Of a DNA stretch of 64,000 bases, positions 1 to 64,000 are shown piece by piece. The position numbers and the translations under genes were made by a program. The notes below the pieces were generated by a model, which had not been told where the DNA came from, ran no database searches, and was given only the letters and a program-made list of their open reading frames with translations. How positions within the stretch are numbered: the first letter of the stretch is position 1; each line of letters opens with the position of its first letter. The stretch covers positions 26,286,058-26,350,057 of the forward strand of contig OZ005689.1 in NCBI GenBank assembly GCA_963930775.1, given 5' to 3'. The stretch is from Cliona cf. orientalis (Eukaryota > Porifera > Demospongiae > Clionaida > Clionaidae).

Positions 1-2
1 GA

Positions 3-629
3 TCCAAGCCAGTGATAACTGCAATTCCCCAGGATTTTGGTATCCATATATATACCACCCAAGAAATAGAAGGACGAGTAGGGCTAGCAAAGGAGTACAG
101 AAGGTATTGGAATGAAAAGGCAAGAGAATACAGTCGTGATAAAAGATTGATGTCGAAGATGGATGGTACAGCTGTTAAAGGAGCCATAAATACCAGTTGG
201 ACACTACATAAATCGAAGCTGCTCTTGCATCAAGCTGATGAACTTGTAGAGAAGGCAACTGCTGTGTGGCCGAACAAAGCAGCGAGAGATCACATTCTCA
301 AAGGAATCTTGCACAACACTAAGCGTGTAAAAGTGGCTGATAGTCATCTAAACCTGCTCTACGATGAATTACAATTAAGTGAAGAGAAGATATCAAAGGA
401 AAAGGAGATGGATAGTGCAATAACAGAGCTGAGAAGGGCCCAGGATGCTTTACACAAAGCAATAGAAAACAAGCGAGCTGATGTAAATAAAGCTGAACAG
501 CCGCATGATAATGAAGTAATTGCAGTGGCTGATGTTCCAGACTTAACTGGTGAGGAACTGGTTGAAGCTGTTAAGACCGACCAGCTTTCACAGGCGTACG
601 AAAGTGATCATGAATCAGAAGGTGACTGA
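3..629 (+). CDS. 3' exon of an unrecognised protein gene (partial)
   Basis: The frame is open from the first bases of the window to the TGA at 627-629, so the gene enters from the left and the GTG near position 12 is not its start. About 208 residues are visible. The middle is basic with repeated Trp/Tyr (YRRYWNEKAREYSRD, then NTSWTLHKSK). Residues ~120-160 are rich in E/K/L and look like a coiled coil (SEEKISKEKEMDSAITEL). The tail is acidic and ends SDHESEGD. No signal peptide or membrane segment is seen. I do not recognise the family. It is one of the few long undamaged frames here, so it may be a real host gene or the C-terminus of a transposon protein. Confidence 0.5.
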   Translation, partial: SKPVITAIPQDFGIHIYTTQEIEGRVGLAKEYRRYWNEKAREYSRDKRLMSKMDGTAVKGAINTSWTLHKSKLLLHQADELVEKATAVWPNKAARDHILKGILHNTKRVKVADSHLNLLYDELQLSEEKISKEKEMDSAITELRRAQDALHKAIENKRADVNKAEQPHDNEVIAVADVPDLTGEELVEAVKTDQLSQAYESDHESEGD

Positions 630-1100
630 AACTTGATATTCATACATTTAAATCATTTCCTGATGCTGAGCTGACTGCTGAATCTATAGCTATTTATTCT
701 AATTTGTCCCTGATTATTGTATCAAACTAATGATTTATTCATTCAAGATTATACGTATAAATAACGGTATAGCACAAATTACAAACTACATAACTCACAG
801 TGTTATACATACAGGTATTCAGCACTGAGACCGACAGTTACACATATTGTTAGATGTTACCTAGGTAATTAGTGACAGAATAATATTCTCCAATACAGAG
901 GAATATCAATATTATAATGTTAAACAGGGAACCTCATGTTGGTGTACACAGTGATGCTGTGGGTAATAATATTATGCTCAATGCAAAAGAATAGGTACTA
1001 ATTAAATTCCTATGTCAACATCTAACAAGTCCGTTATAATAATATGGTAGCCACTGTCTCGTATTGGCCCTTCCTGCAGAGATATCTGCCATATATGTCA
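630..1100. other. Non-coding, 3' flank
   Basis: AT-rich sequence after the stop of the first gene. I see no coding frame or repeat family in it; it may include the 3' UTR. Confidence 0.4.
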
Positions 1101-1290
1101 TAGTTACATGACCTTAATTGGGGTGCATGAGATGCATGGTTGAATGCACCCCAATTAAGGTCTTGTAACTGTCTTATTGGCCCATGACCCCCTCTCATCA
1201 CTGGCCTACCCTATGATCACCCACACCCCTATGGTGGCCGGCAATTTGCCTAATAAAAACTTTGGTTGCTAGGTGATGGCCAATAAATAA
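1101..1290. repeat. Hairpin repeat, copy 1 (pair with 44.7 kb)
   Basis: Two 28-bp arms (1101-1128 and 1143-1170; core ACCTTAATTGGGGTGCAT) are nearly perfect inverse complements around a 14-base loop holding GATGCATG. The same hairpin with a similar loop occurs at 44684-44752. After both hairpins comes a related stretch ending near TAAAAACTNTGGTTGCTAGG, so the repeat unit is longer than the hairpin. Probably a small MITE or foldback element; its ends are not defined. Confidence 0.65.
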
Positions 1291-1494
1291 TTATGTAACA
1301 TAATATATTGATCACAATGCCCTATGGAGCCACATGCAACCATCTGTACACAGTGCCTTGGTTGTGGTTGTGCTATCCATCAACATTGCAGTGTTGTGGT
1401 TACTACACTTATGCCTACATCACTGGTTGTACTCGCTGCTCATAATTATTATATGAGAATAAAGAGCATACTTTCTCCACTATAGATAACTCAG

Positions 1495-1766
1495 CAAGGG
1501 CGGAGAAATGGGGGGGGGGGGGGGGGGGGGGCAGGGGGGCTTCAATCCCCCCCCCCCCCCCCCCCCCCCATTTTATCACGTGCCAATACTATAAAATTAT
1601 AGCAACATACGTAGTTCTGGGTGTTTGCAAAAGAATCAAATAGCTAGCTACTAAATCAGTCCAAAAACCGCCACCAGAATGCATCAGAAACGAAATTTCC
1701 AAACTTCCTGGGGAGTATGCCCCCAGACCCCCCCCACCCACTTTTGCTACCTGTTTTCCGCCCTTG
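1495..1766. mobile_element. MITE with poly-G/poly-C core
   Basis: CAAGGGCGGAGAA at the left end is matched by the inverse complement TTTTCCGCCCTTG at the right end. Near the left end is a run of about 20 G, a short spacer, then a run of about 23 C, able to fold into a G:C hairpin. No clear target duplication flanks it. The run lengths are likely unstable and may be imprecise in the assembly. Confidence 0.5.
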
Positions 1767-2620
1767 GTCGATATACCCAATTTAACTGCATATAATATTA
1801 TAGACATCTCGAAAACCCATGTACATTATTATATACAATTAAGGTAGTCATTATGCATACATGCATGATATCATATCAACTCTATCTACAGTCTGTTAGT
1901 GACCGACACTTAATTTACTGTTAATCCAGCAAGAGTAGCTAGCTAACTATGCCCCCTTTTTTCTTAATTTTAGCAAGGAATTGATTCTTTTTGAAAGAAT
2001 CCTGCCTACAGGTCTGACATCCTTTCAAATTTAATTTTTTTCCTACTTTCCTACCCCATTAATTTTTGCTTTAGATTTCTTAGTCCTACATAATATTATA
2101 TCTGTCCTTACAGATCTGTTTATCAATCTACCATAGTTAATTGAATACAATGCATGATCCAATTTAATGCAAGAAATTAGCATTTTACATACAAATTCTG
2201 ATAAGTTAAACGTGTATAATTATGGAGTGATTGACGACCTTTACCAGAAAAATGCCCATGTTGTATTAGATTAAGTATGGTATACAGTAGCTAATAGGGC
2301 TATATGTAGCATTTAAGTCCAATCCAGTGCTGGTCACACATCGGATACACCATGAACTTGAACTGCTTCCCCCTCCAGAAATATCAATTAGAGTCCAATC
2401 ATCTCCTAATAACCGGGCCCCTCCAGAAATATCCGGCTGCTGCTCCCCCTCCCCCCTCATACCAAAAATACCCCTCCAGAAAAGCCTGAGGTCTCCCTTG
2501 GACCCATAGGAAACAGTAAAAATAATACCCCCTCTGGATGTAATTAAAACCTCAAAAACTACCCCCCAGGAAACAATGTAGGTACCCCCTCCAGAAGTAA
2601 TTAACACTCCTCAATAGGGG
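1767..2620. other. Non-coding upstream region with irregular CCCCTCCAGAAATA repeats
   Basis: 1767-2300 shows nothing recognisable. From ~2360 to 2610 the motif CCCCTCCAGAAATA or close variants recurs about five times at irregular spacing, directly before the Helentron coding region. It may belong to the 5' terminal region of that element, but I could not define a terminus. Confidence 0.4.
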
Positions 2621-2629
2621 GTGTATGCT

Positions 2630-2637
2630 TATAAAAT
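2630..2637 (+). promoter_or_regulatory. Possible TATA box of the Helentron
   Basis: TATAAAAT lies just upstream of the open frame of the Helentron protein. The first ATG (2636) is followed after one codon by TAG, so translation would have to start at a later ATG such as 2678. This is a sequence match only. Confidence 0.25.
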
Positions 2638-2644
2638 GGAATAG

Positions 2645-3868
2645 CCCAATAGAGCATTAGAAAGCCCAAATGAATCTATGACTAGACGTGAGCAAATCCG
2701 AACATACACTGCCAAAAAGAGAGCATTAGAAAGCCCAAGTGAAACTATGGCTAGACGTGAGCAAGATCGAACATACACTGCCAAAAAGAGAGCATTAGAA
2801 AGTCCAAGTGAAGCTATGGCTAGACGTGAGCAAGATCGAACATACACTGCCAAAAAGAGAGCTTTGAGTGTTTCCACTGATGTTGCCATTGCTAGTTTTC
2901 AATCAAAAGCAAAGATGTGTCCAGATTTCGTGTGCACCATTTGTCATCGCATGATGTATAAACAAAATGTTGTTGCATGTAACAAGTCTAAGTACACTAA
3001 AGCCAGTGATGAACTCCTAGAACAAGTGTTTTGTGCTGACTATAGCTACACTAGTTCAGATGGTAATCAATGGTTGTGCAGAACCTGTGACAATGCATTG
3101 TCTAGAGGTAATATGCCAGTGCCAGTACAAGCCCAAGCCAACTGTTTGCAATTAGACCCAATACCTGATGAACTGTCCACTCTGAATGCCCTAGAACTAA
3201 GATTGATATCACTGAGAGTTCCATTCATGAAAATGGTAGCATTGCCCTCTGGTAAACAAAGAAGCATCCATGGTCCAGCAGTGAATGTACCCTCTAAACT
3301 TGATAGCCTATGTACTGTGCTCCCCAGATTGCCCACACAGTCAAAACTGGTAGCACCCAAATTGAAGCGTAAATTGAAATACAAGGGCCATTACATGTAT
3401 GCCTATGTCTCCCCAGAAAAACTTATGAATGCCTTGAGATGGCTCAAAGCCAACAATCCTTTGTATGCAGATATTGACATAAATGATAGCTGATTTGACC
3501 AATCAGTAGCAGATGATTTTGACCTTTTTGGTGGATTACTGAGACAGGCTGAGACTAATTGTGAGAATAGCAGCCCTAATCCAGCACCTCAAGATCATAT
3601 CAGTGATAACAGTAAAAGCCACAGTAATGCTGAACATACCACAACCTATGGTGTACCTAGTAGTGTTACAAAGGAAGTAGCAATAGCCTCAGATGCACTA
3701 ACAGCACTAGCCCAACAGAATGGTTTTACTATCCATGATGTACCAAGAGATGGCAATTGTCAATTTAATGCTATTGCATACCAACTTGAGTTTGTTAATG
3801 CAAGTGAGATGAGAGCAATTATTGCAAACCACTTAGAGAATAACAGTTGTTCTATTGTAACTTTGTAG
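2645..3868 (+). pseudogene. Helentron protein N-terminus: STPR-like repeats, DUF6570-like domain, start of OTU
   Basis: Three 23-residue repeats (ARREQDRTYTAKKRALESPS) start at 2678, 2747 and 2816, an exact 69-bp DNA period. Their length and basic character resemble the DNA-binding STPR repeat (inference). A Cys region follows (CTICHRMMY ... CADYSY ... CRTCDNAL) and then the conserved Helitron-associated segment with LDPIPDELSTLNALELRLIS, which I assign to DUF6570. A TGA at 3491-3493 interrupts the frame, which then continues into the OTU catalytic-Cys motif PRDGNCQFNAIAYQL and ends at a frameshift near 3860. Confidence 0.75.
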
Positions 3869-4852
3869 CACAGCCTATAGCAAGCGATAATGCCTATAAT
3901 GCAGACACAGAAGCCCCCACTGATCAAGATGCATATATTGATAGTGTTCAAGATCCTGAGCAGCAAATGCAATTACGGTGGCAGAAGTATAAATATGGAG
4001 TCAGAAATGGAGCCTGGGGTGACCATGTCACACTACAAGCCATAGCTAACGAGTTCAATGTGGCAATCAATGTGTTGAGTAGTGAACACTCCGATATAAC
4101 CCATATTGTACCAAACAGTGAAAACATTTTGCATGAGATTTACATTGGCCTTATATTGCAGTATCACTATGTTGGTCTTGACAAGCTAACTATCCTTGAT
4201 AATCTTGAGAATAGCTCAGATAGTGCCCCCACAGACAATACTAATGACCCATTAAATGATGATGTAATAGCAGAAGGTGATGAGCATATCAGACAGATCA
4301 CAGGTGGTCCACAGGCAAGCATGGTGTCACTTGAAAATCCAGAAGCATTTGGTCAAATAGTTTCAGTAGCACCAGCTGAAGGGCAAAAACCACTATCCAT
4401 CATGACTGATTCCAATTTTGAAGCCATTGTTAATCCTGACAAGTTTTGTTTTGGTAATGGCACATTTAATACTGAAAGGCATAAGAAATTGACATACAGA
4501 AAATACTTCAATCAGCGTTTGCTAGACATTGATGGTCGATTTGCTCGTGACCTTGACTACCTTTTTGTTGCCCAGTACATTGTTGAAGCAAAACAAGTGT
4601 TGGACGATGGCAATAATTACATATGGAGACAAAAACCACAAGCCAGGCAATTTACTGCTTCACAAGCTAAAGATAGTGCACTATTGACCCAGTTTGTACG
4701 CTCAGACAAAGCATACAGTTTCATGAAAAACATTCGAGGCTCCCCACCATATTACCAACGCACATTTTATGACTTGCTAGCAATGATACGGCAATTAGGT
4801 ACACCCACATGGTTCTTTACATTATCAGCTGCTGACTTGAAATGGCCCTGAC
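3847..4852 (+). pseudogene. Helentron protein: OTU C-terminal half and Rep N-terminal domain
   Basis: In the next frame the OTU domain continues (GAWGDHVTLQAIANEFN) to the likely catalytic-His motif YHYVGLD, so Cys and His of the protease sit in two frames. After an acidic linker comes the Helitron-like N domain: TYRKYFNQRLLDIDGRFARD, LFVAQYIVEAKQV, then MKNIRGSPPYYQRTFYDLLA and PTWFFTLSAADLKWP, the classic region ahead of the Rep catalytic motifs. The frame breaks at 4852 just after KWP. Confidence 0.85.
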
Positions 4853-5765
4853 ATGATTCAACCAAGATAGTATGGTATACATTACAGTGATGAACAGGTT
4901 GAAGCATTGTCATTTGAGGAAAATCAAACTGGCTTCGGAGAAACCCAGTTACTGCCGCCAGACATTTCCACTACAGGCTAAACACATTCTTTCAAGACTT
5001 CCTGAAATCGACCGCTAATCCATTAGGCGAAATTGTCGACTATGGCATTCGTATTGAGTTCCAAGCCAGAGGTTCCCCACATGCTCACTGTGTAATCTGG
5101 GTCAAAGATGCTCCAAAGTATGGCATAGACAGTGATGAAAAAGTATGTGCCTTTATTGATCAATATATAACCTGTGCAGTTCCGAAAACAGATTGCAAGC
5201 TAAAAAACCTTGTATTGTTACTTCAATAGCACAAGCATTCCACATATTGCAAACGAAACAAGTGTTGTCGATTTAATTTTCCAAAACCACCTAGCTCCAA
5301 GACACTGATAGCTACACCTGAGTCAGACACAGATGTTGTAAAGAGTGCACAGGCTACGTTAACCAAAGTTCACAAAGTGCTATCAGATGGTAACACAGAC
5401 TTGAGCCTTGATGATCTACTAGTCAAAGCAGATATTAGTCCCAGTGAGTACACAAAAGCCTTAGAAGTGTCCACCAAAGGCAGTGTTGTGGTATTAAAGA
5501 GAGAGCCTAATGAATGCAATATCAACAACTACAATGGCCCAGTAACACAGCATGGCAAGCCAACACTGACATTCAGTATGTACTCAATGCATATGCTTGT
5601 GTTATGTATGTAGCTTCATATATCATGAAAACAGACAAAGCCATGGGTCAATTGTTGAAACAAGTAGCCGCTGAAGCGAGAACTGACGAAATAAAACAAC
5701 AATTACGTAAAGTTGGCTCAGCCTTTCTAACACAGAGAAGTCAGTGCACAAGAAGCTGTCTATAG
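4853..5765 (+). pseudogene. Helentron Rep catalytic domain (HUH and tyrosine motifs)
   Basis: The HUH metal-binding motif is visible as GSPHAHCVIWVKDA at about 5086-5127, in a frame open from ~4930 to a TAG at 5227-5229. The same frame continues with HSTYCKRNKCCRFNFPKPPS, the usual Cys/His stretch. After another shift near 5560 the catalytic-tyrosine region MYVASYIMKTDKAMG appears at ~5606-5650. Order and spacing match the Rep of rolling-circle transposons, which nicks and joins single-stranded ends. At least three reading-frame lesions disable it. Confidence 0.85.
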
Positions 5766-6756
5766 AATACTGTCATTACCTATGAAACAATTGAGCAGAT
5801 CTGATGTTTGTTGATACTAACCCCAAAAGCGATAGAATAGCTGTACTTAAGAACAAAGAAATGCTTAGCCAATTGGAAGATGATGACACAGATGTGTTCC
5901 AAAAGAGCCTAATTGATAGATACCAACATAGACCACAGCATTTGCAATCCATGTGTCTAGCTGAGTTTGCTGCCACTTATGTCACTAACTACCAATACAC
6001 TAACGATAATATGTGTGATGCTTTACCACCCACTGAGAGTGAAATAGAGTCAAAAACTATCACACTAATTGATGGCTTTGGTAAAATGAATAAATGCAAA
6101 AAAGAAGCAGTCATAAGATTCCATAAATATAATAAAGATGCTGAGCCTAGCAATTGGTACAGAGCTAAACTAATGCTATACTACCCATGGTACAATGAGC
6201 ACAGGGACTTACTAGGTGGCTATGCAACCTACAAAGACCGTTACCAACATGTACAGTCCATAGTTCACACTAATGAGCAAAAATATTGTAAGGATCATGT
6301 TGACAATGTTGACATAGATGAGCATGGTCCACCAGAGCATTTGTGGAGTCAGATTGCCCCAAGTACAGAGGAAGCCAGAGCCCAATCATTAGCCGAAGGC
6401 AGTGAAGTACTAACAAATGTGTCTCAAGAAGACCTCAGAAACAATGCTGAGCTAAGCACAGCAACAACCACTAACTTGCATGCAAGGTTTGAGAGTGCTA
6501 GTAGTTCACAAGAAATAGCAGTAGACGAATATAGAAACCTTTTGAGACAGTTAAATGACAAACAGAGAGCCATGGTCATGTTCCATCGTAACTGGTGTAA
6601 ACAGGCAGTCATAGCATTGAAACAAGGCAAACCAATTGAGCCATACAGAATGTTCCTAAGTGGTCCAGGTGGAGTTGGTAAATCACATATCATAAGATTA
6701 ATCCACTCAGACACAATCAAATTTCTCAAACTGTCAGTGAGCCAGATGATGATGTC
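5766..6756 (+). pseudogene. Helentron Rep-helicase linker and helicase Walker A
   Basis: A frame of ~315 residues from 5804 carries the conserved Rep-helicase linker (LAEFAATYVTNYQY, then SNWYRAKLMLYYPWYNE and DLLGGYATYKDRY) and the helicase start LNDKQRAMVMFHRNW. Walker A is FLSGPGGVGKSHIIRLIH near 6650-6705. The frame is lost near 6735-6760, within what should be one continuous helicase, and resumes in the next frame. PIF1-like helicases unwind DNA during Helitron transposition. Confidence 0.85.
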
Positions 6757-7494
6757 ATGGTATTGCTTACAGCTCCCACTGGCGTTGCAGCATTTAACAT
6801 CAATGGCATGACGTTACATTCAGCATTCTTACTTGGCACTAGCAAGTACACTGGTTTTCAGCCACTAGGTCATGACAGACTAAATACATTGAGAACCAAA
6901 CTGTCAAAATTAGCGTTAATTATTATTGATGAAGTGAGCATGGTTGGGTCAAACATGTTGTTAGAAATCCACAAACGACTACAACAAATCAAAGGTATAT
7001 CAGCAGATGTAACATTTGGCGGAGTAAGCATTTTAGCAGTTGGTGACTTGTATCAGCTACCCCCTGTTGGACAACCATGGCTATTCTCCACTGTAAGTGA
7101 CAGTTATGCACAGCTGTACAGATCTGGGTCACTGTGGGTTGATAAATTTCAAATGCTTGAATTGAGTGAAATAATGCGACAAAGAGGAGACAGCTCATTT
7201 GCTGAAATGTTGTGTAGAGTAGGAACCGCAGATTGTACACCTGCAGATGTTGACATGCTTAAATCTAGAGAGATAACAGGTGACACACCAAACTATCCAA
7301 ATGATGCCTTGCATGTATATAGATTGAACCGTGATGTTGAGTCTAGAAACACAGTCATGTTGAACACATTAGCCCCACAATATGAACAGTATCCATTAAA
7401 GCTAGCGATGCTATGGCTGGACAAACAGCACACATTGAACTTTCCACATTGTCTCACAAACGACAAGAAACTGGTGGCCTACACAGTGTACTAA
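6757..7494 (+). pseudogene. Helentron PIF1-like helicase core
   Basis: This frame continues the helicase: APTGVAAFNINGMTLHSAF, Walker B IIIDEVSMVG (about 6919-6948), and motif III GDLYQLPPVGQPWLF. LSEIMRQRGDSSFAEML follows. It reads to a stop at 7494, where the frame shifts again before the C-terminal helicase motifs. The Walker residues look intact. Confidence 0.88.
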
Positions 7495-8662
7495 AACTAT
7501 CCGTTGGTGCCCGTGTCATGTTAACAACAAATGTTGATGTATCAGATGGCCTAGTTAATGGAGCAAGAGGAGAAGTAGTGCATGTTGTGACCAATAATCA
7601 TAACGTCGTTAAAACTGTGCTAGTGAAGTTTGACAATACACATGTTGGCTTAAAAGCAATGCAGTCTAGCCCACACTGTGCACCATATGCAGATGCAGTA
7701 CCAATATCTAAACATGAAGTTGTATTTCCTGCAAAAGGCAAAAAAGAATCAGAAATCACTCGTTTACAGTTTCTTCTGACATTAGCGTGGGCAACCACAA
7801 TCCATAAAGTGCAAGGGCTAACACTAAACGAGATTGTTGTAGATATGAAAGGTGGTCGTTTCACTTCAGGACAGGCCTATGTAGCATTCAGCAGAGTGAA
7901 AACATTACATGGTTTACACATTTTAAACTTTAATGCTAAATCAATCAAGTCAAATAGCGATGTACAGAATGAAATGGCTAGACTTAGTAAGAAACTGTTA
8001 CCTCCCACACCACAATTGCAATTCCTTTCACTCCCAAATAACTATGTCACAATAGCTTTGCTAAATGTGAGATCACTTGCTGCCAAACTGCCCGACATAG
8101 AGCAAGATATGTGCCTCAGAGCTGCCAATGTACTTGAGACATGGCTAACTACATCACAAGCTTCACCTACCATACTAACTGATCAAATGGTAATCATATG
8201 TGACAGACAAACTAGTAACAACAAGGGAGGTACTATGATTTGTGTCCCTAGTTACATGCAACCTTCTCAAACATGCACATTTACATCCAATAGCATTGAA
8301 GTAGCATGTGCTACATTAACATTGAATAGTGCAAACCAAATCCAGATATTTGTAGTATACAGGTCTCCTAATGTGCCATTGCAGGCATTTCTAACTACAA
8401 TATCGCAAGTGTTAATCTATGCCTCAAGCACTAATATGCCTCGTATAATACTGGGTGACTTTAATGATGACATTGTAACTCCAGCATTGTTAGCTTAATG
8501 TCAAATTATGGTTACACACAGTTAGTCATGAATCCAACCACATCTAAAGGCACACTAATAGATCATGTGTATTACAATAGGCCTACGAATGACATCATAG
8601 TACAAGTACACGACACCTATTATAGTGACCACGATACAATCTACTGTTTAATACCAATTTAA
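7480..8662 (+). pseudogene. Helentron helicase C-terminus fused to AP-type endonuclease
   Basis: The frame open from 7413 to 8498 carries helicase motifs LTTNVDVSDGLVNGARGEV and TIHKVQGLTLNEIVVDMKGG, then SGQAYVAFSRVKTLHGL. A fused endonuclease/exonuclease/phosphatase domain follows: ALLNVRSLAAKLPDI, VVYRSPN, and IILGDFNDD. After a one-base shift at ~8495 the last motifs continue (GTLIDHVYYN, then YYSDHDTIYCL) to a TAA at 8660-8662. All main EEP metal/phosphate motifs are present. The domain at this position distinguishes Helentrons from canonical Helitrons. Confidence 0.88.
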
Positions 8663-8924
8663 GCTGACTCTTGCATTGTGCCAGCCATAAGCAAACATGC
8701 CAGAAAATGCCCAAGTCGTAATCAATACCAGCCAATACTAATTAGAAATGTATAGTATCTATCCTATAGTTAAATCATTTAAAATTGAATGCTTTTACTA
8801 TTAAATCAATGCAATAATGTGATAACGTGATAATGTGATATTATCATAATAACCTCATTATAATTCAAATTTAACCTCAAAAGCAGTTGAATCACAAATT
8901 GGAACCTGAAACGTTGAATTCAAC

Positions 8925-9965
8925 ATGGCAGCCAAGAGAAAGTTGGAGTTTGAGGACTACACCCGAGTAAATGATGAAGTTGGAAGTGCCGACATCCATG
9001 GTGTTGTGACTAGCATTTCACCCTTGAAGAAATCGAAAAAAGGAAACACGTACTACCATGGACAAGTATGTGACGGCAAGCAGAGCTTGCGTTTTATCGG
9101 CTTTGCCTCGACCCACCAAAAACTTCTTCGAGACTTCCTAGACAAGAGGAAGGCGGTCGAGATACGCAACTGCCAAATAAAGAAGTCAAACAGACATTCT
9201 GACAAATTAGAGGTCATGGTCAAAGGAGCAACCAAAATCTATCCTTCGCCAAAAAAGTTTGATGTTTCTGAGCTGGAGTTTCAGAGAACTGAGGCAATAG
9301 ATGAAACTCAAGCTTTCACAATTATCGATGTCTGTGTAAAAGTGGTAAACTGTAGTGAACCAGTCACACTTGGCACACGTCAGAAACAAGAAGTACAAGT
9401 CTCCGATGCTACGGGATGTGGTGTAGTTCAGCTTTGGGAGCAGAACATTGGTTTGCTGTCTCAGGGACGCAGCTATAAATTGCAACACTTCCACATTGTT
9501 GAATACGAGAACATAAAGTATATTGCTGCGCTGGTAAGGTAGCGAAGCACTCCCAATTGAAGACCTCAAATGTGTCGTACAGTCACCCGTTGATGCTGCC
9601 GATGTAGAAGCAACTTGCACCACTCTCCACAAGCCTAAAATTGCGGCCGTTTTCAAGATTGACAGTTTTTTTAAGTGTCTTAGGTGTGGGTCTAGGACCG
9701 AACCCGCTGATAATCAAGAGGTCAGGTGCTGCAATCAAGACTGTGGGATCTTGAATAATTCTGTTTTCTGCGAAAAATTCAACTCTGCAGAGATTCTTGT
9801 TGTCGAAGGACAGCAGAAGATTCAACTAACGGCATTTGGAGAAAGGTTAGCAAATTGCTTGGGGATAGCACCATCTCCCCAACAGAAGAAGCATTGATGA
9901 GATGCCCACCGATTTTGGAACTCAAATTCCAAAATAATGAGATCGTTAAAGTAGTGCACCAGTAA
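8925..9965 (+). pseudogene. RPA-like single-strand-binding protein of the Helentron
   Basis: The ATG at 8925 begins MAAKRKLEFEDY. The first ~205 residues contain two regions resembling OB folds (VVTSISPLKKSKKGNTYYH; FTIIDVCVKVVNCSEP). A shift near 9540 puts the rest in another frame, with a zinc-ribbon-like CLRCG ... CCNQDCG as in the RPA70 C-terminal domain. A further shift near 9885 leads to a stop at 9963-9965. Rolling-circle transposons often carry RPA-like genes, thought to protect single-stranded intermediates. It sits 262 bp after the endonuclease stop, same strand, probably with its own promoter in the AT-rich gap. Confidence 0.7.
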
Positions 9966-10518
9966 TTTTGGACTAAACATTGACTATAATACTATAATAG
10001 CTACACAACCGTTGTTTCGAACTTAACTTGAGTTGCTGCATATTATGTATTGTCACTCCTCTGATTTTCTAGTCAACAATTCATCACTTATCTGATTTTT
10101 CCATCAATTCGTCACATAATTGTTATCATCACTTATCTGATTTTCCAAAGAATTCATCACGTAAAGTAATTATTGTTCAGGGCGAACCTGAAAAAGCCCT
10201 GAATGCACGAGGTACAGCAAGCGGTACGCGGTCATACTGTGTATTGTGGGGTGATCATTTCAGTGAGGAGAGAGTTAAATTTTGAATGTAAGGTAATGGT
10301 CGTCATTCGCATGCTAGTCATACGGCACTGATCTGAAAGATGAGTGTAGGCAAGGTGAGTGCTATATATCACTCTGGTAAGGCTCAGGTCCATGATTAAC
10401 ATCACTGGTAGACTCCACTTCCCTTATCCCCTCAGGGCCTGGTTACAGGTACTTGGACTCATGGTCACAGTCACATGGAATAGGTGATCAACATTATTGG
10501 ACTATAGCTATTATACTA
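9966..10518. other. Flank between Helentron and next gene
   Basis: Mostly featureless. A short run of TCATCACTTATCTGATTTTCC-like units recurs two or three times at 10060-10160. ATGAGTGTAGGCAAG followed by GTGAGT near 10341 could be a first coding exon with splice donor for the UBX/HECT gene; support is weak. Confidence 0.3.
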
Positions 10519-10668
10519 GCAAATCTGTTATACTTTCACTGTAGTGGTAGCTTCTCAGGCTTAGCTATTGGGTACCAACCCCATGTGTGCATGGCAAATC
10601 TGTTATACTTTCACTGTAGTGGTAGCTTCTCAGGCTTAGCTATTGGGTACCAACCCCATGTGTGCATG
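10519..10668. repeat. Tandem duplication, 2 x 75 bp
   Basis: The 75-bp unit beginning GCAAATCTGTTATACTTTCA at 10519 is repeated essentially exactly from 10594. It is non-coding and lies in the presumed first intron or 5' flank of the UBX/HECT gene. Confidence 0.85.
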
Positions 10669-10682
10669 CATGCCTGTGTGCC

Positions 10683-10838
10683 TCCGTAGGCGGTGGCAAC
10701 AGTTAGTAGAAGGGTTCTTTGACATAAATATGACAAAAACTGGACTTTGATATTTTTGGACTGTTGATACTACTAAAAACGTGCATTGCGCCATATGCGC
10801 GTTTTGACAATATGCCGGGTTTTCTCAGATCCGGTCAC
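10683..10838 (+). mobile_element. Right-end fragment of the GTGACCGG MITE family
   Basis: CCTCCGTAGGCGG...GGCAACAGTTAG and the terminal sequence ending CCGGTCAC match the right end of the MITEs at 29585-30197, 36803-37184 and 48818-50837. The left half is missing. Confidence 0.65.
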
Positions 10839-10988
10839 AATTGTGGTGCTGCTTTTGAAGTTTATCATACATATCAACATATCCTGACTCCCGAAGTGTT
10901 GTTATATCAGATAATGAGCAGGTATTGCTATACTCGTACTTGTAATAATAGTTATTATAATAATAATATTATGTATATTATATTATAG

Positions 10989-12493
10989 CCACATACTGGG
11001 GCAGATCAACTAGCAGAATGGAGAGCCCTGAGAGCAGAGCAAGATCAAGCTTATCAAGAATCTCTTGCAGCTGACCAAAAGAAGGTGACAACATTGATGT
11101 CAGGCTTTAACATAATATTGTGACGACCATTACCTAACTTCTGCTATGGGAGATTGCAGGAGTATAGGGATGCTGCATACATACTATTATGAACGACAAC
11201 CGGCCATACATTGTACCTTAAGTAAGTTGGTTTACTATCTGCTTCTGAAGTAAACTTGCTTGCACGTGCAATGTCATGAGTGGTTGTACGTACTCAGTGG
11301 TATGTGGAGATGCATAATTATTATGTTATGTACAGGAATGAGAGAAGGCTGAACGTGAAAGGAAGGAGGCAGAAAAAAAGATCCCAGAGGGAGAGAATAA
11401 ATTAGGTATATAGCAAGAGCATAATAGGAAGGAGGGTGCATCCTACTTGTACTTCATTTTGTTGTACTACAACCCTTTCCTGGGGTTGTGACCTTCAGGT
11501 GATATTCACTACTGGAAATTAATGGTGCAACTAGATCATATAGGCATGGCATTACACAGATTTGCTATTATTACTACAAAGGTCATGACCCCAGGAAAGC
11601 GTATTGCATATTATTATTGTGAAGTAGGGTATACTCCCTCCCCTCTCTCTGTATTATATTTTTCTTGGTCTAAGATATTATAGCTACATAATTGTGATTT
11701 AATGTGGTTTGATATATCAGAGTGAAGAGTTTGCGGGATAACTTAACCCAGACGTTTTCGAACGAGGTGTCTGATGATCTAGAGGGAAAACTACCAATTG
11801 CCCAGGGGCGGATCCAGGATCTCTGGAATGGGGGTGCTCAGATAAGTAAATGCGCACAAAGCGCGCGAAAATGTTGGACCACGCCCCTTTTTAATGAGCC
11901 ACGCCCACAATTGGGCGTGATGGTGCTCTTTAAATAGAAATTTTAGCCACAGTTCATGGATACTTGTTGAGAAGACTGTCGATCAACGTTTGTGTTCGTC
12001 TATGATATGATATCAACAGAAAATGGTTTGTATAATTAATAGTGAGTGAGATTCACTAGGCAGCAGCATCATGCCAGTGCATTAGGCTAATTGCTGACTC
12101 AGTGTCTAGCCCAAGGGGGGTGCAATAGCACCCCATGCACCCCCCCTGGATCCGCTACTGTTGCCTTTAAATTTAGCAATGGTACCAAGATTGAACACAA
12201 CTTCTTACCTACATCCACAGTCAAGGTTTGATTATTTATGCCTGACACTACTATCATAGTGACTAGTGTGTCCTATTATAGGATATGTATCAATTATTTG
12301 TTTTTACGACCGAAACAGTCAACCTCCCTTTTATTCTCCATACAATCCTACCAAGGCAGGAAATTCCACTATACTATGTAGTAGTGATGAACTACTTTCT
12401 AATTACTCACTAAAGGAGAGTACCATAATGATTGAAGATGCTAAGGAGATGGAGATTAACTCATTCCTTGACATGATATCGGAGGCAATTTGA
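10989..12493 (+). pseudogene. UBX-domain part of a FAF-like/HECT ubiquitin-pathway gene
   Basis: Exon 10989-11084 (AG before, GT after, 32 codons) encodes RALRAEQDQAYQESLAADQKK, the hallmark preceding UBX domains in FAF1/FAF2-like proteins. Exon 11345-11405 continues in phase with KAERERKEAEKK. Exon 11723-12225 encodes the UBX start (KLPIA | FKFSNGTKIEHNFLP) but is split by a 358-bp MITE. Exon 12282 onward gives DMYQLFVFTTETVNLPF, then after a shift LKESTIMIEDAKE, the usual UBX end. UBX domains bind p97/VCP; these exons lie upstream of a HECT exon. The frameshift and insertion suggest a pseudogene. Splice phases are my inference. Confidence 0.6.
11803..12160. mobile_element. 358-bp MITE inserted in a UBX exon, 5-bp target duplication
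   Basis: The ends are CAGGGGCGGATCC and GGATCCGCTACTG, inverse complements with small differences, and both arms contain G/C-rich runs. The 5-bp TTGCC is present on both sides (11798-11802 and 12161-12165). Removing the element with one TTGCC restores an open UBX reading frame. The CAG...CTG ends with GCGGATCC and the short duplication suggest a hAT-like non-autonomous element (inference). Confidence 0.85.
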
Positions 12494-12656
12494 ATTCGAT
12501 TTTAGCATCTAATCTATTACTGCCCCAATATAGAGAGATATTGAGAATAGTAGTGTGAATATGGATTTGGAGCCAGTTCTGTTGAGTGAGGTCAGTATGC
12601 TTTGGCTGCCATGCATTGTACCATAGTGCGTACATCTACATAGTGTAGAAATCTGG

Positions 12657-12957
12657 CAGGGTTTCATCCAGTTTGGGGGGGGGGGGGGGGGGGGGGGCCA
12701 GGGGGGAAGCTTCCCCTCCAACTCCCTAGCGTCCCCCCCTAAGAATTTAATTTTAATTAAATTAAGCATCATAGTATCTCAATAAGTCACCAAATCAAAC
12801 CACTTGCATTTGTTTTTTGATCAAAAGTTGTACGAAACAATCTGGAGGAATTAAAGAAATTCTCCTAAAAATACGTCCCAAGGAACTTAGTGTGCTAAAT
12901 ACGCCCACACATTTAATGCACTTCCACCCCAAATTTTTGTCGCTACATGAAACCCTG
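12657..12957. mobile_element. 301-bp MITE, 5-bp target duplication TCTGG
   Basis: The ends CAGGGTTTCAT and ATGAAACCCTG are perfect inverted repeats. TCTGG flanks both sides (12652-12656, 12958-12962). A run of about 22 G lies inside near the left end. Same CAG...CTG ends and same 5-bp duplication length as the element at 11803, so probably the same superfamily. A second long G run (12963-12983) lies just outside. Confidence 0.8.
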
Positions 12958-13273
12958 TCTGGTGGGGGGGGGGGGGGGGGGGGAGGAACAGCTCCCCTAC
13001 TGCCAGTACAGAATCTGCTCTGTTCGACTTATAATATTATACTGTTTGTTTCTGCATTGCTGCAACCAAGAAACAGTTGTCCATTGTCACAGTGGATAAG
13101 CCTAAATTTCATGGAGAAGTAGATAGCTATCAAACCATGAACTTCGTGAAAGTTTTCTTCCTACTAGTAGAAAGTTTCCCCACTTACCATACTTTCTGTG
13201 GCCAAAAGTTTTCCTAATTATTAGGAATTTTTGTGGGAAAGCAATATTATTATATTATAATAATATACATGTA

Positions 13274-13434
13274 CCATAGTGTCCCGGTCAAGCACCCACT
13301 CCCGGGTAAGCACCCATGTGTAGTACAATTCAAGGGGTCAGTGTGACATCTTCTATACAAACTTATGGAAATTGTATCCCAAATTCGTGAGTTATGTATA
13401 AATGCCGATGGGCACTTACCCTGTGACACTATGG
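13274..13434. mobile_element. 161-bp MITE with TA target duplication
   Basis: CCATAGTGTCCC at the left and GTGACACTATGG at the right are inverted repeats, flanked by TA on each side. The inner sequence repeats GGGTAAGCACCC-like words. Size and TA duplication fit a Tc1/mariner-type MITE. Confidence 0.7.
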
Positions 13435-14096
13435 TATGTGCACGTGGCCATCCTCAATTAATTAACTATCAAGGTACTATGTTTGACACAGGATTATGAC
13501 ACAATGTCATATGATTGGGAAGGTCATCAGTCTTCAGTCATCCCCTCAGGTATCACTCTAATAGTATTCTGATTACATCCCCGGTAGCAATTTACTTTTC
13601 TGTGGTTCTGAGATAATTATTATGAGGTAATTACCAGATCAGTGCCTCCATGCTATGGATGGAGCCAAAAATAGGTATTATTAATATGTAGTGTATCTGA
13701 CGCGTGTATCCAAGAAATACATTAGAAGCTGAGTTCTACTCTCTCTTGACAAGTACTGCTTGCTGAACTGCATAGTCCCGTGAGTTAAGGCGCTACAATA
13801 ATATGCATCGTGCATGCTATATATGTGTCATACCACAACCAATCAGAAGTTCCGAAGCCGTACTGCACTATTGAGCTCGTCTCCTGTGATTGAAGCATCA
13901 AAAGTTGTCACTATCGAGGTTAAGAGTCTGTCTCAAACTTGGCTACTGAGGCACCAGCATTGATGTGGCTTGTAGACTGTGTATGAACTATTGACGACCA
14001 TTTACCATACGTACTGTTACAATTACGCAGCTACTGGGGATGTGGTCAAGTGTTTCATTATTATAATAATATAATCGTAGTATTTTATTATTTTAG
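13435..14096. other. Intronic region ahead of the HECT exon
   Basis: No repeat recognised. One possible 44-bp exon at 13875-13918 (preceded by AG, followed by GT) would encode SSPVIEASKVVTIE as a linker between UBX and HECT parts; unproven. Confidence 0.3.
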
Positions 14097-15261
14097 CTCG
14101 TGATATAGAACGCCGTGACTTCATGTTATCAATTGGAGCCAAGGCAGGAGCAAAACATGCAGTTCAGAGATGTTCCCTCTATGATGTAATGAACCTTTAT
14201 CAGAGTGGTGAAATTATCAAGGAGTCACCACTGTTTATAGCTTACGATTCAGAATTAGCAGTAGATGAAGGAGGCGTGACAAGAGACATGTTTTCTGCCT
14301 TCTGGGAGGAGGCTTATAGCTGTCTATTCGATGGGGCCACAATTCTTATCCCACTAATTCATTCTCAAACAGATATGGGGGTTTTTCCCATTCTCGGGAA
14401 AGTCATTTCCCATGGATACCTTTCCAGCGGATATCTTCCAGTTCGCATCTCGCTTCCATCACTTATTGCCATGCTTCTTGGTCCTAGTGTAAACATTCCT
14501 AGATCTTTTCTGCTTGATGCCCTCATGGATTACATTAGTGATAATGAAAGGGAGAAATTGAAGATTGCCCTGCAATACAAGGGTACTAATTCCTCGTTTC
14601 CCACCCAAGAAATGAAAAGTGATGTGATATCAATATTGTCTCGACTTGGTTGTCGTGAAGTGCCTACTCCTCGTAACTTAGCTGAGCTGATAGTGAATGT
14701 TGCAAAATACGAATTTTGCAGTAAACCAGCAACTGCTATTACAATGATCAATTGCGGCATTCCAGATGAGCACAAGCCATTTTGGACTGAGCTAGGTATT
14801 GATGGTATCAATGGTATTTATACATCACTGACTGTCACCTCAGACAAGATACTGAAATCATCGATGGTGACTGTCAGAATCCGGGTGAAGAATGAATTTT
14901 GGCATATCTAACATCTCTTATTGGAAACATGAAGACAAATGATCTCTGCAACTTTTTAAGGTTCACTACAGGAAGCTCCGTCTGTATTGCTAGCAAAATA
15001 AGTGTTACCTTTAATTCCTCCTCTGGTCTTGCTAGACGTCCTATTGCGCACACGTGTTCTAACACCCTCGAGTTATCAGGTTATGTCAACTATCATGACT
15101 TCTCTGCAGAGTGGCATGCAATCCTTGGTGATACAATGAGTGGAAGTGGCATATGGATGGATTTTAACTTGGACACTATACCTCTTCTGAATTATAACAC
15201 TAGTGTTACTATTACATCATTGTTATTCCAAGTGATTATAATTATAATAATATTATTTTAG
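14097..15261 (+). pseudogene. HECT E3 ubiquitin ligase domain (decayed)
   Basis: After TTATTTTAG at 14096 the exon reads RDIERRDFML and then a HECT domain: DEGGVTRDMFSAFWEEAY, FPILGKVISHGYLSSGYLP, then LGINGI-like LGIDGINGIYTSLTVTSDK. A one-base shift at ~14852 and a TGA at 14893-14895 interrupt it. The C-lobe continues in the second frame (LCNFLRFTTGSSVC, LARRPIAHTCSNTLELSGY), where the Cys of AHTC is the expected thioester cysteine. HECT ligases accept ubiquitin on that cysteine and pass it to substrates. With two lesions it is probably a pseudogene or contains sequence errors. Confidence 0.75.
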
Positions 15262-15328
15262 CCTTAGTAATGATTCATACTGTTATAAAAATAATCATGA
15301 TCAAGAAAAGAGATCAAACATAAGTTGC

Positions 15329-18300
15329 TCATAAGTGGTCAAGAAGTTGTAGGGTTTGTTCATATAGATCAATGCCATACTCTTCTGACAGTGAGAGTGG
15401 ATCAATGGTTTGTTGTAACAGAGTGAAATTAGCATCACTTAAAACATAGGAACATTCTGGTATTTGTACCACAGAATTACCTTCTTCAGTGGGCACTGGT
15501 CCATCCTCATCAATACCATAATATGTAGAATCGATGTGGTCAAAAAAATCTAAAGCAACTAACTGAGTGTCGAAGTATTAGCATCCCAGCTGTGAATAGC
15601 TGATGAGGTGATTTGTTACTAGCACTTCGGATTGGGTGATGGTTCCAACCATGCATAAAATGAGTAAGGGCTTTATTCATGCGTGGAATGAAAATGAAAT
15701 GGAGTGCATAAATGTGCTTCTCATTCAGCTGGTCTAGCAAATCACATTGCTCCATAAAGTAAAAAAGTTTATAATAAAGACTTGTAACACATTTGTGCAC
15801 ATCCTTCCAAAGACACTCTATGCGTTGATTGTGGACTGAGGAGCCAACAATCATACTACCACGATCAGATCCTCTGTGCTCAATCATATGCTGGGCCACA
15901 AGAACATTCTCACCACCTTGATCTGATCGCACTCTTGATGGTAAGTGATGTTCTCTGATCGCTCCCAGGAAACTATCATAGATAGTAGTCGATCGTATAT
16001 TTGAAGTGCATTTGAGATACACAATTAATCTGCTGTACCCATCTATGCCTCCGTGAGTTGCTAATCGCCATCTGATCAGCTTATGTGAATCTGAATATAA
16101 AAGAGAATGGCTTAGGGCTATAATAATATAATATTATGCATGTTCTAGCTATGCCCATGCCCATGCATACCTGTCTTATAGTCTAAGACTCATTGATGGC
16201 CCATAATAATTATTATGCTGTAGGTGATAATAATTATTGTCATTAATTATTAGGAATCTCTAGGGGAGCGTAATGCTCTAAAGCTTAAGCCTAATTCCAA
16301 AGTAGCACGCAAAGCTAGCACTGACATTCATTAATTTTTGGTCATTCAAAATATCAGTATACTAGGGGTATACGTAAAATATTTATGCTGGCATAATTTT
16401 AGGTGTGTATATATACCGGGTATTATAAGCATTTGAGAATTATGCTATAGCACTATAGGCATCAACTGGCATAACTGATAATTTTAAGGCACACAATCGC
16501 AACTACTACTAGTAGCTGTTAATCGACCTTTGTCACGACGTCTGGACTACATATTATGGACTGGCAAAGGGTTAATTAATCAGCTGGTACCCACTTTTGA
16601 ATCCGAATACATGCATGTAAAATTGAAATGGCTGCATTCGATGATAGTGTAACTGAGTCTCCTCATGTAACATTATAGTCTGTTCAACTTGGGCATAATC
16701 GGTAATGTATTGGGGATTATAGGCCGGTACGCTTCTTGAGCATTATTAGGTATATTATTACGAGCATTGAGAATGGGCAAAAAATTAGCATGATTTACCT
16801 ACCACTAATCATCGCACACCGACGGTAATGACTGGTATAATATTTTATAGCTGTTCTATAGAGTAGCTAGATATTACAGTAATAGGGTGCATGAGCATTC
16901 AGTCTACATGCATACTAGAGCTGTCTTAGAATATTATGCTACTTCCTATGATGCATGACTCTTAGAAATTAATGCATGGTATACGTACTCATATTGACAG
17001 TAATGATACACACACAAAACTTAAAGGTCTTACCAATATGCCATAGTGAATTCGGTCCTGCTACGGAATACACACGTCTTGTAATCCCACCAGGCCACCT
17101 TAGAGCTGCACTTAGGGGATCACTGTTCCGCAAGGCATCACGTATTCTTGCTCTTACAACTCTGTATCCTCTTGCCCTCAGAAGACCAGCTGCCATAGAC
17201 GCTCCAACATCAGGATTGTCCTGCCGAAACTCCCTAATCATTTCTGATAGGTCTTCATCTGACAGGTCAGAGTTTGGGTAATCCACCAGTCCAAATTCCA
17301 TTCTCATGTACAAATTATATGAAAAAAAAACCATAGCATGTTTGCATTTGACAACCAGGTTGCATGTGACTCAATCTGGTGTGTATATATTAGCCAAGTT
17401 CTATTTATTATGGCAGTTGTCCCTACATGAGTATTATACTTCCATGGCAATTAACACTTTACTGTAACATTGAAGATGGAAATGAGTCAATCTAATATTA
17501 TGACAATCATGCCTAGCTACATACTAATAGCAATTACCTTCCTGATAATAACATTATAGCACCACATTTCTAACTAGCTCAGCCTGCAAAAATCTGACTT
17601 CTATACACAACAATAATATACATACACTATTATACCTTACCAGAGTTTTATACACCTGAATTTTTCGTTGGGGAGGGGGGGGGTACATTGTGTTGAAGCA
17701 CCACTATCTGGGGGAGCCTGGGGCATTCCCCCCTATTTTAGATCTATTTTGACCACAGTGTTGTCAGGTAAATCACCTGATTAGGGAAAAGCCTGCCAGT
17801 GATATCCACTGGTTCTCCTCTACGTTAATACTCAAACGTTGGATATATGTCCTACCATGCAGACCGTGAAGCTTCAGCTAGTTTATGGGTTAATCGAGTA
17901 TAGGCCAAGAGGTCATGACGTCATACGTATTGCCAACGCCGAATTGTATTCAAGAAAGTGTAGTGACACAAATAAAGTGTCTTGTACAGCATAGCAGCAC
18001 AGCCACACAGGCAGTACAGGCCTTCATGATATGATATGTAAGACAGGTAGCTGCTACTTTCTAGTTACTATACATACTATAAGCTACAAACATACACAAA
18101 AGCTTATAAGCTTACTTACCTCCATAATGGCCGCCGTCTTCGAGTCGCTCCCAGGTAAGCGCTTGGCTCTGTTGAAAAGCTCGTCATATTTGTGTAGGTA
18201 TAGACCTAGTCTAGCTATATACTTAGCGACAGAGCTGTAACTCCTGCCCTGTGGTAGAAAAATGTACCGCTCTCGTACCCGGATCGATCGCCATTATCGT

Positions 18301-19495
18301 CAATCTTCATAAAAACATTTTTAGTAGCGAGTGGTGGGTTGGGCCAACCATGACCTCACGCCACAGGTATGCAAGGGAGGCCCCCTAGTAGTCATAGACA
18401 GGAAGCCAAAGCTATGGTTTCTCGTTCTTTGGAATGTAGGCGGTGCCATAGCATTAATATAGCTATACTGGCTCGATTTCGCGCCTATGGCGGTTCGCGT
18501 GCATGTTACGAAATCGCGCCTATGGCGTATAATCGGTTAACAATAAGCAAAACTGCCACTTTGGACACTTTCACCAGACTATTTACATTGCATGTATTGG
18601 TGGTTGGGGGGGGGGAGGGGGGGAACAGGAGCTTGATATGAAAACCCACCTACAGCCCCCAAAATGAAACCTTGTATAATAATGTATTGATTAACATTGT
18701 GGAGCGGGGAGGAGAATCCCCTCTAAATGAAATGCTGTTTATAGTGACATCCATGATCAAGTTATGCAGTTCCGATACTGTAACATTTCTGGGTCGGAAT
18801 GCAACATAATATTAATATAGTCGATGACTCAATTAAGCCTTAGGAAAATTACATTTATTTCTACATAACCAGGTTAAGCCCTAATATATACACAAGCTTT
18901 AGCTAGCTACAAGTAAGAGGTACACTACAATCCCTTTTCCCCTGATAAATTAATCACTATAGCTAATTATCCTCTTTATAGCAATTAATTTTATAAACAT
19001 GGAGATTAACTTATAATTTTTATATTAATACCTGTAGAGAGTCATTCGGGATATACCCAATAGTGCAGATATTTCGCTCCATGTGAATGAAAGTGTCAAA
19101 AGGTACTCTATTTGCTCCTTATCAATGTCAAATCTTGGCCTGCCTCGTCTTCCAGTGTGAGCAACAGGAACTTGATATGAAAGCCCACCGAAAGATGTAG
19201 AATCCAATAATGTTCTATTATTCCTTCCATCGATCTAACAATGACCTCAAATGACCAATCAGCTCTTCAATTTCTGTTTCGTATCCAGTGATAATTGCCT
19301 CTTCAGTGTAATTCAGAGAGGATGAAGGATTGTCCAAGCTGGCTACAACAGTTGTGCACGATTGAACTGCTAACTCTCAATCAGGTGGTCGGCAAGAACT
19401 GAATTAGCAATACCAAAACGCCTCTCGTATGTCTCAAGCAAGCTGCTCAGTTCTTGAAAGAATGAAATCCAGCTCTCCACTAACATTGCGATCAT
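15329..19495 (-). pseudogene. rve-type integrase transposon gene, three exons
   Basis: On the minus strand the ATG at 19493-19495 opens exon 1 (19495-19032): LSSLLETYERRFGIANSVLA, then an HTH part GRRGRPRFDIDKEQIEYLLT and WSEISALLGISRMTLYR. Exon 2 is 17302-17034 (NPDVGASMAAGLLRARGYRV, ending GPNSLWHI). Exon 3 starts at 16090 (HKLIRWRLATHGGIDGYSRL) with the integrase core: first Asp in GGIDGYS, second in RVRSDQGGEN, Glu in HNQRIECLWKD. The splice phases join perfectly at both introns. Frameshifts in exon 1 (about 19360 and 19220) and near 15565 separate the conserved C-terminus (YGIDEDGPVP ... EEYGIDLYEQ; stop 15329-15331). It is an integrase-core transposon protein common in aquatic invertebrates; superfamily name uncertain. 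Confidence 0.8.
17894..18536 (-). mobile_element. piggyBac-type MITE within intron 2 of the integrase gene
   Basis: TTAA flanks both ends (17890-17893 and 18537-18540). Its ends are TCGAGTATAGGCC and the inverse of CCGATTATACGCC. It is an inverted copy of the element at 59697-60303; they share a CGAGAGCGGTACxTTTCTACC... block, a first-exon-like segment and a GTAAGTAAG splice donor (near 18119 on the minus strand). It has the TTAA target of piggyBac elements and end sequence like the piggyBac at 46231. Confidence 0.85.
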
Positions 19496-19574
19496 GAGCA
19501 GTATTTAATAATGGTCGCTCCACCCCGGCCCCTCCTACTAATCTTCTGCAAATCCATTTTTCCTAACGTCATCT

Positions 19575-19670
19575 TTTAAGGTAATGTCACGTTCTTGACG
19601 CACATGCGTTGTAACGTCACGTTGTGTACCGTGGACGTTACATTTTAAGTATAACGTCACGTTTATGCGG
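19575..19670 (-). promoter_or_regulatory. Cluster of CRE-like ACGTCA motifs upstream of the integrase gene
   Basis: About six words of the type TAACGTCAC, TGTCACGTT, TTGACGCAC and GGACGTTAC fall within 90 bases, 80-175 bases upstream of the integrase ATG at 19495. The words resemble ATF/CREB sites. They could be a promoter of the gene or degenerate transposon sub-repeats. Confidence 0.35.
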
Positions 19671-19741
19671 TTTTGATTTTTGATACATTTGGCTTGCCAT
19701 ACGATCGACCTAAGCGTTGAAGTAGCCTTGTTTTCTGCCAC

Positions 19742-20104
19742 AGTACGTGCAGTACAGACATATCGCTAAGCATACAGTTGGACTAGGTCTATGTCTACCT
19801 TACTGCGTAGACAAAGTGACATGAAGGTTCTACTAACCACGGATGGACTTGAGACGGCGACGGTTTGGAGGTAAGTAAGCTTTTAAGCTTTTATGTTCAG
19901 AAATAGCGTACTATATGTACATACGAAGCTAAAGTAACTAACTACGAAGGTTGTACAATGACTCCTTCGTGTGAATAAAGCGTCCATAGCTATGACAACT
20001 GTTCTAGGACGCTGTACAAAGACTTAATAGCTAGTACACTATTTTACATAAATTAATTTAGCAGTTACGGGTAGTGACATCATCTACATTCCGCGTATAA
20101 TCGG
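19742..20104 (+). mobile_element. piggyBac-type MITE, second family (left end not found)
   Basis: The right end is GCGTATAATCGG followed by TTAA at 20105-20108, the same terminal sequence as the other piggyBac-type MITEs. A GTAAGT splice donor follows GGCGACGGTTTGGAG at 19870. From there to the right end it matches, inverted, 57920-58140. No left TTAA end is visible; the left coordinate is arbitrary. Confidence 0.65.
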
Positions 20105-20108
20105 TTAA

Positions 20109-21030
20109 ATGTGTACACTTTGCCTTTGCCGTACATGTGAAAAGCTCATTCTCACATGTATGAAACACATCCCTACCATGTCGCCAGTCAACGACACTTA
20201 AGATTATGATTAGTAGCATTGAAACAAAGGTACTGATCAAGTTTGGTGCTTCATGGATGTTGTATGTGAAATTGAGGGCCAAAAACGTGTTGAATGCATG
20301 TGTACACTTTGCCGTACATGCTAGCTAGCTCATTCTCACATGTATGAAACATCCCCACCATGTCGCCAGTCAACGAAACTCAAGATTATGACTATCAGCA
20401 TCAAAACAAAGGTACTGATCAAATTTGGTGCTTCATGGATGTTGTGTGTGGAATTGAGGGCCAAAAACATGTTGAATGTGTACTTTGCCGTACATGTGAA
20501 TTAAATGCTAGCGCATTCTCACATGTATGAAACACCTCCACCATGTCGCCAGTTAACGGAACTCAAGATTATGATTCTTAGCATCAAAACAAAGGTACTG
20601 GTCATGTTTGTGCTTCATGGATGTTGTGATGGAATTGAGGGCCAAAAACGTGTTGAATGTGTACACTTTGCTGTTCATGTGAAACGCTCATTCTCACGTA
20701 CATGTATGAAACACACCCCCACCATGTAGCCAGTCAAGGAAACTCAAAATTATGACTATTAGCATCAAAACAAAGGTACTGATCAAGTTTGGTGCTTCAT
20801 GGATGTGAATGGAATTGAGGGCCAAACACGTGTTGAATGTGTACACTTTGCCGTACATGTACATGTGAAAAGCTCATTCTCACATGTATGAAACACATCC
20901 CAACCACGTCACCAGTCAACGAAATTCTAGATTATGACTATTAGCATCAAAACAAAGGTACTGGTCAAGTTTGGTGCTTCATGGATGTTGTGTGTGGAAT
21001 TGAGGTCCATCTTCATGTGTATAAACGGAC
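20109..21030. repeat. Tandem repeat, about five copies of a ~182-bp unit
   Basis: The unit contains CTCATTCTCACATGTATGAA, CCATGTCGCCAGTCAACG and AAACAAAGGTACTGATCAAG followed by TTGGTGCTTCATGGATGTTG. The CGCCAGTCAACG word and variants occur near 20180, 20359, 20543, 20727 and 20908, giving a period of about 182; a partial copy ends the array. It starts immediately after the TTAA of the preceding MITE. It is open for short stretches but I see no coding potential. Confidence 0.9.
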
Positions 21031-21974
21031 TTCAACCATGCCGCCAATGTGACATGTATACATTGCTATTATTACATGTATAATAAGTTGAGTGGTTTCC
21101 TACTCGAATAAAGCAAATATCGCTGCATACAACCTCCATAGCCTGATGAACTCTTTCCATGACATTGTATATGAGTTTATACATTACTATAATTATTATC
21201 AATACATATTCCACTATGATAAAAATGTACAATTGAAGGAGTGTAGGCTAAGGATATAAACCTAAACAATGACTAGCTAATCTATATCACTGGAGGGACT
21301 GCATAATGACTACAAGTGGCCTATATTTAGGTGGCCTGCTGAAGAGGTAGCACAAATGAGGATGAGCCAGACGATGCAGATGATCCACTAATTCCTGGTA
21401 GCAATGATGAGTTCTCGACCTGGAGTTAGACAGTTATGATGATTATGATGGACCTGTACATGTGTGGCCAACAACCATCATTCAGCCTTTGTACAACTTT
21501 GACCAAGGCAATGACTCAGACATCAATAATTGCACCCCACCAACACCACCATCCTGTGCTGAGTGTGCACAATATTCACTCACATACTACTGGACATACG
21601 TACATGCACACGCACACACACACAAAATTAATATACACACATGCACACACAATTCTCCGAGCCATGTTTGAGGAAGGGATACAGGCTTATGTCAGTTGCG
21701 TGGTCTATGATATCCCTTTTATATGATCTATTACGTACTCTTACGTTAGTCATGCTTCTAGCCTCCTCTAACTGCTCACCATCCTAATCAGATCTCACTG
21801 TTTCTGTAAGCTACCTACATATATATAGATATGAAAACGCCACAATAATTATTTCCTTGCCCTCCAAAGTTTTCCTACTAGCTGGAAACAAAGTACGTAG
21901 CCATTGAACTAATCCGAAGTTGTAAGGGCCACTTCGTATAGTGAGCCATGTACCACAATAATTTGTTTACTTAC
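21031..21974. other. Non-coding; CA-rich microsatellite
   Basis: A degenerate CA/CACACA tract lies at about 21600-21655. Otherwise nothing is recognised. Confidence 0.4.
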
Positions 21975-22113
21975 AGATCGCCGAAAGTCTGCTGTGTCTC
22001 CAAATTTGAGGGATCGACCTAGCTTCTTCTCGCTTTCACTACTGCATGGATAGCTCTTCGCCTTGGCAACAACATAGCCCTTGAGCACTGAGCCATGGCT
22101 CACAAGCCACATC
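21975..22113 (-). CDS. Possible exon of an unknown gene
   Basis: On the minus strand an open stretch of 46 codons (WLVSHGSVLKGYVVAKAKSY, then EKKLGRSLKFGDTADFRRS) is bounded by a CACAG acceptor and a strong GTAAGT donor. Codon use looks protein-like, but I do not know the family and find no partner exon nearby. Confidence 0.3.
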
Positions 22114-23227
22114 CTGTGAAGTGTACATGTTATCATGCATGCATGGTGCTGTGTGCATGCTTATAAATTAGGTGCACAGTTAAATTTTCATCACCTAACT
22201 TCGAAACTAGTCTTCTTGTTTGAGCTATCCATTGCCTTCAGTTTCAGTGATCTTTGCTATCAACGATGACTCCGCTGCCGTTGTATATCTCATGAATGGC
22301 AAGATTCACCTTTGTAAGAATGGGCAGCTATTGCTGCAGGATAAGGGTCCAGATGCTGGGATACGTAACGTCTGCTGAAGTTGCAATGAATCGTGAAAAA
22401 AGAGCTGCTAAGAGTAAGCTTGGAGTAATTTTACAACCTAATAATATTATGGAGTAGAATCTTTCCTTTTTTCTTTCTCTATGAAATTTTAATGCATTTG
22501 CATAGTGGTTGGACAGATAGCTGAAAAGCTAGTATTGAAGTCCTCCCACAGGACATACATACACAAAACTAATATGGGGTGACAGAAAGGGCTAAACTTA
22601 ACAATGGGATCGTAAACGGGATTTGAAAACATTGGGGGAGGGACTGTTAACAACAAATGAGGACAAAGAGTTCCAGATAGGGATGACATCAACAATGGAA
22701 AAAGCTATACTGTCTGTGTGCATCAACATATCAATACCTAGTTGATTTGAGGACTTGAGTGAATTCTTACAGAGTTGATCCTATGAAAGTTGATGTCCTG
22801 ATAGTTGATATACAAAATTGCTCTTGTAGGAATTGATCACGGGGGAGTTGATCACATACAAAATTGATCTCGTGTGTACACACCCAATTCGACTACTGGT
22901 GCCATGCCATGTCAGAGTGGGCACCAACTGATGACTGCTAATCAGACTGAAACACCTTCCCAATCGACGGCTACAGCAAATTCATTCACTGATAAGTCAC
23001 CTAGATTAACAAGGTGTGATTTTATAGCTAGCAACATGTTTTGTAACGCTTGCATATTATGACACGTGTAGCTAGTGATTCTGAACGCCCGATTCGGCGG
23101 CGATAGCAATTGACTCGTCTGTTGGACTGTGATCATTAAATTTTGAGTATGCGCAAAATTATGATCAACAAACAGACAGGAAACCCTCGCCCCCACTTAA
23201 TGCCTCCTTTATGTATTAAATGTGTAG
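22114..23227. other. Non-coding
   Basis: GTTGATC-rich words recur irregularly at 22770-22870. A possible open stretch near 22330-22420 could not be joined to anything. No element recognised. Confidence 0.3.
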
Positions 23228-23875
23228 AAAGGGCCCATTGCCCGAGAGCTCTAAGACACCCAGCATAAGACCATCAAAGGTGCTGAAAGAGAATGGAAGC
23301 TCCCGGTCTGGTGCAACAGCAGAGGATAACAATGTGAATCTTGATGAAGCCATTTCTAAGTGTTTCATTGGTAACAATGCACAATAAATATGCATGCATG
23401 ATAATAATTATTTAAACGTGTATATTATTATGAACTCTTAGGATACTACACCCTTCCAGTTAGCTGTCTTATTGAGCCATGGCCTGCTCGCTTGCTACGT
23501 CCAGTTGATGAGCTGTTTGTTGAGAGCCTGAAGTTGGCAATGAAAGGCAATCACAAATGATGCTGCTCCTATCATTGGATTGGTAGTCCTAGGTCAAGGT
23601 AAGGGGCTTTATTACACTATATACAACGAAAAATATTTTCAGAAAGTGTTTGTTTCATACCTCTCAAGTGACCCTCATCTCGCTGGTCCGACCAGCATTT
23701 ACACGTCAAATTACCCGACCAGCAAGACAAGTCTCAAAACCAGCATTTGTGGAGATACCATACCTAGTAGCTATTTTAATATACATGGGCTTTTACACAT
23801 AATTTAGAGCAGATGAAGCAGTTATCCTAATCATCAGAACACAATTTTCCCATTTTAAGTGGCTATTTAGATATA

Positions 23876-24295
23876 TGTGAGCGAATTTGAGAAAAGGGGT
23901 AACTTCGCGCATTTCCCGAATTTTGGTTTTAAAACGCTTATAACTTTGGAACCATAGCAGCTATGAACTTCAAACCTGGCATGAATATTCTTCCATCATC
24001 CTACTACACTCGCTGCAAATCGCAAGCCCCGCCCACTTCCGGCTTGGGCGGGGCGAGCGCGCGCGTCGATCGCGTTCGAAAAACGCCGTTTTATGGCCCT
24101 CTTTGGCGGCTCACCGCTCGGGACAGGAGGCTTGCTCTAGCTTCTAACGTTGGATCTGTGAAGTAGAAGGTCCAAATTGCTTACAAACCAAGTCTGAAGC
24201 CTAGGGCTCTTACTGGCTTGAAATGGTGGTAGGCTGAAAAGTGATAAAAAATCGCGTTTTGCGCGAAGTTACCCCTTTTCTCAAATTCGCTCACA
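23876..24295. mobile_element. 420-bp MITE with near-perfect terminal inverted repeats, TA duplication
   Basis: About 35 terminal bases (TGTGAGCGAATTTGAGAAAA...) are repeated inverted at the other end, flanked by TA on both sides. A related 423-bp copy lies inverted at 30419-30841; both contain a CCCCGCCCA...TGGGCGGGGC palindrome and a TAGAAGG...TTGGATCTGTGAAG block. Confidence 0.88.
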
Positions 24296-25164
24296 TATTT
24301 TCCGCTTTAATCATTTATTCATGATCAATGATATGTGTATACAGCTAGACGACCAGCATTTGGTGTTGATAAACTTGGGACCTATGCGTTTGTGTCATAA
24401 CGCACCCGATTGGTCAGAACGGTAGGGCCGTGTGCAATAAACATGTAACCATGGAGATGCACGAGGCACAAAGTGCCTCGCGGCTGGCCGGCCATCAATC
24501 ACACATCGTGCGTATCGAGCGCTACTGGAGTGGAGCACTACGATCACGAGTACAGCTTTAGGGCCGGCCGGCCCTTGGCCTAGGTAGCCTAGCTAGGCTA
24601 ACCTCTCGATGTTGTGCCCGGGCCAGCATCAACGCCGGTTTGAGCGGAGCGAGAACGTCATTGTTGTACTCGCAAGCTGGGCCCGGGCCACCGAGTCTCT
24701 GGCTTCTCGCTTATCTATATTTCTTGCAAAGCAACACTGAAGAGGCGAGGTTCGCTGTCATACCTGTTTATAGGGTCCAGTACTATAGTATCCATGCTGG
24801 AATGGAGCGAAGTCTCTTGGCTATTCAATTCAGACTACAGTGAGGGGTGTCGCCTACAGATCCGTTTGTCTGCGCATGTGCAGATATTAATTTTTTTTTA
24901 TTTTTAAGTGGCATTAGGAATTTCAAGCTTTAACAACAATGAGAAGCAACACTATGAGTTGAGATACTGATTTGAATGGGCCCATTTATTAAAACATCAT
25001 GACTTATTAGTGAATACGGGAGTGCTGATCCAAATTATTATAGTCTTTAAAAGTCAGTCCATGCATATCATTATTGTAGTGCATTATTACATCATTGTGA
25101 CATTATACAGACTTGTATAATATAAATATTATCATAGAGTCAGTAGACTCTATAAGTAGGGATG

Positions 25165-25480
25165 GCACGGATACTCCATATATATAATACATTCAAATAT
25201 CTCAGAACAGATAACTTTGTGAACTTTCTAAGTGTCAAAATCAGAATCTACAGCATATTATCTAACAAGATCAAGATCATCCTTCAACTCAGTTGTATAT
25301 GTCAGAACCAGATGTTCAAAAAAATAGCCATTTGTCAATCTTTCTTTCTGTTTTCCTGGGCTAACTGAAGACTACCATGGCCGCTCACCTTAGTTCGAGT
25401 ATAGATCCTCTCCATTTTGGAGCGCGCACGTCCGTGGCACGCTCGTTTTGTGTTATCATGAAAGCGATTTAATTGTGGGT
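25165..25480 (-). repeat. Dispersed repeat, inverted partner at 45860-46150
   Basis: CTAGTTTC/CAGGAAAACAGAAAGAAAGA-type sequence and the following CCATTTTGGAGCGCGCACG region match 45860-46150 in opposite orientation over about 290 bases. Neither copy has a clear end. The short open frames within share residues (KMER/KMEW-YT-T-TK), most likely just repeat homology. Confidence 0.5.
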
Positions 25481-26894
25481 GTGTACAGCGCGCGTTTTGC
25501 GAGTGAGTGTGTCTAATTAGCCATTTTGTCATATAATGCGCATGCTCATACGGTGTTGCCATGGTGAAGTCATGTGACCGATGTAAGTGACGCGTATGCG
25601 CCGGCGCATCCAGGACCTGCTCGATCGAGCGCTCAGTTGATCACCTCAGTGCCATTGAACTGTCGATTATGGTGGCTACTTACCAACAGTAAGCTTACTG
25701 GCCTATAAAATATGCTCCACGAACCGAAAGTTTTCTTCAATTCTTGGTTCTAAACAGCCTTCTTTCAAGTTTGCCGGGCGAGTCAGCCCTGGCAGCTTCA
25801 GCAGCTTCAGGATCGAGATAACGAGGGGCGTGGCTTCATTCGCAGGTCAAATCTGGACGCTGGTTACCTGAGCTGTCTAGAGAACCCCACTGATGCACGT
25901 TCAGTAGTGTGTGATGCAAAAGAAGTCCTATAGCTATAGCTATCAAAAGACTGCCTGGGATTTACACTTACAGGAGTATTCAAGTTTGAACTTGCGGCCG
26001 GTGTGTTTGGGGTACCATATAGCTGCCTGACTCAAAGGCTAAGATCACACAAACATGATGAATCAGTGGTGTACTTGCTTCCGCTATAATATTGTATTAT
26101 TGCTGGAGCACGTTTGCGGATGCGGATGCGGATGTAGCTAGGTCCAGAAAAACTTTTTGAAGTTGTAGCTAGTTGACTGTTCCATGCATTAATAAAATTA
26201 ATTTTTATTATTAAACAAGTATGTTTGATGTCACAATCATGAGATAATGTGACTGAACACTACTAACAGCATGCTATTGTACAATCGAGTGTCAGTTAGT
26301 ACAGCGCACATGCGCAGATGAAGACCACACCCTTCACTGCAGGTCAAGAGTAGCTGCTCAAACTCACCGTGTAATGCAATGTAATGGCGACATTCTCACT
26401 CTGCTCGAACGTCGAATCTACCACCAGACCATGACAAAGACCAGACATCGCCTCTCGCTTCGCTCGAGGCTCGGTGGCCTGCCGAACAGGCCTGTCAAAA
26501 TGCGCGGCGCTTGCGCCGCTCGCTCGAGCTAGCTCGAGAATGCACATGATGCATCTCTATGGCCCCTGGGCCCTGGCAACCTCGTTTGTGCACACGGCAC
26601 AACAATTCTGACCAATCGTGAGTCTTCTGAACTTGTAGGAGAGCGCATCTTTTATGCCCTCCAGGTTAGGACATGGACTATATAAGAAAATATTGTCGCT
26701 CTGAAAAATATTTTTCGTTGTATATAGTATAACAATGAACAGGCAAACCGGTTACCATGGTATATGTATAATCTCATGCCCAGCCTCTGTTCCCACGAGA
26801 TTAGTCAGCTAGGAGGCATTGATGAAAATTAATGACAATCATGAACTACCAGGCCCTGAGGGCACTAAAAAAAGAACAGTAACAAGTACAAAAA

Positions 26895-27225
26895 ACAATT
26901 GAATAAAATTGAAGGATGAAGTAGGGATGGCAGTGCCAAAAAGTACACAAACAAGATTCGTAGGGATAACGTATCACATCAACTATACATCCCTACGCTT
27001 GCTATTTGAGTAGCCGACGGCCTGTGCACACACATATTATATGGGGTGCAGGAATGGGCCCATGGATCAATATCAAAATATAGCGACACTTTATAGAATC
27101 AGAAATGGATGAGAAAAGCAAGCGTAGGGATGTATAGTTGATGTGATACGTTATCCCTACGAATCTTGTTTGTGTATTTTTTGGCACTGCCATCCTTACT
27201 TCATCCTTCAATTTTATTCAATTGT
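26895..27225. mobile_element. 331-bp foldback MITE with 109-bp arms
   Basis: Arms 26895-27003 and 27117-27225 are inverse complements with about two mismatches in 109, around a 113-bp centre. The high arm identity indicates a young insertion or ongoing arm correction. No clear target duplication. Confidence 0.9.
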
Positions 27226-28284
27226 ATCTTATACTTGTAATATATATAGATCATAAATAGTGTAGTAATTTTACATTTGCATGCATCATTATAGCTAATT
27301 GTTTTTTTTAACAGACGAAACATTTGATGAATTGAAAAAAGAAATGTACCAGTACGAAACACTATAGGTGGCAACAACTCCAGGGTAGCATTATAGGCTC
27401 TTAGTAATGAAGATGATAGCCATCCAGCATTCAGAACCAGGCTTGTATCAGTGTACAGTGGGCTCAATGATGATGAAACAATCAGGTTGGCAGCAAAACA
27501 CAATAAAACAACATCCTTCTTCCACGAAATGAGTACCTGGAACAAAATAAAGAAATACTAATTAATGTTATTAATTGAAATTTGTTCTTTAGGTTAACAT
27601 CTGCAGAAGTGCCCTGTATTCGATGACAAGGATGCCCTATGGTGATCCCACTCAGAAGTCCAAGCCACAAAGATGGAAGACACACTGCTTTGCTCTCCTC
27701 ATGTCTGAATAGGATTAATTTAGTGTTAAGTACTATAGAATATCACTGTACATAACTCATTCTTTTATAGGTGTGCAAATTGGATGACGCATGCATCCTC
27801 TTTCTTGCCAGTCTACCAAAGGATTTATTTGAGACACTAAGGAAGATATTTTACTTGTACAGTAAAGGATATTTCCAGAGTTTATCATCGCAGATGCTCT
27901 CGGTGAGTTTAGAGGGTGCAATTTCAAGTCCGGGAGTACACCAGCCAGGTTCACAGAAATAATAATTTTGCATATCTAGTACTGTACACTCAATTTTCTC
28001 TAGCCAATACTTCTTATACCTATTACCAAGTATTAATGATTAGCTATAATATAGATAATTGAAATGTCTCCTAAAGGACTTTTGCCAATTGGCAATGAAA
28101 ACCACCACCAACCCTCCAAGCACAGTTTTTGAGCAGGGGAGATTCACACTGGGAAACGCCACAGCAGTAGTCACTCTTGGGACAACCATTACTCATGCCA
28201 GTGTATCTGAACTATGTAGAAGCAATGGGCTTGACTTAACGGGCAGCTTTTTCAATGATCCATGGCACAGGTTTAGAGGAAGAG

Positions 28285-29498
28285 GTACTGTATAGCGGGA
28301 AATTTTCGTTGGTTTAATTGCAGGGTAACTCCCTGGGGTAATCCCGACTGAGTCCGCTGGTCTGTAACCAGAGTTGAGTGTTTGGTGGAAGCCCCTGAGC
28401 AGTGAGCTGTCTGCAGGACCTCCACCCTGCTGTTCAGCCACCAGGTGGGGGACGAGAGGAGTCCTCCAGTCCCCATGATCCCGGTGCGGCAGGGGGCGCC
28501 TCCCAACGCTGAAGGCTTGGGGTCCATAACACCAGGGGGAGTGGCGTCACTTCCCCCGCATCCAGCACTACTGCAGAGGGCTAATCACGCCGAGCAAGTC
28601 GGCTGAGAAGACACACAAACAAATAGACAAACAAACAACCAAACAAACATACAGATAAACAAACATGTAACCATCCTCGTATCTATGAGCGGAGGGAGGG
28701 TGGGGCAATAAGCTCCTAGCTCCGCAGCTCTTCTTGCCGGGTAACAGACTGAGCTCTCTTACTCAACCTAACACTAACACACATGCTGGTTGTGCCTGCC
28801 ACTGCTTAAATACGCTGCGTTCTTTCCAGCCCTGGCACTGGTTTCGACAGGCGCAAGGGGTGCCTATGTTCGTTCTCTTATTGTTATTATTATTGAACAG
28901 TACAATGTTTATTATTGTCGATAAACAGCTATGTATGTTTTGGCGTCCATCAATTATACTTAGCCCGCCTTATGCATTGCCCCTGCGCGCCCGCACGCGC
29001 GGGGCGGGGACTTCCTGCGCAATTAACCTGCTTTAAATGTGACCATTAAAACCTCATTCTAATTTTCGTATGATTGACCAAAATACTCTTAGAATAAATT
29101 TTCGTATTTTTTTTCGTATGCTTGCTGTGGGAGATTGTGCGCATGCGCAGCTGATAGCACTCGCACTGTACTATACGGTAACGCTAGTATCACTGGCTTC
29201 CCCTTCATCGTAGTGCGGCTAATCGATGTCCACTGGGATCAGAACGGTCACTCCGTTTCGACACCTTGGCAAAGAACCGATAGAGACATTATTCAGTGAG
29301 CTAGCCTTGCATTGCATTTAGCATCCGCCGCTCGCGCTAGTAACAGCATGTGGCTGTTGTAGGCCTGTAGGTCAAAGGTCACGCACAAAAGAAAAACTTT
29401 TCGCACATTCAAATGTTCGCATTTTTTTTCATATAAGGGATGGGCATACGAAATATACGGAACTTAGCACCATATGAAAATTTCCCACTATATGGTAC
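28285..29498. mobile_element. 1.2-kb non-autonomous element with GTACTGTATAGCGGGAAATT ends
   Basis: The left end GTACTGTATAGCGGGAAATT and right end inverse GTACCATATAGTGGGAAATT match with three differences over 20 bases. It begins directly at the presumed end of the last ParB-like exon. The related termini at 53192-53395 show a repeated family. It contains no transposase frame. Confidence 0.6.
28320..28670 (+). repeat. Possible SINE-like insertion with CAAA-rich tail
   Basis: A GC-richer block than its surroundings (28320-28610), followed by ACACAAACAAATAGACAAAC-type simple repeats to ~28670, has the look of a retroposed sequence with an A-rich tail. I cannot identify RNA polymerase III boxes with confidence. 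Confidence 0.3.
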
Positions 29499-29584
29499 TT
29501 TTATCAATCAATTTTTAGTTTCTAATCTCACTCCCAGTCCACTAGGCATGCGGGCAGGTAGTATAGTAGTAGTAATTCAAATAT

Positions 29585-30197
29585 GTGACCGTATCTGACA
29601 AAACACGGCATATGGGATGTGCGTTTTTAATACCTCGAGTCAAAAAATGTCGAAGTTGAGTTCTTGTCATATACATGCCAAAGAACCTTTCTACTAACCT
29701 TTGCCGTCGTCCACCTTCCACCTAAGCCTTCACTTTGACCCACCTAGTCGGCCCAGCTGCCGTACCTGGAGCCCATTGCTATGGGTGCTAATTAGAATTG
29801 TCTACCTAAATACAGCTAGATTCATCGAACTACTGTACGTTCGTTCGCTCACCTTTATACCTTCTTGGGCATCTAAGAACAATCGTCAGGCGTTGCAAGT
29901 TCAACTCTTGCTCGATCTTTACGTTCATTTCGAACGGCTCCTCCCAGGTCCATTTAATTGATTTCTGGGTCACGCGTAGTATGCGGAAATGCCATACGCG
30001 TGCGCCTTTAGACCGTAATTTCTCGATTATTGGGGGTGTGGCACGATCGCAAACAAAGTGCTGTATCTCCACAACGAAGCACGAGATCGGCCTAAGACTT
30101 GAATGCGGGTTAGCTCTATGGTAGAGCTTATCAACCATGCATTAAACTCAATTTTCAGAAAAAATCCCATACGGAGGGTTTTCCCAAATCCGGTCAC
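29585..30197 (-). mobile_element. GTGACCGG-family MITE, full length (613 bp)
   Basis: Begins GTGACCGTATCTGACAAAAC and ends with the inverse of GTGACCGGATTTGGGAAAAC. It contains the family-specific GGGGGTGTGGC, TGGACCTGGG and TAGGTGGGTC words in inverse order. Other copies: 10683 (fragment), 34896, 36803-37603 (rearranged), 48818. Target duplication not certain. Confidence 0.85.
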
Positions 30198-30232
30198 ATT
30201 TACATATAATTTTTTATGCAATATCTACACTA

Positions 30233-30402
30233 AAGATGTATGTCAGGAGCATCAAGGCTATCAATACAACGGTTGGAAAGACAAATTATGGCATTGCAGT
30301 TCCAGGCTCTCCTTATGCAATTAGCAACATCAAAGCAGCACTGATAGAGTGTGGTATGATGGAAGTGGAAGTGACGTTTGTGCATTTAAAAGACAGTACA
30401 AA
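30233..30402 (+). CDS. Candidate exon between two MITEs
   Basis: An open stretch of ~56 codons (MYVRSIKAINTTVGKTNYG, then AVPGSPYAISNIKAALIECG) has protein-like composition and ends before GTAATAA. It is trapped between the MITEs at 29585 and 30419. It could be a further exon of the ParB-like gene. Family unknown. Confidence 0.35.
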
Positions 30403-30418
30403 TGGTAATAAATCTATA

Positions 30419-30841
30419 TGTGATAGGATATGAGAAAAGGGACCTTACGCGCAAAATGCGATTTTTTTACCGTTTATAAAAACTTCCACCATTCCAAGGT
30501 CTCAAGAGCCCCAAGCTTCCCACTTGGTTTGTAGGTAGTTTGGGCCTTCTACTTCACAGATCCAAGGTTAGAAGCCTGGGCAATCCCCCTGTCCTGAGTT
30601 GTGAACCGCCAAAGTGAGGCATAAAACGGCGATTTTCCAACGCGATCGACGTGCGCGCTCGCCCCGCCCACACCAGAAATGGGCGGGGCTCGCAACTGTA
30701 GCAAGTGTAGCAGGATGATGGAAGAATATTATTCATGCCAAGTTTGAAGTTCATAGCTGCTGTGGTTCCAGAGTTATAAACGTTTGAATATGTGAATTTG
30801 GAAAATGCGCGATAAGGTCCCTTTTCTCATATCCTACCACA
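30419..30841. mobile_element. 423-bp MITE, relative of 23876-24295 (inverted)
   Basis: TA flanks both ends. Termini TGTGATAGGATATGAGAAAA and its inverse are similar to those at 23876, and internal blocks match that element in the opposite orientation. Confidence 0.85.
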
Positions 30842-30872
30842 TATAATATTATTATTGCTTTCACAGCATCTA

Positions 30873-32085
30873 GCGTAAGATGCTATTTATCGGCCGGTAC
30901 CAAATATCAGCCAGCTACGTACGAAATCATTTATGGAGTTTACTACTGCCCCGCCTACACCTATACCTACACCTACACGCCGCTCAGTACGCGGGCTTCT
31001 CGAGAGCAAGACTGTTGTCCGTCCACCGTCCTTTATCTGTAAGTTTATTTATAATTGATCCACTCTCTAATATGCTAAAAACTTCTCTCTTGTGTGTCAG
31101 ACATCATTTTTACTATTTCAGGTTGCTGAAGCCCGAAATATACTTTGATCGCTCGCACGCATGCTCTGTAGTCAGTGACTCTACTGTTCATAATCAAGCT
31201 CAGTCTTCCAGTCACAGTAAGCTTATTGCTCCTTCCGAAGTCTGGCATTCTGGAATAGTGAGAGAGAGAGAGAGAATGAGTATGTATACAGTACGAGTTT
31301 AATATTATATGTTAATATTTTCACAGCTGTGTACACTATGCCAAAACTAGTAAGGAAAAAAACAAGTTTCGACGTAAAAGAAACGAGCTCCTCCCATCGA
31401 AAAGAACACTAAGAAACCTCGAGTATCGGTCAAGCGTAAGCAATGGACGGAGGAGCAAATGCATCAAGCGATTGAGCGTGCCAGAACTGGAGATATTAGT
31501 GCCATAAGGCGGTTGAAATGTATGGAAATCCAAAATAGACACTAAAAGACCGATTAAGTGGTTGTGTCCAACCTGGAAGATGTCCTGGCCCACGCCCATA
31601 CCTTGAACCTTCAGAAGCAGAGCTTGCATCTCATTTAATGGAAGCGGCAGCTATAGGAGTTGGAAAGACCAGGAGTGAAGTGATGAGAATTGCTCAAGAA
31701 ATTGCAGAGGCAAAAGGTGTTCTTAAGCAGAAACGAATAACTTCTGGTCGGTGGCGTAGGTTCCTTCAGCGAAATTCTGCTCTACGATTACGTGCTGGAG
31801 ACGTCACAGCAGGTGTGAGGATAGACGCTGTGAATGAAGAAAACATGCATGCTTACTTTTCCCCTTTGAAGGAGGTACGTGTATGATGAACTTGACTTTG
31901 AATCACACCCCAAAAGAATTTACAACATGGATGAGACTGGTGTTGCCCTCGATCCTTGACCTCCTAAAATATTGTCAAAGAAGGAGCAAAAGAAAGTATA
32001 TTATCGCTGTTCAGGTCAAAAGGCGCAAATTACAGTTGTCGGTTGTTGCATTGCTACTGCAGGATCAGAAATTTCTGACCTCTAT
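30873..32085 (+). pseudogene. Tigger/pogo transposase, 5' half with left terminus
   Basis: The left end is TA followed by GCGTAAGATGCTATTTATCG at 30871. Coding begins near 31329 with MPKLVRKKTSF, and a HTH part KRKQWTEEQMHQAIERARTG, then after shifts LKDRLSG-like DRLSGCVQPGRCPGPRPYL. The frame open from 31638 carries EAAAIGVGKTRSEVMRIAQE and RWRRFLQRNSALRLRAGD. The DDE domain starts at IYNMDETGVALDP (first catalytic Asp), then KILSKKEQKKVYY and TVVGCCIATAGSEIS, where homology stops. The rest of the transposase is found on the minus strand at 34860-32740. Confidence 0.8.
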
Positions 32086-32421
32086 CTGACACTCAGACAG
32101 TGTGTACAAATTTTTGACTGGGGAGGCAATCTATGGGAGATCCAAGCCAGAAACCTCCTTGTCCCCTGAAATAAACTGCATGTTCTATCCACCCTATAGT
32201 ACCTGTTGATCCAGTCAGCTGGACTTGTGTATAGTTCAGTAAGGTCACTATACACTTCCTTGTCAAAGTCTTCACCTCTACACCCAAACTGTCACCAGCA
32301 TCATCTTGCAATATGGCCGCTGTAGAGGAAAACATGTTGGTCCTCCTTGGTAGACGAGAGATGGCTTGGCCACACTGTGCTATCACTATCGCCTTAGTAG
32401 CATCCAATAATGCATGCCCCA
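32086..32421. other. Spacer at the left breakpoint of the Tigger inversion
   Basis: No transposase similarity. If the 3' half of the Tigger was inverted, this stretch is host sequence that originally flanked its right end. It is open for 115 codons on the minus strand, but I do not recognise the product. Confidence 0.35.
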
Positions 32422-34860
32422 TAGCGTAAGATGCCATTTATCGGCCATACTTTTGTCCCCAAAGAATAACTCACCTCATGGAAGGACTTCAACGACTGTT
32501 TTGCCACTGATCAATCGAGACAAGTGTCATCTACAACTTGACAAAGGTCCCGTTCGAATAGCTCATATCGTTTGCGATCGCGAACTCAGCAGAATATTCC
32601 TCGCGAATATTGATTATCGACCACGGGTACCATCATCTGTCGGCCATCCATAGATTTCCGTACATCAATTATCGACCATAACGCACATTTTTGGACAGCG
32701 CAATATAAATAGACAATTATGGTACATAAAGGATCATAATGTGTCTTTTTGAAACCACTAGAAATACTACACTGACCCGACGACAAACACACAGGGCAGA
32801 GTAATCCCTTGCCGTTGGCGTCCTGTATCACATTCTCTACACATTCTTTATGGATCCACCGGCTGCATGGGAACACTCAATCCACTCACGGTCAGTGCCA
32901 GCATCATCCTACATACAATCCAAAGCAGGCACAACACCTGTCAAAATCTATGGTGTCATCAGTTGTTTTTGGTGCTTTTGACCTTGGTTCCTTGTCTAAT
33001 GCCCTTTCTTCAGTTGAAGATGCTGTAGATCTTGCTCTTTTATGAGTTCCTGGTGCCTTTGAGTCTTCTTCTCTCCACAGTTTTTTCTCGGGCGTTTTTC
33101 TCCTTTTTTATCCTGCTTCTTTGCTTTCCTTGCTGCTTTTTGTGCTCGTGCTTCTGCTTTTCCTTGCATTTCCTGTTCCCGTTTTTCTTTTTTTGTCTCC
33201 CTTTCCAATGTACGTTATTCTTTTTCTTTTCTTTTGTTATTTCATCTCTTTCTCCTTTAATAAATCAAGGCACTCCTTGCTAGTGAGAACTCTGGCACCA
33301 CTCTGCCTCTTTGTGTTCAGCCGAGATGGGGGCGTGTCTGGAAGAGAAGATAAGAAACGTGAAATAAAGCTTTTAGTACATTCAGATGAGCTTGTAGAAG
33401 AGGTTGAAGAACTTGTTTTAGATGCAGGGGTACCAGCAGGAGTGCTTTTGAAACCTGCTTCAGAATTTGAGCCATCCGTACAAGAGGTAGAGGGAGCTGC
33501 CTTAGAAGTAGAGCCACCTGTCAGAGGTAGAGGGAGCTACCTCAGAAGTGGAGCCACCAGTCCGAGAGGTAAAGAGAGCCACTGTAGGTAGAACCGGAGC
33601 CACCTGTCCGAGAGGTAGAGGGAGCTGCCTTAGAAGTAGAGCCACCTGTTGGAGAGGTAGAGGGAGCTGCCTCAGAAGTAGAGCCACCAGTCTGAGAGGT
33701 AAAGAGAGCCACTGTAGAGAACCAGAGCCACCTGTCGGAGAGGTAGAGGGAGCTACCTTAGAGGTAGAGCTACCTGTTGGAGAGATAGAGGGAGCTGCCT
33801 TAGAAGCAGAGTTACCAGGTTGGGAGGTAGAGGGAGCCACTTTAGAACTGGAGCCATGTGTCGGAGAGGTAGAGGGAGCCGCTTTAGAACCCGAGCCACC
33901 TGTCGGAGAGGTAGAAGAAGCTGCTTTTTCATGAGACTGCTCCATGTTGGAAGACTGAGTCGAGACTTGAGGTATGCTCATTGTTGGGGCGGAAATTAGA
34001 GTGTACCGATCCACTGGTATGGCTTCTGGGTGAAATTTCTCGAGCCACGAAAGATAACTGGAATCAAATAAATCACATCCCTCCTCAAGCCTTCGCTGGT
34101 AAAGCGTTTCTTGTTCAGTAGAGGACACTTCATTAGAGGAATCAGACTGGTTCAAATTTTCATCATAAAAAGAATCAGACTGATAGTCAAGACCATTGTC
34201 CATTAGATGATATTCAGAAGGATCCTCACCATCCAAAGGATCATCATTAGCCAAAAGAACACTACCTCCACTAGCATCACCATTGTTGTCACTATGAGAA
34301 GAATCATCTTCTGGATTTCCACCATTGTTTGTCGAATTATCAAGTACCGACACTCTGGTTGGATCAAAAGGGTAAATATTTTGAAACCGTTAACAATATT
34401 CTCAGCTGATGTTGCCTTGAGCCATGCTTGCTTAAACAAGCCAGTGAACTGAGCTTTGTGACGCTTCCATTGGGATTCTTCTGATGAAATTCGTGACAGA
34501 CATGCCTCCAGTGCACCTTGAGTGGCCCAAATAAAGAGCAGTCTAAAGGTTGACACTCGTGGGTGGTGTGCGGTGGTAGGCAGAAGACCACCACATTGTG
34601 CTCTTTGGCGAACTGGATTGTCAGGCTTAAAGTGTGAGCTATGCCCATCAATTAGTAAGGAAACGGGCACATTACTGATTGCATGTTGTAGAAAATGTTC
34701 AGTGAGCCAAAAATGGAAGAGATCCTGATCAATCCGACCGTTTTCTGAGACTGCGTATCTACTTTCAGCTACTTCGTTTCTCATCCACAATGCATTCAGT
34801 TGCTTTGCTGCAAACACGGAGGGATGGCCTGTCCATGTATACTGCTTGAATCCGTATAAT
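32422..34860 (-). pseudogene. Tigger/pogo transposase, 3' half with right terminus, inverted
   Basis: On the minus strand from ~34845: SVFAAKQLNALWMRNEVAES, VSLLIDGHSSHFKPD (second catalytic Asp), then after a shift VVVFCLPPHTTHECQPLDCS and FKQAWLKATSAENI. The tail has an acidic part, EEGCDLFDSSYLSWLEKFHP, a tract of 15-residue repeats (SKAAPSTSPTGGS; 33490-33930), a Lys/Arg-rich part, and a C-terminal zinc-finger-like CSRWIHKECVE ... CPVCL (about 32870-32780). It ends at TA + GCGTAAGATGCCATTTATCG (32422), the matching terminus in inverted orientation. It therefore completes the 5' half at 30873-32085. Multiple frameshifts are present. Confidence 0.8.
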
Positions 34861-34895
34861 TATTACCGTAAAGCTGGAAAATTTGGCGGTCTATA

Positions 34896-35440
34896 TGTGA
34901 CCGGATTTGGGAAAATCCTCCGTATGGGATTTTTTTCAGAAAATTGAGTTTGATGCATGGTTGATAAGCTCTACCATAGAGCTAACCCGCGTTCAAGTCT
35001 TAGGCCGATCGCGCGCTTCGTTGTTGAGATACAGCGCTTTCTTTGCGATCGCGCCACACCCCCAATAATCAAGAAATTACGGTCTAAACGCGTTGCTATG
35101 CACGCGTATGGCGTTTCCACATACTACGCGTGACCCAGAAATCAATTAAATGGACCTGGGCGGAGCCGTTCGAAATGAACGTAAAGATCGAGCAAGAGTT
35201 GAATTTCGTTCTTGACAACGACAGATGATTGTTCTTAGATGCCCAAGAAGCTAAAAAGGTGAGCGAACGTACAGTAGTTCGATGAATCTAGCTGTATCTA
35301 GGTAGAGAATTCTAATTACCGCCCATAGCAACGGGCTCCGTGTACAGTGGCTGTGCCGACTAGGTGGGTCAAAATGAAGGCTTATTTTGCCTTCATATAG
35401 CACGATTAGCCTCCGTAGAAGACGGCAACAGTTAGAAGTT
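34896..35440 (+). mobile_element. GTGACCGG-family MITE, right end truncated
   Basis: Starts TGTGACCGGATTTGGGAAAA and follows the family consensus (GGGGGTGTGGC inverse, TGGACCTGGGCGGAG, TAGGTGGGTC) to CCTCCGTAGAAGACGGCAAC; the terminal ~130 bases are missing. It lies about 40 bases from the right breakpoint of the Tigger inversion. Confidence 0.8.
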
Positions 35441-35879
35441 TAATCTTTTTGCATTTTTGATTCACGCCTTTAAATTAAAGATACACCCCCTAGAGTGTTC
35501 CCATGTTTGTATAGGAAGCCATGCACTTGTAATGTTTGCCCAAAAAATTTATTACGGGTATGCCGTACATTGACGACCTGTACCAAATGAATGCTTGTGG
35601 TGTGCATTATTCAGAATATTGCCTGTACTTAAAGCGCATGCGTTGAACTTCCAATATCCTCGTGTCTGCATGGTGTTGTTGAGATTGCTGTGTGCCTTCA
35701 TCATCATCTGGAGATAACAATCGACGTTTTCATCGTTTATCAAGTCTCGTAAGTCGTAAGTTGAATACTTATACTATATTATTTATTAGCTGTGGTTGTT
35801 TGATAGTCTGGCTGTTGATCTATAATTGATAGTTTCTGTTTTATAGCTGTAGCCCGTTTGTGTGCTGTACAGTAGTGAT
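35441..35879. other. Upstream region of the second Helitron
   Basis: No gene seen. A possible acceptor TTTTATAG lies 35 bases before the ATG at 35880. Confidence 0.3.
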
Positions 35880-36802
35880 ATGTCGTGGCTGAATTCAAAG
35901 GACTGCAACAAATGTGGTCAGGCTAACTACGCAAGAAAAACAGCTTGTGCTTCTTGTGATGCATCCTTTAAGCAAGGCAGACCACAAAAATTTACTGCTA
36001 ACCATAGGGTTTGTACTCAACATGGCATGGCACAAACCAAGAAGCAGGCTGTGATGTTAGTGACAGCCAACGTCGTGGAAGGACACCAAGGGTTAGATTT
36101 GATGATTCCATTCAGTTACCTACTGATTGGGATCATTCAGAGACGTTCATGAATGTTGACAAAGATATGTACACATAGGATTTCACAACAGCATACTCTT
36201 TTGACAAGAAGCCACTGGGTTAAGCAGTGTGTTATGGGTTTGGGCATCTATTGTGGAGTTGTATTGATGGTGCCCACTGGATAAACCCAGTGGCATGAGC
36301 GAAGATGAGGCGCCTGCAAGTGCTTACTTACGAGCTGTACCTAGCTGTACTGCGGAATTTGTGTACACTGAGAGGGGTACATCAACTAAAGAGCGATGGT
36401 ACTCCTGTCCCTATTGTAGGTGCAATACTATTCCTTCCAGCCAGCATGTTGTCTGTGTCCTTGATCCTTGTTTAAATGTGAAGCCTGTGGATGAGTGAGA
36501 CATGAGCTTTCCCACTGAGATACAATCATTAGCAAACCAATATGAACGTGGACAGATATCCATCTGTGGCTTATTTTCCACTACTGTCCGGGAGGCTAGC
36601 ATGACTCAATACCGCCATCTTCAAGGTGAAGTGAATGCTATCACAAAACTAGATAAGCATTATCATGGTCTGTTTGGATTTCTATCTGTTAAAGACAATG
36701 ACATTTAGGAGAAGAGCCCCTCACCTGCATCTTCCTTGCGTATCAAAAGAGCCGTGTGGTAGATGCATGCAAACAACCACCTTTATTCCAAATTTTTCTC
36801 CC
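35880..36802 (+). pseudogene. Helitron 2 N-terminus: zinc ribbon and N region
   Basis: The ATG at 35880 reads MSWLNSKDCNKCGQANYARK, then CASCDASFKQGRP, a CxxC-CxxC ribbon often found at the start of such proteins. After shifts, a Cys region (ERWYSCPYCRCN) and PTEIQSLANQYERGQISICG, then LQGEVNAITKLDKHYHGLFG follow. The frame is broken by several stops (for example at 36172-36180 and 36708). Confidence 0.6.
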
Positions 36803-37317
36803 AAAGATTGAGCAAGAGTTGAATTTCGTTGTTGACGAGGACAGGCGATTGTTCTTAGATGCCCAAGAAGCTAAAAAGGTAAGCGAACGTACAGTAGATC
36901 GATGAATCTAGCTGTATCTAGGTAGAGAATTCTAATTACCGCCCATAGCAACGGGCTCCGTGTACGGTGGCTGTGCCGACTAGGTGGGTCAAAATGAAGG
37001 CTTATTTTGCCTTCGTATAGCACGACTAGCCTCCGTAGAAGATGGCAACAGTTAGAAGAAGGGTTGTTGGACATGTATATGACAAAACCTGGACTTTGAC
37101 AAATTTAGACCTGAGCTACTAAAAACGCGCATTGCGCGAATCGCGCGCGGATCCCATACGGAGGGTTTTCCCAAATCCGGTCACATTTTGCATCCAAGGG
37201 GAAAGCCATGGCAGCAGTCTCATCTTCCAAAAGCTTTTCAAGAGATATGCTTTGGTCCTCTAAAAGCGTGGGATTGATAAAGCTGGGGTTACAGTATCGC
37301 ATAAGTAAGTCTCATAC
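36803..37317 (-). other. Inverted segment: half a MITE plus 133 bp of Helitron coding
   Basis: 36803-37184 is the right half of a GTGACCGG MITE in plus orientation; 37318-37603 is the left half of the same family in minus orientation. Between them, 37185-37317 reads on the minus strand as Helitron-like protein (SFINPTLLEDQSISLEKLLE, then DETAAMAFP). Flipping 36803-37317 gives a continuous Helitron frame order followed by one intact minus-strand MITE. So one inversion with a breakpoint inside the MITE explains the arrangement. Confidence 0.7.
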
Positions 37318-37603
37318 TACGTTCATTTCGAACAGCTCCGCCCAGGTCCATTTAATTGATTTCCGGGTCACGCGTAGTATGCGGAAACGCCATACGCGTG
37401 CATAGCAACGCCTTTAGACCGTAATTTCTCGATTATTGGGGGTGTGGCGCGATCACAAACAAAGCGCTGTATCTCCACAACGAAGCACGCGATCGGCCTA
37501 AGACTTGAACGCGGGTTAGCTCTATGGTAGAGCTTATCAATCATGCATCAAACTCAATTTTCTGAAAAAATCCCATACGGAGGGTTTTCCCAAATCCGGT
37601 CAC
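37318..37603 (-). mobile_element. GTGACCGG-family MITE, left half
   Basis: Starts at the family's internal ACGTTCATTTCGAAC junction and runs to the terminus ending CCGGTCAC at 37603. Its other half is at 36803-37184 after the inversion described there. Confidence 0.8.
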
Positions 37604-38815
37604 AAATATTTTGATGATTTTCTAGTCATACCAGGGGATATGCATGATGATATTGCTGGCCGTCAGTATCCCCGTCCTGAATTGGCAAAAAGCATAGTAA
37701 ACCTCTGTCAGGCTAAGTATGGAGAAGAGTTCCTTGACTGTAAGGCTTTTCCACATCTCCACCCGTGGGGCTATGGGGCACAAGTGTCCCATTCCATTTA
37801 GTGCCCATGTCAAGATGAGGCTATATGACGTGCGTGGCTTTTATGCTGAAGCTTCTTTGTATCCTTTCTTTAAGTATGACTACATGCTGAAGGTCCGCCT
37901 CCACATGCATGCATGAGGCTCGTAGAGTTGTGAAGGTACAAAGTCTATCCGAACCTCTGACTGCAGAGAGAGTATCTGGCCCATCAAATCCATACTCAGT
38001 ATATGGGACTGAAATACCAAGGATTATTCCAGGTAGCAAGGAGTTTTGGAGGTCATTTGGCCTTGATCTTGTTGCCTTTGTAGAACAGAGGGGTTTGCCT
38101 AACTTTTTCCTCACCCTCACAGCCTATGATGGGTGGCCCCAAGTATAAGCCACCTTAAGGGATGGGTGGGGTTCACGTGCTAGTGAGGTTGAGCTGCAAG
38201 ATCTGGCCAAAGACCTCTCTGATAGGCAGCCAGTTGGATTCAAACCTCAAATCTCTGTACTAGCTGCAGAGAACAGATTTGACTGGTTTATGACCATTTT
38301 GATATCACCTGACGGTGGCCCACTTGGAGTAGTAACTGTCAAGAAAGAGTACCAGCGCAGCGGTGGAGTTCACTGGCACATGTTGATCTGGGTAGAGCCA
38401 GGGACTGCACCTCCATATGCTGTGATGGCAGAGATGCCACGTGCAGCTAACACTAGTGATGTGAGGGCTGCTTATCTTAGGAAACTTGTGGAGAACATGC
38501 TTCAGCACAAAACATGTCACCCATCCCGTTGTTTGAAGGGTAGCCATGGGAAGGTACTGTCCAAGTGCAAGTATGGCTTTCCATTTGAAGTACCCCATGA
38601 AACTGTCTTGATGAAGATGGAGCAAGATATCTATATGTGCGTCGACATGATGAAGACAAAAATGTAGTGCCTTACAACCCCGAGATAGCAATCCTCTGGG
38701 GTGCAGCTCACAACGTACAGATTGTGTCCAGCATGGTTTTGAGATGTACTTGGCCAAGTACATCTCGAAACCTGAGCCTAGTCTGAAGATAGAGCTCCCA
38801 GAGAAGGAAGTGTAG
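37604..38815 (+). pseudogene. Helitron 2 Rep domain
   Basis: Reading across frames: AFPHLHPWGYG and CPIPFSAHVKMRLYDVRGFY, then EASLYPFFKYDYMLKV, IIPGSKEFWRSFGLDLVAFV and LPNFFLTLTAYDGWPQV. The HUH motif is GGVHWHMLIWVEPG at about 38362-38403. Then LVENMLQHKTCHPSRC and LSKCKYGFPFEVP. The catalytic-tyrosine motif is EMYLAKYISKPEPS at ~38743-38783. There are shifts near 37800, 37910, 38148 and 38667 and a TAG at ~38813. Rep nicks the strand for rolling-circle transposition. Confidence 0.85.
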
Positions 38816-39870
38816 TGATCCCCAGAGATTTCTCAGAACACGTGTTGTTGGCTCAGTGGAAGTGCTTGATGTGCTCATGGGCTTCCACCAGAATCAAATG
38901 TCTAGGCAAGTAATATTTCTGCAGACTGCGCTCAATCCTTGCCAAAGAATGCTGAAGCCAAAGTTTGAGCTTAATTCACTTTCAGATGATAGTGAGGATA
39001 TTTACTTGCAGACCAAGCTAGAAACCTATCTGAAGAGGCCTACTCAGCTTGATTTGCTCACTTATCCCGAGTTTTATCAGTGGTGGCGTTCTGCCAACCA
39101 AGATGAGCAAAAAAAAGCAGCACGGGCGAATAGCCAGCGTGTCATCAAATGCAAGGGTGCTGATGATTTCAGTGGTTTATTGGATGCCAAGGCAACCTTG
39201 GAATCGGCTCAGGCACTCCTTGCTGATTTACTCTCTGTGTGTAGCTTCCAGATTCAGAATAATTTTGACCTTTTAGCCTTGAAAATGTGCTTGAAGGCAC
39301 ATGATGTAGCCCCCATAGTAATTGAAGCTGTTGTGCAGTTTTATATTGAATCTGGAATAGATGAGCGGAGTGAGGAGTGTAATGATTTCCCCCTTGAATC
39401 TATTATTGCTGCAAATGGTTTATATGAAACCATAGACTTTTACCACCCTGATCTAGAGAGTGGTTTGAACTCAAAACACTGGCTTATGGCTTGTGGCTTA
39501 TGGCTTATGGAAACCAATCCCAGAGATGAATTGGTGTCTGTTTTGAGCACATATCCCCCTGGTACCATGTTAGCCGACAGTGGGTCACTATTGGATTAGG
39601 CGGGCCAAAATGGTCATTACTAGACACCAATTCATCAGTTCTGTTGGTGATGATACTGAAAAGTACTATCAACAGAAGTATCTCCTCAATGTGCCCATAA
39701 CAGAAGACCATGCGGTTGTTTTGAATCCTCCCAAGCCTTGGGTAGAGCTCTGTGCCGAGAGTGGAATGTGTGATGCCCACCTTGATGCTGCTTACAGTCA
39801 GCAATTTCAAGGGGGTTTCACACAGACCAGTTGACGTACTTAGCACAGTTGTATATTGAACATGGCTTCT
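38816..39870 (+). pseudogene. Helitron 2 Rep-helicase linker region
   Basis: The frame from 38856 to 39599 (247 residues) starts SVEVLDVLMGFHQNQMSRQV and contains TQLDLLTYPEFYQWWRSANQ, a characteristic linker between Rep and helicase. The next frame holds DTEKYYQQKYLLNVPITED. It is one of the longer intact pieces of this element. Confidence 0.75.
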
Positions 39871-40342
39871 TATCCGAAGAAGCTGACACATTTTTGAGCG
39901 ATATTCCTGTCCTTGGTGAGCAGGATGAGCCTGAGGCTACTGTAACTGACCAAATGTTGAATCACCCTCACAGTGATAGGGGTGACCTACTCCCTAACAT
40001 TTCTAGCGTTGACTTCAGCACATTTGTTAGTGTTAGTACCTTTACAGAATCCCAATTAAGAGCCTACCAGTGGGTAGAGGGTCACTTCAACCAGAAAAAA
40101 AACAGGTCCGTGAAGTCATAGTGGGACCAGCTGGAACTGGCAAGTCCTATTTCTTGAAAGGTTTAATAGAGTTGGCCAAGTCCAAGGGCCTAGTTGTTAC
40201 AAAGGTGGCTCCCAGTGGTGTTGCTGCCCACCTCATAGGTGGAACAACTCTCCACAATTTTTTTTCTCTAGACATCGAGTGCAATAGCACTTTAGAGAAT
40301 GGTACTGTGGAGGTAACCAAATTGAGGAAGACTGATGTAATA
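39831..40342 (+). pseudogene. Helitron 2 helicase, Walker A part
   Basis: FTESQLRAYQWVEGHFNQK opens the helicase. After a shift, Walker A is VGPAGTGKSYFLKGLIELAK near 40125-40185, followed by VAPSGVAAHLIGGTTLHNFF. The plus-strand match ends at LRKTDV (40342), where Walker B should follow. Confidence 0.85.
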
Positions 40343-40533
40343 GCTGGGTACCAAATAAATCACTCCTACCCACAGCAGGCAACTGGGCAGGGTCCCCAAA
40401 CATAACAACATGCCTGCCACCCCAAGGTAGCCTAGATGCACCATGTGTGGCAAACTTTCTACAGAGACCCTCTGCTACACGGAAAAGGTAATAGTCCAGC
40501 ATACTGAACTCGTCAATAACTCTGGCAAACATT
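40343..40533 (-). other. Inverted Walker B segment of the Helitron 2 helicase
   Basis: On the minus strand this 191-bp piece reads MFARVIDEFSMLDYYLFRVA, then GGRHVVMFGDPAQLPAVGRS and DLFGTQL, which is exactly the missing Walker B to motif III section of the surrounding plus-strand helicase. Homology continues on the plus strand on both sides. A local inversion within the gene is the simplest reading; mis-assembly is the alternative. Confidence 0.85.
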
Positions 40534-41278
40534 CTCTATTTAGGTACTCAGAGAGATCAAAAGGTCTCAGGGTCCTGTCCTAACTAGTGTCCTGACTAAA
40601 GTCAGGATGGGTGTGTGTGATAAACAGGTCATTGATGTTCTGAGAGGTATACTTCAGCCTAGAAATGTTGACAACATACAGATAGATAGAACTGTTGTAA
40701 TCTGTAGCACTAGAAAGGAGTGTGATGAGGTTAATGACCTTTGTATCAATAGAATTGATGGAAGAGTGTGTATGAAGCCTTAGACACTGATCATCATGGC
40801 CACCCACTAAGAGAGGCTGACAAGCAAACAGTTCTCAAGTATCGTGAGAGACTTCCCGATAAACTAGTACTCAAAGTAGGTCCCCGTGTTGTTTTAAGAC
40901 ATAATATCAACATTGATGGAGGTTGGGTCAATGGTACTCTAGCTATTGTCACCTCCCTCCATCCTAGTTGCATTGTTATAGCCAAGCTTGCCAACCCAGC
41001 CCACAAGTATCCTGGTTCCTAGGTTCAGACAGCGGATTGAAATCAGTGGTGCATCCCACAGCATACTACGTCAGCAATTTCCACTTCAGTTAGCCTATGG
41101 TGTGACAGTACACAGAGTTCAGGGTTGTACTGTTCAAAAGGCTGTAGTATGCCTGGGAGAGACAGTTTTTGCTTCTGGTCAAGCTTATGTAGCTCTAAGC
41201 CGAGTTAGAACTCTGAGTGATCTAGTATTATGGGAGTTTGATCCCTCTGCCATCTACCTTGAACCCTTCTACCAATAG
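40534..41278 (+). pseudogene. Helitron 2 helicase C-terminal part
   Basis: Coding resumes as VRMGVCDKQVIDVLRGILQP and RTVVICSTRKECDEVND, then LKVGPRVVLRHNINIDGGWV, QLAYGVTVHRVQGCTVQKAV and ASGQAYVALSRVRTLSDLVL, the last helicase motifs. Frame changes occur near 40770 and 41010. Stop TAG at 41276-41278. Confidence 0.85.
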
Positions 41279-42753
41279 TTGTTACAGTGGTGTGGTAATG
41301 TTGATGTGATTCGTCCCACTCCCCCAACTGAGGTAATTGAGCATCTACAAAGAGCTCATGATTTTTTGAGCAATGCTCCCCTTCCTAAACCATCTAAAGA
41401 TAGTGATGAGCATAATTCGGCATCCATACAATTTAGTTTTGACCCTGCTAACGGTGAATCTGATTGTACTAGTGTTCCAATTAAACGAGGAAGGGGACGT
41501 CCTCGTAAGAATACTGCACCAGCTCCATCTAACAAAGCACAGCCTAAGCGTGGTAGAGGACGTCCACGGAAGTCCCAGCCTCCTGATAGTACTCAGTGTA
41601 ACACAGGTACACCATGCCCTTCAAAGCCACAGGCTGATAGCACTCAGCCTCCAAAACGTGGAAGAGGGCATCCACGAAAGTCAGAGCCTCCTGCTGACAT
41701 TCAGATCAGCACTTCCAATACTGCACCTGCTGTAGTGTGCCTGCCGAAGCCTCAGGCTTGTCACAGCAGTCAGCCTCAATCTGTGGATAGTTTTCCTAAG
41801 CATGGGACATCCAGAGGGATTAAGAGAGCCAATGATGATGAACAATCCCCTAGTAAAATGCCAAAACTTGGTATTCCAAGTATTACTCCATCTAATGTTC
41901 ACAGAAACGTTACTAGTGTCTGTGTTCAGTTACGACAAACAGTGCAACGGTTGCTTGGTAACACCTCTCCAGAGTCTGTATTATCATCCATGCTGTCATT
42001 GAACTCTGTGCAAAATATTATTGATGCCTTTAAGGGTATGCATGAGGCTCTTAAAGCCATAGCAGAAGCTGTAAATTCACTGCCACCAGTCTATGTCAAT
42101 GATTTTCCAGCTTTACCCACAGCTGTATCTATTGGAAACCAATGTCACCCATTAATGTTGCATACATACAAGCCTGTACTGACCACTGGAGATGGGGACT
42201 GCATGTACCATGCCCTCTCCCGAGTTGTCTGTGGTAGTGAGCAGCTATCCAAGCTTTTCAGATTATTGACTGCATATGGTGCCGTCAAGTACAGACATGT
42301 CCTGATTCGATCCATACAGTATGCTTTCCCCTCACGCCCATCAGAAGATATTGTGCGCAATGCCAACACCCTCATTGTACATGCATTACGCATTGGATCC
42401 TGGGGAAGTGACTTCCACTTATTTCCATTATCGCTTCTCGATAGGCCAATATTTATGTATGTTTTTTTTCAAGCACTGATGAAGAAGGTGTACAAACAAT
42501 GACGCTAGCAGATATTGACAATGTTCATGTGTTGGCTCAGAAATTTCTTGCATTTGCTCCAGGTACCAGACAACACCTACAGTGGTGCAGTAGTCCACAA
42601 AGAGCCTTGCTTATGTCAGGTGATGTTACAACACTACCACACTTGCCACTAGCACTGTTTTTTGCTCACAGTCAGTTTACAGCATTGGTGCCCTTATCAT
42701 CCTCTGTACTACAGCACATACCCATCCCATTTGGCAAAGTGCTTGACGATTAA
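41279..42753 (+). pseudogene. Helitron 2 C-terminus: AT-hooks and OTU protease
   Basis: The frame continues past the stop for ~400 residues. Three AT-hook-like cores (KRGRGRPRK, KRGRGRPRK, KRGRGHPRK) lie at about 41484-41680, suggesting minor-groove DNA binding. The OTU domain has its catalytic-Cys motif TTGDGDCMYHALSR near 42180. After one shift in a T-run at ~42465 the His motif FFAHSQFTALVP follows near 42660-42695, and the stop is at 42751-42753. OTU enzymes remove ubiquitin; here the domain sits at the C-terminus, unlike in the Helentron. Confidence 0.8.
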
Positions 42754-43030
42754 ACTACCAGACCCTCCCGTTTTTGGTGTGTTCAGTCCTAGGACAAGGC
42801 TACTTATACATAATCTTACTGTTCATCTCCAAATTTGTGTCATATTGTAATGCATAATCAATATTTCCTCTCAGGACGTTATGATGGAGCAGCCCATACC
42901 AGCTGGTGTGTCTTCATAGAACAGGCTATGGAATAGCTTTATATGAGACCCAAATGTAATTTTTTCTGTTATATACTCTTGTGATGTAAGTACATCCCAT
43001 TCAAATTTTGTCTTGTATCAAATTAGTATT

Positions 43031-43116
43031 ATTGACAATGTATTATATGATACAATACATAGCACCCATGGCCATTGACAATGTATTATATGATACAATA
43101 CATAGCACCCATGGCC
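43031..43116. repeat. Tandem duplication, 2 x 43 bp
   Basis: The unit starting ATTGACAATGTATTATATGA is repeated exactly; a third partial copy follows before a T-run. Confidence 0.85.
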
Positions 43117-43164
43117 ATTGATTTTTTTTTTAAGGAAGGCAACACACTAAGCAGATAAGTCTAG

Positions 43165-43350
43165 TGCTTCTAATAGATAAAGTTTCTAGTACTACTTCTA
43201 TTCTAAACCACTTCTAATAAACTTCTAGTTAACTTCTAATAACCTTCTCTACCTCTAGTACTTCTAAGGACTTCTAGTAGCTTCTAATACTTCTAATAAG
43301 CTTGTAGTCTACTTCCTATTTAGTCTATAACTTCTGTTATTTAGTCTACT
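43165..43350. repeat. Irregular CTTCTAATA simple repeat
   Basis: Words such as CTTCTAATA, CTTCTAGTA and CTTCTATT recur more than fifteen times with a spacing of about 10-20 bases. Confidence 0.8.
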
Positions 43351-44683
43351 ACTAGTACATGCATAGCCCCACCCATCATGTAGCATGTGTGGCCAAAAAC
43401 TTTGCAAATTCATGGCTTCCTATACAAACGTGTGACTGAATCCGCCCGGCACAGTGCATACATACTGTCAAAATGCACACCTTCCAGCTTGTTGCCTGCC
43501 ACTTTCTGAATTCTAAAGGAACTATCAAGTGAAAGTGCACCCAATTAACATTTAGTGGTCGAAATAGTATAGCCAGTGTGTACTGCTCTGCAGTCAACAG
43601 GAGTATTAACATACTACATATGTAAATACACTATACATGTGGTATGAATTTTTGATGATGGCAATAATCCCTTATCAGTGGAATTCTGTAGCTGTAGCTA
43701 GTGAAGAATCCACCCTGGCAGCCATGGGCACACAGAAAGGTTATTACCATGCACTCACAACTAAACAGGGGGCATACAAGTGGGTAGGGAGACCACACCG
43801 CCTCTTCCTTATCTTCACAGCCACCATCCATCTATATGGATTGTAGGATGTAAGCTGCATAGTGGGTGTTCAACATCATCCAGTGACCTAGAGGCCATCA
43901 GTGGAGAGGAGATCTATGTGTATTACAGCATTGGTACATGTAGTAATATAATATCACACATGTGCATTACTAGTCTACCTCTAGTACTTACGAATTTTGG
44001 GTTTGGGTTGATGCGCAGGATGCCAAGCACTGGAAGCAGACAAGAAGTGAATTAGAAGTTTTGGTCTCAGCATGGAAATTGGGGGAAAGTGTACATTACC
44101 TTACAGAGCCACGACATTACATAGACGCGGCTGCCCAATGTTGCCATACCAGACCAGCCAGTAAATAAATAGTACATTTACAAAGGACCTTGCCTTGGGC
44201 AGCTGCACAGACACCTCAACCAGGTGCTTTATGTACACTGCCACAGTGCAAAGAAGTAGTGGGACACACACAACCATGAATTTAGTTCACCCTAATGAAA
44301 TTCGCAGTGTACATACATACTGACATCACTAAGTCGAGACAATGAATGTGGTATAAAAGAGAAGTGACGTATACACGATCCTTTTAGCCTTTGATGCATG
44401 CAGAAACTAACTTTTAGAATGTTAGGTACACTCTTTATCACAGTTACCAGTCAGGATTGATGTGAGAACGATCACTCGGGTGTGAAGCTTGTTATTGTGA
44501 GAATGGTGTAAATCACTATAAGGATAGTGTGTAGAAGAAAGTAGAATAAAAAATGAATGGCAGTAGCCTAGTCTACTATTGCGCATGTGTGTGGGGATAT
44601 AGAGTTTAGTGCATACACCAGTATAATCTATGACAAGCATGCTCACACACAATGATACCAGTATATACGCACAAACACATAGT
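43351..44683. other. Non-coding
   Basis: I see no conserved frame, repeat family or terminal repeats in this stretch. Confidence 0.35.
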
Positions 44684-44860
44684 AGTTACATGATATTAAT
44701 TGGGGTGCACGACATGCATGGTCGACTGCACCCCAATTAATGTCATACAACTAATTTATTGGTCGTTGATCTCCGTTTATCATTGGGCTACTTTATGACC
44801 CCCACTTCCCATAGCTGACAAGTTTCCTATAAAAACTATGGTTGCTAGGCAACCATGGCC
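44684..44860. repeat. Hairpin repeat, copy 2
   Basis: Arms 44684-44709 and 44727-44752 (core TTAATTGGGGTGCA) with a loop holding GACATGCATG, followed by the same downstream block as at 1101-1290, here ending GGTTGCTAGGCAACCATGG, itself a palindrome. Confidence 0.65.
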
Positions 44861-45859
44861 AAACACACACACAGACTATGACACCAGCTGGGATGTGAAC
44901 AAAGTGGAACCTTCTGTGAATGGGGTAGCTTTGAAAAAAGCTGGTTGATGAGAGAATGTAGAAAGTATATTGTAGAAAGTCAAGGTGGTGAGGTTGTGTT
45001 GTCTCAGTCTGGAATGCTTTCTGACCTGAATACCATCTCATGTCCAGTAGTCTCTACATCATGTTTACTGTACTCCTTTTTCATACACAAGTGGGGTGAT
45101 CCCACATGCACTCCCTGTCGTAATGCCTCCTGTCAACACTCACTTCTGGTTCATCATGTTAATAGTGGCACTTGGATCCTTTTGACACCTGTAGAATTAA
45201 TAATAGTGAATAATGTATGATTAGTGCAAATACATATATATTATGTGTAACTTACACACAATGATAAAAATACCGTATGGCGGGTAATTTTTGTTGGGTG
45301 CTAATTTTTGTTATTTTCGTGTTGACTTGGCAGTCACGAGGTTCAGGTGGACTGTGCTCACTGAGTGAATCAATTTTCGTGTGGCTAAAAATGATTACAC
45401 CTTGGCTCAAAGTCGTCCATCCTTTCGCTGATGGTGACGGTATTACCACACGTGGCCTGCTCTTGGTTTCAATGTTCCGAGATAGACAACATAGTGGAGA
45501 CTGTTTGATTGCTAGCACTGCAGCATAGCAGTGGAGTAGGAAACAGGGGGGCCACTGCCTACCCCCCCCCCCCCCCCCCATAATCAGGCCTGATACAAAA
45601 CACTTGTGTATGTGTATGTGTATGTGTATATGTATGTATTCTTCCAATTTTCATCATAATATATCAGACTTTCTTCGTAACGTCTAAAATATGATCTCTA
45701 CAAAAGAATAATTACTGTGGTCACGAAATTCAGTAATCAAAGCTACACCCACAAGTTGTTTCGGTGGCCCCTGCAACACGTGATTGCTTCCTACTCCACT
45801 GCACAGGCATTGGGCAACCCGAGGGAGTTCCCAACGAGCACATGTTCGCTCTCACTATT
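44861..45859. other. Non-coding; poly-C and TGTA microsatellites
   Basis: A run of about 18 C at 45561-45578 and a TATGTG-type tract at 45603-45640. TACCGTATGGCGGGTAATTT at ~45270 resembles the left terminus of the element at 28285, without a visible right end. Confidence 0.4.
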
Positions 45860-46150
45860 AAGTAACTATCAAGATAACGCAAAATTAGCGTGTCAATGCA
45901 CTGCACGCTACAAAATGGAATGGACTTATACTCAAACTAAGATGTAAGGTGGAGGCAGTCTTAAGCTAGCCCAAGAAACTAGAAAGAAAGAAAGATTGTG
46001 ACTAATGGCTATTTTTGAACTTCTGGTTCTGGCATGTGCAATTGTTTTGATGAATGATCTTGGTCTCGATTGATAGATAATTTGCTGGAGATTCTGATTT
46101 TGGCACTCAATACCTCGGTAACACGTACATGTATGTTTTCAAACTGTATT
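45860..46150 (+). repeat. Dispersed repeat, partner of 25165-25480
   Basis: Inverse copy of the repeat near 25.3 kb, at ~75% identity by eye, ending shortly before the poly-C and the piggyBac terminus. Confidence 0.5.
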
Positions 46151-46234
46151 AATACAGGGAAAACATTTTGAGGACATGACACCCCCCCCCCCGAATCATC
46201 AGGTGATATAATTATCCCCCTATGGACCAGTTAA

Positions 46235-46403
46235 CCGATTATGGGCGATTGACGCCAATTGGTGTCGCGCATGCGCAAACCCGTAAGGGCGGTAGACGCC
46301 AATTGGCGTCAGCTGCATACGCTATCCTTTATCGAGCAATCGTGCCAACGAGAAACCCTACTGCGACTTGTTACTCCTTCGTGACTTCCAGGAAGCAACC
46401 GAG
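46235..46403 (+). promoter_or_regulatory. piggyBac 5' terminal region, promoter and untranslated first exon
   Basis: It contains two GACGCCAATTGG(C/T)GTC palindromes and ends in GCAACCGAG|GTAAGTG, a strong splice donor at 46404. The likely acceptor is at 46613-46614, just before the transposase ATG at 46621. The related MITEs keep the same layout of terminus, palindrome and GAG|GTAAGT. Confidence 0.55.
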
Positions 46404-46614
46404 GTAAGTGTTTACGGGATAGAAAGGGGGAGTTACTATACAAATATAGGTCAAAAATTGCACCCGAACATAAGCGCTACACAAGCGCTGATAGTGCATG
46501 AACCTCAGTATACGTATACACAATAATAATAGTATTACTTATATAAACGCTACAATGCTACCAGCTATGAATAAGACAATAACTTTACTACTATAAACAC
46601 TAAAATACTACCAG

Positions 46615-47712
46615 CTAAACATGACTAAGAGAGCTAGGATGAGCACCCAGGATGTGATTGATGCCATGTACTCGGATGATGATGATGATTTTGATGTTGA
46701 TGACCCTGACGAGCCTTTCATGGATGATAGTGATGATGATTTTTCGAACCTGGAGGGAGAGTTAGATGAGAATGATAATGACGAGGATATGGACACAGAC
46801 ATGAGTACACCACACTCACCTCCAGCCAGCCCTCCAGCAATGACACCTCCACCAGGCTGCTCTCCAGTAGGCACTCCCTCAACCACACCTCCGCCGGGCA
46901 CCCTACCAGCTATGTGGACCACCAGCCTGCAACCAGTCACCATCACACCATTCCAGTCAGCTCTTGGTCCAACTGTCCCTGTACCTGACTCCCCACTGGA
47001 AGTTTTTGAGCTCCTTTTACTGCCCCTTTGATGCAAATGATTGTGGATGAAAGCAATAGGTAAATCTTATACACAAGAACAATAAGGGATTATTTCAACC
47101 ATACACTACGATAATCTAGGTATGCCAAGCAAGTGATGGGGGATGTCAAGTACGTCTTACGGAACAAAATAACAGTGGAGGAGCTAAAAGCTTTCCTTGG
47201 CTTTTGTGTTCTGATGGGAATCAACAGCTTGCCGGCACTGAAGGATTATTGGAAGCATCCCACTATGCACCCATTGTTGACCGAATAACAAGGGATCGGT
47301 TTTTGGAGATATCTCGCTATCTCCATTTCGTGGATAACGACACCCTTCCACAACGAGGTTCACCATCATACGATAGGCTTGGGAAAGTACGACCACTTGT
47401 TGATCATTTCTCACAGAAATTCAAGTCTGTGTACTCACCACACAAGGAAGTTGCCATCGACGAGGCAATGATCAAGTTCACCGGTCGTTCCTCTCTCAAG
47501 CAATATATGCCAATGAAGCCCATCAAACGAGGCATAAAGGTCTGTGTGCTAGGAGACAGCAGCAATGGGTACTTCTCCAACTTCCAGATATACACTGGAA
47601 AGGTGGGTGCCACAGCGGAGACAGGCCTGGGAGCACGTGTCGTAAAAGATCTGACACATGACCTAAAGGGGAAGTACCACCATGTTTTTTTTATACCTTT
47701 TTCTCAAGCGTG
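46615..47712 (+). pseudogene. piggyBac (DDE_Tnp_1_7) transposase, truncated
   Basis: The ATG at 46621 reads MTKRARMSTQDVIDAMYSDD with an acidic N-terminus and a Pro/Thr-rich linker. A one-base loss near 47013 precedes PLMQMIVDESNR. A 60-bp intron (47060-47119) joins in phase to YAKQVMGD, then ITVEELKAFLGFCVLMGINS. After a shift at ~47270 come RITRDRFLEISRYLHFVDND, KEVAIDEAMIKFTGRSSLKQ (first catalytic Asp) and IKVCVLGDSSNGYFSNFQIY (second Asp). It stops after KYHHVFF, just before the third catalytic Asp. Inactive. Confidence 0.88.
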
Positions 47713-47727
47713 AGCTTACTTGGTTTG

Positions 47728-47905
47728 TCAAAAGAGCCTCTGGCTACCCAGCCTCACATTGTAAACCAAGTATCTTGTGTGTACTAGCTAGGCAATGTGA
47801 GGCTGGCCTCAAATTGGTGTGTATACTTTTCAAAAGAGCCTCTAGCTACTCAGCCTCACATTCTAAACCAAATAACTTGGGTGTACTAGCTAGGCGATGT
47901 TTGAG
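47728..47905 (-). repeat. Two hairpin satellite units replacing the piggyBac 3' part
   Basis: Two copies of the CAGCCTCACATTG...CAATGTGAGGCTG unit of the 53.6-55.4 kb array, in the opposite orientation, start ~15 bases after transposase homology is lost. Confidence 0.8.
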
Positions 47906-48817
47906 ATACCCTAGCATCTATTTAACTACCTTACGAAGTTAGGAGAGAAACTAAGGTCATCTGCTCCACAATTCGTCATTTTTGATTGTAAATATCGTGT
48001 GCCGTTTTTGGTTGCCACGCCCACAGGACTGGTTGCTATGGTAACCAATTTGGTCCTAAATTAGATTAATGTACTAACAATCAAAGAACCAAATCTGATA
48101 TACATACAGTGCAACCAAGCAAGAGAGCAAAACTATTTCAGAACTTGAGCTTATTTTTACTCACAAAATAAAATCTATTATAGACAAGTTTGAAATTTGG
48201 TACCAATCTTCTTCAACATAAACTCTACATAAAATTTAAATTATGGGATGTAACCATGATTACTTCCATTTTTATGGCTTCATAAGATAACTAGGCTCTC
48301 CAAAATATGTTAGGCACATTAAATGAGCATTGTTTTCAGTTAAGAGTGTCCGCTCTACCCAGTTATGCACATCCATATGAAGTTAATTTGACATGGGTGT
48401 AGAGACTGCAGTGCATTGCTAACCAGATATTGTCCTAAAAGCCCTTTCGGAGGGCCAAATGTTAGGCACATTTTTTCCTATTTAGTTCTAGTTAAGAAAT
48501 TCCACTTGGTGGGCTGATAGCACTTGTAAAAAAGTTACTAAATCCCGAATTTGAAGTCTTGACTCCTTACCACTTCCAAGATATAGCCACTTTTATCCAA
48601 AATCAGTGAAAAATATGAAAACTGGCCTGCACATATGTGGCTTCTGTATTAGCTGTATATGGGAAATTTGCAATTTTGTAAAACACAATAAAAATGATTG
48701 TTGTGGCCATTTTGATATCAAGTAGGTCTGTCTTTATAGTTTTTAGCTCAAAGATATGGTTTTAAAAAGTTGCTCTCTTGGCCATAAACATACAGATAAA
48801 ACACTGCAGTATTAATT
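47906..48817. other. Non-coding
   Basis: AT-rich, no frame or repeat family recognised. TGTTAGGCACATT occurs twice (48308 and 48461) without further similarity. Confidence 0.4.
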
Positions 48818-50837
48818 GTGACCATCTGAGAAAACCCGGCATATGGGATTTTTTGTGAAAGTTGAGTTTTATGTATGATTGATAAATTCTACCATAGAGC
48901 TAACCCGCGTTCAAGTTTCAGACCGACTGTGTGCTTCGTTGTGGAGATACAGCGCTTCGTTTGCGATAGCGCCACACCCCCAATAATCGAGAAATTACAG
49001 TCTAAAGGCGTTGCTATGCACGCGTATGGCGTTTCCGCATACTACGCGTGACCCAGAAATCAATTAAATGGACCTGGGCGGAGCCGTTCAAAATGAACGT
49101 AAAGATCGAGAAAGACTTGCAACTTCGTTGTTAACGATAGCCGATTGTTCTTAGATGCCCAAGAAGCTAAAAAGGTGAGCGAATCTACAGTAGTTCGATG
49201 AATCTAGCTGTATCTAGGTAGAGAATTCTAATTCGCACCCATAGCAACGGGCTCCGTGTACGGTAGCTGTACAGACTAGGTAGGTCAATATGAAGGCTTA
49301 TTTCGCCTTTGTAACTTACTGTTAGCCTCCCACGGGTGTTTCAGCGCAATACGCATGCGGACACTTAGTCGCCCACGCATAATTTTTTCCTACACCTAGC
49401 AACGAGGGATGCACTTTCCTAGCAACCACTCTATGCACTTTGCACTGGTATGCTGTGAATATCGTTAAAAACGCGTGGTTATCCACAGCATAGCAAGATG
49501 GAGCAATTCAAGCTGAGTTGAGTGGTCCAAGGTTGACTCTTCTACGACATTCCTACATCGAGTTATAGCTCCGCGCGCACACTAATCTTTTTGTGATGGG
49601 TCTCTTTGACAGCCTATGCTGGCTCTTGTGAAGTTTTCCTGCCAAGGTGAGTTTTTGAGTAGCCTTGTGCTATGACTGAAGTTACCTGTAAGCCATAGTA
49701 TGTGTTGCTACTTATTTTTTTAGTTGGGATTTTACGCGATGGAACATCATTGAAATTTACAAGCTCTGACTATGGTTTCTGGCCGTTTGTGAGAATGGTA
49801 AGCCCGGAATGAAGGTAGTTTTGTTGTGTAGAGGCAGTTAGTTGATAAAACAGCCTCAGGTAACATTCAAAACCTGTATATTTCAGTTCTTGGGAGGATA
49901 TTATGGGGGTTTGTATACTCCATGTATTCGTATAGGCCCAATAGTCAATATGTACAGTGAACATGCAAGAGTACATCTCTCTTCTCCTACCCACTCTCTC
50001 TCTCTATCCCCCCTATCCCTCACTCCCTCTCTTTCTCCATCTTTTTCCCTTCTGTCTTTGCCTGTTACTCTCTCATGCCATGTGCAATAAGCATTTTGTG
50101 TACAATACATCACGACATTGCATATTTCAGTACTATCGTACATTTACACACACTCAACAGGACTATTAGGCCTGGCTAGGCAAGACTTCATTCCACAACA
50201 CCTTTACTGAGTCTCAGGGAACTCAACTGGTGTCTCATGATGCTACTGGATCTGTAGATTAGCTTGTTTCAGTGTATTTATTAGCGATTATTCGTGAATT
50301 TTTGGACCTTGATATCCACATGTAAAAAAAATAGTAGCAAGTGACTCATGGTATGTCTGGATTTGTTAGGCCTTCAGCTATCTGCTAGAAGTGGAGAAGA
50401 AGCCAGGAAAACTTTAGGAGATGCACTATAGGCTGTCAAACATGACCAATGTTAAATTCTTGTTCAGGGGTGGCAACCGTTGTACCTATGCGCATAACAG
50501 TATAAAGCGTTCTATATTTGCGCACTAGGTCTTGGGTGAATCAGGAGACTTTGTTTGCTATTTTAAGACTGTTTTTATTGCCTTCTATGGCAAAAGGCTC
50601 TGGTAGTATATATAGCAACCACTAAGGTCGCTAATGAGTTCGCGTTGCTATGCGTGTAATTGAAATTTACAACCATACCGTAAATTCTAATTAAAGACTA
50701 AATGTCCGCGTGAAACACCCGTGCTCCGTAGACGACTGTATATGACAAAATTCAACTTTGACATTTTTTGACTTGATATACTAAAAACGCGTATTGCGCG
50801 CGGATCCCATACGCTGGGTTTTGTCAGATACGGTCAC
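48818..50837 (+). mobile_element. GTGACCGG-family MITE, split by a nested insertion
   Basis: Left end GTGACCATCTGAGAAAACCC, right end ...GTTTTGTCAGATACGGTCAC; the family sequence is continuous when 49331-50723 and one CTCC are removed. AATT is present on both sides (48814-48817, 50838-50841), a possible 4-bp target duplication. Confidence 0.85.
49331..50723. mobile_element. 1.39-kb nested element with CACGGGTGTTTCA ends
   Basis: The ends CACGGGTGTTTCAGCG and, inverted, CACGGGTGTTTCACGC continue to a shared GGACA(C/T)TTAGTC. CTCC is duplicated on either side (49327-49330, 50724-50727), and the empty-site sequence AGCCTCCGTAG is seen in other copies of the host MITE. Inside are a CT-rich microsatellite (49990-50075) and no transposase frame. 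Confidence 0.88.
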
Positions 50838-50879
50838 AATTTAACACAAGTAAACTTCAGATTCTATATTAATGGATCT

Positions 50880-51329
50880 TTTTTCTCAATGATCTTGCAT
50901 GCTGTCCAGTGGTCATATTAATGGAGAAGTCATGAGAGCAATATCGAGTCATGTCAAACTCAGACCAATACTGTATAGCTTCAAATTTTGTTATTCTTGC
51001 TGTATGTCAATGACGTTAATGACCTAAGTCTGTCTGTGGGATCCAAACTGGTTATGTATACTGATGACGTACTTCTGTATCGTCCAATTACTTCAGAAAA
51101 TGATTTTATCCTCTTGCAACATGATGTAGATGCGCTTGGAGTATGGAGTCTTCTGAACCATCTATCTTTAGTGCATCCAAATGCAAATCAATGGTCTTAT
51201 CTTATACGAGATTCAAAACTCAGCCCATGTCCAGTTCTTCTATTAGGCTCGTTGCTGGAGGGAGTTGACTCTTTCAAATATCTTGGACTAAGAATCAAAG
51301 TGCAACCTCACTTGGACCAACCACATTAA
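50880..51329 (+). pseudogene. Non-LTR (LINE) reverse transcriptase fragment
   Basis: From ~50905 INGEVMRAISSHVK and, after a shift, LFLLYVNDVNDLSLSVGSKL with the active-site box MYTDDVLLYRP (YxDD, with T for the usual A). DVDALGVWSLLNHLSLVHPN and FKYLGLRIK follow. This is the palm and thumb part only; both ends are missing. The family is probably CR1/L2-like, by the VNDVNDL and ALGVWS words (inference). Confidence 0.8.
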
Positions 51330-51711
51330 GGGAATCTGATCAAAGCAAGGAGGCTTGTTGGCTCCTTGCATGCGCATGCACCTCCGTACCTCACTTGAAA
51401 TTCCCATAATATTATTATAATAAAAGTAATATTTCATGTGGACAGCATCAATTCCAACTGAATCTGAATCACATCACCTTTCAATAAGCAAGAGTAGGGG
51501 TGGCAGTAACAAAAAGCACCAAAATAATATTATAGTGGTATAGTGATGGAAAACAGTACTACTGTAGTATTACTATAATATTATTATATAGAGCCTCATT
51601 ATGTTTTTCAACATTTTCGTGTGCAATGTTTAAAAACATGGATGGCCTGGATACGAGGCTAGTATTGCTAGGAGATATCCAATATTATACTACATTTTAT
51701 TTTGTATGCAT
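51330..51711. other. Non-coding
   Basis: ATAATATTAT-type palindromes are dense here (51410-51430, 51520-51590). Nothing else recognised. Confidence 0.35.
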
Positions 51712-52270
51712 AAGGCCAAGCAAAGTTAATTAATAGTTTCTCAGGCCCGCCCGCATCAAATTTTGAGAAAGCAAGACTTTTTTATTTATTTTTCACGTGA
51801 GCAGTCACGTGCTAATTAATTTAATTAACAGACAAAAATTGGTAAAGAGTTCATGAAACTAACTGTTTTCTGGCATCTCGAGACAGTTTAGTTGACATCT
51901 CACAACTGAAGTCTCCGTGAAAGTGGTATTTAGCCAGCATCTAGCTAGCTATTTTCTTCAAAGATGATGACGTCATCTGGTGCAGGCTAAATCTTGTCAT
52001 CTTACAAGGTTAGTACGACTGATAAAACTTTTCTCTACTAAAGAGAAAGCTAAACTTGATTGTTAGGCTAGATATTCTCTCTGGTTGGACTTTAATACTT
52101 GTATTTCAGCACTAGCTTGCGTATCAACCACGCGCAAGGACTAGCGAAAATGGGCGTGGTCACTATCGCCACGCCCATTTTTCATTAAAAAATAAAATAA
52201 AAAGCCGCCTCCCGCATGGGTTTTGAAATTTGAAAGCCTGAGAAACTAGTAATTAAGTTTGTTTGGCCTA
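51712..52270. mobile_element. MITE of about 0.56 kb with ~34-bp terminal inverted repeats
   Basis: AGGCCAAGCAAAGTTAATTA at the left is matched inverted by TAATTAAGTTTGTTTGGCCT at the right, and the match continues inward as TAGTTTCTCAGGC. Contains a GGGCGTGGT...GCCACGCCC hairpin near 52150-52180. Confidence 0.65.
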
Positions 52271-52639
52271 AGTTGTTTAAGTTGTTACTACTGACTTCAT
52301 AAATCATGATGTATAGGGATGTCTCTTGTATACTAGTTTTCCATCACTACCACCGAGTGTGATGCATAATAGGTTTAGACTGAGCTGTACAATACAATTA
52401 ATTATCAGTGAATGAATGATATTGCACCAACTTATTCTAGTAGAGTAATAGCCATAATCATGTTAATTTTCATGAAAGAGCTGTATACAATTATAATAAT
52501 ATTATCTGATATAATAGGATGCAATCAACATGATTGGTTACAAAAAATATTATTATAGTGTGTACATACATAGTTGTGTGTTTGATGACTATTATCATAC
52601 AATAAAAAAAATTATTGTGCACACAAAAATTATTACAGA

Positions 52640-53150
52640 TCTGCTCTCTCCGTACTTCTTGAGTGAAATTCTCAATTATAGCTGGATATCTGGCATTAAG
52701 TTAGTAGATCATCTTCACTGTACACCAATCACGCAATCACATTTTATAGTCGTGCCAACAGTTTCAGCTCAAGATGAAAGAACTGGTGTGATCCAATGTG
52801 AATGTGGAGATTTCTATATTGGGGATCAGGAAGAACTCTGCACATCAGACTAAAAGAGTGTAAGGAAGCTTGCTGAACTGTTGATAATGTACTCTGGCTG
52901 AGAACTATCAAACAATGCTCCAGTCAAAAGATGGATGACCACCAGCCCCACCCACCAACAATCCTCCCTCAAGATCATTACTTGGTCCAGAGCAGACCCC
53001 TAACTTGATGACAGCAACACCAGTACCGATGGATCCATTGAGAGGATTAAAAGACTATTTAAGGATTAGCTTGTGTATGTATGTTTGCATTGTTGCCCTG
53101 ATGATGGCTACAGTATGGTAGCCGAAACTGTTGGCACTATCATGAAAAAT
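52640..53150 (+). pseudogene. Penelope-like element 3' remnant with GIY-YIG endonuclease
   Basis: TGVIQCECGDFYIGDQEEL (about 52785-52840) resembles the GIY-YIG start of Penelope-like C-terminal endonucleases (Y-I-G kept, followed by residues like ET-R in relatives). Beyond the stop, 52861-53070 still resembles the domain's tail in places (APVKRWMTTS; SIERIKRLFKD). The sequence then runs into the CCTGATGATGGC...GTAGCCGAAAC motif, which commonly follows such domains. Reverse transcriptase is absent. Confidence 0.5.
53098..53128 (+). ncRNA. Hammerhead-ribozyme-like core (incomplete)
   Basis: CTGATGA (53098-53104), a 6-bp stem GGCTAC/GTAGCC with a 6-base loop (53106-53123) and GAAAC (53124-53128) reproduce the conserved catalytic core and stem II. 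I could not find stems I and III with a cleavage site around it, so it is either degenerate or only the fossil of one. Penelope-like elements are known to carry hammerhead motifs. Confidence 0.35.
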
Positions 53151-53191
53151 GTAATTGTAATGATTGGTGTACAATGAAGAAGATGATCTAC

Positions 53192-53395
53192 GACTGTATA
53201 GTGGAAACTTTCAAGGAAGAAAACTTTCGTGGATCGGTAAGGAAGCGAGCATTAAATTTTCATGGAATGTTAAACTGATTGCATACATGGCTATGGCATG
53301 CCTTAAAATTTCATGGAGAAAACTTTCGCAGGTGGCTATAAAATTGCCATATTTGCGAAGGTTTTCTCCCTCGAAAGCTTCCCACTATAATATGG
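53192..53395. mobile_element. ~200-bp MITE related to the 28285 element ends
   Basis: GACTGTATAGTGGAAACTTT at the left and, inverted, CATATTATAGTGGGAAGCTT at the right, continuing to a shared GAAAAC(T/C)TTCG. Same terminal word TATAGTGG as 28285-29498. Confidence 0.6.
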
Positions 53396-53639
53396 TATGT
53401 CTTAGTATTGTATCGCTGAATCCGTGTTGAAGGGAGATTATGCACTGTAGATTTAGCCTCCTTTGACCTTTATTGTGAAGCTGAGCATTATGCTCAATAT
53501 GTGAGCTAAGTAATTTCGAATGTTTAATATCCTTTTGTTTTCTTATAAGATCAACTTATAGATTTAAAATGTTTGGTTTTATGACTGTTTAGTGTGTTTT
53601 CTCCAGTAATTTGAAGACTGCTGAGTTAACAGCTCTAAC

Positions 53640-55375
53640 CTAACAACCATATACACCAATTTGAGGCCAGCCTCACATTGCCAAGCTACGTACACACAAA
53701 AGACTTCATTTATAATGTGAGGCTGCGTTGCCAGAGGCTCTTTTGACGACTGTACGCACAAATTTGAGGCCAGCCTCACATTGCCTAGCTAGTACTCACA
53801 AGATACTTGGTTTACAATGTGAGGCTGGGTAGCTAGAGGCTCTTTTGACGACTGTACGCACCAGTTTGAGCCCAGCCTCACATTGCCTAGCTAGTACACA
53901 CAAGATACTTGGTTTACAATGTGAGGCTGGGTAGCCAGAGCCTCTTTTGACGACTGTATGCACCAATATGAACCCAGCCTCACCTTGCCTAGCTAGTACA
54001 CACAAGATACTTGGTTTACAATGTGAGGCTGGGTAGCCAGAGCCTCTTTTGACGACTGTATGCACCAATTTGAACCCAGCCTCACCTTGCCTAGCTAGTA
54101 AACACAATCTTTGTTTATAATGTGAGGCTGGGTAGCTAGAGGCTCTATAGACAAGTGTACACCACTGATTTGAGGCCAGCCTCACATTGCCTAGCTAGTA
54201 CTCACAAGACTCTTGGTTTAGAATGTGAGGCTGCGTTGCCAGAGGCTCTTTTGACGACTGTATGCACCAATTTGAATCCAGCCTCACATTGCCTAGCTAG
54301 TACACACAAGATACTTGGTTTACAATGTGAGGCTGCGTTGCCAGAGGCTCTTTTGAGACCAGCCTCACATTGCCTAGCTAGTACTCACAAGATACTTGGT
54401 TTAGAATGTGAGGCTGCATTTCCAGAGGCTCTTTTGACGACTGTATGCACCAATTTGAATCCAGCCTCACATTGCCTAGCTAGTACACACAAGATACTTG
54501 GTTTACAATGTGAGGCTGCATTGCCAGAGGCTCTTTTGAGACCAGCCTCACATTACCTAGCTAGTACTCACAAGATACTTGGTTTACAATGTGAGGTTGG
54601 GTAGCCAGAGCCTCTTTTGACGACTGTATGCACCAATTTGAACCCAGCCTCACATTGCCTAGCTAGTAAACACAATCTTTGTTTATAATGTGAGGCTGGG
54701 TAGCTAGAGGCTTTGTAGACAAGTGTACACACTGATTTGAGGCCAGCCTCACATTGCCTAGCTAGTACTGATAAGATACTTGGTATAGAATGTGAGGCTG
54801 CATTGCCAGAGGCTCTTTTGACGACTGTATGCACCAATTTGAGCCCAGCCTCACATTGCCTAGATAGTACACACAAACTACTTGGTTTAGAATGTGAGGC
54901 TGCATTGCCAGAGGCTCTTTTGACGACTGTAGGCACCAATTTGAGGCCAGCCTCACATTGCCTAGCTAGTACACACAAGATACTTGGGTTACAATGTGAG
55001 GCTGGGTAGCGAGAGGCTCTTTTGACGAGTGTAGGCACCAATTTGAGCCCAGCCTCACATTGCCTAGCTAGTACACACAAGATACTTGGTTTACAATGTG
55101 AGGCTGGGTAGCCAGAGGCTCTTTTGACGACTGTACGCACCAATTTGAGCCCAGCCTCACATTGCCTAGTTAGTACACACAAGATACTTGGTTTAGAATG
55201 TGAGGCTGCATTGCCAGAGGCTCTTTTGACGACTCTAGGCACCAATTTGAGCCCAGCCTCACATTGCCTAGCTAGTATACAAAATCTTAGTTTATAATGT
55301 GAGGTTGGGTAGCCAGAGGCTCTGTAGACAAGTGTACACACTGATTTGAGACCAGCCTCACATTGCCTGGCTATA
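53640..55375. repeat. Tandem satellite, about 18 hairpin units
   Basis: Each unit holds CAGCCTCACATTGCCTAGCT, an AGTACACACAAGATACTTGG centre and TTTACAATGTGAGGCTG, so its core is a stem of ~13-15 bp (CAGCCTCACATTG/CAATGTGAGGCTG) around a ~30-base loop. Units are joined by GGTAGCCAGAGGCTCTTTTGACGAC-type linkers. Spacing is mostly 97-106 bp, with two shorter units (~79 bp) lacking part of the linker. Many spacings are near multiples of three, which opens long frames on both strands (up to 257 codons); I regard these as non-coding. Confidence 0.92.
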
Positions 55376-56499
55376 TTTTCATTGACTTTACCTTTTTTTG
55401 TATCTGCTCAACCGCAGCATCAGCACGAGAATGCGGCGTATGGACGTGGATGACAACAGACATTATAACAATATGCAATACACTTGTACATTTAATTATT
55501 GCGAGCCTAGCACTGGAATGGGACATGAACACCACAGGAATGTGCGGCTCAACACCGCTGGAATGTGCGGCTGCATAATGTGCGGCTAACTTCTTTTGAG
55601 TCCAGTACCCTCGTTATTTACATCCACACAAACCCCAAGCTGAAATGTGCCAGCTTGTATACATACCTGTCCCACCGTATACAATCTGATGCAAGACTCG
55701 TCGATTCTCCCTCCTCCTCATGTTTGTCGCTGGCTCTAAGCCAGTCACTCCCTTCTCTCCTCCCTCCCCCCAATTTCTACAAGTACATCATACATGTACA
55801 TGCACATGCACCCATGCACACACACACTCTTCAACATGCACACAAACTCTCTGTGAGAGTATCACATCCAGTCAGTTGGTAGACTCACAGCGCAGTACAG
55901 AGCCTTAAAAAATCACATTTTCTACAACAAAGGTAAAGCTTTTCACAACCGTAGTTCACATCAAACAGCGAACAAAGCTAGCTAGTATTAAAATTCACAG
56001 CTAGCTACGAACGGCTATCTCATGTGACTCCTTCATACTTGGCCAAAAGTATTTCATGTTGAATCACACCCAGGGGTGTTTATTACATGCAGCCTTCAAT
56101 TATAGATAACTTACAAATTGTAGAGTCCATCGCTTCTCTTGATATCTTCTCCTTAAGACCAGGACTGCTGTACTGGCGCTCTCTCTGTGGCCATCTTTCC
56201 CGGAAAATTCATTATGGTGGCTAACCGCGTGGTGTAATACAGAGCGTATACAGAAACATTGAATGTTGAGCTATGTACGTACAAAACGCTCTGTTTCTCG
56301 AAAAATTATGAACTGAGGCACGGGTGACCCATGTACAATTTTTTGGCCACAACTCGGCTTAGGAAGCTTTTTAGAGCCTGGCTCTTTGCCCATTGAATTC
56401 TACGGTAAATTTTACGTCGATCTATACCCAAAAATCGCGACTGGTCGTTTTTTCCATAGCGGGTTACATATATGGATGACATCCACTCCTCTTTAACAT
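55376..56499. other. Non-coding; AATGTGCGGC words and CA microsatellite
   Basis: AATGTGCGGCT occurs three times at 55540-55585. A CATGCACA-type tract lies at 55790-55850. No gene recognised. Confidence 0.35.
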
Positions 56500-56720
56500 G
56501 TCACTTCACACCTGGATATATTATGAGGGTGAAGTTCACCTGTTTGAAGGAATGAGCGCTGCTTCACTGCTCAGGAGTGATTTATCAGAGTGAACTCCAC
56601 TCGTCTTTAGAGTGCACTCACTCTATTGATACGTCACTCCATTGGAGTGACAGACTGGTAGAGTAAAATGCACCCATTTTTGGAGTGATATCACCCAAAT
56701 TTTTGCAGTGAGCTGTGTAG
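56500..56720. repeat. Cluster of GGAGTGA/TCACTCC words
   Basis: Short direct and inverted copies of (G)GAGTGA and TCACTC(C) recur about ten times, including the perfect palindrome GTCACTCCATTGGAGTGAC near 56632. Probably a degenerate mobile or minisatellite sequence. Confidence 0.5.
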
Positions 56721-57919
56721 AAGTATACAGTGACAGTAGGGAAGAAAGCTTGTATGTGACTAACCTCATTGGTTTACATATACTAGGCTCATTATTTTAG
56801 TCAGTCTAGTATTATGGAGGATATTCACATTTGCAAAACAAAATGTGATCTTAAGCAGGTAATCCCTTAGACATAATGGCCACAGCTTTCATGAGTGTAA
56901 GTAAGAAGTGCATCCATCACGATTACAAGAGGTGTAACATGTCAGAAGTAAATCTGAAAGAAGGTATAAATGTAGCATGGCTAGCACTATAATGATCAAA
57001 ATGAATATTATTATGTGCAGATCATTTGTATGTGGAGCTGTGTGTCTGATTCCACTATGGATAGAGCAAGCAACTAGCTATTGCTATAGTTAATGTTCAT
57101 CGTATAGTGACTGATCCATTGCCTTATTATCGGGATGAAACTAGTGTGTGCATGCATGACATTGTGTATATTATTAAATGAACACTTGAACGTATCCCTA
57201 GTAGCTGTACAGTGTAATGATGCATGTGGTAAAAGGTCGTCAACACAATATGTGCATTGATGCCAGTGCCAGAAATCATAGAGACGGAGTTTAAGACTGA
57301 CCCTCAACCTTGATAGCGACAAGTTTCGACGCTTCAATCACAAACACGAACTCAACAGTGCAGTATACCTTCCGAACTTCAGGTAAGTCACGTGGGCCAG
57401 CCCCTTCACAATGGTGCGTGCTATATAGTGCAAGGCTAGCTTTATGTATCCATGGCATTACGTAAGCCAAGAAAAACACGTGAAGTGAATCAGCGTTACT
57501 TTTCAAACTCCAGAAAGGCGCCAGTGCGGCCCTAGATTTTCTCATGGTAATTTCGTCATAAAGGTTACACCATAATTACCTCACAACCACAGAAAATTAA
57601 ATTGTTACTGGGGATATAATTATGTTACCAGCATAATAATATTCTTACTATGATATAATAGTTTGTTGTGATATTGTAGCAGTAACGACGTTATTGAAGA
57701 TGCACATTGTTTATGAGGAACTTATAGATTTGAATCCAATTTGTGTGTGTAACATCCCGGTGTAAATCTACATTAAATCTTGCTCTGGTTATTCCATTGC
57801 AAGCAGCTCATCAAAAAACGGTGATAATTGTTGTGTGCAATAATAATCGTAAATCGAAAGAGTGATTGGTATACGATAATCATCAGCTTCTATTATAACA
57901 GTAATAATATTATGCACAC
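56721..57919. other. Non-coding
   Basis: No convincing exon. ATGGAGGATATTCACATTTG...AAGCAG|GTAATC near 56814 has an exon-like look but no partner. Confidence 0.3.
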
Positions 57920-58140
57920 TTAACCTATTATACGCTGAATGTGGATATTATTACCCGTAACCGCTAAATTAATTTATGTTAAAATAGTGTACTAGCTATT
58001 AGCCTTTGTACAGCGTCCTAGAACGGTTGTCATAGCTATGGACGCTTTATTCACACAAAGGAGTCATTGTACAGCCTTCAGTTAGTTACTTTAGCTTCGT
58101 ATGTACCTATAGTACGCTATTTCTGAACACAAGCTTAAGG
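57920..58140 (-). mobile_element. piggyBac-type MITE end, copy of the 19.9-20.1 kb family
   Basis: TTAA at 57920 then CCTATTATACGC, and about 215 bases matching 20104-19890 inverted (for example GCTAAATTAATTTATGT, GGACGCTTTATTCACAC). The match stops near 58140; no other end found. Confidence 0.7.
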
Positions 58141-58761
58141 TACCTACTAATTTCGTGGGTGGATATATCCCCAAATTGCCCCAGAAGCACTCATAAGACG
58201 CTTACCCTTTGCTGAGCATTTTTAGTGTTGTAGGAGACATGAATGACTCCATTTGGTATCCGCTGTTGGTCATCAATTTTAAGGTCAAAGGTCGTGCTTT
58301 CAGCCCCACCCCTTTCAAATGTGCATGCATCAGTCCCTCCCGTGGCACGCGCATATCGTCCATTGTGCCACGTGAACTTTGCGCACTGCCGAGATAATTG
58401 GTAAATTTTGTGTCTGTGTCTGTCTGTCGTGTGTGACACGATTCGCGCAGCTACGCGTCCCATTATCGTAGTGTAAGTAATCTCATAGTTGTGAGATGAT
58501 CTCTATAACATGGCGTACTGATACTTTTCTCGTATTTCCTGACTATCGAACTGTATGCATGTCGCCTAATTTACTGAGCTTGGAACGCTAGGTTTGTATT
58601 GTTATGACTGGGGAGGAGGAAGGTTCTGGTATTATGCCTATATATACGAGACTAGTACCTGCTGCAGCTAGGAGTGGAGCCCAATCAGATTGTTACACGT
58701 CATCACCAATTTTTATAGGGCTTGCTAGGCTACTAGACTACATCTCCTCACGAGTGAGGTT
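58141..58761. other. Non-coding
   Basis: No element or exon recognised. Confidence 0.3.
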
Positions 58762-59160
58762 TTGCACACAGGCATAGCAGCTAAGCACTGGTACAACTCC
58801 AGTATGGGCACAATACCAGATCCTTCCTCCTCCCTTGTGAAGGGCTGGCCCACCAGACTATGTCAGCTGCAGACTATGACACGTTACGAACAGAACGGAA
58901 GTTTTCCCAAAGTACCTGATTGCATATTCTCGTACCCATACGCAGATTGGAAAAAGAGTGTGCTCAGGCGCATTAAGGACTGGGACCCGTACGATAATGA
59001 TATTCATAGTGGGGTCATCGCCCACCGCATAGCTATCTCCCAGATCGACGAATTTACACCGAAAATCCAGTACATACGTGATAATCCTTTGACTTTATCA
59101 ATGATTCATCCATGTATAGCCAGTAGGAGACCTTCTGAATGGCGATTCTGGAGCAGCTAA
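58762..59160 (+). CDS. Unrecognised 133-codon open frame
   Basis: Opens at a TTG, so the true start is unclear; internal ATGs exist (MGTIPDPSSSLVKGWPTRL). Composition is rich in W/P/R/D (ADWKKSVLRRIKDWDPYDND) and protein-like, ending RPSEWRFWSS. No domain recognised and no partner exon seen. Chance ORF or small orphan gene. Confidence 0.25.
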   Translation: MHTGIAAKHWYNSSMGTIPDPSSSLVKGWPTRLCQLQTMTRYEQNGSFPKVPDCIFSYPYADWKKSVLRRIKDWDPYDNDIHSGVIAHRIAISQIDEFTPKIQYIRDNPLTLSMIHPCIASRRPSEWRFWSS

Positions 59161-59692
59161 CTGACAGGTCATGTGACCTAAGCCACACCCGCTAGTAGTG
59201 AAGTATAGGAAAAGGTAGACTGTGCTAGGCGGGGTGTTGGAACAAGATGGTTCGACAAGTTCTGTCGCTCATAGTACTTATGTAATACCTAAAGATCTGT
59301 CGTTCGCAATTTTTACTCCAGTTTCTCAAAAAAAGGCTTTAAATAGAAAGTGGGAGTGGCACTTTTGTTTATTTTCACCTCTCTCTACCAAATGAATGGT
59401 CATTTTAAAAATTGCAAACGACAAAAATGTTGTACATCAAAGTAAGAAACTACTACTATGGCTATCTAGCTGATCCATGGCCGAGAAGTTCACCGCCTAG
59501 CTGATCCATGTTGACTGAAGTGCTCCCACGAAAATGGAGGTGTGGCCGTTGCGGTTTGATGGGCGGGGCTAAAAGAGGTGTCAGCCACATCAAAGGTTGA
59601 AGAACCTGGAATAACTGTCACATTACTTTTCATTTTGATGTAACTGCTTACAAGACGTGGTAAAAATAGTGAAATTTTGCTGGTCCCAGTCC
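59161..59692. other. Non-coding
   Basis: TAGCTGATCCATG occurs twice near 59465-59512. Nothing else recognised. Confidence 0.3.
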
Positions 59693-59696
59693 TTAA

Positions 59697-60303
59697 CCGA
59701 TTATACGCCATTGACGCCAATTGGCGTCAGTACAGCTATATTAGCGCTATGGCACCGCCTGCATTCCAAAGAACGAGAAGCCATAGCTTTGGCTTTCTGT
59801 CTACGACTACTAGGGGGCCTCCCTTGCATACGTGTGGCGTGAGGTCACGGTTGGCCCAACCCACCGCTCACTACTAAAAATGTTTTGTGAAGATCGACGA
59901 TAATGGCGATCGATCCGGGTACGAGAGCGGTACGTTTTCTACCACAGGGCAGGAGTTACAGCTCTGTCGCTAAGTATATAGCTAGACTAGGTCTATACCT
60001 ACACAAATATGACGAGCTTTTCAACAGAGCTAAGCGCTTACCTGGGAGCGACTCGAAGACGGTGGCCATTATGGAGGTAAGTAGCTTTTGTGTATGTTTG
60101 TAGCTTATAGTATGTATAGTAGCGCCCTAGCGGCGTAGTAGAAAGTAGCAGCTACCTGTCTTACATATCATGAAGGCCTGTACTGCCTGTGTGGCTGTGC
60201 TGCTATGCTGTACAAGACACTTTATTTGTGTCACTATACTTTCTTGAATACAATTCGGCGTTGGCAATACGTATGACGTCATGACCTCTTGGCCTATAAT
60301 CGG
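59697..60303 (+). mobile_element. piggyBac-type MITE (607 bp) carrying a first exon and splice donor
   Basis: TTAA on both sides (59693-59696, 60304-60307). Ends CCGATTATACGCC and, inverted, CCGATTATAGGCC. It shares ~28 terminal bases with the piggyBac at 46235, including the GACGCCAATTGGCGTC palindrome. GACGGTGGCCATTATGGAG|GTAAGTAG (donor at 60077) ends a short open stretch from ATG 59903 (MAIDPGTRAVRFLPQGRSYS). Inverted copy at 17894-18536. Confidence 0.88.
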
Positions 60304-60384
60304 TTAACTGACCTGAGTGGTGAAATGTTTATTCAACTTTGGTTCCAGATGTACACGACATATTATTATGACACGCACACAATA

Positions 60385-60677
60385 CAGTGGAAACCCTCTA
60401 AAGCGGACACCATTGGGACCAAAATTTTAGTCCGCTATAGCAAGGTGTCCTTAGGTTAGGGGTAGTGACCATGCCCCTCCTACAATCGAGGCCAGTTATG
60501 ATAAAGCATCACTGTGGGACCAAAATAAGTGTCCGTTATACAGAATAGCGGGGTGTCCGCTGTTGAGGGGGTTTGAATATATCGAAGTCTATGGAAATAC
60601 AATCCGGACATTCAGAATTGTCCGTTATATCGCAGATGTCCGCCATTGAGGGGTGTCGGTTATGCAGGGTTCCACTG
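60385..60677. mobile_element. 293-bp pogo-like MITE with TA duplication
   Basis: CAGTGGAAACCCTCTAAAGC at the left and, inverted, CAGTGGAACCCTGCATAACC at the right, flanked by TA. CAGTGGAACC termini with TA are typical of pogo/Tigger-type elements. Internal GTCCGxTAT words recur several times. Confidence 0.8.
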
Positions 60678-60709
60678 TATTATCAGTGATCATGTTTAGC
60701 TTATATGCA

Positions 60710-61125
60710 CTTAACACCCCTCGGGTTCCATACCACAACGCAATAACCAGGGTATCACGGTGTGTTTGGAGGGTGAGCCAGGTGCAAGCGAAAGTGGCCA
60801 CAGTAAATGCGCAATAATATTATCACTTATTCATTTCATTTTGCTTGATGGAGATAATGGAGGCGGGGCTGGCATCGGCATTGGCGCCCCGCCTCCACGA
60901 GGCCTGTAATATTATACACCTGACTCTTATATTTAACACTCGTCGGGTTCCATACAACATACGACAACGCGATAACAGGGTATCACGGTGTGTTTGGAGG
61001 TGCAAGCAAAAGTGGCCGCAGTGAATGCACAATAATATTATCACTTATTCCTTTCATTTTGCTTGGGTGGAGTTAATTGAGGCGGGGCTGGCATCGGCAT
61101 TGGCGTCCCGCCTCCACGAGGCCCA
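60710..61125. repeat. Tandem duplication, two ~195-bp copies
   Basis: 60710-60904 and 60933-61125 share GGGTATCACGGTGTGTTTGG, CAATAATATTATCACTTATT and GAGGCGGGGCTGGCATCGGC with small indels. Confidence 0.85.
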
Positions 61126-61976
61126 AGAAACTCGATAGAGTTTTCCTCCCAAGCAATCTCTTAATTCTCCTTTCTTTTTAACATTAATTTTCATTAGATT
61201 CTGATAAAGCATACAGTGCTACTGGGCAAGAGAGTAGATTTTTTCTAACTTGGCATACAGACTTACTTTGACCTACTATTAATAGAAATAGTGCTTTTAG
61301 CTGCAGTGTGAATGTGTAAAGCATGAAAGAAAGACCGCTCCGTAACAGAAGCTATGACGAACAATGACGTTGAACTAATATCACGTGCACCGTACATAGC
61401 AATACAAGTAATCAAAAATCGTGAGATCGAAGGCTATAGATAAGATGAGGTAAGTTTCTGAAGGTGGAGAATCGCTCTCGTATGTCCAGTTCTACACAAT
61501 ATTGTAGGTAGCTAATACGAGCGACCGTCAGACCGCCTAGTGAAGTGGTAACTGTCAACCCCACAAAAATATTTCGGGGCTTTAAAAAGGCTTTTGGGCT
61601 GTCTATTATTACTATCTTACCTCGCTTGGATGCCTTAGAAGCGAAGGGCTCCACACGTTCAACGCTAAAACTCTGTTTTCGCTACCTTCTCGTTCTTAGA
61701 TCACCAGTGGGCGTGGTCAATGAAAACATCACTATTGTGCACATGCGTTTGGTACTACGTCATCAAGGTGGACTTCGACCCGTCTGAAGCAACCGGTGGA
61801 AATGTTTGCTTCCGGATTCGGCGCTCCCTGCAAAATATTCGCAGTTCCACAGATGCACTGGTATTATTAATGCATTAGGATGCATAGAATACAATATTGA
61901 CACTTAATTATGATATTCATGCAAAATTCATAACCTAATGTAAATGTACCAAATTTTCACTAAAATTTGACTTTCA
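61126..61976. other. Non-coding
   Basis: No element or conserved frame recognised. Confidence 0.3.
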
Positions 61977-62916
61977 GTATACACTAAGCCCTCACTTTTG
62001 CCTGATTGTGGAATGTGATTCAGTAGTAACCACTAATTACGTTATCTTGCATTTGCGGTGCTTCTCGCGCATGCCGCGCCATATATTGTAGTGTATCGGC
62101 AACGCCCACACTTACTCTTCGTGACGTCACAAGGTCCTGAGGCCGGCCAGAAGCAAGAGAAAAATGGTCTTGGTCGACATTTTGCAAGTTCATATTCAAC
62201 ACGAGCAAGGGATTTAGCCAAGGATATTGCACTGGGCAACTCTCGAGGTCAAACTGTCCATGTGATCTTCATATGACTTGGCTCTGACCTTTCGCATCAA
62301 GTTGTCCAGTAAGCTGAAATCGAGCTAGCCACGAGTGTGGCGATTGATTGGTGAGCGATCGGCTCCATATCTCAACAACGATGACAGTTGAAGTAATGAA
62401 ACTTCTTCCATCCTTTAGTAGAGTTGTAAAACTAATCTCTATGTGAGTCAGCTAGTCTACAGAGCTGTTTATACTATGACAGTACGTTATTGAATGTATA
62501 AATTATTTTCATTTTTCATGATCTTATAATTCAACAAATACAGTAAATATTACTTAGTCAAGCAAATATACTATACTGCTAGTGGTACTCTCCTTCCAGC
62601 TGAAGTATGAAAGCCTCAGCAGTCTTCGCATCAGGTTGTCCAGAATGTTGAAAATGAGTCGGCCAAAAATTTACGGCCGATATTCGGCCGTGTATAGTGA
62701 GGTAGCTACACTTTGGACACGAACTGGACGTGCCCATATGTTGTTTAGCTAGTCTTCTTACAGTCTGCTGTGTTTCAAAACCCAGGAATATACCAGTAGC
62801 CAGAAACTAAACTTTTTTGTCATGCATGTTGACCGCGATCGCGGCCTCCATATGTTCAATACAGCAACCGCAAACCGGAAGTGATCAGGCAAAAGCGAGG
62901 GCTTAGCGTATACTGT
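61977..62916. repeat. Inverted repeat pair ~0.9 kb apart
   Basis: CAGTATACACTAAGCCCTCA at 61977 is matched inverted near 62916 (CAGTATACGCTAAGCCCTCG), continuing to TTTTGCCTGAT; GTACCAAATTT lies outside both arms. Between them TTCGCATCA(A/G)GTTGTCCAG occurs twice. Probably a foldback or solo-terminus element. Confidence 0.5.
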
Positions 62917-63045
62917 TTTATGGTTAATATCTCCAAGGCAGTTTATAGTTAAGGCATCAAATTTGGTACAGAAGTACAACTCTGTGGTACCTACCAGCAC
63001 GCCAAATCAAGGTTCTTAACTACAAGTGAAACTCAAGAATCACAA

Positions 63046-63073
63046 CCTAACCCTAACCCTAACCTAACCTAAC
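63046..63073. repeat. Short interstitial telomere-like repeat
   Basis: CCTAACCCTAACCCTAACCT followed by AACCTAAC: about four units of the metazoan telomere repeat (CCCTAA), partly shortened. Confidence 0.8.
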
Positions 63074-63314
63074 ATAAAAATGCACAAATTTCGGACATTT
63101 TCCTCTCTACATCCCAGACGAAAGTTCATTACACTCCATAATTTGACATGTATATAGTCCAATCATTGACCTAACTGTACAAAATTGAAACTGAATAAAT
63201 GCAAGATTCACATGTAAAATCTGCAGAAACCACAGTGGTCAAAATCTACTCTCTTGCCTGGTAGCAATGTACATGAAAATTTAATAATACAGAGCTTAAG
63301 ACTAGATAATAAAG

Positions 63315-64000
63315 CTATTCTTTTGCTAGTAACGAAGATAAATTTGCTAATTTCTCTCTAGGGACCCGAATATATAGCAGGTAGGCTGTGCTCTTCGAGC
63401 GGCCCAGAGTTTGAATCAGAGTCCTCAACACCATAGGCTGAGGCGGTTGTTGCCGCCCCGATTCTAAAACTATGTCCTGAGTAGTGGCTTGCCTCTATGC
63501 CGGCTGTTGACAACTTACCTCTTGTAATTCTGACAAAGCGATCTCGAGTTAAGGGAGTCTGGTTTTTAAGCATGAACAATGGGCCTTCTCCGGAGCCCCT
63601 GAGAGTGATACAGGCTGCCAAGGCCGCGCTAAAGGGCAGAGATCATTATTGGTACCACCCATGCAAATGGCGACCCCTTTTCTAAATGGGTCTGTTTTCG
63701 AAGCTTTGATGTTCACCTGGACAAATGTAGGGGAAGCCTTTGAATCGAACATAATATCACCATACGAAAGATGAGTGGAGCTATCGTAGTCTGTTTGAGT
63801 AGGGACAGTTATTTCTCCCGACCGAAAGAACCCGAAGAAACAGGTACAACAAGCTGCCCAGAGCATAACATTTTCCCATTTGGAAGGCTCTTTATCGAGC
63901 TGTCTCTGTAACCTACGAAGAATAGTAGGGGTGACTGGCAACCGAGTGCGAGCTGCCTCTGGTTGTCGCTTGGCTTGCTCAAGTTTTACGCCATGAAGTA
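63315..64000 (-). pseudogene. Tyrosine recombinase (YR), partial at the window end
   Basis: The gene enters from beyond 64000. On the minus strand: LEQAKRQPEAARTRLPVTPT, then CTCFFGFFRSGEITVPTQTD with the first catalytic Arg, then after a shift near 63625 ACITLRGSGEGPLFMLKNQT, the HxxR box GHSFRIGAATTASAYG, and after a shift at ~63410 TLGRSKSTAYLLYIRVP with the nucleophile Tyr. It ends LSSLLAKE with a stop at 63315-63317. All catalytic boxes remain but in three frames. This type occurs in DIRS-like and Crypton-like elements; I cannot decide which. Confidence 0.75.

Follow-up and report, generated by a model that had tools for sequence, protein, structure and literature searches.

Does a short transposable element that carries an exon-like segment and a consensus splice donor act as a mobile first exon, or is that segment merely carried along? 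The question is raised by a window of 64,000 nucleotides (the whole stretch of DNA that was analysed), placed on chromosome 1 of the Cliona cf. orientalis assembly, in which a sequence-only reading had described three piggyBac MITEs said to keep the promoter, first exon and splice donor of a transposase-bearing piggyBac at 46231. TTAA flanks on both sides were confirmed for the two-ended copies, L026 (17890..18540, element 17894-18536, minus strand) and L055 (59693..60307, element 59697-60303, plus strand). The one-ended copy, given as 19742-20104, is indeed a MITE with a TTAA end, but it starts at 19701 (19701..20108, plus strand) and belongs to a separate family. A terminal sequence in common with the 46231 piggyBac was found at most ends, CCGATTAT being recovered by a motif scan of the window at 46235, 59697, 18529(-), 20097(-) and 60296(-), but the 17894 end is mutated (TCGAGTAT); a sixth match, at 16695(-), lies outside the MITEs and the piggyBac element under study. 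The GACGCC palindrome attributed to both two-ended copies is present in the 59697 copy as GACGCCAATTGGCGTC but not in the 17894 copy, where a different motif pair, CATAGGCGCGA..., takes its place. The exon-like segments ending in GAG|GTAAGT proved real in all three MITEs, the same scan placing the donor-like GAGGTAAGT at 18114(-) in L026 (18114..18122), 19868(+) in the one-ended copy (19868..19876), 60074(+) in L055 (60074..60082) and 46401(+) in the piggyBac; two further matches, 61447+ and 63513-, lie outside these elements. Just 3' of its donor, the 59697 copy is missing 9 bases relative to other copies.

The elements are TTAA-flanked piggyBac-type MITEs of two families. Both two-ended copies belong to family A, of about 660 bp, L026 having what we term the A2 end type and L055 the A3 type with a single palindrome. 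The one-ended copy, truncated at its 5' end (B nt 257-665), comes from family B, of 665 bp, whose palindromes are GCGCCTTAAGGCGC. A second B fragment, absent from the first reading, occupies 57920..58138 on the minus strand (B nt 440-665, 91.6%), and consists of the right end only, without the donor. Each family has at least 40 copies, as judged by scoring 40 of 171 candidates for A and 40 of 85 for B, the 40 A copies being the best-scoring for one query and not a random sample. Both TTAA-repeat ends were found within 2 mismatches in 34 of the 40 fetched A copies; those without a clear left end (five) or right end (two, one copy being in both sets) were retained in the alignment, and L044, whose motif has one change, was assigned to A2 by hand. 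Both ends passed an exact test in 11 of 20 fetched B copies. The consensuses (A 660 nt, B 665 nt) have no transposase coding, as read by eye, and can be aligned end to end with 75-76% identity at ungapped sites, or 59-60% across all columns of what is a gap-rich alignment; locally, they match at 69% along a stretch of 174 columns. Their terminal repeats are the same as those of elements encoding PF13843: TTAACCGATTAT ends adjoin matches to DDE_Tnp_1_7 (PF13843), as L086 does at C1:12247792-12248568 and L098 at C1:23993337-23994137. The usual terminal motif of the piggyBac superfamily, CC[C/T]T (PMC2872659), which is general but not strictly required, was not found here, the MITEs and their autonomous partners reading CCGATTAT.

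The proposal that the MITEs keep the promoter and exon of the 46231 piggyBac did not survive comparison of the sequences. That element (46231..47713, plus strand) has a TTAA, the terminal repeat, two palindromes, a predicted 5'UTR exon and transposase pieces that lie in different frames, and no right end was seen. Its predicted 5'UTR intron (L011; 46404..46614, plus strand) follows a donor after 46403, and has its AG 6 nt ahead of the ATG at 46621. Family A matches this piggyBac over A nt 1-73 only (76.8%, palindrome cross-hits included), and B over the 12-nt terminal repeat and an 11-nt match at chance level only, from which it follows that the exon-like segment of the MITEs is not that piggyBac's exon; the GAG|GTAAGT that they have in common is the 9-base donor consensus. 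Interior scores against shuffled sequence (z 0.4 for A1, the other main A end type, -0.1 for A2 and 2.4 for B) gave no clear homology of the kind expected of internal-deletion derivatives of the window piggyBac. The search for a parent of the core covered the window piggyBac together with four copies of it, ten PF13843 loci where no TTAAC(C/T)GATTA end could be found, six loci chosen for their resemblance to the 5' end of the window element and three recovered with a pattern. Clear interior homology was detected in neither the window element nor 13 other autonomous left ends. Across 39 interior comparisons z ranged from -0.7 to 3.3, and the highest values (B-L014 3.3, B-L011 2.4, A2-L091 2.3, B-L013 2.2) were not reproduced in sister copies (B-L012 0.2, B-L015 -0.1, A2-L089 0.7); on sequence similarity, B may have a faint relation to the window piggyBac family. 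L090, which is of the L089 type, has a CCCAA|GTAAGT site and is A1-like over nt 3-73 at 77.5%. In the autonomous relatives tabulated, a set without L090 and L015, the start codon is preceded by a predicted 5'UTR exon with its donor and by an intron, the donors having been identified by eye.

Such a predicted 5'UTR intron in autonomous relatives is one reason to ask whether the MITEs could start transcripts and splice them from GTAAGT into downstream host exons. Also in keeping with that possibility, the exon-like segment occurs in A and B alike, 20 of the 40 aligned A copies and 11 of 11 full-length B copies have a strong donor-like site, and the donor lies in a run of 17 identical bases in the A-B alignment. 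The placement of one MITE inside an intron was likewise upheld at the level of gene prediction: the predicted intron that holds the 17894 copy, in sense orientation, belongs to an integrase-domain (rva_4) gene (15543..19234, minus strand) and is bounded by two predicted exons, the open stretches 19234-19028 and 17370-16972, both on the minus strand. This gene, however, is itself repeated, and the donor, which had been expected to be kept better than neighbouring bases, is unexceptional in family A: its non-CpG deviation is 1.39% vs. 2.33% for the interior, and 34% of interior 9-mers are conserved as well or better after allowing for subfamilies. It decays about like the interior. Among 36 listed genome copies with one mismatch, position +3 had 14 changes, the remaining 8 donor sites together had 10, and 14 flanking sites had 12. 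Of the 40 aligned A copies, 14 have GAGGTTAGT, and the youngest A copies bear GTTAGT. A conserved A-B donor was rejected as a candidate signal, as the similarity peak was not significant by a permutation window test: the A2-B peak covers the donor with p 0.09 (0.45 with 10-column blocks), and the A1-B peak lies away from it, at A nt 311-313, with p 0.07 (0.26 with 10-column blocks). The idea that +3 was the sole change founding a young burst was also dropped, the groups being defined by +3 itself; at two further interior sites their majority bases also differ. Seven odd exon-end sites were read from among 75 matches for A and 44 for B, and no spliced retrocopy was found in these seven. A role as mobile first exons is possible but unsupported, and what can be read from the sequence makes it quite improbable.

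A different origin for the exon-like stretch would be transduplication, i.e., the core would be a captured fragment of a host gene with a genuine first exon, which may lie on the other strand (ATGGCCGCCGTC...CCAG|GTAAGC). In favour of capture, the window piggyBac and the 13 autonomous left ends yielded no autonomous element with the core, and the reverse strand of A has, by eye, an ATG in good context and then CAG|GTAAGC. In addition, A nt 361-410 deviates by 0.7-1.0% vs. 2.9% overall, before subfamily correction. The reverse-strand exon that this conserved block suggested was rejected, as its start and donor are absent from the B consensus (by eye), and conservation equal to or above that of the reverse donor is seen in 27% of interior 9-mers. 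Of the seven odd exon-end matches that were read, three were not MITEs and none was clearly a source gene, and we give capture little credence.

The core with differing ends is the more notable finding than the exon-like segment with its donor. Near-identical A cores bear two alternative palindrome sets at the left end, and the A1 and A2 consensuses differ at 16 sites within nt 17-76 and at 8 in the other 600 nt (Fisher 1e-12), the interior being better kept than the subterminal block (8/600 vs. 16/60 sites differing). The outermost repeat is common to both. Their palindromes are separated by almost the same spacer, which points to a joint change of two palindromes and not to replacement of the end as one unit. 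Copies with the core haplotype CTCT, defined at sites picked because they differ between end groups, have A2 ends in 4 cases and A1 ends in 3, and one copy with a gapped version of this haplotype has an A3 end; both complete window copies, the A2-ended L026 and the A3-ended L055, belong to this group. Internal support in the core tree is low.

When the left 76 nt were compared with autonomous ends (a comparison that left out L090 and L012-L015), A1 was 93% identical to L086 and 69-78% to eight other ends, B was 85% identical to L087 and 65-76% to others, and A2 was 82/82/79% identical to L097/L098/L099 and 63-75% to others. Over nt 1-50, the best matches of A1 (L086, 96%; others 76-84%) and B (L087, 84%; others 65-79%) are retained, and A2 ties between L086 (82%) and L097 (82%), with L099 at 80%. 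By sequence similarity, the A1 and B ends clearly have their best matches in different autonomous families, L086 and L087. The A2 link is weak, owing to this tie and to the selection of L097-L099 with a pattern that contains the second A2 palindrome and leaves nt 1-50 untouched; L097 and L098, moreover, are the same over their first 400 nt. A scheme of three end types matching three autonomous families was weakened by this partial selection of the A2 match and by the tie with L086.

The altered ends could instead be the product of ordinary mutation, with homogenisation between the two palindromes of a single element and no exchange with autonomous elements. Such a process would suit the joint change of both palindromes around a constant spacer, and it gains from the partly selected A2-L097 link and the weakly supported core tree. 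It sits poorly, however, with the crowding of 16 of the 24 A1-A2 differences into 60 of 660 nt, and with A1 ends being 93% like those of L086, whose interior is unrelated. We consider it unlikely, if less so than capture of a host gene.

The account that we favour, and hold to be probable though far from assured, is that A and B would be two diverged branches of one old non-autonomous piggyBac-type lineage of about 660 bp, mobilised in trans by a number of related autonomous families of piggyBac. The core, with its exon-like stretch and donor, would be a passenger that decays roughly neutrally after insertion, and it may descend from a 5'UTR exon that once belonged to an autonomous family now lost. 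Between lineages, the left ~75 nt, comprising the terminal repeat and two palindromes, would vary, with the palindromes changing together and the core staying, such that A1 would have ends like L086, B like L087, and A2 perhaps like L097-L099. The palindromes are putative transposase-binding sites, and exchange with autonomous copies could have changed them. It is conceivable, although doubtful, that the long-lived core goes further, switching transposase by palindrome exchange and outliving its hosts, and that the GTAAGT->GTTAGT weakening of the donor in the master of its youngest burst hints at selection for less splicing interference.

For the annotation of repeats, the donor result is a reminder that a consensus splice site in such sequences is easily mistaken for a kept first exon. 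Our literature search, of partial coverage, found no account of Cliona MITEs, nor any in which a piggyBac MITE serves as a mobile first exon. A review of plant MITEs (PMC12595863) relates that those near genes can alter promoters and splicing, and the portion available describes no piggyBac MITE as a mobile first exon. In primates, PGBD3 is, like the sponge elements, a TTAA piggyBac element with short derivatives, the MER85 MITEs, which are made of its two ends (PMC2268245), and there is splicing between transposon and host gene. PGBD3 traps exons via a 3' splice site before its transposase, however, whereas what the sponge MITEs provide is a 5' donor; unlike MER85, they have a core that is not the retained end of any autonomous element found here. 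The nearer parallel is with the CMITEs of Acropora, which are TTAA-flanked piggyBac-type MITEs with interiors more alike between families than their ends (PMC2872659); the ends of one CMITE family match those of an autonomous piggyBac, to which most of its interior bears no obvious resemblance, and the origin of the interior was not settled there. CMITEs are of about 100 bp, in contrast to the ~660 bp of the sponge MITEs, and differ in their terminal repeats, whereas the sponge elements have the outer repeat in common and differ in the subterminal palindromes. As in CMITEs, the interior is kept more than the ends between A1 and A2, but in the sponge the best matches of two end types, A1 and B, clearly fall in separate autonomous families. 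Why piggyBac MITEs should have a common interior but different ends was left open in PMC2872659; the near-identical cores with different palindromes, together with two clear autonomous matches, make end exchange directly testable in Cliona, whose MITEs with varying ends appear, by analogy, to resemble the CMITEs of coral.

The two complete elements of the window, at 17894-18536 (minus strand) and 59697-60303 (plus strand), belong to a piggyBac-type MITE family, A, with 40 or more copies (there were 171 candidates, of which 40 were scored), and in 34 of the 40 fetched copies both ends matched TTAA and the terminal repeat with at most two mismatches. The genome searched comprised 216.8 Mb in 149 contigs; short scaffolds are probably missing from it relative to the published assembly odCliOrie1.1 of Cliona cf. 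orientalis, given in the accessible text of PMC12639293 as 217.17 Mb in 307 scaffolds. The one-ended element of the sequence-only reading proved real, but it is a 5'-truncated copy (19701-20104) of a separate family, B, which has a full length of 665 nt, at least 40 copies (from 85 candidates) and an additional right-end fragment at 57920-58138. Aligned end to end, A and B were 75-76% identical at ungapped sites and 59-60% across all columns of a gap-rich alignment; local matches comprised 174 columns at 69%, which span A nt 278 to 446 and take in the predicted splice donor (GAG followed by GTAAGT), and short stretches at the left (16 nt) and right (35 nt) ends. Two loci each have an A copy next to a B copy, and the relative orientation of the pair is alike in both: window 17894-20104, with 1164 bases between them and B truncated, and C1:24310238-24311750 (C1 is chromosome 1, which carries the window), where the matches are 455 bases apart, B is longer and about 200 bases separate the elements. 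The window spacer had no match within the latter locus.

It had been proposed that these MITEs keep the first exon of the window's transposase-bearing piggyBac (46231-47713, plus strand). That element shares only nt 1-73 with A (76.8%) and, with B, the 12-nt terminal repeat plus an 11-nt match of chance level, and therefore the exon-like segment of the MITEs, which lacks homology to the element's exon, is not that exon. Nor were the interiors of A and B clearly homologous to this element or to any of 13 other autonomous left ends (its copies L012-L015, together with L086-L091 and L097-L099); a faint resemblance to B in three of five window-family copies (z 2.2-3.3) was absent in the other two. 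In nine autonomous elements, amounting to about five lineages since four are window-family copies and there is one close pair among them, donors chosen by eye stand at a distance of 163-255 nt from the TTAA, as GTAAGT in seven, GTAAGC in one and GTGAGC in one. Where a start codon was recognised, in eight of them, an AG precedes it by 0-6 nt, 110-372 nt past the donor, and L097-L099 have, by eye, GTAACT at the corresponding place. This recurrence of donor and AG suggests that a predicted spliced 5'UTR exon is likely a trait of this autonomous clade.

The expectation that the MITE donor would be more conserved than neighbouring bases failed. In 40 aligned A copies it read GAGGTAAGT in 20, GAGGTTAGT in 14 and other forms in six. 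When subfamily and the third intron base (+3) were both used to group the copies, the nine donor sites deviated by 1.39%, versus 2.33% at interior sites outside CpG. Since 34% of 9-mers from the interior deviated as little or less, the donor's deviation is slightly under average and not exceptional. When the whole genome was scanned for the donor block, 195 places had three or fewer mismatches; among the 100 listed, 63 were exact. In the 36 listed with one mismatch, +3 had changed to T in 14 cases, while 10 changes fell in the eight remaining donor sites and 12 in 14 flanking sites. A second scan, which accepted any base at +3, gave 57 matches, of which 34 were otherwise exact, carrying A in 22 and T in 12. 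The B donor was unchanged in 11 of 11 full-length copies, as were 42% of B 9-mers. Given the near-average deviation in A, the spread of changes in the scan and the many unchanged 9-mers in B, the donor is not visibly protected after insertion. The interior similarity of A to B peaked at the donor for one end type of A, A2 (29/34; permutation p 0.09, or 0.45 with 10-column blocks), and at A nt 311-313 for another, A1 (29, versus 28 at the donor; p 0.07, or 0.26 with such blocks), neither peak being significant. Copies with T at +3 lay nearest their consensus (0.67% and 0.94%) and were the youngest, with A1 copies bearing A at 1.9% and A2 copies at 2.7%; this no more than hints that the latest A burst derives from a weakened donor, because the groups were defined by the +3 site itself.

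A retrocopy of a spliced transcript would be expected to stop at GAG, without the GT. Exon ends matched 75 places for A and 44 for B, and the seven odd matches read among these included no spliced retrocopy, four being MITE copies whose donor was damaged and the other three not being MITEs; odd rows beyond those seven include a G-to-A donor change also present in the donor-block scan. One copy, that at 17894, does lie in a predicted intron of another gene, as had been noticed: it runs in the sense direction of an integrase-domain gene and is flanked by two of its predicted exons. The helix-turn-helix part of this gene stops near 19028 and its next open stretch starts at 17370. In L095, an intronless relative, both parts read through in one frame. 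The gene is a poor example of a host gene, because its family is itself repeated (137 matches in the genome). The observation behind the idea of mobile first exons was partly borne out, but the idea itself, although possible, gained no support and did not survive the conservation test.

A better lead is the variation of the left ends. Among 40 A copies, 21 have A1, 14 A2 and five A3 ends, the last with a single palindrome. Comparison of the A1 consensus with that of A2 gave 16 differing sites within nt 17-76 versus eight across the remaining 600 nt (Fisher p 1e-12); both palindromes differ jointly, and the spacer between them is nearly identical. From these sequences we favour an account in which the core stayed and its palindromes were replaced through exchange with autonomous copies, the main rival being that the palindromes were jointly homogenised without any such exchange. 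Over the left 76 nt, A1 is 93% identical to L086 (69-78% to eight other autonomous ends) and B 85% to L087 (65-76% to others); A2 is 82% identical to L097 and L098 and 79% to L099 (63-75% to others), a likeness that is partly by selection because the search pattern, the second A2 palindrome plus a motif of autonomous left ends (three matches, none in the control), contained that palindrome. Two of these three adjoin transposase matches, so transposase-bearing elements with A2-like palindromes exist. Over nt 1-50 alone, A1 is 96% identical to L086 (76-84% for others) and B 84% to L087 (65-79%), and A2 is equally near L086 and L097 (82% each). L086, L087 and L088 are distinct families, since their C-terminal transposase pieces are 64-69% identical. 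By core haplotype, at sites selected for differing between groups, CTCT cores carry A2 ends in four copies and A1 ends in three, a gapped CTC- copy has an A3 end, the older GCCA and GC-A cores have A2 ends only (10 copies), and CTTT cores have only A1 or A3 ends (21 copies), one further A1 copy being gapped. Both complete copies of the window belong to the CTCT group, yet are unlike in their ends. Under exchange with autonomous copies, the core would persist while its palindromes were replaced, and A3 would afterwards have lost one palindrome through deletion between the repeats; the core tree, on which such changes of end would be counted, is poorly supported.

These transposons are highly abundant in the right half of chromosome 1 (C1:18-37.5 Mb, with the window at 26.3 Mb), which makes up 9% of the genome yet holds 44 of the 63 donor-block matches that were exact and 20 of the top 25 piggyBac matches. 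Among the Ras-family exons listed, a part of 157 matches, only two are on this chromosome, both at 14.4-14.6 Mb. The right half may be gene-poor, and might represent heterochromatin, a non-recombining block, or one resembling a sex or B chromosome. Near the chromosome end, four PF13843 matches with identical scores, in both orientations (C1:37186297, 37416252, 37437356 and 37485567), suggest a recent duplication or an assembly repeat. Within the window, a HECT-domain fragment (14896-15258, plus) lies tail to tail with the rva_4 integrase gene (15543-19234, minus), and the integrase locus L096 has a long opposite-strand open frame that is HECT-like by eye; the pair is possibly a repeated two-gene mobile element. 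Serial DUF6570, Helitron_like_N and Pif1_2B_dom matches at 2645-8495 (plus) mark a Helitron-like element, and a DDE_1 match at 34206-34859 (minus) is a pogo/Tigger-type transposase fragment.

In PGBD3 and MER85, piggyBac splicing with a host gene is through a 3' splice site, according to the accessible text of PMC2268245. The nearest known case to the sponge MITEs, as far as the available part of PMC2872659 describes it, is that of the coral CMITEs, which are piggyBac-type with interiors more similar than their ends and an interior of unknown origin. The sponge MITEs differ from the CMITEs of that account in size and in sharing their outer repeat, and, unlike them, have two end types clearly matched to different autonomous families.
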